From: Diadophis punctatus similis
Lineage: Eukaryota; Chordata; Lepidosauria; Squamata; Dipsadidae
Assembly (NCBI GenBank): GCA_023053685.1
Contig: JALIGW010000010.1
Span: 15,470,919 to 15,534,918 of the forward strand
Length of the DNA stretch: 64,000 nucleotides
Reading direction: 5' to 3'
The notes beneath the pieces are model-generated. The model saw only the letters and a program-made list of their open reading frames with translations, did no database searches and was not told where the DNA came from. The position numbers and the translations under genes are program-made. This document shows, one piece after another, positions 1-64,000 of the stretch; positions within the stretch are counted from its first letter, which is position 1; the number at the start of each line of letters is the position of its first letter.

Positions 1-960
1 GCTGTCTCAGAGGAGTTTTCATCTCAGACTCAACAAACTAGAGACGATCTGGTATCTGTATTTAAAGCTGTGGCAGTTAATATGGAATTATTGGAAAAAG
101 ATGTGGCTGAAATTAAACAAACTACGGTGACTTTGGATGAAAAAGTGGTTGAGATTCAGAACAAAATTGAAGGAACTGAGGCAGATTTAACGATGATCCA
201 GTATAATGATATGGAATTTGCTCTAAGATTAAGAGGGGTAAAAGAAAAAAAACAAGAGAATTTAAAAGAAAAGATATTGGAAGCATTCATGCAGATCTTG
301 GGGGGAACAAAAGCAGAATTGGACTGTCAGATTGATAAAATATATCGAGTTAATTCGTGGATTGCCAGACAGAAACATTTGCAAAGAGACATTGTAATAT
401 ATTTTACCACAAGGACATTGCGAAATCGAATTATACAGGCGGCTTTTAAAAACAAACTTAAGGTGGATGAACAAGAGATTTTGACATTTAAGGAAATTCC
501 TCCAAAAATACTGAAAGCACGCAAGGATTATGCCTTTCTGGTGGCAGAATTGAAAGACCAACAGATAAGATATAAATGGGAAATCCCAGCTGGATTAGTG
601 GTTACTTACATGGGAGAAAGATACAGACTCAATATGATTTGTAAAGCAAAAGATTTTTTTGCCAACATGTTAAAGGCCGGGATACCAAAATCACCAGAAG
701 GCAAAAGAAATGAGGAGGTTAAAAAAGAGGAAAAAGAAGATTTGTGGATTGCAGATCAGAGAGGAAATCTGAACGGTCAAGAAGAAACAAAGGACCCAAG
801 ACAGAGAGAAGTAATTGTTGAAAGTGAAGAAGAATTAAATCATCAACTTCAGTTGTTAACTCTTCAAAGCGAAGAAGAATTAGATCAACATAATTTCAGA
901 TGCCAACTTAAAGAATTATTGATGGCTCTAGGCTTGAAGGAGGGAGAAATTAAAAACTGA
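1..960 (+). CDS. L1 ORF1p-like RNA-binding protein (5' partial)
   Basis: The frame is open from base 1 to the TGA at 958-960 (319 codons), so the true start lies upstream of the window. The N-terminal part is a heptad-like coiled-coil. From about 198 it matches the L1 ORF1 RRM and C-terminal domains: 'MEFALRLRGVKE', 'IDKIYRVNSW', 'RDIVIYFTTRTLRNRI', then 'ILKARKDYAFLVAEL'. The tail is highly charged (Glu/Lys-rich). In the L1 family this protein trimerises, coats its RNA and acts as a chaperone during retrotransposition. No internal stop is seen in the visible part. Nothing downstream encodes ORF2. Confidence 0.85.
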   Translation, partial: AVSEEFSSQTQQTRDDLVSVFKAVAVNMELLEKDVAEIKQTTVTLDEKVVEIQNKIEGTEADLTMIQYNDMEFALRLRGVKEKKQENLKEKILEAFMQILGGTKAELDCQIDKIYRVNSWIARQKHLQRDIVIYFTTRTLRNRIIQAAFKNKLKVDEQEILTFKEIPPKILKARKDYAFLVAELKDQQIRYKWEIPAGLVVTYMGERYRLNMICKAKDFFANMLKAGIPKSPEGKRNEEVKKEEKEDLWIADQRGNLNGQEETKDPRQREVIVESEEELNHQLQLLTLQSEEELDQHNFRCQLKELLMALGLKEGEIKN

Positions 961-1868
961 TGTTTTAGTAATAGTAGGATAATTTAAAACAAATAAGATA
1001 TAAAAGTCAAGTGCATATATGAAGGCTGCATAAGGTTAGAGAAATTAGATTATAAGATTAAGTTTGTATTATAGGGATTTTTTTCTTTCTATTTTCCTCT
1101 TTACTTGTGGGGAATAAATATAGACTGTAATATAATGTAATAGAGATTAAATTGGTTTTAAAGAATAAGATTAAATTAATATTTGTACTGTAATGTAACA
1201 GAGATTAAGTGAAGGTGAAGATGTTATGTATTTTTATATATGGTTCAAATTGGTTTTGAATTTAACAATTGCTGCCAGGTTGCTGGTGGCATAATACCGG
1301 AAGAGGAAGATTCATCTACTATTCAAAAGTGAACATTAAGAGATGCGCATTTGGCAGGAAAAAATTTTTTTTTCATTAAAAACCGATGTTTCAGTAATAG
1401 TAGGATAATTTAAAATAAACAAGATATAAAAGTCAAATGCATATATAAAGGCTTAAGGCTAGAGAAATTAGATTATAAGACTAAGTTTGTATTATAGGGG
1501 GAAAAAATTTTCCTCTTTATTTGTGGGGAGTAAATATAGATTGCAATGTAATGTAATAGAGATTAAATTGGTTTTAAAGAATAAGATTGAATTAATATTA
1601 CAGGTTGGGGAATAAGTATAGAATGTAATGTAATGGTATAGAGATTAAACTGGTTTTAAAGAATAAGATTAAATTTATATTATAGGTTGATAAGTATAGA
1701 TTGTAATGTAATGTAATAGAGATTAAGTGCAGGTATGTTATGTATTTTTATATATGATTCAAGTTGGTTTTGAACTGAACAATTGATGCCAGGTTGCTGG
1801 TTGGTACAATACTGGAAGAGGAAGATTCATCTATTATTCAAAAGTGAACATTAAGAGATGTGCATTTG
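955..1868 (+). repeat. ~430-bp tandem duplication in the 3'UTR of copy 1
   Basis: The block starting at the ORF1 stop ('aaaaactgatgttttagtaa') recurs from 1378 ('aaaaaccgatgtttcagtaa') and runs in parallel to the 'gcatttggca' motif near 1350 and again near 1864. The first copy ends in an A/T homopolymer near 1360-1380. Smaller repeats ('gtaatgtaatagagattaa' type) occur inside both copies. Copy 2 at 22800-23250 has one version of this region, so the duplication is specific to copy 1 or its sublineage. Confidence 0.75.
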
Positions 1869-2141
1869 GCAGAGATGGCTAAAATTTCAGAACATTTTAA
1901 AGACTATTCAAATGATATATTTGGTAATGGAAAAGACGGATTGACTATATTCAAATCAAGTATCAGACTAAGAAGACCCAAATACATTGTGAAGGACATA
2001 TTTTAACTTTTAGCTTTTTGTTTAACGTATAATATAAGGAGTTAAGACCTAAAGATATTTGGAAGTTAACAATTTTTTTAGCATATCTTAATTTTATATT
2101 TGTGTATACTATATTACACCCTGTGTATGTTCTGGGAAGTC

Positions 2142-2205
2142 CAGGGAGGGGGAGGGGGAGATGGGGGGAGGGTTTGGGGGGAGGGAGGGGGGGAGGGGGC
2201 GAGAA
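2142..2205 (+). repeat. G-rich 3'UTR tract (possible G-quadruplex)
   Basis: There are many runs of three to eight G separated by single A or T, just upstream of the L1 3' tail. Equivalent tracts occur at 23396-23442 (copy 2) and 40088-40146 (copy 4). Mammalian L1 3'UTRs also carry a G-rich polypurine tract that forms quadruplexes; the same role here is inference. Confidence 0.7.
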
Positions 2206-2262
2206 AAAAGAAAAAATGCTTGTACTTTGTACTTATAAAACTTTTTCAATAAAAATAAAAGA

Positions 2263-2638
2263 TAAGAAGGATCCCATTCTTTTAGGAATAGTAAAATAAT
2301 ACATTCTCTTGGGTTTGGAACATCATCCACTTTTGATATAGTGCTAGTATAGCCTTGGTGGTTCCAAGTGGAAAGATTAGCAAGGAAGAATGGCTAGTGG
2401 TATGTACCTTGTTCCCTTAAGTGCATGGTACATGGAAATCTATATGATTTTAGATAATGGTTCAGTATGTAGAGAAGAATTAAGCAACTGTACCCCTAGT
2501 AAAACAACTGCATAGAATAAAGCCTAGAATGTAAGTAGACTGCATAGATGAACCAAGAGCGTTTGACTATATAAGGATTAACATTTAGTTAATGAGTTCA
2601 CTATTGATATCTATGATGATGCAATAAATGCTACTTAC
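2263..2638. other. Intronic sequence, no feature seen
   Basis: Moderately AT-rich sequence between the tail of ORF1-only copy 1 and the CNKSR2 42-base exon. On the minus strand this is the start of the next CNKSR2 intron, with donor GTAAGT at 2638-2633. No repeat family or ORF was recognised. Confidence 0.6.
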
Positions 2639-2680
2639 CACATGCAGAATTTTGTTCTCAGTTTCATGTACTGTGCAGTC
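2639..2680 (-). CDS. CNKSR2: CNKSR2 internal coding exon (42 bp, 14 codons)
   Basis: On the minus strand a pyrimidine-rich stretch ending TTTCTAG (AG at 2682-2681) precedes 42 coding bases, followed by a consensus donor GTAAGT at 2638-2633. The exon reads DCTVHETENKILHV. This is the CNKSR2 segment that directly follows the peptide encoded by 58250-58337; from memory the mammalian protein has Tyr where this exon has His. Both boundaries are phase 0, matching the phase-0 end of the upstream exon. CNKSR2 is a membrane-associated scaffold (SAM-CRIC-PDZ-PH) linking Ras/Raf/MAPK signalling to the postsynaptic density, and this exon lies in or just after CRIC. It was missed by ORF calling because of its size. 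Confidence 0.9.
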
Positions 2681-2764
2681 CTAGAAAGATAAGATGAACT
2701 GAAATCAATTTAATTAAATGAAACATTTAGGGGAAAGTGGTTACTTTTTAATACTTCAATAATA

Positions 2765-2846
2765 TGAGAGGGGGGAGGGAGAGGGAGAGGGAGAGGGAGA
2801 GAAGGAAGGAAGAAAGGAAGGAAGGAAGGAAGGAAGGAAGGAAGGA

Positions 2847-2910
<64 letters not shown>

Positions 2911-2911
2911 A
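2765..2911. repeat. Compound purine microsatellite (GGGAGA)n-(GGAA)n-(GAAA)n
   Basis: Uninterrupted purines change from GGGAGA units to GGAA to GAAA units over about 145 bp. The charged ORFs on both strands here are simply translated repeat. Confidence 0.95.
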
Positions 2912-3054
2912 AAGAAAGTCAGTCATCATTTGGAGATAAGAAATATCAGTTCCTTCCTTTGATAGCCATAATTCTGAAATTATCCTCCCCATAACCATAG
3001 TTCATTATCTACAACTCCTCACATATTTAGTTGGTTTACTAAATAAAGAAAGGA

Positions 3055-3057
<3 letters not shown>

Positions 3058-3109
<52 letters not shown>
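3058..3109. repeat. (GT)n microsatellite
   Basis: About 26 uninterrupted GT dinucleotides. Confidence 0.97.
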
Positions 3110-3114
<5 letters not shown>

Positions 3115-3850
3115 AAATAAATGAAAAATATGAACTAAGCTAATATAATATATGAATTAAACTAATATATGAACTAATTACATACAAAATGAATACAGGC
3201 ATCACAAAACTATTTTCTATGAAATGCCTTTTCAGAAATGAATTTGTTCTGAATCTGAAACAATTTGGGTCCTGGAAATTCTTATACTATTATGAAGCAT
3301 TTTGTCCTAATGCTTGTTGGTAGAAATAGTGGAATTAAGCCAGCTGCCAAAGTTCTATTTACAATGATTATTTTCTTAACTTTTAAGTTGCATAAACATT
3401 GAACTAATACCAAGAATTTCAATGAAAGAGTACATAGGACTAAAGGCCCTACAATTTGTTGATTTCTATTCATCCAACTTTCAATGTAGCTTAGTATTTT
3501 TTTTCAAACTGACAAAAATAGCCCCTTAACTCTTCTTTCAAAAGTATCAAGATGCTTCATTAATCTAACATTACTGCAATCTAACATCATTAAAATATAG
3601 TTATAGCTTTTGCAATTTTGAAATATTTCAGTCAAAATCACTGAATATTCTTAATACTTTAGCTTACAATTAAAATCTCTGTCTTTCTGCTCTCTCCCTC
3701 TCTCTGCCCATCTCTCTCCCCTACAGACATAAATATCCATTGCTAAAAGTTTCCATGAATAAGGTGAATGCATTTATAGAGAGAAAAAATAAGCCAACGG
3801 TGTGTCACCCACATTCAAGATGAACTGCTCCCATTACAAAATATAGAAAC

Positions 3851-4643
3851 ATGGAGTTTGCAATAAGAGTAAGAGGCATAAAAGAGAACAAACAGGAGAA
3901 CCTGAAAGAAATCATGTTGGAGGCACTTGAGCAAGCACTTGGAGTGAAGAAGGAAGATTTGGCATGGCAGATTGATAAAATATACCATGTTAACTCATGG
4001 ATGGCTAAAAACAGAAACTTACCAAGAGATATTGTGATCTATCTTACTACAAGAACATTACGCAATGATATTCAACAAGCAACGTTTGTAAATAAGCTCC
4101 AAGTGGAGGGACAGTAAGTGATGACAATGAAGGAAATTCCCCCCAAAATGTTGAAAGCCAGGAAGGATTATACCTTCCTGGTGGAGGAGTTGAGAAGACA
4201 ACAAGTACAATACAAATTCCAAATGGTTTGGTGGTTACACACCTGGGAGCGAGATATTGACTTAACACGGTACAGAAAGCTAGAGATTTTTATGAAGATG
4301 TTCTAATGGCTGGCACATCAAGATCTCCAGAGGGAAAATGAAAGGGGGATGGTACACAACAAGAGAGAGAAGAGCTGCTGAAAGTGGTACAAGAGGGAGC
4401 TCTTTCATTGGCCATTGAAATGGAACAAAGCCCAGAGGTACTTAACAGACAGGAAATGATTAAAGAACAAAGACAGACTAGAGCTGCCAAACAGAGACAA
4501 GAATTGAGACAACAAAGACATCAGATGGTACCTCAAGATATTCCTAAATCAGAAGTGGTGGGAGGAGCGAGACCAAAAGAAAAATCTAAGGTAGATCTTC
4601 AGGACATGCTCCAGACGCTTCAGAAGCCCAGAGATTGGAACTA
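3851..4643 (+). pseudogene. L1 ORF1 remnant
   Basis: The first stretch matches the ORF1 RRM ('IDKIYHVNSW', 'RDIVIYLTTRTLRNDI'). There is an in-frame TAA at 4115-4117, then the frame continues with the C-terminal domain ('KMLKARKDYTFLVEELR'). A frameshift follows near 4220-4310. A Gln/Glu-rich tail appears in another frame (4384-4643), ending immediately before ORF2. The coiled-coil N-terminus is absent. The copy is non-functional. Confidence 0.8.
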
Positions 4644-4644
4644 A

Positions 4645-5289
4645 ATTTCTTACCTGGAATGTTAATGGCTTGAACTCTCCACAGAAGAGGAGGAAAATAT
4701 TTCATTATTTAAAACAATTTAAGAATGACCTGATATGTCTACAAGAGACTCATATAAGGACACAAGACCAAAAATATTTGATAAATACAAGATTAGGTAC
4801 ACATTTTGTTGCAGCAGCTTCAGGAAAAAAATGGTATCGTTATATACGTGAAAAAAGATTTGATTGCCAAGTTAATAGAAGCAGATGATCAAGGAAGATT
4901 TTTAGCAATTGAACTTTTAATAAAAGGACAGAAAATACTTGTGATTGGCATATATGCTCCGAATCAACAACAAGAAAGATTTTATGATCTTTTGCACTCA
5001 AAGCTGACACAATGGGAGTACAAAACCTGCATTTTTTAGGGGATTGGAATGGTGTTTTGGATGTTCAGAAAGACAAGAAGGGCCCTAAGCAAAATATTTT
5101 CTCAAGAGCAAGATTGCCCAAATCCTTTTTTGAGATGATGGAAGACTGGGAGCTGAGAGATATATGGCGTGAAAGAAACCCTGCAGAAAAGGACTTTACT
5201 TTTTACTCAGCTAGACACTAGTCATTTTCAAGGATTGATTTTATTTTAATTACTAATGATCTTTTTTCTAGGGTGAAGAGAACGAAGAT
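4645..5289 (+). pseudogene. L1 ORF2 endonuclease domain, N-terminal piece
   Basis: It starts with the APE-type endonuclease signature (Asn-Gly-Leu-Asn-Ser) and contains 'DLICLQETH'. A frameshift near 4830-4850 moves the frame, then 'GIYAPNQQQERFYDLL' and a GDWN motif (GDFN in active copies) follow. The piece ends a few codons before the catalytic SDH, where the L2 tail begins. In L1 this domain nicks target DNA for target-primed reverse transcription. Confidence 0.8.
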
Positions 5290-5300
5290 TTGCACGAGGG

Positions 5301-5305
5301 TATTT

Positions 5306-5389
<84 letters not shown>

Positions 5390-5397
5390 TTATTTAT
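5301..5397. repeat. (TTTA)n microsatellite at the L2 3' end
   Basis: About 24 near-perfect TTTA units abut the 3' terminus of the antisense L2, so the array is an expanded LINE tail. Confidence 0.95.
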
Positions 5398-5663
5398 GTT
5401 TTCTTATATGCCGCCCTACTCCCGAGGGACTCAGGGAGGCGTACAGCAAAGAAAATACAAGAAACCAGCAATAAACATAATTAAAATCGAATACAAAAAT
5501 TAAAAATTCCAATATTAAAAAACATCCATCAACCAAACATACCCGGGGGAGAGCTCAGATGGATTCGTCTCTAACCCCCTGCCTGCAGGAAAAGCCATGT
5601 CTTAACGGCCTTTCAAAAGGCCAGCAGGGTGGGGATGGTTCGGGTCTCTGGGGGAAGTTGGTT

Positions 5664-8576
5664 CTAGAGCGCGCCCCCCCCAGAGAAGGCTCTCCCCCTA
5701 GGGCCCGCCAGCCGGCATTGCTTGGCTGACGGGACCTGGAGGAGGCCAACTCTGTGGGCCCTAACCAGTCGAAGGGAAGTATGAGGCAGAATGCGGTCCC
5801 GGAGATAGCCTGGTCCTAAGCCATGAAGGGCTTTAAAGATGATGATCAACACCTTGAATTGCACCCGGTGACCGATGGGCAACCAGTGCAGCTGGCGGAG
5901 TATAGGTGTCACGTGGGTGTACCTTGGCACACCCACCACAGCACGCGCAGCCGCATTTTGCACCAACTGAAGTCTCCGGATACTCTTCAAGGGTAGCCCT
6001 ATGTAGAGCGCGTTGCAGTAGTCCAGACGGGAGGTGACAAGGGCATGAGTGACCGTGAGTAGAGCCTCCTTCTCCAAGTATGGCCGCAACTGGTGCACCA
6101 GGTGAACCTGTGCAAAGGCCCCCCTAGCCACAGCAGTAAGATGATGATCCAATTTTAGCTATGGGTCTAGGAGGACCCCCAAGTTGCGGACCTGATCTGA
6201 GGGAGTTAATTTCGCTCCCTCAAGAACCAAGGAGGGACAGTTGTCATAGTCCTTAGGAGGCAATATCCAAAGCCACTCAGTCTTGTCGCGGTTGAGTCTG
6301 AGTCTGTTTCTCCCCATCCAGATCCTAACGTCGTCCAGGCACCGGCACATTACATCAACTGCCACACTGAATTGAGACGGGGTGGTGATGTACAGCTGGG
6401 TGTCATCAGCGTACTGATGGAAACACACCCCGTGTCTACGGATGATCTCCCCCAGCGGTCTCATGTAAATGTTAAACAGGATGGGCGAGAGAACCGAACC
6501 CTGAGGCACCCCACATGAAAGGGCCCTAGGGGACGATCTCTGCCCTCCTGTTAACACTGACTGCATCCTATCGGCAAGATAAGAGGAGAACCACCGCAAA
6601 ACGGTGCCTCCCACTCCCCACTCGCCGAGACGATGCAGAAGGATACCATGGTCGATGGTATCGAAAGCCGCTGAGAGGTCAAGTAGCACCAGGATGGAGG
6701 ACTTCCCCCCATCCCGGGCTCGCCAGAGATCATCCATCAGCGCGACCAAGGCAGTTTCTGTACTGTAGCCGCGCCTGAAACCCGACTGATAGGCATCTAG
6801 ATGATCTGTTTCCTCCAATAGCCGCAGAAGCTGAGTAGCCACCACCTTCTCCACAACTTTCCCTACGAAAGGTAAGTTGGAGACTGGACGATAGTTCTTC
6901 AAGTCAGCTGGGACCAGGGAAGGCTTCTTCAGGAGGGGTCTCACCACCGCAGTTTTTAACGACTGCGGTACGGATCCCTCCCTCAGAGAAGTGATGACCA
7001 CCGCCTGGATCCAGCTGCGTGCCACCTCCCTGCTGGCCGAAACCAACCAGGAGGGGCACGGGTCCAATAAACAGGTGGAGGCACCCATCGCCCCCATGGC
7101 TATGTCCACATCTTCGGGAGAAACAGGTGCAAAGTCCTCCCACAACGGTGGACTAAGACTTGCATCCAGTCAACTCAATGGACTCTGCCCAGCTGGAGTC
7201 CAGGTTCGACCAGATCTGAGCGACTTTATCCGACAGAAACTCTGCAAATTCCTCAGCTCTACCTTGCAAGTGTTCCTTGCTTCCCCCTTTGGCAAGGAGG
7301 GAGCGAATCACCCTAAACAAGGCGGCTGGGCGAGAATCTGCGGATGCGATAAGAGCAGAAAAATGAGATCGTTTTGCCGCCCCTATCGCCACTAAATAAG
7401 ACTTGATGTAAATTCTTAATAGTGTTCAATCAGATTCGGTTTTGCTGGCCCTCCAGCGGCGCTCCAGACGTCTCTTCTGGCGTTTCATCTCTCGGAGCTC
7501 CTCGGTAAACCAGGGAGCTTTCCGGGATCCACTGCCGCGGAGAGGTCGCAAAGGCGCAATTCGGTCTAAAGCCCCTGATGCTGCGGTGTTCCAAGCAGTC
7601 ACCAGGGAATCAGCCGAATTGTGTACCAGGGTTTCAGGTATCTCCCCAAGCTCCCTCTGGAATCCTTCCGGCTCCATTAGGTGTCTGGGGCAGAACCACC
7701 TAGTCAGTCCCGCCTCCTTGCGGGGGAGGAGTGGGGCTGCGAAATCCAACCTCAGTAGGAAATGATCTGACCATGACAGCAGAAGGCAAGTTGAAGTCCC
7801 CCAGCACCATAAGCCTGGGGAACTCAACTGCCAAGCCGGCTATTGCCTCGAGCAGCTCAGGCAGGGCCTTACTTACGTAGCTGGGAGGCAGGTACGTTAA
7901 GAAAAGGCCCCACCTGCACCCCTAAGTCCAACTTCAGAAGGAGCGTCTCACACCCAACAATCTCCGGGGCAAGGATCCTACGAGGATGCAGACTTCCACG
8001 CGTTATTATTGCCACTCCTCCCCCCCTTCCCTGGGGTCTGGAATGATGCTGCACTGAGAATCCGTCTGGGCATATCTCGGAGAGAGCTACTCCCCCCTCC
8101 TGGCCCAGCCAGGTCTCAGTTATACAAACCAGGTCCGCCCCCTCCTCTGTGATTAAATCACGTATCAGGGGGGCTTTGTTGATGATTGACCTGGCGTTAA
8201 GCAGCAGCATCCTGAGCCCAGGGCCCTGAAAACCCTGGTTGCCAGGTACTCGGGTTGAGCAAGATGGAACCACTTCAGAGGGGCCGGAACAAGGGATCGC
8301 TTGTAGACAGCGAGGTCTTATTCCCCAAGAGCGGCCCGCCCCTCTGCTCCCGCCATACCTGCCTCTCCCTGATATGACCGAGATGTTCCGGCTCTCGTAC
8401 CCTCCAGAGATCCCCTCCCCTCCCCCGCTGGTCCCCCTCCCTCCCTGCAGGCCATACACACCATTTTCACTAAGCCAGGTAGCAGGGCTCCGCCCCCATC
8501 CGCTTCTGTTTCCACACTCAGCAGAGGGGGACTGCACCCCAGCCCCTGGCTCAATCATTCTGTCCCACCCAATCAT
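5664..8576 (-). pseudogene. L2 ORF2 (endonuclease-reverse transcriptase), frameshifted
   Basis: Pieces in order on the minus strand: 8576-7869 endonuclease ('LLLNARSIINKAPLIRDLI', 'VCITETWLGQ'); 7827-7426 endonuclease-RT linker ('APWFTEELREMKRQKRRLE'); 7392-7153 linker; 7145-6159 RT fingers/palm with 'PQGSVLSPILFNIYM' and YADD; 6152-5664 C-terminal L2 domain. At least four frame changes or stops separate them, so the copy is dead. The RT piece of 328 aa is uninterrupted, suggesting moderate age. Confidence 0.85.
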
Positions 8577-9597
8577 TCCAATCTACACATTCATCCCCCC
8601 CAATCATATAATACAATCACACCAACACACTCCTTCCGGGGTGAGTTCAAAATGTCCAAAGGGAGTCTCCAGTCCTGTTAGAAATTGTCCCTTCCCTATG
8701 GTGTCTGCACCACATCCAATGATAGTTCTCAAGGGAAGGAATGTCCACTGCCCTGCCAGGGCTATACTCAGCAGTCCATCGCTCTACTTCATGGTGCTGT
8801 TTAGTCCAGGGCCCTCTATGGTGTACTGGAGAGCCTCGGAAGAGACGATGACTCCCCCTGCGGAGGTGGTATCGATGGTATCGGCACATTACTGGTCTAT
8901 TTCCCAGAGATAGTCCTCTACGAGCTGGCATATAAAGAGACTTATTCCTCTTCTTATCCCGCTTTCCCCCCTTGCTGAAAGCTGCAATAATCGCAGCAAT
9001 GGTGACGGTCGCAATGGAATCTATCAGCAAGCTCGTACGAAGAAGGTAGGGAGGTGGGAGGTAGCGTCAGACAACATAAGGCTCGCAATAATGACAGCGA
9101 AATGCTGCGGTGTTAAAAACAAGAGGAGGACGAAGTGGCAAGAGTTAGAGTTGAAAGCGGTAGAAGACTCCTAAGCGTCCAGCTAGTTTGATCAGGCTCC
9201 AAAGCTTCGGGTTTTAAAAGAGCTTTGGGTCTTAAAGAAAAAAAGTCCCACTCCTCCAGAGATTTGTAGATGTTGTAGATATTCCAATAAATATTTACAG
9301 TTAGTTGCAATTATTTTATCATCATTTGCAATCTCACGACGGAAACGGAGCGAAAATGGCGCCTCTGTTTGAATTCGGCGTCTCACAACTTCAGCACTTT
9401 CAGAGCTTCTGAGACCTCAATCCTTACAGAATGATGATTACCTTTCGTCTTGTTGTTCCCTGAGGTCTCCTCGTTCCTCTGCACATATAAAGGTGATATA
9501 TTTTAAGCTAAAACCACCGCAATTCAGTCAGTTTCAAATTTGGGAGAGCGGAGTTGCTCTCTCCCTCGCCCTCCCGTCGTGGCTCCAGTCCTGGTAT

Positions 9598-12330
9598 TGT
9601 CAGACCATAGCCCCGTTTGGATGGAATGGAATTTGGTCAAGGACCTAGAAGGTCTTGGAGGTTAAATGATAACTTGTTTAGATATGAGGATAATGTAAAA
9701 GAATGTAAAAGATTTATGAATGAATTTTTTGCTATGAATATGCAGAGGGGTACATCAATACAGATGGTTTGGGATGCAAGTAAGGCTTATATGAGAGGTG
9801 TCTTAATATATTTGAACAATAAATATAGAAGGAAGAAGGAATTTAAAAGAAAAGAACTGGAGGAAGAAATCAAAAAACAAGACAGGGTTTTAATTTCCAA
9901 ACCATCAGATAAGAAAATTAAAGAAACAATTAACTTATTAAAAGCTAAATTTAATATGTTAATGGCAGACCAAGTAGCAACTAATTTACAATATGCTAAA
10001 CACAATACTTTTTGTAATGCAAATAAACTGGGCAGGTGGTTGGCTTATATATTAAGAAAAAAGTAAAAATCAAGAATTGTAGAGAAGATTAAGTATAAGG
10101 GTAAAGAAGTTTTTGAACACGAAGCAATTAAAAAATCTTTTTTAGAGTTTTACTCAGGGTTGTATAAGGGGGATAAGGTCAAAGAGGAAGATATAGACAG
10201 ATATTTGCAAAATGGGCATAGAAATATAGCCTCTAAGGAGCAGACTGAAATTTTAAATCAACTGATAACTTCAGAGGAAATTTTGGCAGCTATTAAACAG
10301 TTAAAAATGGGTAAGGCTCCAGGGACAGATGGTTTAACAGCTGTTTATTATAAAAAATTTACAGGATGAAATGGTGGAACCTCTGAAGGTGTTATTTAAT
10401 AATATACAACAAGGAGGAGAAGTACTCCCAACTTGGAAGACTGCTTTTATCTCTTTAATCCCAAAAGAGGGTCAAGACCATACAGACCCTAAAAACTATA
10501 GGCCAATCTCACTTTTAAATATAGATTACAAAATTTTTGCTAAAATATTAGCAAATAGATTAATGATACTTATGCAACAACTGGTTCATCAGGATCAAAC
10601 TGGTTTTATAGTAGGTAGACAAATGAAAAGTAATGTAAGACAAATAATTAATTTATTAGAATATTTGGGAATGAATAACCAGGTACCTGCAGTATTGGTG
10701 TTCTTGGATGCCGAGAAAGCTTTTGATAGATTGAATTGGAATTTTTTATTAAAATTAATAGAAAAGATGCAGCTTGGAGAATATTTTACACAATCTATTA
10801 AGGCAATATATCAAAAACAAACAGCTCAAATAATAGTCAATGGTGGACTAACAGATAATTTTAATATAGAGAAAGGAACGAGACAAGAATGTCCCTTATC
10901 GCCATTACTGTTTATTTTGTCTATGGAAATTTTACTGAGCAAAATAAGGGAGTCTGAGATAATTAAGGGAATTAAAATAAGACAGGAAGAATACAAATTG
11001 CGAGCATTTGCGGATGACCTGGTGGTTACCTTAACTCAACCATACCAATCAATTATAGTGTTGATGGAAATTATTGATTTTTATGGACAAGTATCTGGTT
11101 TTAAAATAAATATAGATAAAACTAAAATAATAGCTAAAAATATGACTAGAAGTCAGGAGGAAGAAATAGAAAGGGTCACGGGATTTGAGACAGTTAAAAA
11201 GGTTAAATATTTGGGGGTTTATATTATGTCAACAAACACGAAATTATATCAGCATAATTATGAACCATTATGGCAAAAAATACAGAAAGATTTGGAAAAC
11301 TGGAAAAAACTACAGCTGTCTCTGTTGGGTAGGATAGCTGTAGTAAAAATGAATGTTTTACCAAGATTTTTTTTTTCAAATGATTCCTATACTCAAAAAA
11401 AGATGATAATTTGAAAGAGTGGCCAAAGGGTATTAATAAATTTATTTGGGCAGGGGGGAAACCGAGAGTAAATCAGAAAATAATGCAAGACTCAAGAGAG
11501 AGGGGAGGATTAAAAATGCCTAATCTAAGATTGTATTATGAAGCAGCTACCCTCTCAGCAATCACCGACTGGATCAATTTGACAGAAGATAGGATATTAA
11601 ATATAGAAGGGTATGGTTTGATTTATGGATGGCATGCCTATTTAGTGTATAACAAAAAAGTAGATAAAGCTTTTAAGAGTCACATATTAAGAAATGCTTT
11701 ATTGCGTGTCTGGAAGAAATATCAATGTAAATTAAACGATAAGGTACCTATATGGACAGTGCCCAGACACGCGATAGAGAATATAAACTTAGAGCAAAAG
11801 CTAGATAAGATTACATATAAAGAGCTTCTTTATGAAGAAGGAATTAGATTACAATTAAAACCAATGGAGCAACTAAGAGAAGGAATAATTAAGTCTTGGT
11901 TCCAATATGGGCAATTGCAGGCCAGATGGAAAGAGGATTCAAAAGTAGGTATCTTGCAGCAAGATGATAATTTGATAACTCAAACAAAGAATAAAGGTCC
12001 AATGCATATAAAGAGATTATATAATGTGATAGTTGAACTAGATTCGGAAACAGTGCTAGTTAAGGATTGCATGATAAAATGGGTGCAAAATATTGGAGAA
12101 CCTATAATGATGGAAACATGGGAGAACATATGGGTTAGAAATGTAAAATTTACACAAGCTCAAAATTTAAGAGAAAATTTCTACAAAATGTTTTGTAGAT
12201 GGCATTTGGATCCAAAAAAACTAGCTCGTATGTATCCTAATTTACAACCTAAATGTTGGAGATGTGAATGTGAAGATGCTACTTATTTCCATATTTGGTA
12301 GACTTGTAAGAAAATTAAGGCTTTTTGGAT
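9598..12330 (+). pseudogene. L1 ORF2 continuation (endonuclease end, RT, C-terminal domain)
   Basis: It resumes at the SDH catalytic motif of the endonuclease. The RT follows with 'MGKAPGTDGLTAVYYKKF', 'NYRPISLLNIDYKIFAKIL', 'VFLDAEKAFDRLNW' and the catalytic FADD at 11007-11018. The PQGxPLSP motif is altered to 'RQECPLSPLLF'. Frame changes occur near 10065, 10365 and 11414. The Cys-rich C-terminal motif ('CWRCECEDATYFH') ends in a TAG. Compared with the L1 at 44582-48330, roughly the last 110 codons are missing and a palindrome marks the junction. Confidence 0.85.
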
Positions 12331-12331
12331 T

Positions 12332-12372
12332 AAAATATGGTGGATTTAAAATTTAAATCCACCATATTAAAA
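12332..12372. repeat. Perfect palindrome at an L1 3' deletion junction
   Basis: An arm reading 'aatatggtggattt' is followed by its exact reverse complement with almost no loop. It sits where ORF2 stops matching a full-length L1 and the 3' end begins. Confidence 0.85.
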
Positions 12373-12587
12373 TGTTTGTACTTTATACTAATAAAACTTT
12401 TTGAATAAAAAAAAAGGAATGGGGTGAGGTCGATGGTAGATAATCTGAGGTTGAAGTTTTTGGGGTTTGGGGAAGAAACTACTGAGTCAGGTAAAGTGTT
12501 CCAGGCATTGACCACTCTGTTGTTGAAGTCGAATTTTTTGCAATCAAGTTTGGAGCGGTTTACATTAAGTTTGTATCTATTGTGAGC

Positions 12588-13373
12588 TCATGTATTATTG
12601 CGATTGAAGCTGAAGTAGTCGTTAACAGGTAGAACATTGTGGCAGATAATTTTGTGAGCTACACTTAGGTCAGATCGAAGGCGGCGTAGTTCTAAATTTT
12701 CAAGTCCCAAAATTTCAAGTCTGTTTTCATAAGGTATTCTGTTGTGAACAGAGGAATGTAATACTCTTCTTGTGAAGTATCTCTGGACATTCTCAATTGT
12801 GTTAATGTCTGATATGTAGTGTGGATTCCAGACAGATGAGCTGTATTCAAGAATCGGTCTAGCAAATGTTTTGTATGCTTTGGTTAAGAGTACAATGTTA
12901 CCAGAGAAGAAGCTATGCAAGATTAGGTTAACCATTCTTAATGCCTTCTTAGCTATGTTGTTGCAGTGGGCTCTGGCACTTAGATCATTAGAGATGAGTA
13001 CTCCAAGGTCCTTTACTGAGTGAGGATCATCATCAAGGTCATGATCATCAAGTTTGTATTTTGTGTTTTGATTGTTTTTGCCAATGTGTAAAACTGAGCA
13101 TTTGTTGTTTGAGATTGGTTGTTGCCACTTGTTAGACCATTCAGATATATAGTCAAGGTCTTTTTGAAGGATTGTAGTATTGTCGGTGGTGTTGAATAGT
13201 TTTACATCATCTGCGAAGAGGACGCAGTTGCTTTGTATATTATCACAAATGTCATTTATGTAGAGAATGAAGAGAGTAGGTCCTAAAATGCTTCCTTGGG
13301 GAACACCGCTGTTAACAGGTACAGGGTTTGATAGAGCTGATCCTATTTTGACCACTTGTTGTCTGTTTGACAA
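12588..13373 (-). pseudogene. CR1/L3-like RT C-terminal ORF
   Basis: A 261-codon open stretch contains RT palm motif FADDVKLF and the thumb/C-terminal region. The upstream fingers continue in other frames at 13380-13547 and 13604-13906. Without an intact N-terminus and endonuclease this is a 5'-truncated, inactive copy. Confidence 0.75.
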
Positions 13374-13547
13374 GAATACAGTTATCCGTTTGTGTAGGGG
13401 GCCAGAGATGCCATAAGATTTTAGTTTTAGGAGTAGTTTGTCGTGTACTATGGAGTCAAAGGCTTTACAAAAGTCTATGTAGATTGCACCTACTGCTTTG
13501 CCCTGGTCGAGTTTAGTAGTCCATATGTTTTTACAATGTAGAAGTTG

Positions 13548-13612
13548 TAGATTTTATTTTATTTATTTTGTTATTCTTATATGCTGCCCAACTCCCGAAG
13601 GACTCAGGATTG
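13548..13612 (-). mobile_element. Short L2 3'-end fragment
   Basis: The sequence 'cttatatgctgcccaactcc' preceded by a T/A-rich (TTTA)-like tail matches the 3' terminus of the L2 at 5398-5440. It splits the CR1/L3-like RT frame, consistent with a severely 5'-truncated insertion of about 65 bp. Confidence 0.65.
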
Positions 13613-13861
13613 CAGGATAACTTTTTTCTGAAACCAAATTGTTTGTGAGAGTAGGTTGTTTGTCTCTAAGTGGAGGGTAATGGATTGGTTGATGATTGAT
13701 TCCATGACTCTGCAGGTGATGCAACATAAGGAGATTGGTCTATAATTTTCAACTAGGTTGGGGTCTCCCTTTTTGAAGACAGGGATAACTGTGGCTAGTG
13801 ACCATAGGTTGGGTAGGGTGCTGGTTCTGAAAGATGTATCAAAAATAATGCTTAGAGGTTG

Positions 13862-14344
13862 ATAGGTGGCACGCAGAGCCCTCTCTGTCGGCACGCGCGC
13901 CGTCACCCCAGCCCAGCTCTATTGCGTTTCTAGCCGTCATTTGCAGGATTTTTAAAAATGCGCAAAACAGCATTCCGGCTTCATGGCGGTGCATTTGCTG
14001 TTGCTGCCTCCATGACCTGCCCCTTGCGCAGCATAGTGAAATTTAGCACACTTCACAATGGAGGAGATGGGGTTCCTCTTCCTCCTGGAGGACATTACGA
14101 TGCAGAGCCACAATGCGACCCTGCGTCGGAGTGGGCTCACTCTCACCTCCCAGTTGCTTTTTCTGCAGAACTGCCTGTGTTGGGATGCCCCGCCTCCCCG
14201 CCGTCCAGCTGGGCTTCGGTGCACTACTCCTGGGCTTGTCAGCCTCTGGAAGTCAGATTCCCACCACCCAGCACCAGTTCAGGGGTTCCTTCCCAGCACC
14301 CCCAGGGGGGAGAGAGGGAAGGATAAAGGGGGGGGGAGAGAGAG
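13862..14344. mobile_element. hAT-like fragment (internal, no termini)
   Basis: It begins with 'ggtggcacgcagagccctct', matching the subterminal region of hAT-A at 24188-24215, but lacks terminal inverted repeats and a target-site duplication. It is GC-rich with a G/A-rich stretch at 14310-14345. It abuts the truncated 3' end of the CR1. Confidence 0.5.
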
Positions 14345-17300
14345 AGAATTAAGGAAGTTTATCCTTAATTCCAAGTTGCTTCTCTCTTTGATTAGTTTCC
14401 AACCATTATTTATTGTCCTGCCCTCTGGTGGTTTGGAGAATAATTTGACTCCCTCTTCTTTATAGCAGTCCCTCAAATACTGGAATACTGCTATCATGTC
14501 ACCCCTAATTCTTCTTTTCTTTAGAGTAGCCAGATCCAAAACCTGCAGCCGTTCTTCATATGGTTTAGTCTCCAGGCCTTTGATCATCCTATTTGCTCTT
14601 CTCTGAACTTTTTCCAAAGTCTCAACATATTTTTGTAGTATGGTGACCAAAATTGGTTGCAGTATTCCAGGTGTGGTATTACTAGGGTTTTGTAAAGCGG
14701 AACTAATACTTCACTTGATCTTGATTCTATGCATCTGTTTATACAACCCAAGATTGTATTAGCTTTTTTGCTGCTGCTGCACATTGCTGGCTCATATTCA
14801 AATGATCATCCACTAGGACTCTCACAGTTACTGTTTTTGAGCCAGGTCTTGCCTAATCTGTACTTATACCTTTGATTTTTCCTGCCTAAATGTAAAGCTT
14901 TGGTTTTCTCCACATTAAAATTCATTTTGTTGGATAGGGCCCATTGTTCAAGTTTGTCAAGATCTTTTTGGATCTTGAGTTTGTCTTCTGGAGTATTGGC
15001 TATTCCTGCCAGTTTAGTATCATCTGCAAATTTGATGAGTTCTATTCCCTCTTACTATTCCCTATTACATGTGGATGTAGTACCATTAAAAACTACTCAT
15101 TGAGTACGGTTTGTCAGCCAGCTACAAATCCATCTGGTGGCAATGTTGTCTATTCCACATTTTTCTAGCTTACCAAGAAATAGATTGTGGTCTACTTTGT
15201 CGAATGCCTTACTGAAATCTAAGTATACTATGTCCACAGCATTTTGCTGGTCTACTAATTTAGTGACTTTATCAATTAAATAAGATTGGTTTGGCATGAT
15301 CTGTTTTTAACAATCCCGTGCTGGCTACTAGTTATAACTTTATTTGCTTCTAGTTGTTCGTAGATCTGTTTTTTGGTTATCTTTTCCAGGATCTTCTCAG
15401 GTATTGATGTTAGGGTGATTGGTCTGTAGTTTCCTGGGTCTGTTTTCCCCCCCTTTCTTGAAGATGGGAACCACATCAGCCCTTTTCCAATCCTCATGTA
15501 CTTACCCTGTGCTCCACGGTTTTTAAAAGATTTGGTACAATGGTTCTGAGATAACATCTGCCAGTTCCTTCAGAACTCTGGGATGTAATCCATCAGGTCC
15601 CAGTGATTTATATTCACCAAGGTCAGATATGTGTTCTCTTACCATTTTCTTGCTTATTTTAATATTTATTTCTGGTTTCTCTTTTACAGTAGCTTTTTTA
15701 GTACGTTGGTCTATAATTCTTTTTGCGTGAAGACTGATGCAAAGAATGAGTTAGCCAGCTCTGCTTTCTCCCTACTGCCTGCTACTTCCTTGCCATCTTC
15801 CCTCTGTCAGGGTTCCGACCGATGCCCTAATTAAATCATGAGCCTCAGGCCAAACTTCAAAGGAAATCCAGTTATTTATTAGGAGCTTCATGTCGGCATG
15901 GATCAAATGGAGCCAATTCTGACCTCACTTAATTTGCGCTTTGGCTCTGACCCTGTTTCCCCCTCCCTCCCAAGATGTGTCATCAGTCACATTCCCCAAC
16001 AATGCAATTTCGCAAGTTGTAGAAGTCACTCCCTTCGGCCACTGTGGGTTCCCGTGGAGATTACCTTGATGTCGCCAGCTGGAATGTGCTTTGTGTTGAT
16101 TGAAATGCAAGTTCCTTGATGCAGCTGCGAGGTTCGATTCCCCATCCCCCTTGCCTATGGCAACTCGAGACCAGGTCAGGGATGCTTCACAAGTTGACAC
16201 TCTCTTTAGTGGACCTAAAGTTTCCTTGACTTTTTTCTTGTTATTAATATGTTGAAAAAAACTTTTTTTAAAATTATTTTTGACTTTTGTTGAAAGCCTT
16301 AGTTCATTCTGAGCCTTGCTTTCCTGACATCATCTTTGAACGTTCTGGCTATCTGCTGATAATCAGCCTTAGTTATGTGTCCCTCTTTCCATTTTCTGTG
16401 CTTGTCCTTTATGTCTTTCAGTTTATCAAAGAGATCTTTCTGCAGCCATGATGGTTTCTTCTTCAATTTTTTCTTTTTCTTTTTCTGTGGTATTGTGCTG
16501 GACAGGGCTTTTATGATTGCATTTTTCAGAATTTCCCATGCTTTTTTAGTTGTTTTCTCCTTTAGGATTTTCATACATGGAATCTTCCCTAGGGTCTCTC
16601 TCTCTCTCAGTTTGTTAAAATCAGCTCTTTTAAAGTTAAAGGCTCTGGTTGGATTATTTTCTATTGCTTGTGTTTGCATTATATTGAATTCCAGTATGAT
16701 GTGTTCACTTTCACCCAAAGTTCTCGCACCGTCAACTCCATCACTTCTTCTCTATTAGTAAGAATTAGGTCTAGTTTAGCTTTACTTCTAGTTCCCTCCT
16801 CTACCTTTCAGATGATAAAGTTGTCAGCTAGGTTGGTTAGGCATCTGTTTGATCTCCCACTCGCTGCAGAGTTGATCTCCCAGTTTATATCTGGATAGTT
16901 AAATTCTCCCATTACTACTGTGGTATGCTTCCTACATACATTTGTTAACTGGTTGGCAAAGAGTTCATCTATTTCTTCTGATTGATTGGGTGGCCTGTAA
17001 TATACACCTATGGCAATGTCATTCCCCCCCCCTTTTATATTGATCCATATATATTCTGGAGGGGTTTTATCTTTGATCATGTGCATTTCTGTAGATATGT
17101 AGTGATATCTCACACATAATGCAATTCCACCTCCTCTTTTTGTAGATCTGTTTCTTTTGAACAATTTGTATCCATCCATCAGTACATTCCAGTCATGGGT
17201 TTCATCCCACCAAGTTTCTGTAATGGCAACTATGTCATACCTACCCTCATATACTATTAGTTCTACTTCACCCTGTTTGTTCCCCAAGCCTTGAGCATTT

Positions 17301-17355
17301 GTATATAAGCATTTAAGACTTTTATGCCTGTCCATGGGTATGATTCCTGCATCTC
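14345..17355 (-). pseudogene. CR1 ORF2 (endonuclease-RT), broken
   Basis: Endonuclease 17355-16808 has 'LKCLYTNAQGLGNKQGE', 'IVAITETWWDE', 'GGGIALCV' and 'GEFNYPDINWE' (GDFN in active copies). The linker at 16718-16299 includes 'KKPSWLQKDLFDKLK'. RT pieces have 'DPGNYRPITLTSIPEKILE' (15557-15276), 'VYLDFSKAFDKVDHN' (15297-15097) and the C-terminal 'VQRRANRMIKGLE' (14650-14279). Several frameshifts are present, and the RT catalytic region near 15060 is disrupted. Typical CR1 ORF2 order is retained. Confidence 0.85.
15805..16199 (-). mobile_element. Solo LTR inside CR1 ORF2
   Basis: A 395-bp segment interrupts the CR1 ORF2 linker. Its ends are inverted (TGTCA...TGACA). The minus strand carries AATAAA (plus-strand TTTATT at 15875-15880) about 70 bp before the 3' end, as in an LTR R-U5. 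Flanking pentamers CCCTC (15800-15804) and CTCTC (16200-16204) match at four of five positions. No internal retroviral sequence is present, so it is a solo LTR by inference. Confidence 0.6.
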
Positions 17356-17599
17356 CTATCGTGTTCCCCCGAAAATAAGACAGGGGCTTATATTTTGGAC
17401 CCCCCCCCAAAATGCCCCTGGCCTTATTATTGGGGGGTGGCTTATTATTTTCGGGTTGCAGGAGGCTGGCCAGGCCACGAGATGTGCGTCTTACTAGAAT
17501 CAGGCAGCTCCGTAGTGTCTCTCGGCTGGTCTGTTTAGTTCCAGCTCCAGTTCCAGCTCCAGCCATCACCATAGAGCGGGAAACGCACTTACAGGGCGG

Positions 17600-17755
17600 C
17601 TGCTGCCCTGGCTGGGTTTGGGAGCCGGAGTTTGGGGGAGAGAAAGAAAGAAAGACTTCTGCTGCTTCTTTGGCTGCAGCAAGGGAAGCAGCAGAAGTCT
17701 TTCTTTCTCTCCTGCAAACTCTGGCTCTTCGGCTTTCAAACCCCAGGCAAGGCAG
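17600..17755. repeat. Inverted repeat (hairpin 1)
   Basis: The inner arms at 17637-17668 and 17685-17712 pair almost perfectly ('gacttctgctgcttc' and its complement, flanked by AGAAAG/CTTTCT). Weaker pairing extends outward to about 17600 and 17755. Confidence 0.85.
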
Positions 17756-17938
17756 CGGCTGCTCTCCGAGTATGTTTTCCGCTCTATGCTGACAGCCAAA
17801 CGTCTAGCCAGGCGCAGCAACAGGAGCAGCCGGCGACCAAACCTCTCGGACTGTCAGGTAGGACGCGCATCTCATGCTGGGGCTCAATTTGGAGTTTGGC
17901 AGGGTGGGCGGGGTGGGGCGGGGCAGGGCGGGGCATGT

Positions 17939-18130
17939 GTCCTACCTGACACTTGTCAGTAGCTTCATCGCATTCCTCGGTGTGGTGTCCAGGGCAGCCC
18001 GTTCTAAAAGAGAATGTCTCGTGAGTTCAATCAAACTTCTCAAACTCGCGAGACGTTCTCTTTTAGAATGGGCTGCCCTGGACACCACACGGAGGAACGT
18101 GACAGAGCTACCAGGATAAGTGTCAGGTAA
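17939..18130. repeat. Inverted repeat (hairpin 2)
   Basis: Arms of about 90 bp surround a 13-base loop (18029-18041). The inner ~50 bp ('gtgtggtgtccagggcagcc' and its complement) is nearly perfect. Confidence 0.9.
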
Positions 18131-18284
18131 GACGCGGGTCTCACGCTGGGGCTCAATTTGGGGCTTGGCAGAGCGGACGGGGCACGCATCCTACGGTACC
18201 TGGGACTTGTCACGCGGTGGGATGGGGGATGGGGGATGGGGCAGGCCAGGCCACGAGACTCTTACCCACAAGTCTGGTCTGGCA

Positions 18285-18420
18285 GAGAGGAAGAGAGAAA
18301 CAGAAAACAGAGGGATACTGGGGAAAAGAAAGAAAGAAAGGGAGAGGAAGAGAGAAACAGAAAACAGAGGGATACTGGGAAAAAGAACAAAAGAAAGGGA
18401 GAGGAAGAGAGAAACAGAAG
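18285..18420 (+). repeat. ~58-bp tandem repeat
   Basis: The unit 'gaggaagagagaaacagaaa' plus 'acagagggatactggg' occurs two full times and partly a third. Confidence 0.85.
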
Positions 18421-18687
18421 CAGCATTTTGAAACTCACTCCTGCCTGCGCGGAAGCAGGAATCGATGCTCGTCCCCTCTTCCTCGTGGGCAGAAGCGTGT
18501 TTTAAATTGCTGTAGGCAGAGCCCAGAGGAGCCGAGCTAGTCCCACAGGATGTGTGCATAGCCGCCTCTCGATTGCTCTCTCTCTCTCTCTCTCTCATGG
18601 CAAGGGGGAGAATCAGGACAGGCAGAAGCCGCTGGGTAAAGAGCGACCAGAATCAAGGGAATCCTCTACCGCAACAGCCAAAGTTTG

Positions 18688-18768
18688 GGGGAAAGAAAGA
18701 AGGACTTCTGCTGCTTCTGTTTTTGGCTGCACGGAAGGAAAGCAGCAGAAGTCCTTCTTTCTTTCCCC
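18688..18768. repeat. Inverted repeat (hairpin 3)
   Basis: Arms 18688-18715 and 18741-18768 are perfect 28-bp complements with a 25-base loop. The stem contains the same 'ggacttctgctgct' core as hairpin 1, so the two hairpins are related. Confidence 0.9.
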
Positions 18769-19241
18769 GCCTCTCGCTTTCTATCGCTCTCGCTGTCACG
18801 GCCGGGAGCCGCTCTTTGTGCTGTGGGCAAGCGAGGGAGGGAGGTGTGGGGTGGCAGCAGCGGCAGCAGGAGGCAGAGGGAGGTGTCATTGGGAGGCAGA
18901 GCCGAAGGGACTTGCTCTTGCTGTCACGGCCGGGAGCTGCTCTTTCTGTGGCGGGCACTCTTTGGCCAGGAGAGAGAGAGAAAGTGAGAGGTGGCTACAC
19001 GCCCACACACACCCCGCGGGACTGGCTGTTCTGGGCTGTCTCCGGCAGCTTTTTGAAACTCTCTCTCTCCTGGCCAAAAGAGTGCCGCCGCAAAAAGAGT
19101 GGCTCCCGGCATGTCTGCCCCTTTCCCCCGGAAGTAATTGGGGTGGCTTATTTTTGGGGGGTGGCTTATTTCAACGCATGTCCTGAAAAGCCCTGTGGGG
19201 CTTATTTTCGAGACATGTCTTATTTTCAGGGAAATACGGTA

Positions 19242-20045
19242 ATTGTTGTTTGAGTTTTTCTTTCTTCTCATCACTTCCTACCTCATTGTTTTTGTTTTCT
19301 TGGGATTTATGATTGGTTTTGTGTTCTAAAGATTCTAAAGATTGGTCACCCTCCCCACACAATTTTAGTTTAAAGCACTTCAGATGAGTTGAGCCAGTCT
19401 TTTTCCCAGTACATTTTTCACTGTTTTCATGAGGTACAGCCCATCCCTTGCCAAGAGTCCTTTTAGTAGGCAATGCAATCCAGGGCCCAGGAAAGTTTTC
19501 TTGGTGACACCAACCTTTAGGCAGTGGTTTATTTCTAGAATTCTTTTTCCCCTCAATGGGTGTTGAACTTTCGTTGGGAGTACTGATGAGAACACTACTT
19601 GTGCTCCAAGCTCCTTAACTTTGTTGCATAGTTGCTTATAATCTCTCAATATTGTACTCAGGTTCTTTGTTCTGTCATTTGTCCCAATGTGAAGGAGGAG
19701 GAAAGGGTAGTAATCTGTGGGCCTAATTATTTTGGTTAGGTTCTCAGCCACATCTTTGATTTTTGCTCCAGGGAGACAACATACCTCCCTATATTGTATG
19801 TCTGGTCTGCAGATGGCTGGTTCTATTCCTTTGAGAATAGAATCTCCTATCACCAATACTTGCCTTCCTTTTTTCGGGGATGCAGTCTGAGGTGCTTTTC
19901 TTAAAGCTTTTGAGGTAGGAAAGCTGTAAGATGAAATACCATCTGTATTTTGAAACAGGATTAAAGACTGTTTAAATAAATATTCTGGTCTTTCCAGCAT
20001 ATGATTCTTTAATGAAGATGCAATTTGTGACAAATGCCTGGCCTG
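19242..20045 (-). pseudogene. CR1 ORF1, esterase-like (SGNH) domain
   Basis: The open frame 20033-19380 contains 'VLVIGDSILKGIEPAICRP' (block I with catalytic-type GDS), 'REVCCLPGAKIKDV' and 'LLLHIGTNDRTKNLS' (GTND block). These are hallmarks of the esterase domain found in CR1 ORF1 proteins. The last residues lie in other frames. The N-terminal part of ORF1 is at 31292-31700, more than 11 kb away, because ERV and hAT insertions separate them. Confidence 0.85.
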
Positions 20046-20074
20046 ACATACAAAAGAAAATATAGAAAATGGAA

Positions 20075-20570
20075 GGCTTTTAAGTTGTATACCTAATAAT
20101 CATAAATATTTTAGTGTGATAAATCTTAAGGTTGCTTGTTGGACCTGTCCATTGGGAGAGGAATAAAAAATCAGATATTTTTGCTTTTGAATGGGCTGAT
20201 CCGGATACACACAGGAATCAGCAATATAGTGGTGTGTTTTGCCACAAGGGTTTTCAGAGAGTCTTGATTTGTTTGTAACAGGTGCTGGGAAACTTCAGCC
20301 CAACTGAAGGTTTGCAGTTGTTGCAGTATGTGAATGATTTGTTGTTGTTAGGAGAGGTAGAGAAAAGTACCAATGAGTTGTTGAACTTTTTGGGAAGTCA
20401 AGGCTTGAGAGTGTAAAGAAAGAAGACATTTGATTAATCAGGGCAGTAAGAAGATAGAATAGTGACACAACTGTCACCGAAGAAAAAGAGGTCTTATTGG
20501 TCTTGGCTTGACCTTGAAGCTGTGAGAAATGGGCTGTGATTAGGGACCGAAATCATATTTTTTAATTAAA
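20075..20570 (+). pseudogene. Endogenous retrovirus pol fragment (reverse transcriptase)
   Basis: The plus strand encodes class I (gammaretrovirus-like) RT signatures in order: 'YFSVINLK' in the position of the catalytic-Asp motif A, 'FAFEWADPDT', then 'LQLLQYVNDLLLLG', where YVND at 20327-20338 replaces the canonical YVDD. Several stops and frameshifts are present and no other pol domain was seen. It lies in CR1 ORF1 and is probably the same insertion as the LTR at 23604-24087. It is an inactive relic. Confidence 0.7.
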
Positions 20571-21053
20571 ACCATGGTAGTTTCCCACTGCTTGAGGAAT
20601 GAGCTACCAGGTGTCAAGGACAGTAGCTCCCTGAAATAATTTATACTGATCAGTTGGCAGGGAGGAAGAATTTTTGCATGTTAGTTTACACAATAAGTCT
20701 GCTTGCAGTACAAATGTGAGTGTGTGTGTGAGAAAGTCCTCATACAGAAATGGTCCTGAGACCTGTAAATGCCTGTGTGCTCCCAAGAAAGAGAGAGAGA
20801 AATCTTCTTTTTTGAACAAAGAAGCAGTCAGTTGCAAGGATTTGTGATTGTTGTTGTGAAGTATTTGACAGAATAAGGGAGATGAGAGAGACATCCCATA
20901 GAGAATGTGGGAGAGGAAGAAGTGAGATATATTTTGGAGTTAGAAAGAGTTATTTGTGAGTTCCTTTGTTGAAAAGATGTTGAATAGGACTTCCGGTGGT
21001 GCCGTGAGCCTCGCTGGATGCTCTTAATGGGCGCCCGATCCCAGGCTCCGTAA

Positions 21054-21089
21054 AAGCCGCCAGATACCACATCAGCTGTCTGGCGGCTT
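21054..21089 (+). promoter_or_regulatory. Conserved 5'UTR stem-loop of ORF1-only elements
   Basis: The perfect 11-bp stem AAGCCGCCAGA / TCTGGCGGCTT has a 14-base loop here. The same stem with a 7-base loop occurs at 27719-27747 and 37450-37478. Confidence 0.8.
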
Positions 21090-21579
21090 GGAAACTCCCG
21101 TCCCGGGCAAAGGGAGGGGAGAAGAGCAGATGGGCAGAGGTAGAGCCCCCCTAACACCCCAGAAGAAGCTCTGGGGTGCAAAGGGTGAGTGCTCCCTTGA
21201 AGCCTGTCATTAGCTCCGGACCTGGAATGCCTCCACTTATTTGTAGCGGAGCAAGAAGCTGCGACCATCTCTGCTGGTAACAAATGAATTTTAAAACTTT
21301 AAACAATGTAGCAGACGGAACATACCAGGAGAATCTAACAGCAAGTATTCTTACTTAACTCCAGTGTTGTTTGGTGGATTTTCTGAAAGTAACAAAGTAG
21401 CTAAAGATGGCGCTTGGAATTTCAAAGGGTGTGGAGAAACTGAAAGCTACTGAAAGCTTGTGAGAGTTCTGTTTCTTAACAGACGCTTGTAAGAAATCTC
21501 TTCTATTTCCTACTTGTTACTTTGATGGACTTTGCTTTTGCTTTTCTAATAAATATATAAGAATTAATACAAACTGAAG

Positions 21580-22785
21580 ATGTCTTTAAAACTGGCAAAG
21601 ACTGTTTCTTTTAAAGGAATAGAAAAAGTTGAAAATCTCTCTACTCAAATTGTTAATCTGCAAGATTTTGCCCCCCCCCCAATACAGACTTTTACGTTTG
21701 AGATGTGGCAGCAAGCTATGAAAGAAATGCAGAAGGAAATTGCTTTAGTAGTAAATAAAAAAATTAAAGAAATTAATGGAAAAATTACTGAAATTAATGG
21801 AAAAATACAAGCTGTCTCAGAGGAGTTTTCATCTCAGACTCAACAAACTAGAGATAATGTGGAAACTGCACTTAAAACGGTGGTATCTAACATGGAATTA
21901 TTGAAACAAGATGTGGTTGAAATTAAACAGACTACGATGACTTTGGGTGAAAAAGTAACTGAGATGTAGAAAAAAATTGAAGGAACTGAGGCAGAACTAA
22001 CGATGGTTCAATATAAAGATATGGAATTTGCTCTACGCCTAAGAGGGGTAAAAGAAAATGCACAAGAGGATTTAAAGGATAAGATTGTGGACGTACTCGT
22101 GAAGATTTTGGGGGAAACAAAAGTCCAATTGGCAGTACAGATTGAAAAAATATATCGTGTGAATTCTTGGTTTGCTAGACAAAATCATTTGCCAAGAGAC
22201 ATTGTAATATATTTTACCACAAAAGCATTGCGAAATCGAATCTTACAGGTGACTTATAAAAATAAGCTGAAGGTGGAAGATCAAGAGGTTTGGGTATTTA
22301 AGGAAATTCCTTCAAAAATACTGAAAGCACGTAAAGATTATACTTTTCTGGTGGCAGAGTTAAAAAAGCAACAGATAAAATATATATGGGGTATCCCGAA
22401 TGGATTATCGGTTATTTACAGGGCAGAAAGATATAGACTTAATACAATTGCCAAAGCAGAGGATTTTCTTGCCAATGTATTAAAGGTGGGGATACCAAAA
22501 CCACCAGAAGACAAAGGAAATGAGAATGTTAAAAGAGAGGGAAAGGAAGATTTGTGTATTCCACTACAGAAAGGAACTCTGAATAGACAAGAACAAACAA
22601 ATGATTCAGGACAGGTTAGAGAAGTATCTGTTGAAAGTGAAAGTGTTGGAAGGGAAGAAGAATCAAGTTACTCATTCCAGTCCTCAACTCCTCGAAGTGA
22701 AGCAAGATTAAATCGGCATATTTTCAGAAGTCAACTTAAAGAAATATTTAATTCCTCTCGCAGATTTGAAAGTGAGGGGAATTAA
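21580..22785 (+). pseudogene. L1 ORF1p-like gene, one in-frame stop
   Basis: The start ATG at 21580 gives a short N-terminus and a coiled-coil. A TAG at 21967-21969 interrupts, and the same frame continues through the RRM ('MEFALRLRGVKE', 'IEKIYRVNSWFARQ') and C-terminal domain ('KILKARKDYTFLVAELKKQ') to the TAA at 22783-22785. Apart from the single nonsense codon the 401-codon frame is open, suggesting a young copy. The closest relative in the window is the ORF1 at 1-960. Confidence 0.85.
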
Positions 22786-23603
22786 AAATTGATGTTTTAG
22801 TGTTAGTAGGATAAACTAAGGATAAAGTAAAATAAGTAAGAATAAAGTGTAAATGTATATATGAGGATGTATAAGGTTAGAGGAATTAAATTACAAGAGG
22901 TTTAATTATACAAGGTAAAGTGATGTAATAGAGATTAAATTGGTTTTAAATAACAAGATCAAATCAATAATATAGTTTGGGGAATAAGTATAGAAGGTAA
23001 GGTAATGTAATAGAGATTAAATTGGTAGAGATTAGAATTAAACTATATTATAGGGCGGAAATAAGTATATGGTTTAATCTGTTTTTGAACTTAATAATAG
23101 TGGATAGGTTGCTGGTGGTACAAAATTGGGAGTGGAAATTTTGGAATATTGTAAAGGCTATTCAAATGATATATTTGATAATGGAGAGGAAGGACAGATT
23201 ATATTTGAATTAAGTATTAGAATACGAAGATCAAAGTAGATTGTGACGGATATATTTCAATTTAAAATTTTTTGTTTAATTAATAGTATAAGGAGTTAAG
23301 ATTTTATGATATTTGGAAGTTAATAATTTGTTAGTGTATATTAGTTTTATATTGGTGCAGATTATATTATACCCTGCGTTATGTTCTGGGAAGTCTAGGG
23401 AGGGGGGAGGGGGAGTTGGGGGGGAGGGGGGGAGGGGGAGAAAATAATAAAAAATGCTTGTACTTTGTACGTATAAAACTTTTTCAATAAAAAGAAAAAA
23501 GAAAAAAGAAAAAGAAAAAGAAAAGAAAAGATGTTGAAAAGAGAAAGGAGAAGTATTGATTGATTGAAAAATGTGACTTTTTAGGGGTATTTGATGATGT
23601 CTC

Positions 23604-24087
23604 TGTCAGATCCCTATCATGATACTGCTATTCAAGTGGGGAGGGGACCCCGGATCCTTTTACTCACTTATTGCTCTCATCCTGTTTTCCTATGTATCCT
23701 GTAATTCCCTAGTTTATAACTTTTACCCTGTCACCTATTCTGCCCTGTGCTTTGATTAACCTTGGGGGATATACAAGGGGGGAGGGCCATCTGTTTTCTC
23801 TCAGTTTGGAAGCCTCACAGAAGAAACGCATGGGAACGAATCCTTATCTCTTACTCAGGACGACCATTTCCACAACATCTTCACACCTGTGGATTGGCTC
23901 ATTCAACATCAAACTGAGAGGAGAGGTTTCTAACCATTTTATCGTAACGGAATTGCCTGGGGGGAACTCGGACCCCTCTTTGCTTTTGTCTTGCAATCAC
24001 TCCCTTTCAATAAAAGGTTCCTTTTGAAATGCTGCTGTCTCAAGAGTCCATACTTTCTTGACTGGGGAGTAGAGGCAGGACCTTACA
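23604..24087 (+). mobile_element. Probable ERV LTR (3' LTR of the pol remnant)
   Basis: A 484-bp candidate starts TGTCAGATCC and ends CCTTACA. It contains AATAAA near 24009, followed about 75 bp later by the terminal ACA, as in a U3-R-U5 layout. Immediately downstream the sequence returns to CR1 ORF1 (minus strand), so the right boundary is well supported. The left boundary is a guess from the TG...CA rule. Same-strand orientation with the RT relic suggests one provirus that lost its 5' part. Confidence 0.5.
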
Positions 24088-24320
24088 GTCTCTTTTCTAG
24101 GTATCTGTGTGTTTTCTTTGGGGAGGTTGTGGGCCTGCTTATTTTCATCTAGGGCTGAGATGGCGAACCTATGGCACGCGTGCCACAGGTGGCACGCGGG
24201 GCCATCTCTGTGGGCACGCGGGCCGGCGTCCAGGTCAGGTCTGCAGCGCACACGTGCCTCCTGCTGGCCAGCTGATTTTCGGGTTTCGGCCAGAGATGCA
24301 CGCGCATGCGCACACAGCCT

Positions 24321-24533
24321 GTTTTTAGTTCCAGGAAGCTTCAGGAAACTCTGCTAGCAGAAAAACAGGGCATGCGGGGGTGCAGCGCTCCTCCTCCACG
24401 GCCCGTTTTTAGTTCCAGGAGGCTTCAGGAAACTCTGCTAGCAGAAAAACGGAGCGTGCGGGGGTGCAGCGCTCCTCCTCCACGGCCCATTTTTAGTTCC
24501 AGGAGGCTTCAGGAAACTCTGGGGCCATGCAAG
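24321..24533. repeat. 84-bp tandem repeat in hAT-A
   Basis: About 2.6 copies of a unit beginning 'tttttagttccaggaggctt', with unit starts at 24321, 24405 and 24489. Confidence 0.9.
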
Positions 24534-26003
24534 AAGCCTGCTCGGAGGAGGACCCCCTCCTCTTTTAAAGAAGAAACTTCCTTCCCAGTCCGACTGATCG
24601 TGAAGCAAGTTCTGCCCGACTCCCCTTCAAACACTGCCCCCTCCCCGGTCAAAGTGAGGGGCCAGAGCTTGTCTCCTCTTCCCCCCCAACCCTTTTGGAC
24701 TGGAACACCCCAATGCCAGTGCCCTCCCCCTTGGCAAGGGGGCAGGACGCTGCACCCAGCAGGATGGCTTCCAGGTGGGCAAGGAGAAAGGAGGCATCCT
24801 GGCCCTCGGCCCTCTCATCCCCAAAGCTCCCCAGCTCCAGAGACAGCCCCAAAGCAAAGCCAAAGCGCCAGCGGCCAAGGCAGATCTGCACCAGCCTCCG
24901 TCAGGGAGGAAAGGAAGCTTCTTCTTTAAAAGAGGAAGGGGTCCTCCTCCAAGCAGCCTCCCCTTCCCATGTCCTCCTCCTCTTTTAAAGGATAACGCAC
25001 CACCAAGAGCAACTTTCCAAGCAGGGGAGATGCTTTTCCAAGCCAGGGGCAACACACACACTCACATCACACACACCCCAAGCAGGGGTGTCTCCCCTGG
25101 CTTGGAAAGTTGCTCTTAGTGGCACGCGGTCCTTTAAAAGGGGCGAGAGGAGACAAGCTCTGGCCCCTCACTTCGATGGGAAGGGGGTGGTGTTTGAAGG
25201 GGAGTTGGATCACAAAGGAATGGGAAGCTTTGGAGTCTTCCAGAGCTCTTCATCACGCACGGAGTTGGCAGAGAAAAGGAGGGGGAGGATTTAGTGAAGT
25301 AGCAGAAATGTCCCACATTAAACCAGGGATTCCCCCCACATCACACACCTCCAGGCAGGGGTGTTGCCCCTGCCTTGGAAATCATCTCCTCCCACCCCTT
25401 GGAAAGTTGCTCTTGGTGGTGTGTTGTCCTTTAAAAGAGGAAGGGGACAAGGGGGAGGCGAGGCTGCTTGGAAGAGGACCTCTTCCTCTTTTAAAGAAGA
25501 AGCTTTTTTTCCTCCCTGCCGGAGGCTGGTGCGGATCTGCCTTGGCCGCTGGCGCTTTGGCTTCGCTTTGGGGCTGTCTCTGGAGCGGGGGAGCTTTAGG
25601 GATGAGAGGGGCAAGGGCCAGGATCACTGTTCCCTGTAAGGTGCGCTGCTGCGCGGGCGCGCAGGCAACAGCAAAATGCAGCGCAGGACTTTTGATCTGT
25701 AGCGCAGTTCGGGCTCGGTGGGAGGAGCAGTTGGGGGGGGGAATATGAGAGAAAGAGGGAGGGAGGAGGAGGGTCTGTGTATGCATGCGTGCATCTTCGG
25801 GTGGTGGGGAGAGATTTAATAAACTTCGGTGTGAAGCTTCTAATCCGGTGCGGAGCTGTCCCCTGTGTCTCCTTTGCCCCCGGGCACCCTGCAAACGGGC
25901 TGCCTCCCTCCCCTCAGCTAGCCTTCGCACCCCCGCTCCCCGCCCAAATGTTGTGGCTACTCCTCGTAAATCTCCAACCTTCACACCTCCAAACAGTAGT
26001 TAA

Positions 26004-26486
26004 GTGTCTAGCGCGCCTGCATCTCCCTCTCTGGGACTCGTCAAAAATAGAAGGGGAGGGAGAGGAGGAGAAGAAGAGGAGGAAGAAGAAGGCGAGGAAG
26101 AAGACGGAGACTACTGCATGGCTGCCTGCACCAGAGCCCTATGCTCCCAGCCGTTACCAACAGGCAACAGACTGCAAATTATGCAGACAGAAATTCTTGC
26201 CTATTGCCAGGTCACGGTGCTTTCTTTCTCCTGGAGTCCGGGTGACCACCACCCCTCCTTCCCCTTCCCATTCAACCCGGTCTGGCCCCACCCCCGCCTT
26301 CCTTACTCCGGTCTCCCCAGTGTCTCTCTCCTCACCCCCCCTCAAACACCCAGCCTTGCAACTGCAAATAACTCAGTGATAACAGATTTTTTTCCACCAA
26401 CTGCAGGAGACAGTGCTAATCTTTTACTAAAAGATCCCATTACAATAGATCTGTCTGATCTAGATCGAGAAATACAGCTGTGCTAA
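26004..26486 (+). other. Unrecognised 160-codon ORF in hAT-B
   Basis: The ORF encodes a Glu-rich stretch (from a purine run at 26040-26105), a Cys-containing segment and a Pro/Ser-rich part, and ends 'DPITIDLSDLDREIQLC'. The last exon-like part follows 'tttttttccaccaactgcag' (26387-26406), which resembles a splice acceptor. It may be a captured host exon or a decayed transposase exon. I do not recognise a family, and it may be non-coding. Confidence 0.25.
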
Positions 26487-27085
26487 TATTAGAAGACACT
26501 GTAATCATGCTGAATGTAGCTGTTGGAAATTGTTCAGCATTTCTGGAGGACCATTGTTTCCCATCCCTGATACAGAATTTTAACAAATGAACTTCTGTCT
26601 GCTGGAATGCAACTTTTAAAATAGTAGTGTCAATAATCTTGCAAAGTAGAGTTATCATTTAGGAATGGAATTGGAATTGGAATAATAAATAGGAGCTGCT
26701 TCATGGCTTTACTTGATTCTTCTGTTCATTTTTTAATTTCGCTATGGCAGTCTGTCACAAACAATATTAAAACTTGAAAGCCTCTTTAACATTTCATTCA
26801 TTAACTTAGGCAAGGCAAATTTGTAAATTCCAGCAAGTGAAATTGGAGTTTGTGCTCTGAAAAAGGCCCTAAATCTGCCTTTTCCCACATTCCTTATACC
26901 CTTATACCACTGTTGGTCAGCTTTTGATCCAGTTGTATAAGGACTCTTTGCCTTCTTATGTTCATATGGACAAACGGAAAAACAATAAAGAGCCATCATG
27001 GCCCACAGAAAATAAGACCTCTTTGCACATTCCAGTTTTTAGCCTGGTGCTTTAAACCTCTACACCAAACTGATTTTATTGTTAT

Positions 27086-27297
27086 AGGGAAGGGGAAGGG
27101 AAGGAAGGGAGGGAGGGAGGGAGGAAAGGGGAAGGGAAGGGAAAAAGGAAGAAGGGAGGAGGGAGGGAGGAGGAAAGGGAAAGGGAAGGGAAGAAGAAGG
27201 GAGGAGGGAGGGAGGGAGGAGGAAAGGGAAAGGAAAGGGAAGGAAGGGAGGAGGGAGGGAGGAGGAAAGGGGAAGGGAAGGAAAGGAAAGGAAAGAA
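27086..27297. repeat. Purine-only minisatellite (GGGA/GGAA variants)
   Basis: About 210 bp of uninterrupted purines with higher-order blocks 'gaagggaggagggagggagg' recurring roughly every 50-60 bp. It is a candidate triplex-forming tract. Confidence 0.9.
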
Positions 27298-27329
27298 GCT
27301 TTTTCACTAACATATTGAACGTCACAATA

Positions 27330-27505
27330 GTGTGGGGTCCTTGGTGCTCTCTGAACTTGGTTGTTTTCTTACAGACTTTTCATTATCCAAACTAGGTAAC
27401 ATCATCAGTGCTAGTGGGAGTGATGATATCATATTATCTAGTTTGGGTAATGAAACATCTGCAAGAAAACAACCGAGCTCAGAGAGCACCAAGGACCCCT
27501 CATTT
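27330..27505. mobile_element. Inverted pair of Penelope-like terminal fragments with hammerhead-like cores
   Basis: Two ~85-bp arms meet head to head at about 27415. The minus-strand arm reads CTGATGA, a short hairpin (TTACC...GGATAA), then GAAA and GTC. The plus-strand arm keeps the hairpin and GAAAC but has GTGATGA. CTGATGA/GAAA around a stem is the hammerhead ribozyme core, and such motifs are known in Penelope-like retroelement termini. The flanking 'agagcaccaaggacccc' is part of the same repeat. The Penelope assignment is from memory of the repeat, not from an ORF. Confidence 0.5.
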
Positions 27506-27718
27506 CAACTCTGAGCTACAAATATTCTCCTTTATTGTTACAGTAATGTATTATAAGAAAACCAGAAAGATGAAGATCTGGATGTCTGTTTTAGACCAGA
27601 GTGGAAGTTTGCATAACTAAATATTCCTTCACGTATAATATTCCCTTAAGACAGAAAACACTGAGGACTTCCGGTTTGGATTGCGCCATCGCGGAGCACC
27701 TTTCCGATTCTTCGTAAA

Positions 27719-27747
27719 AAGCCGCCAGAACAGCTGTCTGGCGGCTT
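27719..27747 (+). promoter_or_regulatory. Conserved 5'UTR stem-loop, copy 3
   Basis: Stem AAGCCGCCAGA / TCTGGCGGCTT with loop ACAGCTG-type sequence, about 55 bases after the element start. Confidence 0.8.
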
Positions 27748-28322
27748 TGAAATCTCTTCCCCGGGCAAAGGGGAGAGATGAGAGCTTGACAGGTGGGGTA
27801 GAGCCCCCCTAGTGCCCTAGGAGCCATCCAGGGGTGCGAAGGGTGAGGGCTCCCCATGCAGCCTGTCTCCTGCTCCGGGAATCCGGAAACCTCCGCTTTT
27901 GCGGAGCAAGATGCCGCGACCACCGCTGCTTCCAGAATGGGATTTATAATTATTTTTTGATTTAAAGAAGCAGACAGAGAGAAACAGGAGTGCAGATGGG
28001 CAAGTACTGAATTTTTTTTCTTCTTCAACTCCTCTGCTAACTTTCACTTCGGAAAGGAAACAAAGTAACAGTTAATAAGCAACAATATGGCAATTGAAGA
28101 AGGTGGCAGGAGAAGTGAAAGTGACTTTCATTTCGCTAGTGGCTTTTTTTCTCATGGAAACTTTTGACTTTGAAAACTGGCTTTTCTTTCTCTGTCTCCT
28201 GATCTTGGATTAAAGTTACAACTGATAGATTTTTAATAATAAAAGACTATTTGGTTTTGAAATTGGAAAGAACTTTAATTAGAGATTTGGCTTTTTCTCT
28301 GTACTCCTCTGGAAATACCATA

Positions 28323-29432
28323 ATGGCTTCAAAATCCTGAAAGACTGTTTTGAGCAAAAGAAACGACTATTCCTCTGGTTATACTTCCAAAATGCAACTT
28401 ACTACTGAGTTAACACCTCTACAGTCTTTGACACCCGAAAATTTATTAAGTACTTTAAAGATTATGAAAAATGAACTGATTATGGAATTTAACCAAAAAA
28501 TTAATGAAATAGATAAAAAAATGCAGGCTGCTTTAAAGAATATGGATCAACAACTTAGGACTGATGTGTTAGAGGTTTGTAAAGGATTAGCAACAAATAT
28601 TGAAGTTTTGGCGGATCGTATTGAAACAAATAAACAAGCTTTGGCAACCTCGGTGGAATATATAGATAAAATTCAAAATGACATTGCAAATTTTGAAACA
28701 GAGGTGTTGATGATGCAGTTCAGATCTATGGAAGTTGCTATAAGGGTGAGAGGGTTGAAGGAGGGATTATATGAAGATTTGAAAGGAAGGATGGTTGAAG
28801 CTCTGGAGCAGGTGTCTGGAATGTCTAAAGTGGAATTGGTCACACAAATTGACAAGATATATAGAGTCAACTCGTGGTATGCAAAACAAAAACACCTACC
28901 AAGGGATATTGTTATATATTTTACTACAAGAGCCTTACGGAATAGAATTATACAAGCAACGTTTAAGAGCAACCTTCAGGTGAACGGCCAGGAATTAATG
29001 ATTGGGAAAGAAATTCCCTCTAAAATGCTCAAAGCCAGAAAAGATTATACCTTTCTGATTGATGAATTTAAAAGATTAAATCTACAATATAAATGGGAAG
29101 CACCAGTAGGAGTAGTGGTGAAATTTTCTGGAAAAAGATACCGGCTTAATACGATAAAGAAAGCTACTGAATTTTATATCAATGTTTTAAAGGCTGATAT
29201 ATCCAGAATTCCAGAGGAAAGACGTATGAAGATAAAAGAGGAGGAGGAGGGAAAGCCACCCTTGTCGGATCAAAAGGAAACAGATTCAAAGAATCAAAGT
29301 GATTGGCAGAGCCAGATAGATGGGGAAAAGGAGACGGAGGATCGGGACCAGATGGGAGGCGAGTTGATAAATTTAAAATCATCAAGCTATAAAAAGATGC
29401 AACTATCAAGATACAAAAAGATGCAGCGTTGA
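28323..29432 (+). pseudogene. L1 ORF1p-like gene, early stop
   Basis: By alignment with copy 4 the start is the ATG at 28323. A TGA at 28338-28340 follows five codons later, after which the frame is open to 29432. Domains: low-complexity N-terminus, coiled-coil (about residues 50-130), RRM ('IDKIYRVNSWYAKQ', 'RDIVIYFTTRALRNRI'), C-terminal domain ('MLKARKDYTFLIDEFK'), and an acidic tail. A downstream ATG at 28392 could restart translation, which is speculation. Confidence 0.85.
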
Positions 29433-30190
29433 AACTTATTGGATGGATAGAGACTAATATGATTGTATTTATCCTTCTTTCTTCCCCTTTTCTTTTTTAT
29501 TTATTTATTTATTTTTCTTTCTCTAATTCCCTTTTTTTAAAAAAAATATTTTTGATTAATATCCTTTTAAGATTCAGAATTTTTCTGAAGTCAATAAGTT
29601 GATGTATAATAACATTATCCTATTAATATTATGATGAAATTTAGAGTTAAAATTTTTCTATTTAATATTTAGTTATTATCTATGTAATATTCAGTTAAGT
29701 TTTATTCAATTTTGAGGTTATTTTTATTATTAATATTTCTTTAAAAATTTAGAACTTTTTTTGAAGCTAATAATTTGATGTATGGTAATAGTATGTTAAT
29801 AATATTAGTTTAAGATTCTTGTATTTTATATTTAGTTATTATTTATGCAATATTCATTTAAGTTTTATTTAATTTTGAGGAAATGTTGCGTAGGGAAGAG
29901 GATTGAAAGGAGGAGGAAGGAAGTTTTTTGTTTGCTCATTTAAAATAAATATGTTTATTTAATAAAAAAAAATGTTTGTACTTTCTATTTAATATTTAGC
30001 TATTATCTATGTAATTTTGTACTAATAAAACTCTTTGAATAAAAAAAAGACAGAAAACACTGATTTCGTTGTCGTCTTGGGTGACATCTGTGAAAAAAAA
30101 TCAGGTGCTCAGGCATGAAAAATGTGCCGCTCAGACCCTATACTTTTCTGCTCAAACCGAAAAAAAATTAGAGGGAACATTGGCCAGGAT

Positions 30191-31283
30191 GCCTCCTTTC
30201 TCCTTGCCCACCTGGAAGCCATCCTGCTGGGTGCAGCGTCCTGCCCCCTTGCCAAGAGGGAGGGCGCTGGCATTGGGGTGTTCCGGTCCAAAAGGGTCTG
30301 GGGGGGAGAGAGCAGACAAGCTCTGGCCCCTCACTTCGACCGGGGAGGGGGCGGTATTTGAAGAAGAGTCAGGCAGGACTTGCTTCACGATCGATTGGAG
30401 TGGGAAGGAAATTTCTTCTTTAAAAGAGGGGGTCCTCCTCCAAGCAGCCTCGCCTCCCCCTTGTCCCCCCCTCTTTTAAAGGACTGCGCGCCACCAAGAA
30501 CAACTTTCCAAGCTGGGGGAGACACTTTCCCAAGCCAGGGGTGACACCCCTGCCTGGGGGGGGGGTGATCTGGGGGAGTGTAGGCCCCTCCCAGGCAGAG
30601 AGTTGCTGATGCAAATTTGCCTTAGCCGCTGGTGCTTTGGCTTCACCGGGTTCTGCTGGAGAGCTGGTGAGTAGAGGAGCATGCGCAGCTCTGGCCCCAT
30701 CGCCCCGGCCAGAAACCTTTCTAGACTTCGGGTGTGCTGGGGGGCGGAGGGAGGGGGGTCCACCTCTGGGGCTTTTTCTAAGCCAGCGGAGACACCCCTG
30801 CCTTGGGGGGGTGATATGAGGGTGTTGCCCACCCATCCTTGCCGCTGCCACCCCCTTGCCCCCGGTGATGGCGATTCTTGCACTGTTGCTTCCCCGGCAG
30901 TGGCAGGAACAGTGGGCCAGGGCTTCCCTCCCTCCCTGCCGGAGAAGCCGCCGGCATGGAGGCGAGCTGTCCCAGGAGAACCGGAGGAGAGTGCAGCTCC
31001 TCACTCATGGAGACCCGCCAGCTGGGAAGCAGTCGTGGTAAGAGACGCGCTGACCGGGAAGTGATAACAGGCGCATCGGCTTCGTGCAGGAGGGTTTCGA
31101 GGCCCAAAATAGGGCAGGGGGGCTGCGCTTGCGCTGTACGGGGCACATGCAGGGGGGTGAGTATGGGGAGCGCATGCGCAGGTGGGGTGCGCATTGCATT
31201 ATGGGTGCCGGCACGCGCTCGCTCTGTCACGGGCGCACTCACACACTTTTGGCACACGACGACAAAAAGGTTCACCATCGCTG
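30191..31283. other. Right arm of hAT-A, no gene
   Basis: GC-rich sequence. The first ~280 bp are the reverse complement of 24585-24778. The remainder is hAT subterminal sequence ('gcgcatgcgc', 'cactcacacacttttggcac') with no recognisable coding content despite many long open frames in the GC-rich DNA. Confidence 0.65.
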
Positions 31284-31291
31284 ATCTAGGG

Positions 31292-31700
31292 GGAGAAATC
31301 AATTGCTCAGTTTTAATGGGGCTGCTTCTGGTTGGGTTAGATTGGGCAATAGGGGTTTGTTAGATGTATGCTGCTTTTTTATTATTGTTTCCTTCTATGT
31401 GTGACATACCTCCATTTATCTTCCTCCAAGGGTTTATCAACAGGGTCAAATCCTCTGGGAGTTATTTGTTCATTATATGGTTTGATTTGGGCATAGCTTT
31501 CTTGCGTAGGTTAGAGTTTGGCTAGAGTTGCTTCTAGATTCCTTACTTTTTCCTCTAGCAGTTCACATAGTTTACATTTAATGCATGTATAAATTGGGTA
31601 TTCTTTGGGCATAAGCACATACATGGAACATATATTGCATAGCACAATAGTATCAGTCACCTGTTCCATAAGTTTGTTTCTTTTTGCTGGTTCTTTTAAG
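31292..31700 (-). pseudogene. CR1 ORF1 N-terminal region
   Basis: The minus strand encodes a Cys-rich motif followed by 'CKLCELLEEKVRNLEATLAK', the zinc-finger/coiled-coil start of CR1 ORF1, then 'DKWRYVTHRRK', with stops. The frame continues on the other side of hAT-A in 24146-24088 ('DENKQAHNLPKENTQ'). This connects the two flanks of hAT-A and fixes its insertion point in ORF1. Confidence 0.7.
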
Positions 31701-32625
31701 GGTAAAAAATTATGTAAAAGTAGGAGATTTTATCTCAATATATGTTTAAAGAAAGTGATTTTAAAAATAGTTTTAAAATGTTTCATTTTGGTTGTTCATT
31801 TAAGGATGTGGAAGATTTTGCCACAGTTTTCCAGAAGAAACATTTAATAGTTTAAAAATGTAATAGTTAATTTAAGTTTTCAAAATTTAAAAGTTATAAG
31901 GTTTAAAAATTTAGAATTTGAAAATCTCTTTTTTGGTTGGTGGATATGCTTTGCTCTTATCCTTGTTTCTGCCTTCTCTGCTTTAGGTAATTATGCCTAT
32001 TTTTTTCTATCCTTTTTTTCTGTCTATGTGGTCATTTTTCTACCTTGTTATTTATGTAACTTGTTTATTATTTTGTTAGTTTTATTTACCCTTTTCTTCC
32101 CTATATTTTTTAAAAGTTTTTGAGCTTCAGTTCCTCCCTACCTTATTATTTAAGATTTGCCTAATTTATTTGATTGATCTTTATTAATCCTATTCTTCCT
32201 TGATTTCTAATGTTCCACTCTTGTCATTATTTTCCTATTTATTTGTTTTTTATTTTCTGTCCTGTATTTATTTTTATTCTCTACTGGGATCTTCCCTTCC
32301 TTTCTATTGGAACCTCAAGCTTAATTGTTGCCTTCACTTGCGTCATTCGCTGCTCCGGCCTCTTGTCATTTTTTCTGCCAGTTCCCTTCTGCCCTTCAGT
32401 GCTCAGGTCTTTTCAGTCTCTTCTCTGCTCTGGTCAGCTCTCTCAGCCTGCCATTTAGCTTTCTGGTCAGCTCAGCTCCGACATGTGGTCCACTCCGCTC
32501 AGCCTGCCATTCAGCTTTAGAGATCAGATCAGTCTAACTCGATGTGTCTCTGCTGCTGTGCTGCCCGTCTCTGCTGCTACAGTCTCCCCTCCACTGATTC
32601 TGCTGCTGCTGCGTTTCTCCTCTCC
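31701..32625. other. AT-rich then CT-rich sequence, possibly CR1 5' region
   Basis: 31700-32200 is AT-rich with no recognised feature. 32330-32625 holds imperfect repeats around 'gctcagcctgccat' and 'gattctgctgctgctgcg'. The latter recurs at 33460-33540 on the far side of a candidate LTR, suggesting one tandem array split by that insertion. Assignment to the CR1 5'UTR is inference. Confidence 0.35.
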
Positions 32626-32877
32626 TGTTCTGACCTAGCTCCCAAACACGACAAGCACGCTGTTTGTAACTAAACGCTCCCTTTATTAGGAGCAGCAGCA
32701 GCCCCAGCCCAGAGTCTCTCTCTCTCACACAGCAGGCTAACAAAGTCTCTAAGTGCCTGTGGAAAGTGAAGCTCGCTCCCTTTCCCCTGAAATGGCCCCA
32801 AAACACTAGAAGTCTCTCCCTCTACCCACACTCATAAAGGAAGTCCTGGAAGATGTGCTCGCTCTTATCCAGCAGCA

Positions 32878-32942
<65 letters not shown>

Positions 32943-33448
32943 CTCAGAAGGTGCGCCCAACTCTCAGCACCCCAGATTCCAAGAAAGAATTCCAATAATG
33001 TTCCTGACAGGATTCAGAAATTCAGAATATCAGTGGCTGACAGACAGGAGATGAATAGTTGTCTGCCACAGCTATTCATCTCTGCCCCCTGCCTTTTATC
33101 CCCAGAACTAGGGTGGGTCTTAGCTAGCAGCGGTGGCTCTTCAGTCCCCAGGACCAGCCCATAGTGTTCTGCTGCTCTCCTCTCCTCTGCCTTCTATGCA
33201 TCCCCGCATCAGGCACCGCAACCAGCTGTTCCTCCTCTTCTTCATCAGTCACCTCTGGACCTGGGGGCTGTTGCCTCTCCATCTGGGGGCTGATGGATAG
33301 CCCAGACTCTGCCTCTGTCTGTATCTCTGACAGCTCCATTCCCTCTTCCCCCTCGGAGCTCTCAGATTGCCTTGATGCTGACCCTGACTCCCACTCTGCC
33401 TCCTCATCCGATTTGGCAGCTGGAGGGGCTGGCGGCCAATGGGCCACA
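32626..33448 (-). mobile_element. Candidate LTR (minus strand)
   Basis: The plus-strand sequence starts TGTTCTGACC and ends GGCCACA. The minus strand has AATAAA (TTTATT at 32681) about 60 bp before the putative LTR end, in the context 'tttattaggagc' shared with the solo LTR at 15805-16199. It contains a (CA)n run and a Glu-rich minus-strand ORF (33447-33124) of unknown meaning. No clear target-site duplication, so the boundaries are tentative. Confidence 0.35.
32880..32940. repeat. (CA)n microsatellite
   Basis: About 30 CA units. Confidence 0.97.
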
Positions 33449-34100
33449 ATACCTCCAACTGATTCTGCTGCTGCTAAGATCTCCCCTCCATGGATTCTGC
33501 TGCTGCGTTTCTTCCCTCCTCCGATTCTGCCACCACCAATTTCTCACAGCCACCGGTTCCCTTTGTTGGATGTGTTGCTCCAGACCCTTTGTCCTCTGCC
33601 AGACAGGCCACTGGGAAGGGCTAGCAAGCTAGCAGGAGGCGGCGGGGGGGGGGATGTTGATCTCGCTGGAGAGGGAATGTTGATCAAGTCCTCCACAAGT
33701 CCTCCACCTGGGGCAGGTCAATGGGGAAGGCTGGAAGTTTGCACGGGGAGGGCTGTGGTAATCGGCTGCCTCAAGTTTGCTAGGCCTTGGGCCCTGGGAT
33801 GCCTGGTTGCCTCTCAAGCTGGGCTGCCTAGATTGGAGTATGGGTCTAGGCAATTACTGAATATATTGTGAGCAACTGGTTCGCTGCCTCCAACAGCCTC
33901 CCTTCTTGTCCGCTGATCAGTTGCCAGTTCGCTGCTCTCAGTTGCCTCTTTTCCAGCGTTGGGCTGCTTAGTTGGGCTTCTGAGCTGGATCTGTTGTTTT
34001 CTGTTGCCAGCTGCCTCTGACTCAGCGTGCAGCCATTCATTCGCTACGCTGCTGTTTTCATGATGTTTACATGATGAAAATGCCTTAATTGCACAACACA
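33449..34100. other. CTG/CTC-rich sequence, function unknown
   Basis: It contains repeated 'gattctgctgctg' and 'gttgcctc' motifs and several open frames caused by its composition. It could be the 5'UTR of the reverse CR1. No gene is supported. Confidence 0.35.
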
Positions 34101-34189
34101 TGGGCAGACTTCATCATAGTTTCAACTAGGAATTTTGAACATCCTAGACCAAATTAAAGTTTAAAAATTGTAGAAAATTCCTGGAAGCC

Positions 34190-34530
34190 TAGCACTCAGA
34201 CAAATTACATATAAACATTATCTACATACCATTCAAAAGACAACCAAAAAGCTAAAAAGGAAACAAAAAGACCAAACACCTTCTTGCCAGCCATCAGCAC
34301 TCTGATAAGCAGAGATTAACACCAAGATTAATATTAGACTGACAATCAAGCAGTAAGCAATACCCCAATCAAGAAACGTCCATCTCAGACAATCAATCAA
34401 TCAAACAAACAGTAAAAACCTAATCAAGGAACCATCAAGGACACTCCCAACCGATACTGACAGAACAAGACATTTGTATATAAGCAGAGAGCAAACTCAA
34501 CTCCCTGCACTATTGAAGAGCAATTCACAC
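34190..34530 (+). mobile_element. Penelope-like element fragment (putative)
   Basis: The sequence 'aacctaatcaaggaaccatc', 'cccaaccgatactgacag' and 'tatataagcagagagcaaac' matches my memory of the terminal repeat that precedes the hammerhead-bearing segment seen at 27330-27505. It is truncated just before the expected core. No coding part. Moderate to low certainty. Confidence 0.4.
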
Positions 34531-35496
34531 TCTGCCTTCAAATATTCAGACTATGAGATATTCACAATAATGGCAATAGGGAGTTATATACTCATTCTAT
34601 GGACCCAAATGACTAATGCATTATTTCACCCTCAAGAGCAATATAAACAGTTTATGAAAAGGATTAATGCTTATTTTCCATGAATTGTCCCAAGTGGAAT
34701 CAATTGGGTTTCTAGTCTCTTTGCATATGACAAAAAAGACATTAACTTCTTAAAAACATCTAGGGATTTCATGATTTCTCACAAACATGCTCTATTTCAC
34801 AGTAGTATATCATTTTGATTTGCTTCCATTAATTACAATATTAAAGCAACAATTTTAGAACTTGCCTTCCATCACTAATATATCTCGAGACTATACTTAA
34901 GATTAAAAACAGCATTCTGCTTAATTGTACGTGACATTAAATGAATAGTCTATATTTTCAGCTATGGAAACTGCATTGGCAGATAACAGACCAGAAGTTT
35001 TAGTGGTCTCTACTATGTAAAAGAAACCTCAGGGAAAAGCTTTGCCATCAGATGAAAAGCACACTGTAATATGATATAGGGTTTTACCTATTGCTTTTCA
35101 TATCAAAGGAATACATAAACGCCATAAAGACGTATTTACAATAGGGAATATTTTTAAGCAAAAACCACTGCTGAGCACATCAATCTTAATTCAACTTGAT
35201 TCAGAGTAAAACTGCAGACAGTTGTGGGTGGGTGTTTGTACAGTATATGTAGCTTAAGAACACTGTCCAGCAGTATTACAATGCCAATGTTTTCCTTAGC
35301 ATGTTTCCTTTTTCTCCCATGCATCTGTCAACACATTTTAAATCCAAATAAACACAGTAATACATTGCAATAATTTATATTTCTTTTACAAGAAACATGA
35401 GAAAATAGGTAAAAAATTGGACATACTGTCCATATTCAAAGTTAAAATGGAATCATAATGTTGTCAGGTGAAAATTTTAACAAAAAGGTGAAGATT
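34531..35496. other. Unique-looking intronic sequence
   Basis: AT-rich, no ORF above noise, no recognised repeat and no splice-flanked CNKSR2 coding segment found on the minus strand. Confidence 0.6.
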
Positions 35497-36282
35497 CCCA
35501 GGGTAAATTGGAGCAACATCTTTCAGCTGTGGCTAGGGGGACCTTTGCACAGGTATGCCTGGTGCACCAATTGCGACCCTACTTGGAGAAGGAGGCACTT
35601 CTCACAGTCATTCACGCCCTTATCACCTCCCGTCTGGATTACTGCAATGCGCTCTACATGGGGCTACCCTTGAAGAGTGTCCGGAGACTGCAACTGGTGC
35701 AAAATGCAGCTGCGTGAGCTGTGGTGGGTGTACCTAGATACACCCACGTAACACCCATCCTCCGCCAGCTGCATTGGCTGCCCATTAGTCTCGGATCCAA
35801 TTTAAGGTGTTGGTTTTGACCTTTAAAGTCCTACATGGCTCAGGGCCAGGTTATCTTCGGGACCGCATCCTCCCGCTTACCTCTCTATGGGCCCACAGAG
35901 TTGGTCTCCTCCAGATCCCATCGACCAAGCAATGCCGGTTGGCGGGGCCGAGGGGGAGAGCCTTCTCTGTGGGAGCTCCCTCCCTTTGGAACCAGCTCCC
36001 TCCAGAGATCAGGACTATCCCCACCCTGCTGGCCTTCCGTAAAGCAATAAAAACTTGGCTCTTCCGGCAGGCGGGGTGAAAACGAGACCAGCCAGACCAG
36101 ATATGGGTCTCCCCACTAGTTATGAATGCTAGATGTTCTTTTTAATTTTTGTAGTTTTTTAATCGTTATGTCTTTTTTTATATTGATAAGTAGATTTGAC
36201 ATGTTGTGAGCTGCCCAGAGTCCCCCGGGAGTTGGGCAGCATACAAATCTGTTTAAATAAATAAATTTAAATAAATAAATAA
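35497..36282 (+). mobile_element. 5'-truncated L2 (C-terminal ORF2 and 3' end)
   Basis: It encodes the L2 C-terminal domain in two frames: 35508-35717 ('LDYCNALYMGLPLKSVRRLQ', 'LVQNAAA') then 35807-36079 ('LVLTFKVLHGSGPGYLRDRI', 'IKTWLFRQAG'), with a TGA at 35716 and one frameshift. The 3' end has 'gttgggcagcatacaaatc' and an (AAATA)n-like tail at 36252-36282. It has the same family and 3' end as the L2s at 5296 and 51205 but the opposite orientation. Confidence 0.88.
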
Positions 36283-37449
36283 CATATTTTCCTCCTTGAA
36301 GTACAAGAATACAGCAACATGCAAGCCAAATAATGGCAAAAAAGTAGACGCTGAAAATTAGATATTAAAAAAACAACAACCCTGGAAGGGTCTTGACCAG
36401 ATATGTCAAACTCAAGGCCCACAGGCCAGATCCTCCCCGTGATGTGGTTAGATATGGCCAATGGGGCCGCCCTGGAAACAGCAAGGGGCTGGCCCCACCG
36501 CCTTGGTCCCAGCCCACCCCAGCCAGGGCAGGTGCTTCCCCTGTGCATGCGCACAGGAGGCAGCAAGAGTGCCCAGCAGCAGCTCATTGGCCTCACCAGG
36601 CCTCACCTCACCACACCTTGCCTTCGCCTCACCCCCCAGCCCCACCAGCGTGCTCTCAAGGAGCCCTTACATTTCAAGGTAAAGGATTTTGCTCACCGTC
36701 ACCATGTTCAGCTCCCCACTTCCCCCCTCCCACTCCTGCCCCAGCAGAGCTGACACAATGGGGTAAAAGGATGAAACCCAAGTGCATGAGAAACAGCCAT
36801 GGAAATCTCGAGCAAATGAATAGAAATAATAAAGGTCAATGATCACTAGCCATTCATAAATATTTGATGACACCTTTCTTGTTCAGGTTCTACCTCTCTG
36901 CCCCTTTTGTGAGGGGGCGCGGCAGAGATGGGAAGCTCCCAAGCCGCAAGGCGGTTGGTATTCGAGTGCATGGCGCAAAGGCAGTGGTTCATTTCCAAAA
37001 CAACCAATTCTTTCTTAAGCAGGGTCACATTGGCGGTGGCCGAAAGATGGCAATGCAAAAATCTCTAGGGCGGCCGTCCTCTATCTCAAGGGTCCTAACC
37101 TCTGAATAAACAGGCCAAAGACTGACAAGATCTCAATTGTGGAGAAGCTCCCTGGGTACATCACAAGAACTGATCTTAAGGGCTTCTCAATTGCAGTCAA
37201 TAGGATTTGGGGCCAAGGGAGCACACTAGGATTTTCAGCCGGCCGGGGGGAATCGAGCTGAAGTTCACCTAGGTTTGTGTCTTTGAGCCAAGCTTTCCCA
37301 AAGCTGGAGAGCCATAAGCTCCTCCTCTGCCGTACTTCAGAGGGGAATCCAGCACAAAATATAACTTCATTTTCCCACTCTTAAGAACAGTAGCAGCTCC
37401 GACGGCGTCGCTGGCGCTCCTCGCTGGGCGTCCTTCCAATTCCCTGTAA

Positions 37450-37478
37450 AAGCCGCCAGAAAAGCTGTCTGGCGGCTT
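37450..37478 (+). promoter_or_regulatory. Conserved 5'UTR stem-loop, copy 4
   Basis: Stem AAGCCGCCAGA / TCTGGCGGCTT with a 7-base loop (AAAGCTG). Confidence 0.8.
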
Positions 37479-38051
37479 GAAAATCTCTCCCCGGGCAAAG
37501 GGGAGAGATGAGAGCAAGACAGGTGGGGTAGAGCCCCCCTAGTGCCCTAGAAGCCAACTTAGGGCGTGAAGGGTGAGGGCTCCCCAGGCAGCCTGTCTGT
37601 TGCTCCGGGAAATTGGAAGCCTCTGCTTAGAGTGGAGCGAGATGCCGCGACCACCGCTGCTTCAACAATGGGAAGTATAATTATTTTAAATTTAAAGATA
37701 GCAGCCAGAGAAAGGCAGGAGTCCAAAAGGGCAAGAAGAATAAACTTTGACTTTAATTCCATTGCTGGCTTTCACTTCGGAAGCAACAAAGTAGCTTAAC
37801 AAGGAAGAAGCAACAATATGACGATTGGAGATTTGGGCGTGGAAGTGAAAGTTATTTTCGTTTTGTTACTAGCTTTTTCTAATGGAAACCTCTGATCCTG
37901 AGAAATGATTTCTTCTCTTTTTGTTTCTTGATTTAACTTACAGTATTATAAAAGATAAAAGATTAACTGGCTTTGGAGTTGGAAAGAACTTTGCTAGGTA
38001 TAGATCTGGGTTTTTTTTTCTTCTCTTTGTCCTTTTTTTGAAAATACTGAA

Positions 38052-39140
38052 ATGGCTTCTAAACCTGGAAAGACCTTTGTGAATAAAAGAACTGAGTACT
38101 CTTCTGGTTACATTTCAAAGATTCAATTTACGCCTGATTTAACATCATCAAAGTCTTTAACACCTGAAAGTTTATTTAATACTTTGAAAGTTATGAAAAA
38201 TGAACTGATTATGGAATTCAATTTAAAAATCACTGAAATAGATTAAAAAATGCAGGCTGCTTTGGAGAAGATGGATTTACAATTGAGGGCGGATGTGTTG
38301 GTGGCTTGTCGGGGACTGGCAGTAAATATGGAAGTTTTGGAGATGGATCTGGAAAAAAATAAGCAAGCTCTGATAACCTCAGAGGAATACATAGCCAAGA
38401 TTCAAAATGATATAGTAAATTTGGAAACAGAGCTGTTGATGTCTCAATTCAGAAAGATGGAATTTGCTATAAAAGTGAGGGGCCTGAAGGAGGGAAAATT
38501 TGAAAATTTGAAAGGAAGGATGGTAGAGGCCCTGGAGCAGGTGTCTGGAATGTCTAAAGAGGAATTGGCTATGCAAATTGATAAGATATATGGAGTCAAT
38601 TCTTGGTATGCAAAACAAAACCATCTGCCAAGGGACATTGTAATATATTTTACTACAAGAGCTTTGCGGAATAGAATTACACAGGCGACCTTCAAGAATA
38701 ATCTTCAGGTAAATGGTCAGGAAATAATGATATGGAAAGAAATTCCTTCTAAGATGCTTAAAGCCAGAAAAGATTATACCTTCTTGGTTGATGAGCTAAA
38801 AAAACAAAATTTACAATATAAATGGGATGCACCAACAGGAGTGGTCGTGAAATTTTTGGGAAAAAGATACTGGCTTAACACAATAAAGAAAGCTACAGAA
38901 ATCTACATCAACGTTTTAAAGGCTGATATTTCTAAAATACCAGAGGAAAGAAGCATGAAAATAATAGAGGAGGAGAAGAAAAATCCAGACATATTGGTTC
39001 AAGATGAAACAGCTCCAAAGATTCAAAGTGATGGGCAGAGCCAGACAGATGTTTGTGACGTGGAAAAGGAGATGGAGGATTGGGGTCAGATGGGAGGTGA
39101 ATCGACAGATTCGAAATTGTCAAGTGACAGATGGTGTTGA
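38052..39140 (+). pseudogene. L1 ORF1p-like gene, one in-frame stop
   Basis: ATG at 38052 (MASKPGKTF...). A single TAA at 38244-38246 interrupts a frame otherwise open to the TGA at 39138-39140 (363 codons). Order: Ser/Thr-rich N-terminus, coiled-coil, RRM ('IDKIYGVNSWYAKQ', 'RDIVIYFTTRALRNRI'), C-terminal domain ('MLKARKDYTFLVDELKKQ'), acidic tail. Copy 3 has a sense codon at the site of this stop, so the mutation is private. Confidence 0.87.
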
Positions 39141-40398
39141 AATTTATAGGATGGTTGGAAAGATCAACAGGATTGTATTTTTTTTGTTTTTTGTTTTTTT
39201 TTTCTTTTTCTATTTTTTCTCGTAGTATTATTATTAATATTTTTTGATGGTAGTTCCTTTTTAGATTATTTTTTTTCTTAAATTTTTATTATTAATATAT
39301 ATATATATATCATATATTTTGAAGTTAGCAATTTGATATAGTGTAATATTATGTTATTAATATTTTGTGGGATTTTAGGATTAAGTTTAAGATTGTTGAG
39401 GTATAAGGGGTTAGGTTTTACTTTTTTTATATTATTATTATTATATATATTATATATTTTGAAGTTGATACTTTGATGTATTGTAATATTGTTATTAATA
39501 TTGTGTTTGATTCTATGATTTTATGATTAAGTTTAAAGTCTTAGAGGTATAAGGGGTTATTTTTTAAAACATGGGAATAAACAATTTGATAGAATATTTT
39601 AAATATTGAGGTATTGTGATTAGGTATAAATATTTAATGTTTAGTTAATGTTTATGTAATATTTACTTAAGTTTTGTTTTGTTTGTTGACTGAAAGGGGG
39701 AGGAAAGGTTTACTTTTGCTCCTCTTTTATTTTTATTTTTTACTTTTTCTCTCTTTCTTTTTTATTATTATTAGTTTATAGGTAGATTATATAAAAGACG
39801 GAGGTTTAGATATGTAAAGTATAGTTTAATATGATGTATGATGTATTAATATAATGTTTTTTCTTTTTTCCTTTTTTTATATATATATTTGTTAATCTTT
39901 CTTTTTTAATTTCTTATTTTCTTTATTTTTTATTATTTTTATCCTTCTTCTGATTATGTTTTGAATAGTTTTTAAAAAAAATTGGAGTTAAAGATTTTTT
40001 TTAAAAAAGTGGAAATTAAGAACTTGCTTTAATTTAATTTAAATTTATTTTATTGAATATTATGCCCTGTACTTTCTCTGGGAAGTCCGGGGGGGGAGAG
40101 GGGGGAAGGGAAGGGGATGGGTTGGGGTTAGGTGGGAAGGGGGGGAGAAAAATGAAAAATGTTTGTACTTTGTACTTATAAAACTTTTTGAATAAAAAAA
40201 AAGAAGGGTAGCAGCCAAGAATCCACTCAGTAGATTAGTTTCAGAAAGCAAAAGAGACGCAGGGCCAGATCCAGTGGTGGGATTCAATCGGTTCGCACCA
40301 CTTCAGCCAAACCGGTTGTTAAATTGCTGGCTGGCCCCACTCCGCCCCACCCAGCCACTACTTATTGGCCTCGCACACCTTGGCTGGTGCCTTAGAGC

Positions 40399-40460
40399 AG
40401 GGATCCTCAAACTACGGCCCACCGAAGCAATTAATCCAGCCCGCGTGGCACCACAAGGCT
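40399..40460. other. Orphan hAT-like terminus inside hAT-D
   Basis: 'cagggatcctcaaactacgg' followed by 'cccgcgtggcacc' resembles a common vertebrate hAT terminal repeat. No matching right end was found, so this is a half element or a fused terminus. Confidence 0.4.
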
Positions 40461-41369
40461 GCCCCACCCAAATTGCCCTGCCCACTTGCAGACCCCACCC
40501 TTCGGCCAAGCACATGCCTTACTTTCATGGGCAGCCGTGGTGAGCAGAGCAGTGTGAGCCCAGTGGGCTGCAACTGGAAGGTAAGGCCAATGGTGGGGGA
40601 GGGAAATCCGCTCCGGGCCCGCCACGCTAGGCTGAAGGGCCATCTCAGGGAGGTGAACATGGTGAGGCTCAGCTGCCTTTCGCTGCTCTGGGCTGGGCAG
40701 CAGTTCAGCTTTCCCGACTGGCTGCGACCCCTGATCCCTGCCTACTCTTCCCTTTCTCCCATGGCTGATGGCAGAGAGGAAGGCAAGCCACATCTGCTCA
40801 TCCCCCCAGCCCACATCTTGCCCCCCACCCAGACTCTCTGCAGCTGCTGGGCCTCACCTGCTGCAGCTGCCAGCAGCCAAGGCACATTAGGCTGTGCCAC
40901 CCACATTGCTTCTCTGCCAGCTGGCTTCCCCTGCCGGCCCGCAACCTTTAGCCAAATGCAGGCCTTACTTTCGTGGGCAGCTGCGGTGAGCAGAGCGCTG
41001 TGAGCCCCATGGGCTGGAACTGGAAGGTAAGGCCAACAGTGGGGGAAGGAAATCTGCCCTGGACCCACTGTGCTAGGCTGAAGAGCTGCCTTGGGGGGCT
41101 GGGGCTGTGGACGGCGAGCCTCAGCCACCATTCAGGCCTGCCTCTTGGCTTCCGTGGGGCCTCCGGGCACCAGCTGCATGCTAGCCCTCCCCTCCACCTT
41201 GGGCCCTGCATTCAGCCCACGACCCGGGATGTGTTGCCCAGTGCAGTGCTCTTCCCTGAGGGCCACCAGCTCGCCCATCTGCCAGCCGGACTGGCCCAGA
41301 AATGGTGCATCACCTTGGCCCATCCTTGGCCTCCTCCTGCCCACCTGCTGGCTTCTTGACACGAGCAGA

Positions 41370-42107
41370 GGCTGCTGGTTGGAGCGAGGGGAACCACAGT
41401 GCTGGTGTTGTGGCCTTCCTAGCAGCCTGTGCAGTCAGAGCTTTTGGAGCCTTCAGTGCCTCGTGGCAGTGATAGGAAAGGAGTAGCCCCTCCTTTCCTG
41501 AATGCCAGAGCAATGCTGAGCTGCCGAGAGGCAGAAAGGTCTAGTTGCCGAGATGCAGAAAGGTCTATTCCAGAGGAGGTCTGCTCAGGGCTAATTGGCC
41601 ACCCGGGGCTAATTGGCCACCACAAGGTCTATTTAAGAAGAGTTTCTGCAGCTGGAAAGTTGCAGAGAACAACGCTCGAAAAAGAGACCTATCTGATCAC
41701 AGTCAAGTTCCAGTTTGTATCCTGAATCATGGTCTGTGTCTTGAACCTTGCATCTTGACTCCAGTTTCCAGTTGTATCCTGAATCTTGCATCATGACTTC
41801 AGTTCCAGTTTGTTCCGTGACTCTTGACTCTTGCATCCTGACTTCAGTTCCAGTTTGTATTCATGACTCCTGAATCTTGGCTTACGCAGTTCCAGTTTGC
41901 AGTCCAGCTCAGATCTTGTTTTCTGACTCAGATCTTGTTTTCTTGTGGTTTCTGAACCCAGTCCTCCAGTATGGCCAGTTTGCATTCCAATTTCCGGTTC
42001 TTGTTCCTGGCAAACGTGGCTTCTGTTTTGGGACTTGTGCCAAGGACAGGGAGACTTGTAATTATCTCTTGGACTTCTGCCTATTTTATTCAGTGTTCGT
42101 GTTTAAT
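41370..42107. other. hAT-D interior left of the L1, with degenerate tandem repeats
   Basis: 41685-41930 contains variable ~40-bp repeats of 'agttccagtttgtatcctga' with 'cttgcatcctgactt'. A TATTTAAG box lies near 41629. It could be an LTR-like promoter, but no second LTR or coding region was found. Confidence 0.4.
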
Positions 42108-42117
42108 GAGATATTGC

Positions 42118-43506
42118 GAGACTTCCGGGGGCGGGGCCATGGCGGAGCGAAGCTAAGAAGCAAATCACTGCAACTTAGCTCGAGTTTCTTCGTTCAGACT
42201 GCCGAAAATCCGCAGCGTGGAGCCTTGCAGGGGCTAGCGCGAGGAAGGGGATCATCGTGCGAGGACGGGAGGAGGTGCAAACCCCCGCTGAAGCAGATGG
42301 AAACCCCAAATCGGAGCGAAGAAGAAACCAGCAAACCACGCTGGTCCAGAGGTATGGCCGCCTGAGCATACAGCAAGGAAGGGAGAGATAGAGGAATGGC
42401 AAAATATTCGCAGATCATTGCAAACATCAGACAAATTGGATTACAGTTTTGACTTTCGGAGAATATTCCTTAAGAGAAGAGAACGATCGGCACCCCCAAA
42501 GACAATTGAGTCTCCAAAAAAAAAAAACCCAGCGGCGCCTTAGCGGAAAGGAGCGAAGGCGAGACAAATAAAACTAAATCAATAGACTGCTTTAAAGGGA
42601 TACGATCCAGAAAGAACTGCGGGATTACCGGAAAAACAGTTGAGGGTAAAAAAAAAAAAGGGACCTATGAGAAGATCATATTGGAAATACTCTGCAACTA
42701 AAGAGTGGGGGGAAAGGAGAGAGAACTGTGACCTTGAATAGACTATGAAACAGGAAAAGAAGATCGAAGACGCCACCCCCAAAGAGACATTTGTAAGATA
42801 TAGCATATGATACCCAATTAACTTGAAAACTTTAACGTATATATTGAGTAAATCAACATTTTGATAGTTAAACTCTAACACTTAGTTACTAAAGCTATTA
42901 AAGTTAAGATTAATGTGTGTGGATATCTAAGTAATTAAATACTACGGTTATTAGTACATATTAGTTTTTCTTTTTATGGAAAATAAGAAATAAGAAATAA
43001 GACTTTAAGAGGTATTAACAATAATTTAAACTAAGAAATTGAATTAAGTGAATTTACATATATATATATTTATAGACATTTTCTTTGACCTTTTTTTTTT
43101 CTTCTTCTTTCTTCTTCTTCTACTATTATTGAATATTAAACTACTTAAACTGTTTAGATTGTGAATTAACAAAGATAGGAATTGTTAGTAAATATTTTTT
43201 GATTTATATAATGAAAAGATAAATAGCAATAATAATAATAATAATAAGCTCTTAATAGAAATCTACAAAATAGAAAATTGATATTTAAATGATTAAGAAC
43301 TAATCCTTCTTTTCTATCTCCCTATCTCAAAACACGAACAATACTCTCCAATACTCTCCCTTATTGTACTTTAATGAATTTCCGACTTTTATTCGATTCC
43401 TTTAAACTTTAGACTCGCTACTCCATTTCATTCTTCCCTCTTCTTCTCCTTAGTAGCTAGTAATAAATTTATGAAAGTGTGGAATAACTTTTTCAGCAAA
43501 GTGATC
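42118..43506 (+). promoter_or_regulatory. L1 5'UTR / internal promoter region
   Basis: The first 30 bases contain an ETS-like ACTTCCGG box (42121-42128) and an ATGGCGG core resembling a YY1 site (42140 region). YY1 positions the start of human L1 transcription; function here is inference. The proximal 350 bases are GC-richer than the AT-rich remainder. Pyrimidine and (AAT)n tracts occur at 43090-43250. Confidence 0.55.
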
Positions 43507-44580
43507 ATGTCAACAACAACTACTGTGACTAAACCAATTAAGAAACCAACTCCGGTAACACCTTCAGCAACAGGGCAAAAACTGATAACAGAGATGGCAA
43601 CTACTGAAAAACAAGGACAAGCACCTTCACTACACACTATGCAGGCCACATTAGATAGAATACAAGAATTTATGATGACACAACAAGAAACAATGGTTAA
43701 AATGCAGCAAACAATATTTAATAATCAAGAACAGACCAATGAAAATTTTGAAGAAGTCAAGGGAAACATCAAAAAATTAGATAATAGAATGGAGGTAATC
43801 CAGGGAGTGGTAGCAAAACATGAACATCAAATTAAAAATTTAGAAGAAAAAACAGACATAACCGACAAAAAAATAGAGGAAACAGAAGAATTACTAAGAG
43901 CAAAAAACAAAGAATTAGAGGGAGCTATCGCCCTCCTCGAAATGGAGAAATCAGCATTCTACTTAAGGTTCCAAAACATACCAGAGGTGAAAGAGGAGGA
44001 ATTGCGTGAACAGGTAGTAGAGATATTAGCAGTAGCTTTACAGGTAGAAAAAGAAGAAATAAATAGACACATAGATGAAATTTACAGAGTACAAACAAAC
44101 TTTGCCAAAAGACATAAACTACCCAGGGAGGTACATGTACGATTCACAAAAAAAGCAATAAGAGATGAAATTTATAAAACCACGAGAATGGAACAAATAC
44201 TACATAAGGAAAGAGAAATCAATGTATTAAAACAAATTCCCAAACGAATAAGAGAAAAGAGAAGAGACCTACAATACTGTACTGCAAAACTAATAAGGCA
44301 AGAAATTCCTTTTAGGTGGTTGATTCCGGAAGGAATACTAGTGACGTGGAAAGGAAAAAAAATTAAGATAGAAACAATGGAAGAAGCAGATCAATTTATC
44401 GAAACACACTTAGAAAAGGAAGGAGAGAGCAGTGCAGAGGGAGAGGGACAAAGCCAGGAAGAAAAAGAAATGATAGAAGAAATGGAGAGAATGAAAAGAC
44501 AAGAGAGAGAGGGAGATAGGAGGGTGAAAACAAAAGAAGTAAAGACCGCGAGATTAACAAGAGCAACAAGTAAAAAATAA
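43507..44580 (+). CDS. L1 ORF1p
   Basis: The start at 43507 (MSTTTTVTKP) is preferred over the in-frame ATG at 43471 because it begins the recognisable Thr-rich N-terminus. Order: low-complexity N-terminus, Met/Gln-rich then Glu/Lys coiled-coil (residues about 60-155), RRM ('EKSAFYLRFQNIPEVKEE', 'HIDEIYRVQTNFAKR'), C-terminal domain ('EINVLKQIPKRIREKRRDL') and a charged tail. It is intact, with no stop. It stops at 44578-44580, one base before the ORF2 ATG. It binds L1 RNA as a trimer and supports reverse transcription. Confidence 0.92.
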   Translation: MSTTTTVTKPIKKPTPVTPSATGQKLITEMATTEKQGQAPSLHTMQATLDRIQEFMMTQQETMVKMQQTIFNNQEQTNENFEEVKGNIKKLDNRMEVIQGVVAKHEHQIKNLEEKTDITDKKIEETEELLRAKNKELEGAIALLEMEKSAFYLRFQNIPEVKEEELREQVVEILAVALQVEKEEINRHIDEIYRVQTNFAKRHKLPREVHVRFTKKAIRDEIYKTTRMEQILHKEREINVLKQIPKRIREKRRDLQYCTAKLIRQEIPFRWLIPEGILVTWKGKKIKIETMEEADQFIETHLEKEGESSAEGEGQSQEEKEMIEEMERMKRQEREGDRRVKTKEVKTARLTRATSKK

Positions 44581-44581
44581 G

Positions 44582-47500
44582 ATGCAAAATCAAATTAAAA
44601 TATTTTCAGTTAACATAAATGGAATCAATTCACCAATAAAAAGAAGACAAATACTCAACAGACTACAGAAACAAGGTTCAGACATTACATGTTTACAGGA
44701 AGTTCATATTAAAAAAGAAGAATATAAGTTATTACAATATCCCAAGATAGGTAATCTCTTTACATCCCTGGCCGACTCAAGGAAAAGAGGAATAGCATTA
44801 TATATCAAAAATTGGTTAACCCCTAAACAAATATATAGAGATACAGAAGGAAGAATACTCATAGTGGAAATTACAATAGACAAAACTAAAATATTACTAA
44901 TAGTTATCTACGCCCCTAACAATGGACAAAAAGAATTTTATAAAAAACTATACCAACAAATCATTAAATTAGACAGAGAAAACATTTGTATAATCGGAGA
45001 TTTTAATGCAGTGGTAGATGTTAAAGAAGATTATAAAACGGGACCAAAAAAAAATATGGAAAGGAAAACTCTACCAAAATTTTTTTTTGAAATGGTGAAT
45101 GAATTTAAAATAAAAGATATATGGAGAGAAAGACACCAGAAACAGAATCAATATACATATTTTTCAAACCCACATCAATCCTGGTCTAGACTCGACATGG
45201 TCTGGTCAAATATAGAACCAATTATTAAAATAGAGAGTGTAGAAATAGAACCTAATACGTGGGCGGACCATAACCCTATAATAATTACAATAAGAGGAAC
45301 GAGTAAGCTAAGAAGGAGATGGATGATGAACCAGAAAACAATAAAAGAAAAAGAATTTAAACAATATATGGAGAAAGAATTAACTTTCTTTCTACAGGAG
45401 AATTGGAACGAGGACACATCTATACAAAATATTTGGGACACTATGAAAGCATATATAAGAGGATTAACTATTGCATACTCTATTAAAAGAAATAAAGATA
45501 AAAATAAGCAAATTAAGGACTTACAAAACAAGATAGGGGAATTGGAACATAAATTACAAGAGATGCCACAAAATAAAGAAATAAAAGAAGAAAAAGAATT
45601 AACTAAACACAAAATAAATCTAATACTACAAGAAGAAATCGCATTAAAAATTAAGACATCCAAACAGAATTATTTTGAACATGCTAACAAACCAGGCAGA
45701 TGGTTGGCCTACAGATTAAGAAAAAAAAAGGAAAAAAAAACAATACAACAATTAGAAGATTCGCTAGGGAAAATGCAGTTTGAAATAGAGGGAAAAAAAG
45801 ACATAGCAAGAGAATATTATAGAGAGCTATATAGTAAGGATACTATACAACTCCAGAGCATACAAGAGTATTTAAAAAATTCTAATATAGTGCAACTACC
45901 AGACGATATTAAAGATAAGATGGATGAAGAAATAACATTGATTGAATTAGAAAAAGCTATTAGAAATCAGAAAAACAATAAAACCCCAGGACCGGATGGT
46001 ATTCCAGCAGAGTACTACAAAGAATTACAAACGATTTTAAAAAATATACAACTAATTACATACAATGAAGTACTAACAAAAGGAGCAATCCCAGATTCAT
46101 GGACAGAGGCACTAATAACAATCATTCCAAAAGACATCAATATGAAACATAAGATCCAGAGTTACAGGCCAATCTCGCTCTTAAATTCAGACTACAAAAT
46201 CTTTGCGTCTATAATGGCGGAAAGACTAAAAAAACACTTACCAAAATTATACATTTAGATCAAAATGGCTTCCTACCAAATAGACATATTAAAAACAATA
46301 TAAGAACAATTACAAATATTTTAGAATACTATGAGACACACCCAGGGGAATCCATGGCACTCATATTTTTAGATGCCCAAAAGGCATTTGATAACCTAAA
46401 CTGGGACTTTATAATAAATCAATTGAATAAAATGAATTTTGGAGAGAATTACATAAGGACAATCAAATCAATATATTCAAAACAAACTGCTAAAATTCTT
46501 ATAAATGGAGAAACTTCAAAAAATTTCAATATAGAAAAGGGAGTTCGGCAAGGCTGTCCCCTCTCCCCATTATTATTTATACTATCATTGGAATCATTAT
46601 TACAAAAAGTAAGAGAAAATAAAGAAATAAAAGGACTTAAGATAAAAGAGCAGGAATATAAATTACAAGCATTCGCTGACGACTTGGTTTTCAACATAGA
46701 AGAACCATTAGAGACAGGACCAATTTTACTAAAAGAAATAAATGAATTCGGGAAAGTAGCAGGTCTGAAAATCAATAAACAAAAAACTAAAATAATAATC
46801 AAAAACCTGACAGACATACAAAATAAGGAACTAGAAAAGAAATTAGAACTACAAATTGTTAAGAAAATAAAATATCTAGGAATCAATCTGTCAGCAAAAT
46901 GCACTACAATAAAAGAAGCAAATTATATGGAAATTTTAAAACAAATTGAAAAAAAATTAGATAAATGGAATAAATTACAAATCTCTCTAATTGGTAGAAT
47001 CGCAGCGATTAAAATGTCAATATTACCTCAAATTTTGTACCTATTCCAAACCATTCCAATCAAATTAGAGAAAAAATATTTTGAACAACTAAATAAAATA
47101 CTAACCAAATTTATATGGGCCGGAAAAAAACCAAGAATTAAATTAAAATATTTACAACAAAATAGGAATCAGGGAGGATTCGGACTACCGGACTTTGAAT
47201 TATATTATCAAGCATCCGCCTTAACATGGATAAAGGATTGGATTCAAATTAAAAATAGACGTTTACTGGTACTAGAAGGTTATGACTTACATTTAGGGTG
47301 GCATGGATTCCTCTGGGATGATAAACATAAAACACACTCATACTTCAAAAGACATAAAATTAGAGACTCTCTCTTAGGAACTTGGCTTAAGATCAAAAAA
47401 CAATACTACACTAAAATACCACCCTGGTTCTCTGGTATGGAAGCCATTACACACCCAAACACAACGAATCTGGAAAAAATGGTCACATATGAAGAAATAC

Positions 47501-48330
47501 TGGAAGAAGGAGGTGCCATAAAATCTATAGCAAAACTGGAACAAGAAGGAATCAAGATTGATTGGTGGCCATATTTCCAAATTAGGAACAGATTAGAAAA
47601 CGACAAGAGAAAATATGGAATACAAAAACTCAAATCAGAATTAGATAAAATTTTACTAGATCAAGAACCAAAAGCAATAACTAAAATATACAAATTTCTT
47701 CTAAAAAACAAAACACAAAAAGACATAATAAAAGGAAATATGATATGCTGGACGAAAAATTTCGGACATGAGATGCAAATTAATGAATGGGAAAAAATTT
47801 GGAACCAAAACTACAAAATGACAAAATCAGTTTCATATAAAGAAAATTATTATAAAGTATTCTATAGATGGCACCTCCCTCCAGCGAGATTGGCAAAAAT
47901 GTATAAAAACTTATCACCAAATTGTTGGAGATGCCAACACAAAATTGGATCTTACTATCATATGTGGTGGACCTGTCCAAAAATAAAAGCCTTCTGGAAT
48001 ACAATCAAAAACTGGTTAAAAGAAATCACACAACAAGATATAGATATCACACCGGAAATTTTCCTATTGGGAAACATAAATCAAAAAATGCAAAAGAAAT
48101 ACTATTATATTATTCTACATATACTAACAGCGGCGAGAATAACGATAGCACAAAATTGGAAATTAAACGATATTCCCGAGGAAAGCAGTGTAATTAGTAA
48201 AATCCTGGACTGTGCCGAAGCAGATAAACTAACCATGGAACTGAAAGGAAAGGAAGACTCCGACTACTATGAAATCTGGAATTTATTTTACAATTGGTAC
48301 GAAAAACGAAAACAAATAACATCAATGTAA
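44582..48330 (+). pseudogene. L1 ORF2 (endonuclease-RT), single frameshift
   Basis: Frame 1 runs 44582-46258 and frame 2 continues, with overlap of homology, to 48330. Endonuclease: 'VNINGINSP', 'DITCLQEVH', 'IVIYAPN', 'CIIGDFNAVVD', and ADH where SDH is usual. RT: 'KTPGPDGIPAEYYKE', 'SYRPISLLNSDYKIFASIM', 'FLDAQKAFDNLNW', 'RQGCPLSPLLF', and catalytic FADD at 46672-46683. C-terminal Cys motif: 'CWRCQHKIGSYYHMWWTC'. The frame shifts by one base near 46245, just before the RT palm, with a TAG at 46256. No other lesion was seen in about 1,248 codons. Confidence 0.9.
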
Positions 48331-48794
48331 TAAATAGAAATATAAGCCAAATAAGGCATATAGAAATTGAACTAGAGAATTTATAGAGAAAACAGTTATA
48401 TTGTATTACTATATATGTATACTAAGATATTACTAAACCAACAATGCCTTATTTTTCTTTTTTCTGTACTATTATTACTATTATTATCTATACTACTACA
48501 AATATTACTATTGTTATATCATTATAAATATTATGGTTAAACTTTACTACCACTACGTTTGATTTATAAAACACAATGCAAAATATGAGACAAGATTCGA
48601 AAACCATGTTAAATTAAATGTTAAATATATATTTGCCGTAGAACAGACGATAGAAATAGACAGCTTTATAGCTGTATGCGCTTTTTATGTTTTGTATATG
48701 TTTATATTGTACTTGTCAATGTCGTAAATGTTTTTCTTTTGTATGTTTCTGTTTTTTAAATGTAAATAACTTAATAAAAACTATTTAAAAAAAA
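48331..48794 (+). other. L1 3'UTR
   Basis: AT-rich with no G-rich tract, ending 'taacttaataaaaactattt' plus A8. It differs from the G-rich 3' ends of the ORF1-only copies. Confidence 0.8.
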
Positions 48795-48944
48795 GAGATA
48801 TTGCTTTACTGACTAAAATACTCTGTTTGAATGTTTGTGAGTTGCATAATTATTTGGATGTTGGTCATGGGGACAGAACAGCTGGGCTCCCATGGCTGCG
48901 AGTGCCAAGGCATAGCTAGAATTTGAAGAAAAGGCTGTGCTGCT

Positions 48945-49152
48945 GTGGCGGAAAGAACCAGAGCAACACCTGGCAGCTTGGATGAGAAGACGCGAGCGAG
49001 TCGGCGGCTGCTCTCGTCGGTAACTGAGCCCACCACGCCAATTGGAGTAAGGCAAATTGGCGCAGTGGGCTCAGTTACCAGCAAGAGTCGCCACTGCCTT
49101 GCTTGCGCCTTCTCATCCAAGCTACCGGGTGTTGCTTCGGTTCTTTCCACAC
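48945..49152. repeat. Long inverted repeat in hAT-D
   Basis: Arms of about 104 bp (48945-49048 and 49049-49152) meet with essentially no loop, e.g. 'ggtaactgagcccac' against 'gtgggctcagttacc'. Mismatches are scattered, indicating age. Confidence 0.88.
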
Positions 49153-50593
49153 TCGCTGCCGTGGGAGCCCAGCACTGCGGTTCTCCTCATTCCAACCAGC
49201 AGCCTCTGCTCATGTCAAGAAGCCAGCGGCCAGGGAGGAGAAGGCCAAGGATGGGCACAAGGTGATGTGCTGCTTCTGAGCCAGTTTGAGCAGGGACCAG
49301 AGAGCTGCATGGGAACGGCTCGCCCAAAAGAACGGCAGAGCCTTGCAGCTTTTATCTGCTGGCTGGCCTCCGGGTAAGGCCCCTTCTCCTCTCCCCTTTC
49401 CCTTCCCATAGTGTCCTGTTTTTCCAAACACCCAGGCCAGGTGAAGCAGCAATTCCCAGGGAGGTGCCCCCACCGAGGAGGCTCAGGCTGTATCCCACGG
49501 CTTGCATAAACCACTCCCGCCCCTTTAAAAATGGCAACCTGGTGCTTCCCTCTGGCGCCCAGGGCCGGCAAGCAGCTCTTTCAAGAACTAGAGGAGGGGA
49601 GGCAGGCGCGCTGGCAGAGACGGGCTTGTTGCTCGTTCTGCTGCGACCCCAAACGCCTTGTTGTGCCTCACGGGTGCTCTGTCCACCGGGGAACCAAAGC
49701 GGCGAAACACCGCCTTCCACTGGCCCTGCATCCCCAGGTGCAGCTCCAGGCAGAAGGGCTTGCTTTAGTCCCAGGCTGGAGTATCGAGGAGGCAATGGCG
49801 CCAGCATGAAGGGAAACCATGCAATCAGAGGCCTGGCTGCCGCAGCCTGCAAGAAAATCTTCGGCGCCACTGGCATAACAGGCCTGCCCACCCTGGTGCA
49901 AGCCCTGGAGGCAGAGGAGGAAGGGGAGGGGGTGTCAGCCTCGGGGGCAGAACAAGTGGGTGACCTGTGAAGGGGCTGCAAAAGAATGCACTCAGGATGC
50001 AGCTGCTTCCCCAGAAAAAGCAGTGTAGCTGCTGACAATTGGGGGGGGGCGAGTACCAAAGGAGCAGCTCTTCCCATTGTGGCTGTTGCAATGAATATGA
50101 GAAGCCAGCCAATGTTTTGAGCATGGTTAACATCTCCAGCCTAATGAGTTCTCCGTTAACACTCACCACACCTGTCAATTTACCAACTCCAGTTACTGCA
50201 CCAGTGAACATTGCACATCCAGTTGCTATCACCTCACCAATGAATCTCCCAACACCAATGACATTAGCTGGCCCTTTAAATATAGCCATGAGACCTGTGG
50301 AAAGCATGGCTTTCCTTCCCCAGGCATTGCCAATCTCTCCCCTCCCCAGTAAAAAAAACATAGAGCAAAAACTTCATGCAGTATTAAAAAGAATAGAAAA
50401 GGGGGCTGCTGTGTATTTTTTAATGGACTGCTAAATTGGCAAAATGGACTGTTAATTGGCCACGCCCACCCAGCCACATGACAACCTAGCCACACCCACC
50501 CAGCCACATGACCATCTAACCATGCCCACCCAGCCACACCCACCTAGCCACACCCACAGAACCTGTTGTTAAATTATTTGAATCCCACCACTG
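49153..50593. other. hAT-D right part, no gene supported
   Basis: GC-rich with several long chance ORFs on both strands (for example 50077-49352 minus and 49464-49970 plus) that show no family motif. The final 150 bp consist of 'cacccacccagccaca' repeats typical of the subterminal region. Confidence 0.6.
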
Positions 50594-51049
50594 TCCAGAT
50601 CCTGAGAGGATCCTGCCCAGATCCTCAGCTTTCATGTGGCTTCTGAGCTTCTTCCAACTCCAAGTTAGGCACATAATGGGGCCCGTGGGCACAGGTGCAC
50701 TGTGGGAACACTTTGCTTTCCAGCAGCTCCACATTGGTCCCTCCAGGCCTGTAAAAGAACCCCTGCATTCCCACCACCCACGTCAAGCCGGCCATGCCTA
50801 CCCAGCCACATCCACCTAGTTGTGGTGACCTGGCTGTGACCATTCAGTCATGCTCACCTGGCTACTGTGAGCCTTACATGCAACTGGCCCTTTGAGGGCA
50901 ACCAGAATGCTGATGCAGCCTCAATGAAATTGAGTTTGATATCCCTGGTCTTCACTGTACCCATTATACATTACATATAAGCTATGAAACAGTTTATGTT
51001 GCCAGAAAGATACTCTTAGGACAAATAGTGCTGTAAATGATATTTATAG

Positions 51050-51204
51050 TGTAGTGTTCCGGAGAGCCTCAAGAGGGCATGCGCACGAGCGGGAAGTTAG
51101 AGAGCCAGGATTGGCTGAGCCGCCCGAGGCAACAGTATAAAAGGTTGCTGTCACCCAGTGACAGCTGCATTCCTGTCAGATCGTTCTGAGTTGTACTTCG
51201 ATAA
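51050..51204 (+). mobile_element. Gypsy-like 5' LTR, truncated
   Basis: It starts TGTAGTGTTCCGGAGAG and matches 55106-55250 of the 3' LTR closely, including the TATA box 'agtataaaagg'. It is cut at 51204 by the tail of an L2. It is preceded by TATAG (51045-51049), the left target-site duplication. Confidence 0.85.
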
Positions 51205-54200
51205 CTTAATTTAATTTAATTTAATTTAATTTAATTTAATAAACGTTCTTATAAGCCGCCCAATCCTGTAGGACTCAGGGCGGTGTACAGCATGAAAAAG
51301 AACAATGACATAAAAACATCATAATTTAAAAACAATACATTATTTTTTTAAAAACCACTCATTCATGGGGGAATCTGATCTTCTTTTTCACCCTGCCTGC
51401 CGGAAGAGCCATGTTTTTACGGCTTTACGGAAGGCCAGTAGAGTGGGGATAGTCCGGATCTCTGGTGGGAGTTGGTTCCAGAGGGATGGAGCTCCCACAG
51501 AGAAGGCTCTCCCCCATGGCCCCACCAACTGACATTGTTTGGCCGATGGGACCTGGAGGAGGTCCACTCTGTGGGACCTAACTGGTTGTAGGGAGGTGTG
51601 TGGTAGGATGCGGTCCCGAAAGTAGCCTGGTCCTGAGCCATGTAGGGCTTTAAAGGTCAAAACGCAACTAAAATTGCGACCGGAGACTAATAAGCAACCA
51701 ATGCAGCTGGCGGAGAATGGGTGTAACGTGGGTGTATCTCGGCACACCCACCACAACTCGCGCAGCTGCATTCTGTACCAATTGCAGTCTCCGGATGCTC
51801 TTTGAGGGTAGCCCCATGTAGAGCGCATTACAGTAGTCTAGCCGTGAAGTGACAAGGGCATGAGTGACTGTGAGCAAAGCCTCCCTCTCCAAGTAGGGTC
51901 GCAATTGGTGCACAAGACGGATCTGTGCAAAGGTCCCCCTAGCCACAGCTGAAAGATGTTGCTTCAATTTTAGCTGTGGGTCTAGGAGAACACCCAAATT
52001 GCGAACCCGTTCTGAGGGAGTCAATTTTTCTCCCTCAAGAACCAAGGAGGGGAAGTCAACATAATCCCTGGGGGGCAATATCCACAGCCACTCAGACTTG
52101 TCAGGGTTGAGTTTGAGCCTATTCACTCCCATCCAGACCCTCACATCGTCCAGACAGTGACACATTACATCAACTGCTTCCCTGAACTGAGACAGGGTGG
52201 GGATGTACAACTGGGTATCATCAGCATACTGCTGATACCTCACCCCAAGTCGTCGGATGATCTCACCCAGCGGTTTCATGTAAATGTTAAACAGGATGGG
52301 CGAGAGGACGGAGCCCTGAGGCACCCCGCAAATCAGGGGCCTAGGGGCCGACCTCTGCCCTCCTGTCAACACCGACTGTGTCCTATCGGAGAGGTAGGAG
52401 GAGAACCACCATAAAACGGTGCCTCCCACTCCCACCTCCCCGAGTCGACGCAGAAGGATACCATGGTCAATGGTATCGAAAGCCGCTGAGAGGTCAAGTA
52501 ACACCAGGATGGAGGAATGACCTCCATCCCGCCAGAGATCATCCATCAGAGCGACCAAAGCAGTCTCCGTACTGTAGCCGCGCCTGAAACCCGATTGAAA
52601 GGGATCCAGATAATCAGTGTCCTCCAATAACCGCAGGAGTTGGAGCGACACCACTTTCTCAACAACTTTACCCATGAAGGGTAAGTTGGAGACTGGACGG
52701 AAGTTCTTTAAATCCGCTTGGTCCAGGGAAGGCTTCTTGAGGAGGGGCCTCACCACCGCAGCTTTTAAGGGCTGTGGGATGGACCCCTCTCTCAAAGATG
52801 CGATCACAACAGCCTGGAGCCAGCCGCGTGTCACCTCCGTGCTGGCTGAGACCAGCCAGGAGGGACACGGGTCCAATAAACAAGTGGAGGCACTCATCAC
52901 TCCTATGGCCTTGTCCACATCATCAGGAGTGATAGGCTCAAACTCATCCCATATAACAGGACTAAGACTCACCCCTGTCGTCTCGGCTTGCCCTGTCCAA
53001 ATGGAGTCCAGGTCTGTCCGAATCTGAGTGACTTTGTCCACCAGAAACTGAGAAAATTCCTCAGCTCTGCCCTGCAAGGGTTCCTCAGCTCCCTCCTTAG
53101 CAAGAAGGGAGCGATTCACCCTAAACAGGGTGGCTTGCCGGGAGTCGGCGGATGCAATAAGGGCAGAAAAATGTGCACATTTTGCTGCCCGTATCGCCAC
53201 TAAGTAAGACTTAATGAAAGTTCTTAAAAGTGTCCGGTCAGATTCAGCTTTACTTGCTCTCCATCGTCGCTCTAGGTGTCTCTTTTGGCGCTTCATCTCC
53301 CGGAGTTCCTCAGTAAACCAAGGAGCCCTCCTGTATCCGCTGCCACGGAGAGGCCTCAAAGGCGCAATTCGATCTAAAGCCCCCGTTGCTGCCCGGTTCC
53401 AGGCAGCCACTAGAGACTCAGATGAATTGTGTACCAGGGATTCAGGTATTTCCCCAAGTTCCCTCTGAAATCCTTCGGATTCCATTAGGTGCCTGGGGTG
53501 GAACCACTTAATCGGTTCCGCCTCCTTGCGGTGGAGGAGTGGTGCCATAAAATCCAACCTCAGAAGTCAGACCTCCCTCATGAGTCGGACCCTGAACTAC
53601 TTGGGACAGGTCCATGGTTGTCATGGAAGCCATGAACTCCTAGACTGCCTCCGAGGTTTCGCCGGGCGATGGCAGATTGAAGTCCCCCAGCACCATCAAC
53701 CTGGGGAACTCAATCACCAGCCCCGCTATCGCCTCGAGCAGAACAGGCAGGGCCTTTGCAACGCAGCTAGGAGGCAAGTACATTAGCAAAAGGCCCACCT
53801 GAACTCCTAAGTCCAACTTCAGAAGGAGCGTCTCACACCCAACAATCTCCGGGGCAGGCTCCTTCGAGGACATAGATTCTGGTGAGCTATAATAGCCACT
53901 CCTCCACCCCTTCCCTGGGGTCGCGGCTGATGCTGAACTGAGAAACCATCCGGGCACATCTCGGAGAGGTGAACCCCCCCTCCTGGCCCAGCCAGGTCTC
54001 AGTAATGCATGCCAGGTCCGCCCCCTCTTCCAGGATAAGCTCCCGTACAAGGGGGGCCTTGTTAGTAATCGACCTGGCATTCAACAGCAGCAGCAGCTTG
54101 AGCCCAGGGCCCTGACATCCCTGGTTACCAGGTACTCGGGCTGAGCTAGATGGAACCAAACCAGAGGGGCCAGAACAAGGGATCACTTGAAGACAGCGAG

Positions 54201-54560
54201 TTCTCATTCCCCGAGAGCGGCCTACCCCTCTGCTCCTGCCATACCTACCCCTCCCTGTTATGACCATAATGCTCCCATTTCCCATCACACCAGAGATCCC
54301 CTCCCCTCCCCCACTGGCCCCCTCCTCTCCCGACAGGCCATGCACTCCATTCATACTAAGCCTGGGGTTGGACTCAAACCCCCCTCTGCTTCTGTTTCCA
54401 CACTCAGCAGAGGGGGGCAGAGTCCAAACACCCGACTTCCTCATTTCATCAAAATCATCCAACCAACTCATATATCCTCACCAATCGTAATCCTACACTC
54501 ACACACGTACACAACGTTTCGGAGGTAGATTTAAAATAGCAAGGAGGCCCCATCCAGGGT
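51205..54560 (-). mobile_element. L2-clade LINE inserted in a Gypsy-like provirus
   Basis: The minus strand runs from the 5' region (about 54560) through endonuclease and RT to a 3' end with 'gccgcccaatcctg' (complement) and a (TTAAT)n tail at 51205-51241. The family matches 5296-9594 at both ORF and 3' end. Its 3' tail interrupts the 5' LTR. The 5' boundary is uncertain: similarity to the other L2 persists to about 54560 and may go further. Confidence 0.85.
51388..54471 (-). pseudogene. L2 ORF2 (endonuclease-RT), nearly open
   Basis: Endonuclease 54471-53640 (in two frames) has 'LLLNARSITNKAPLVRELI' and 'ACITETWLGQEGG'. A 629-codon open frame (53557-51668) covers the linker ('APWFTEELREMKRQKR'), 'LDPCPSWLVSASTE', 'DLKNFRPVSNLPF', 'LLDLSAAFDTIDH', 'PQGSVLSPILFNIYM', YADD and 'LDYCNALYMGLPSKSIRRL'. 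The C-terminus continues in another frame (51828-51388). Fewer lesions than the copy at 5296-9594 suggest a younger insertion. Confidence 0.87.
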
Positions 54561-54999
54561 GGGTATGCTGGGGGATGATGTCCATATGATTGTAAATTCC
54601 CCAACCAAACCACAGGTGTAGTAATAAAGCCCCAAATCTCCTGCTTCGTCTCTACAGCTTCACTTAATGGCGATACAACCCAGCCAAAGGTCTTAAAATT
54701 AATGGCATAGCTCTTGTGAATATTGGTTGACCAGGAAAAGTCAAAGGTCTGGGCAACAGCAGTCCACATCATAGATACCATGGGCGAGGGCACCCTAAGG
54801 TGCAAGATCTTATCAAGCTCACAAGTGTTCCCCACGCCAACAACACTTGGAGGCCACGCCAGAGGCACCAACCAGGCAGGGAAGACGATCAGAGGTCTCC
54901 AGAGCACAATCCGCCAAAGCCATAAGGGGGAGGTACACAGGGACGGACTAATGGCGGAGGAAGGCACTCCAAGCGGGCTGACCCAAGCACAGGGTAAGG

Positions 55000-55105
55000 A
55001 GAGTCTTCTGGGTGTCCCAACAGGAGAACTTAGGCGTTCCAGCCGAATCCGGAGGCACCCGGCATATTTAGCGGAATACGCATGCTCCAACTCGGTGGAA
55101 AAGGG
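55000..55105 (+). pseudogene. Gypsy-like pol C-terminal remnant and polypurine tract
   Basis: The plus strand encodes 'GELRRSSRIRRHPAYLAEYA', typical of the integrase C-terminal tail of Ty3/Gypsy pol. It is followed by a purine-rich GGTGGAAAAGGG (55094-55105) directly abutting the LTR, the usual position of the plus-strand primer. The rest of gag-pol is missing. How far this internal sequence extends left (54560-55000) is unresolved. Confidence 0.7.
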
Positions 55106-55325
55106 TGTAGGGTTCTGGAGAGCCTCAAGAGGGTGTGCATACGAGCGGGAAGTTAGAGAGCCAGGATTGGCTGAGCCACCCGAGGCAACAGTATAAAAGG
55201 TTGCTGTCACCCAGTGACAGCTGTGTTCCTGTCAGATCGTTCTGAGTTGTACCTCGATAACAAGTTAATAAACAAGTTGGTTCCTGTTAAAGATTCCTCC
55301 TCATCATTGAACCTACTACACTTCA
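55106..55325 (+). mobile_element. Gypsy-like 3' LTR
   Basis: It begins TGTAGGGTTC and ends CTACACTTCA. It contains TATA box 'agtataaaagg' and AATAAA near 55268. It is followed by TATAG (55326-55330), identical to the pentamer before the 5' LTR. Confidence 0.85.
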
Positions 55326-55330
55326 TATAG

Positions 55331-55769
55331 CAATGTGGAAGTCAATCAAATTATGAGACATACTGATTTTCAAAAATATATACAGAATCTGTAAACACAG
55401 ACTCCATTTTCTCTGCCTGAAACATAAATAGGGGTGGATAGGATAGACTTGCCAGTAAAAAAATAAAAAGGGAATTCCCTCACTTCTAATCACTCCAGTA
55501 ACACAAAGGATATATGCTTTGGTTTTTTTAACCAAGAACAACAGTAGGTGTTTTGCCTTTGTAACATCGCCAACACCATCCAGCAAAACTAGAGTTTCAA
55601 ATGGGCTTTGCAATTAGTTTCAGAAAAGAAGCTGGAAGCTGCCTGACATGAAGAACTTGAAATTATTCTTTTTCTTGCTGTTTTTCACACAAACACTACT
55701 TCCTTTCATAAATATTAAGAGACATAGCCTAGTGTAAACTATTTTTCTCTTCCCCTTGTCAATTTTGTG
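55331..55769. other. Unique-looking intronic sequence
   Basis: No repeat, ORF or CNKSR2 exon recognised on either strand. Confidence 0.6.
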
Positions 55770-56470
55770 TCAAGTCCCACTACAACAACATCGCCAAAAA
55801 GGCTTCAAGAACTGTTAACCTAATCTTACGTAGCTTCTTCTCCGGTAATATCACACTACTAACCAGAGCATACAAAACATTCACCAGACCAATCCTTGAA
55901 TACAGCTCATCTGTCTGGAACCCACACCGCATATCGGACATAAATACATTAGAAAGTGTCCAGAGATACTTTACAAGAAAAGTCCTCCACTCCTCTACTC
56001 GCAATAGAATACCTTATGCAACCAGACTTGAAATCCTGGGCTTAGAAAGCTTAGAACTATGTCGCCTTCGGCACGACCTAAGCATAGCTCATAAAATTAT
56101 CTGCTACAACGTCCTTCCTGTCAACGACTACTTCAGCTTCAACCACAACAATACACGAGCACACAACAGATACAAACTCAAAGTGAACCGCTCCAAACTT
56201 GACTGTAGAAAATACGACTTTAGCAACAGAGTGGTAAATGCCTGGAACTCACTACCTGACATTGTGGTTTCGTCACCAAACCCCCAAAACTTTACCCTTA
56301 GACTGTCCACTGTTGACCTCACCCGATTCCTAAGAGGTCAGTAAGGGGCGTGCATAAGTGCACCAGCGTGCCTACCGTCCCTGTCCGAATGTTCCCTCTT
56401 ATCAGTACACATCTTATTTATATAAACAATGTTATATCTATGTATATTACCAACACGTATTTGACAAAAA

Positions 56471-56569
<99 letters not shown>

Positions 56570-56575
56570 ATTTGC
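55770..56575 (+). mobile_element. CR1/L3-like LINE, 5'-truncated, with (AAAT)n tail
   Basis: The plus strand encodes, from 55770, 'NNIAKKASRTVNLILRSFF', 'LEYSSSVWNPHRISDINTLE', 'LEILGLESLE' and 'NRVVNAWNSLPDIVVSSPN', ending in TAA at about 56341-56343. One frame is open for nearly the whole stretch. A ~120-bp 3'UTR and the array at 56469-56572 follow. It is the same family as 12413-13905 and supplies its missing 3' end. The family resembles the CR1-L3 lineage reported to seed microsatellites in advanced snakes. Confidence 0.82.
56469..56572. repeat. (AAAT)n microsatellite at a LINE 3' end
   Basis: About 25 near-perfect AAAT units directly follow the CR1/L3-like 3'UTR. Confidence 0.95.
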
Positions 56576-56628
56576 AACATAGCTTAGTAAATTGGTAAAT
56601 AGAAATATTTTTAACTCTAAGGAAATTA

Positions 56629-58184
56629 CCGTATTTTTGGAGTATAAGACACACCTTTTTCCTCCCTAAAAGTGGCTGAAAATTTGGGTGCGTCTTATAC
56701 TTCGAATGTAGCTTTTTTTCCAGCCCTAACTAGGTGCTAACAGATCTTCCCAGCTCTTACCTTGCAGGCTTTTTCATTGTTACTCTCTCCAAAGAATGTT
56801 TTTCCAGCCCTAAGTCTTTGCAGAATTTTTTTCCATTGCTCTACTTGCTCCAAATAAGTTTTTTTCTAGCCCTAACCAGGTGCTAACGATCTTCCCAGCT
56901 CTTACTGGCTTGCATGCTCTTTCATTGTTACTCTCTCAGAAGAAGGGTTTTTTTAAGTCCTAACCAGGGGATAAAATAATGTGCTGAAGCTGACCAGACT
57001 AAGGACGCTAGCCAGATGAATACCTGGTAGGCAGATTGTTTTCCCCTATTTTCCTCCCCAAAAACTAAGGTGCGTCTTATTTAGATTTAGATTTATTATT
57101 AGAGTTGGAAGGGACCTTGTAGGTCATCTAGTCCAACCCCCTGCTCAAGCAGGAGTTCCTACACCATTTGAGACAGATGGCAGTCCAGTCTCCTCTTGAA
57201 GGTTGCAAGTGTTGGGGCTCTCACAACCTCCGCTGGCAAGCTGTTCCACTGGTTGATCGCTCTCACCATCAGAAAGTTTCTCCTCACTTCCAGGTTGAAT
57301 CTCTCCTTGGTCAGCTTCCATCCGTTATTCCTTGTTTGGCTTTCTGGTGCTATAGAGAACAGCCTGCTCCCCTCCTCTCTGTGGCATCCCCTCAAGTATT
57401 GGAACACTGCTATCATGTCACCCCTGGTCCTTCTCTTCGCCAGACTGGCCAAGCTCAGTTCCTGCAACCGCTCTTTGTATGTTTTATTTTCCAGACCCTT
57501 TATCATCCTGGTTGCTCTCTTCTGCACTTTCTCTAGGGTTTCAATGTCTTTTTTGTAGTGTGGTGACCAAAACTGGATGCAGTACTCTAGGTGTGGTCTG
57601 ACCAAGGCTTTATAGAGTGGTACTAGTACCTCTCTGGTCCTTGATTGTATCCCTCTATTTATGCAGCTCAGGACTGCGTTGGCCTTTTTGGCTGCTGCTG
57701 CACACTGCTGGCTCATATTTAGTTGGCTGTCTACCAAGACTCCAAGATCCCTCTCGCAATCGCTGCTATTGAGTGTGGTTTCACCCAGTTTGTATGTGTA
57801 TTTTTGATTCTTCTTACCTAGGTGTAGAATTTTACTTTTCTCCGTGTTAAATTTCATTTTATTTGTTTGGGCCCAGTGTTCGAGTCTGTCAAGGTCCCTC
57901 TGGATTTTGAGTCTGTCCTCTGGGGTGTTTGCTACTCCCGCCAGCTTGGTATTGTCTGCAAATTTGGTTAGTTCTCCTGCTATTCCCTCATCTAGGTCAT
58001 TTATGAAGATATTAAAGAGTACTGGGCCTAGGACGGAACCTTGTGGTACGCCACTGCTTACTTCTCTCCATGTGGACTTAGAGCCATTGAGGACTACTCG
58101 TTGGGTACGGTTGGTCAGCCAGTTGTTAAGCCATCTGGTTGTGTAGCTTATACTCCGGTGCGTCTTATACTCCGAAAAATACAG
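56629..58184. mobile_element. TA-flanked palindromic DNA element interrupted by CR1
   Basis: Ends: left 'ccgtatttttggagtataag' and right, read inward, 'ctgtatttttcggagtataa'. TA flanks both (56627-56628 and 58185-58186). Subterminal 'tgcgtcttatactcc' repeats follow. The left part has a ~170-bp direct repeat built on 'ccagccctaac', 'gatcttcccagctcttac' and 'cattgttactctc'. A CR1 fragment (57080-58138) splits the right end. No transposase. Confidence 0.78.
57080..58138 (-). mobile_element. CR1 LINE fragment (RT C-terminal half and 3' end)
   Basis: The minus strand encodes 'SGVPQGSVLGPVLFNIFIN', FADN (FADD in active copies), 'LGVLVDSQLNMSQQC', 'VQKRATRMIKGLE' and 'RRNFLMVRAINQWNSLPAEV'. The 3' end carries the classic CR1 terminal motif ('gttggaagggaccttgtagg', 'ccaaccccctgctcaagcag' on the plus strand at 57100-57150). 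The frame 57857-57159 is open for 232 codons. CTTAT occurs on both sides (57076-57080 region and 58147-58151) as a possible short target-site duplication. Confidence 0.88.
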
Positions 58185-58246
58185 TATGTATGCAAAATCT
58201 TTACCTAGAATTTTTTTTTAATAGTAACATATATTATGTAGTTTCA

Positions 58247-59268
<1,022 letters not shown>

Positions 59269-59828
59269 CAGTGCTTCTCAATTATTTTCTGTTGCACCCC
59301 CCCCCCCAGGAAAAAGTAAACATTTCGCGCGCCCCCCAACTCTCCGCCGGGACGATTGTTTGCAATATTCGGCACGTTTTCGCTGAAAAAACTCAAACGG
59401 CTTATCAGCGTGATTGGGGTGTAATGTGTTTAAGTGACGCCTTAATTTATTTGGCTTCATGCTGTCCGCTGCCAACATTTTTAGATACAGTCTTTCCTCG
59501 TCTCCCACTGTAGTCACAGTGAAGCCAAGCGCTACATATGCTTTGTCATATTTCCTCGTCTTAGCTTTCAGGAGACTTACCTTTGTCTCATTATCTCCGT
59601 CTCTCTCCTCCTTTCTTTTCATCCCTGTTAAATATTTTTCCATGGTGTCTCTTAAGGGTTTGTTATCTGCACTTCATATCTCCTGCTCTGTGCTGTGTGC
59701 TATTGTTCGGTGCAAAAAACCCCTACTCCCTGCAGCAAAAAAAAGCATGTTCCCAGGGGTCATGTGCCCCCCTGGCATCGCTCCATGCCCCCCAAGGGGG
59801 GGCCACCCCACTATTTGAGAAGGACTGT
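59269..59828 (-). mobile_element. Charlie/ZBED-type hAT, internally deleted
   Basis: Ends are inverted: left 'cagtgcttctcaatta', right read inward 'cagtccttctcaaata', each followed by C-rich/G-rich sequence. TTAAGG lies on both sides (59263-59268 and 59830-59835), a decayed duplication. The minus strand encodes only the N-terminus of a BED-finger transposase (59643-59278). The catalytic and dimerisation domains are deleted. Confidence 0.78.
59278..59643 (-). pseudogene. hAT transposase N-terminus with BED-type finger
   Basis: 'RKYDKAYVALGFT' and 'SMKPNKLRRHLNTLHPNHAD' followed by 'KPFEFFQRKRAEYCKQ' match the N-terminal region of Charlie/ZBED5-like proteins. The His pair of the BED finger is present but the two Cys residues are replaced (LYLKML). 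About 120 of roughly 600 residues remain. Confidence 0.72.
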
Positions 59829-60265
59829 TTAAGGTAAAGCATGAGGGAAGCTCTTTCCTTTTAACTCTACTAGCAAAAGTAACCCTACCAGGAACTCCCA
59901 CACCCACTGGTATTGTTCTCTGGGTCTTTGAAGCTACAGAACCCTCCCACTTCCACTGGGATAAGGACATTTCCATTAGAACATCAAAGATTAGAGTCTT
60001 TTCAGTGGCAATAATGGTTATAAAAGCTGGAGAGAAATCAGGCAGATACACTGAGATGCATCTGAAAACAGGGCATATACTGCAAGATCCAATCAATCAT
60101 TTTCCTGTACTAAATAAAAGCTGGCTGCTCCCTTGATCATACAACAGAAGCTCACATATATATATACTCATGTGATATAAAGAGATAATGGATTAGAAGC
60201 AATGATTTTGTTGAGGTAGGTTAAATATTAAAAGTAGTAATAGGTAGATGGATCAAATCAAAAAT

Positions 60266-60670
60266 ACATTTAACGACCTGGTTCAGCAACTATTCAAACT
60301 TCTGACAGCACTAAAAAAGTGGTACTTTCAACTGTCTCAAATGTTCAGCCATAGTAGCACCCCCACAGAATCACGTGATCATGATCCAGGCCCCTAGCAA
60401 CTGTCCTGGGCATTCCACAGTCACATTATCACAATTTATTACCTTTCCTGATAAGCAAAGTCAGGAGGAAGCCAGCAGGAAGTTGGAACTTGTATCATGT
60501 GAGATCCTTGCTTAATGACCCACACAATCCTTACTTAACAATGGTAACCAGGGAATGCCAGTTATGCCATCAATAAGCAGTTTAGTCACACGACATTAAG
60601 TTTTATGATTTCATCACTTAGCTATGGAAATGCTGAATTCAATTGCCACTGTTAAGCAAGGACTACCTAT
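60266..60670. mobile_element. Nonautonomous DNA element (TAGGTAGTCC-type termini)
   Basis: The right end 'gcaaggactaccta', the left start with 'acgacctggttcagcaacta', and internal 'cacgtgatca', 'gcaagtcaggaggaagcc' and 'cttaacaa' phrases match a very common squamate repeat that I know by pattern. The left end is eroded and no target-site duplication is clear. Confidence 0.55.
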
Positions 60671-61186
60671 AAAGTCACTGAAGAAACTATTGACTATTCT
60701 TAGAAGCATGTTGAGATGGCATCACAAGTCAAATTCACCTTGATGACACTTAAATAGTATTTTTGTGTTTCTATCATGTAATATAGAAGATGATAATAAT
60801 TTGTTACTTTTTCTACAATCACTACCAACTATAAATTTGTGATAAGTTCTAAATTGTCTTGACTCTTGAAAAAGTACAAGAAATTGGATCTTAAATTAAT
60901 TAGTTATGTTTAATAAATAGAAGAAAAATGTTCTTATTTGAAAATACCAGTGGGTGTTATTTCATGCTGTACAACATTTTCATTTCCAAAAGTGTTGGGT
61001 AAGGTTACACTATTATTTCAACAGAAATGTTGTTTATATATAGCACAGTACTCCCAACAGGAAAGTCAAAATGTCTTGACTGTATTTGCTACTCCACATC
61101 CCTAACTACCCTAACTGCCCTGAAGTTGAAACTGTGAAGGACTGTTTCATCAACCAAGAAAGGGTGCTGGAATCCTTAGCTTTAAG

Positions 61187-61310
61187 CAGAGATGTCCAAC
61201 CTTGGCAACTTTAAGACCTGTGAACTTCAACTTCCAGAATTCCCCAGCCTGTCTGAAATTCTGAATTCTGAAAGTTGATGTCTTAAAGTTGCCATAGTTG
61301 GACACTCCTG
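61187..61310. mobile_element. Palindromic hAT MITE
   Basis: A 124-bp fold-back: 'cagagatgtccaacc'...'ggacactcctg', with arms 'ggcaactttaagac' and 'tcttaaagttgcc'. Flanking octamers GCTTTAAG (61179-61186) and ACCTAAAG (61311-61318) are a partly decayed duplication. Confidence 0.75.
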
Positions 61311-61613
61311 ACCTAAAGGAATGACAGCCCATTAATAAAGCAGCATTTGGTTCTGCCACCAGTAATCAATCTGCCTCTAGGCAGCGTTCAAAAGCAGTTG
61401 CCAAATGGGACTACTTTGGTGCTAAATCTTCAATATAGAACTAAGATTAATCTATATTTAATCTTAAATTATATGTTGTGATCTTTATTAATTTTACTGA
61501 TGTTTCAAATAAAACAGGTGACTTGTAATTAATACTTTAATACAACATAATACATTACATTTATTTATAAGAACAATAAGGTAGTCATCCTTGGAACAAC
61601 TGAAATGGTTTTA

Positions 61614-62905
<1,292 letters not shown>

Positions 62906-63833
62906 ATGTCCGGACCGCAGCAAAAAATTGATGCTGCAGCGAAGCCTGGATTACTCCCTCCTCGGGAGGCACCGGCAGCCACCTAAGCTGACTCGGGGGC
63001 ACAGACGGTGGTGACCCAATTCAAGATGAGGGTGGAGAAGATAGAGCAGCCACTGGTATGTGAGGAAGGAGCCATGGCCTGATCCATTTGCCTTGACCCG
63101 AAGATGCAATGCCTGGGCAGAGTGGCGAAGGCACCTAAATTAGAGTTCCCCTTGGTCCCACCTGGAGTGGTCGTAACTCGAGGAAGCAAATGAAAGGCCC
63201 AGAGGGTTGCAGACTGGGAAGAACCAGGGGAATGGAAATTCCTGCAGCATGCTGTAGCCCTTCTGTGGAGCAGCTGCACAAAAGCTTAGTCAGAATGGAG
63301 ATGCAAGGAGCAGTGTCAATAAAATCCTCAGTCCCGGGAGCAGGGCTTGGATGGACCAAGCTTCAGCAACCCCATCCCTGTCTCCACCCTAACGGGTGAG
63401 ACTGGGGAGTGTGGCCCAAGGAGCTGGGGTTTCCCCAGGGTGGTTGCCATCTCTCCCACGACTGCGGGAAAAGCCCAGGGATCCCTGAAATAGCAGGAGC
63501 TCAGACTCAAGCGGTCCCATATGCAGTGGGAGTGTCACCGGGCTATGTGCTGGTTCAGGATGACTGGGAGCCCCTGCCTCTGAAAGCCATGTTTGACAGG
63601 CGACCAGAGAAGCTAGCCTATTTCCTGAATCAGGTGTGGAACTATTTTGAGCGATACGGAGCAATGTACCCGGATGAAATTGACTAAGTAAACGCCATCT
63701 CTTCGAATCTAGAAGAAGAGGCGGCAGATTGGGTGATGTACCTCCATGATGAAGGGGTGCCAGAGTTGGGGAATGTGGATGCCCTCCTGGAGGAGCTTCG
63801 AGACAGGTTTGGAGACCCTGTGCAATCCAGCTG
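62906..63833 (+). pseudogene. Ty3/Gypsy-type gag remnant
   Basis: The probable start is ATG at 62906 (MSGPQQKIDAAA). Several stops and frame changes follow. The best part is 63409-63833: 'RRPEKLAYFLNQVWNYFERY' (capsid N-terminal region), a TAA at 63685-63687, then in the same frame 'EEEAADWVMYLHDEG' and 'LLEELRDRFGDP'. These match retrotransposon gag (Retrotrans_gag/DUF4939-like) domains, which form the capsid. It is interrupted on the right by a SINE-like repeat at about 63870. Confidence 0.7.
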
Positions 63834-63871
63834 ATCTGTGCTATAAGACAGGGGAGTAGGCCAGTAACCTA

Positions 63872-64000
63872 ATAGCAATAGCAATAGCAATAGCACTTTA
63901 CTTATATACCGCTTCATAGTGCTTTACAGCCCTCTCTAAGCGGTTTACAGAGTTCAGCATATTGCCCCCAACAATCTGGGTCCTCATTTTACCCACCTCG
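63872..64000 (-). repeat. Squamate interspersed repeat 3' end with (AATAGC)n tail
   Basis: A short (AATAGC)n run (63872-63895) is followed by 'ctttacttatataccgcttc', 'aagcggtttacagagt' and 'cctcattttacccacctcg', a very common squamate repeat read in reverse. It continues past the window edge. The class (SINE or LINE tail) is not decided. Confidence 0.6.

Follow-up and report, generated by a model that had tools for sequence, protein, structure and literature searches.

ORF1-Only L1 Units in the Genome of the Snake Diadophis punctatus similis: Probable Half-L1 Elements of Two Lineages

Introduction

Four short L1 units with an ORF1 and no working ORF2 lie close together in a snake genome, which raises the question of whether ORF2 was lost from each after insertion, or whether the units moved in this reduced form. 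They are found in a stretch of 64,000 nucleotides of Diadophis punctatus similis (hereafter the window; assembly GCA_023053685.1, contig JALIGW010000010.1, positions 15,470,919 to 15,534,918), and all features described below lie on its forward strand. In the parts of the literature available to us, half-L1 elements are described for mammals, and mammalian HAL1 is presented there as an L1-derived element with ORF1 only, a poly(A) tail and target-site duplications (TSDs), dependent on the reverse transcriptase and endonuclease of a full LINE (PMC5753468; PMC5322556). We propose that the four units are very probably half-L1s of the HAL1 type, i.e., internal-deletion derivatives of a resident L1 family with ORF1 and ORF2, mobilized in trans and belonging to two lineages.

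Results

The units, ∼2.4–2.8 kb long where complete, occupy positions 1-2262 (copy 1), 20985-23524 (copy 2), 27665-30046 (copy 3, with further copies in the genome) and 37398-40200 (copy 4). All carry an L1 ORF1 and one common 3′ terminus, in agreement with the L1-type 3′ end that a sequence-only reading of this DNA had attributed to them. Its statement that they have no ORF2 holds for a working ORF2 in all four (0/4), but copies 1 and 2 retain a decayed relic of the ORF2 C-terminal end. Copy 1 is truncated at the window start, and its 5′ end and TSD are therefore out of sight. Downstream of ORF1, homology is found inside each pair, copies 1/2 and copies 3/4 (z 33.9 and 7.4), and was not found between the two pairs (z -0.2 to 1.3). 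The two subfamilies proposed earlier are confirmed, and the 5′UTRs are homologous across both lineages.

The three complete copies were inserted as units with TSDs and an A-rich 3′ end, and the repeats read earlier at their ends were recovered: 14/14 bp for copy 2 (20971-20984 and 23525-23538), a perfect 17/17 bp for copy 3 (27648-27664 and 30047-30063) and 13/15 for copy 4 (37383-37397 and 40201-40215). The nick sites are TTTTC/AA, TCTT/AA and TTCTT/AA. Wrongly paired window flanks score 4–6, and among 300 random pairs none attains 14 and two attain the score of 9 of copy 4, whose TSD is therefore the weakest of the three.

A search of the genome from which the window comes (1.78 Gb) yielded 12,906 candidates, of which 113 were scored and 48 places of the copy-3 type fetched. 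These 48 are among the best ORF1 matches and represent no random census, a bias that favors intact ORF1 and lowers dN/dS. A 5′UTR precedes ORF1 in all 48, a common ORF1-to-3′UTR junction, judged by eye, is present in 46, and no ORF2 was found within one unit length in any of them, by a scan that is blind to decayed relics. A strict TSD test was passed in 30/48; under a looser score 37/48 true pairs pass versus 10/48 mismatched flanks, this control covering the loose score only. For the copy-1 type, the junction after ORF1 is common to the three places sampled, two of which hold an ORF2 relic. The outcome that would have spoken against the half-element idea, namely ORF2 being usual and a shared junction lacking, is thus absent from the places sampled. 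Loss of ORF2 after insertion was considered and is rejected, because TSDs bracket the short units and the junction recurs; as had been claimed, ORF2 was already absent before insertion.

A recurring junction also bears on whether every copy could be a fresh splicing or deletion product of an ORF2-bearing parent, with no lineage behind it. Internal deletions do recur in this L1 clade, as seen in L048 (1-1103) and in the element at 3840-12418 of the window. Yet within each of the two types the junction is common to all or nearly all places sampled, and divergence is graded, the pairwise difference among 29 intact genome copies ranging from 1.2 to 11.9% (median 5.2%). Moreover, a VGGAR box is missing from the four units and present in the ORF2-bearing relatives examined. 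We therefore regard repeated fresh origin as very improbable.

The decayed sequences in copies 1 and 2 point to the source of the units. In copy 1, the final ∼80 codons of ORF2 survive as a relic at 1761-1976 (match to L049, an ORF2-bearing relative, z 29.6 versus letter shuffles; tblastn E 5e-12), with a partial duplicate at 1247-1323, and copy 2 holds a relic of the ORF2 C-terminal end at 23146-23242 (match to L049, z 7.0). These two copies are thus internal-deletion derivatives. The relic was detected only with an ORF2 end from the same genome: 126 distant ORF2 queries against the stretches after ORF1 gave a best E of 0.13 and none below 0.1, a scan too insensitive for relics, although its positive controls with relatives fell below 1e-80. 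An upstream extension of the relic gained no support from the window's own ORF2 (z 1.2 for copy 1, 961-1240; z 2.2 for copy 2), and comparison with L048 gave a mixed picture (z 5.0). ORF2 matches within the ORF1 tails (best E 0.028) were treated as chance. The test that detected the relics with L049 found none in copies 3 and 4 (z 0.1 and -0.6), so that their origin from an ORF2-bearing family rests on ORF1, the 5′UTR and the last ∼50–170 nt.

The genome does contain an L1 family with ORF2 that belongs to the units' own clade, with 13 of 117 scored rows open over at least 1,200 amino acids without a stop; the units' 3′ end was found in the one member sampled for it, and a homologous 5′UTR in two of three. 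It is a candidate helper, and the common ends together with the type of TSD suggest that the units were mobilized in trans by the ORF2 protein of a full L1. The window also contains, at 3840-12418, a broken relative from this clade with parts of both ORFs, which was overlooked in the earlier reading: it begins inside ORF1, is interrupted at ∼5307-9600, lacks the ORF2 end and bears the units' 48-nt 3′ terminus at 12369-12416. An L1 at 43471-48330, which belongs to a different clade and carries both ORFs, served for comparison only. In a Pfam scan of 10 window ORFs, four matched reverse transcriptase or endonuclease domains and six matched nothing.

Whether ORF2 was lost once or twice can be weighed on the same material. 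A single loss could have founded both lineages if the 3′UTR of copies 3/4 was swapped later; the homologous 5′UTRs fit this scenario, and a tree with the four units as one clade is not rejected (AU p 0.365). Nevertheless, two changes are needed on the best trees, the sequences after ORF1 are unrelated between the pairs, and the ORF2 relic is confined to copies 1/2. We consider a single loss rather unlikely and favor two lineages that lost ORF2 separately.

The ORF1 of the units can be assigned to the L1 type on the basis of a predicted fold and of alignment: the model of the copy 3 protein (pLDDT 63, pTM 0.34) matches the human L1 ORF1p structure 2YKP (E 6.7e-10), and the unit ORF1s align with L1 ORF1 proteins of snakes, from which the named relatives come. 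Pfam PF02994 matched them below its cut-off only, copy 4 not being listed. As stated in the earlier reading, the frames are mostly open. Copy 1 has no stop in 319 codons (1-960), and single in-frame stops occur in copy 2 (ORF1 at 21580-22785; TAG at 21967, codon 130), copy 3 (28323-29432; TGA at codon 6) and copy 4 (38052-39140; TAA at codon 65, 38244-38246). Among the best ORF1 matches of the copy-3 type in the genome, 35/48 are open over at least 360 codons. The open frames had been ascribed to recent activity or selection. Recency is upheld only in part, in view of the divergence among intact genome copies given above. The comparison of copies 3 and 4 supports selection on ORF1, with a dN/dS of 0.20 (0.14–0.28) and of 0.11 in the RNA-binding core, and that of copies 1 and 2 does so more weakly (0.61, 0.41–0.87).

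An opposing possibility is that ORF1 is carried along passively while the units spread in the manner of a long SINE, thanks to a 5′ promoter and an L1-type 3′ end, in which case open frames would reflect youth only. The values for copies 1-2 in the N-terminal part (0.93) and the tail (0.88) of ORF1 would fit, as would a TAA that occurs, at any place in the row, in 46 of the final 49 rows in the list of genome copies. The TAA at codon 65 of copy 4 is also present in genome copies L033 and L047 and is most simply inherited; this shared stop suggests that a unit may be able to do without an intact ORF1 in cis, and argues against a strict need for it. On the other hand, the low dN/dS between copies 3 and 4 comes from a pair that was not picked by ORF1 score, and median indels per 100 nt are 0.00 in ORF1 versus 0.93–1.89 in the UTRs (in a sample biased toward the best ORF1 matches). 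The stop variant, furthermore, regains an ATG two codons on (38250 in copy 4), after which the remaining ORF1 of copy 4 is open. A mere passenger role thus seems unlikely to us.

The 5′UTRs contain regions of predicted RNA structure at 21047-21275 in copy 2 (fold z -4.49), which aligns as a homolog of those in copies 3 and 4, at 27711-27930 in copy 3 (z -5.18) and at 37444-37661 in copy 4 (z -4.28). Covariation is weak: 6/66 pairs changed on both sides, which 44/500 shuffles attain, with 5/63 pairs among 44 sequences and 10/63 among five diverged sequences, in which the first stem is paired differently. A search of Rfam at E up to 1 returned 12 matches, all to microRNA families and none in the 5′UTR of the units. 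One may imagine a long-lived squamate half-L1 system whose own kind of ORF1 protein, having lost the VGGAR tail, packages its own RNA via the parent-type structured 5′UTR, with one variant starting at the inner ATG past codon 65; we put this forward as a speculation that is probably incorrect as a whole.

Discussion

The half-L1 interpretation would imply the following course of events. A resident L1 with ORF1 and ORF2 would have lost ORF2 while retaining its 5′UTR, ORF1 and 3′ terminus. RNA of the unit would be transcribed from the 5′UTR and copied in by the ORF2 protein of a related full L1, giving units of the observed length with L1-type TSDs. Two lineages would have formed in this manner, with different junctions between ORF1 and the 3′ end, and in the lineage of copies 1/2 the end of ORF2 persists as a relic. 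ORF1 would mostly be held under selection, probably since the protein packages its own RNA, and the variant with the codon-65 stop would have been copied as well.

Mammalian HAL1, named earlier as the closest analog, is still the best comparison, given ORF1-only genome copies with a common junction. Derivation from L1, the presence of ORF1 only, a poly(A) tail, TSDs and a dependence on the enzyme of a full L1, presumed for our units, are common to both, as far as HAL1 is characterized in the published parts consulted. The units differ in their squamate host, in an ORF1, 5′UTR and 3′ end that match L1s of the same genome, with ORF1 matching snakes, and in having two junctions, an ORF2 relic in one lineage and a common codon-65 stop. 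Their origin looks separate from that of HAL1, which is likened here by description and not by sequence, because the named ORF1 relatives are from snakes and the parent family resides in the same genome. Half-L1s of this type have probably arisen separately in squamates, and twice.

Two other systems invite comparison. SpIREs are spliced human L1 insertions whose inner sequence is missing; both they and our units are L1 copies short of inner sequence, but the units appear to propagate as a lineage whose junction is fixed. At Drosophila telomeres, the non-LTR element HeT-A has the first ORF only and uses the enzyme of another element; it resembles the units in these respects, by description only, and is of a different clade and telomere-specific.

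Reptiles thus seem to possess half-elements of their own, a counterpart to those of mammals, since the four window copies and the sampled genome places are built alike. If this is a separate squamate case with probably two losses of ORF2, then the loss of ORF2 with retention of ORF1 would be a repeatable outcome of L1 evolution and no mammalian accident. With the parent family, the derivative and the stop variant in one genome, the question of why a trans-mobilized element retains ORF1 becomes directly testable, and the codon-65-stop variant, if our reading of it is true, would offer a natural experiment on the amount of ORF1 that such an element needs in cis.

Structure and insertion of the units

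The four units (copies 1 to 4: window 1-2262, where copy 1 is cut at the window start, 20985-23524, 27665-30046 and 37398-40200) have an L1-type ORF1 and a single 3' terminus in common. Their division into two subfamilies, proposed in the sequence-only reading, is borne out by pairwise homology that runs through and past ORF1 both in copies 1 and 2 (77% over 1,245 columns) and in copies 3 and 4 (78% over 1,728 columns). The 5'UTRs of copies 2, 3 and 4 are homologous; copies 2 and 3 start with (A)GGACTTCCGG, and copy 4 starts about 6 nt further in. Target-site duplications (TSDs) do flank these three units, as had been claimed (14/14, 17/17 and 13/15 positions, respectively; wrongly paired flanks score 4-6), and the score of 9 obtained for copy 4 was reached by 2 of 300 random flank pairs. 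The L1 endonuclease consensus site is TTTT/AA, and the bottom-strand nick sites of the three units (TTTTC/AA, TCTT/AA and TTCTT/AA) fit an L1-type endonuclease.

Two L1s in the window had been overlooked. One, at 3840-12418, is a broken ORF1+ORF2 element belonging to the units' clade; its final 48 nt are 96% identical to those of copy 4. The other (43471-48330) is an L1 of another clade. The ORF2 of the latter has its two best protein matches in Naja and Pseudonaja (53-54%); an unnamed protein and the lizards Salvator, Podarcis and Anolis (about 40-44%) come next, with shorter 50-60% matches in Protobothrops, Micrurus and Varanus. Scanning the window for the units' 3' terminus (at most 3 mismatches) gave four matches, all within the units or the broken element, and no extra copies; the altered end of copy 3 is not among the four.

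Several rearrangements are visible. Copy 3 repeats a segment of its own 3'UTR (29655-29691) at 95% identity within the terminal sequence (29982-30018). Copy 1 has overlapping tandem duplications past ORF1 (949-1872; 949-1183 with 1375-1599, and 1108-1357 with 1606-1872) that include the ORF1 end and pieces of an ORF2 relic. At 12318-12416 the broken element is without the terminal part of ORF2 and the greater part of its 3'UTR; a 17-nt perfect inverted repeat, seen by eye, lies at the deletion junction, as if from fold-back copying. The element is also interrupted by a minus-strand copy (within 5664-8576) related to an open frame of 629 aa at 51668-53557 (minus strand), which has a reverse transcriptase (RT) domain of another LINE type.

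Copies elsewhere in the genome

A search of the window's own assembly (1.78 Gb) with the ORF1 of copy 3 yielded 12,906 candidate places, of which 113 were scored; 48 near the top of that list, including copy 3 itself, were fetched. A 5'UTR precedes ORF1 in all 48, and 43 of these top ORF1 matches have no downstream ORF2 match (E <=1e-5). In four of the other five (L005, L008, L011, L044) the best ORF2 match begins at or past the apparent 3' end, and in L040 it begins 2.6 kb past ORF1. The ORF1-to-3'UTR junction is indeed shared: by eye, the post-stop stretch is homologous in 46/48 places (exceptions L030 and L038), the homology in L041 breaking off about 30 nt past the stop. Strict TSDs lie at both ends of 30/48 places, whose lengths range from 2,410 to 2,773 nt (median 2,641), under a rule that fails the window's copy 3 despite its perfect TSD; a looser score is attained by 37/48 true versus 10/48 mismatched flank pairs. 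In 35/48 places an open ORF1 of at least 360 codons starts at the same ATG; in 29 its length is exactly 369 codons.

The ORF1 of copy 1 gave 11,939 candidates (125 scored; downstream side fetched for three places). All three share the copy-1 junction, with 92-97% identity across it, and the ORF2 relic is visible in two; in L054 similarity to copy 1 stops short of the relic.

The ORF1 protein and its constraint

A model of the ORF1 protein, of moderate quality (pLDDT 63, pTM 0.34), shows a long helix and, after it, two small domains. Its best PDB matches are human LINE-1 ORF1p (2YKP, E 6.7e-10), and the protein is L1 ORF1p-like. The Pfam L1 RNA-binding family is matched below cut-off only, and by copy 4 not at all. 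Eight of 12 database relatives are named, and all eight are snake proteins (Ahaetulla, 7; Pituophis, 1). With the ORF2 matches of the other L1 clade, they make a squamate host very probable. The VGGAR box, a motif in the ORF1 tail, occurs in 8/12 relatives and in the window's ORF2-bearing element, and in 0/4 units. One Pituophis protein model (P0126) joins RING-type domains to this ORF1, and is probably either an artefact of gene prediction or a copy that was exonised.

The suggestion that ORF1 is under selection holds well for copies 3/4 (dN/dS 0.20, 0.14-0.28) and less so for copies 1/2 (0.61, 0.41-0.87). Because copies 3 and 4 share their junction, the constraint on them acted within the ORF2-less lineage. 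The RNA-binding core is most constrained (0.11 in copies 3/4, 0.39 in copies 1/2); the tails are among the least constrained parts (0.47 and 0.88), as is the N-terminal part of copies 1/2 (0.93, wide interval). Among 29 intact genome copies, picked by ORF1 score, dN/dS is 0.20-0.28. Over 150 sampled pairs from 44 places, median divergence is 0.051 for ORF1, compared with 0.052-0.056 for the 5'UTR and 0.080 for the 3'UTR; fourfold sites differ by 0.096 (31 open copies).

The TAA at ORF1 codon 65 of copy 4 recurs in two sampled places (L033 and L047), which counts against a strict need for ORF1; of the final 49 rows of the scored ORF1 list, 46 contain a TAA, with its position checked in these three copies alone. 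Two codons past this stop there is an ATG, and the remainder is open in copy 4, so that an N-terminally shortened protein is possible.

Half-L1 elements in the literature

In the parts of the open-licence literature consulted, HAL1 is an ORF1-only derivative with several origins in mammals (PMC5753468), with poly(A) and TSDs and dependent on the RT and endonuclease (EN) of full LINEs (PMC5322556); it is treated together with 3'-truncated ORF1 RNAs (PMC4859970) and is active in rat (PMC8535693). Within that literature we found no report of HAL1 in Squamata, and no reptile half-L1s (squamate, lizard, snake, gecko, Anolis) in the titles or abstract starts among the matches listed; the parts consulted of a squamate repeat survey (PMC6050309) and of PMC13295347 do not mention them. 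An earlier report or repeat-library entry may exist.

Descent from an ORF2-bearing family

An RT query from the broken element gave 37,866 candidates, of which 117 were scored; 13 of the scored rows show an open frame of 1,200 aa or more without a stop, two neighbouring rows being apparent duplicates. Both ends were sampled for one of these 13: L050 begins inside ORF1 and runs through an ORF1 tail with the VGGAR box into ORF2, and L049 contains the ORF2 end, a G-rich tract and then the units' 3' terminus. Three more ORF2-bearing elements were read only at the expected upstream distance; in two, the 5'UTR found there is 71-77% identical to the units' 5'UTR and has the same CTTCCGG start, and the third has a different repeat there.

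The 5'UTR contains a stretch of ~220 nt that folds far beyond shuffles in copies 2 (21047-21275, z -4.49), 3 (27711-27930, z -5.18) and 4 (37444-37661, z -4.28), and is found by homology in two sampled places (L051 202-431, L053 319-547). Its sequence is common to the units and ORF2-bearing L1s, and we regard it as a leader feature that came down from the parent; its covariation is weak, not clearly above the shuffle control, and it has no Rfam match.

The units had been described as having no ORF2. This stands for copies 3 and 4, which show no match to the final ~80 codons of ORF2 in the ORF2-bearing family (z 0.1 and -0.6), whereas copies 1 and 2 do (z 29.6 and 7.0). By this direct trace, copies 1/2 are deletion derivatives of that family; copies 3/4 are derivatives of it as judged by ORF1, 5'UTR and terminus. 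Elsewhere, an ORF2-bearing element that has several deletions inside it (L048 1-1103; pieces of EN, RT and ORF2 end) lies immediately upstream of an insertion with ORF1 only; deletions of this kind may be common in the clade.

Past ORF1, the two members of a pair are homologous (z 33.9 and 7.4 for the two pairs), and the pairs are unrelated to each other (z -0.2 to 1.3) until the last ~50-170 nt. The best ORF1 trees require two changes, and the four units as one clade, the arrangement expected from a single loss, are not rejected (p-AU 0.365). On balance, ORF2 was probably lost on two separate occasions.
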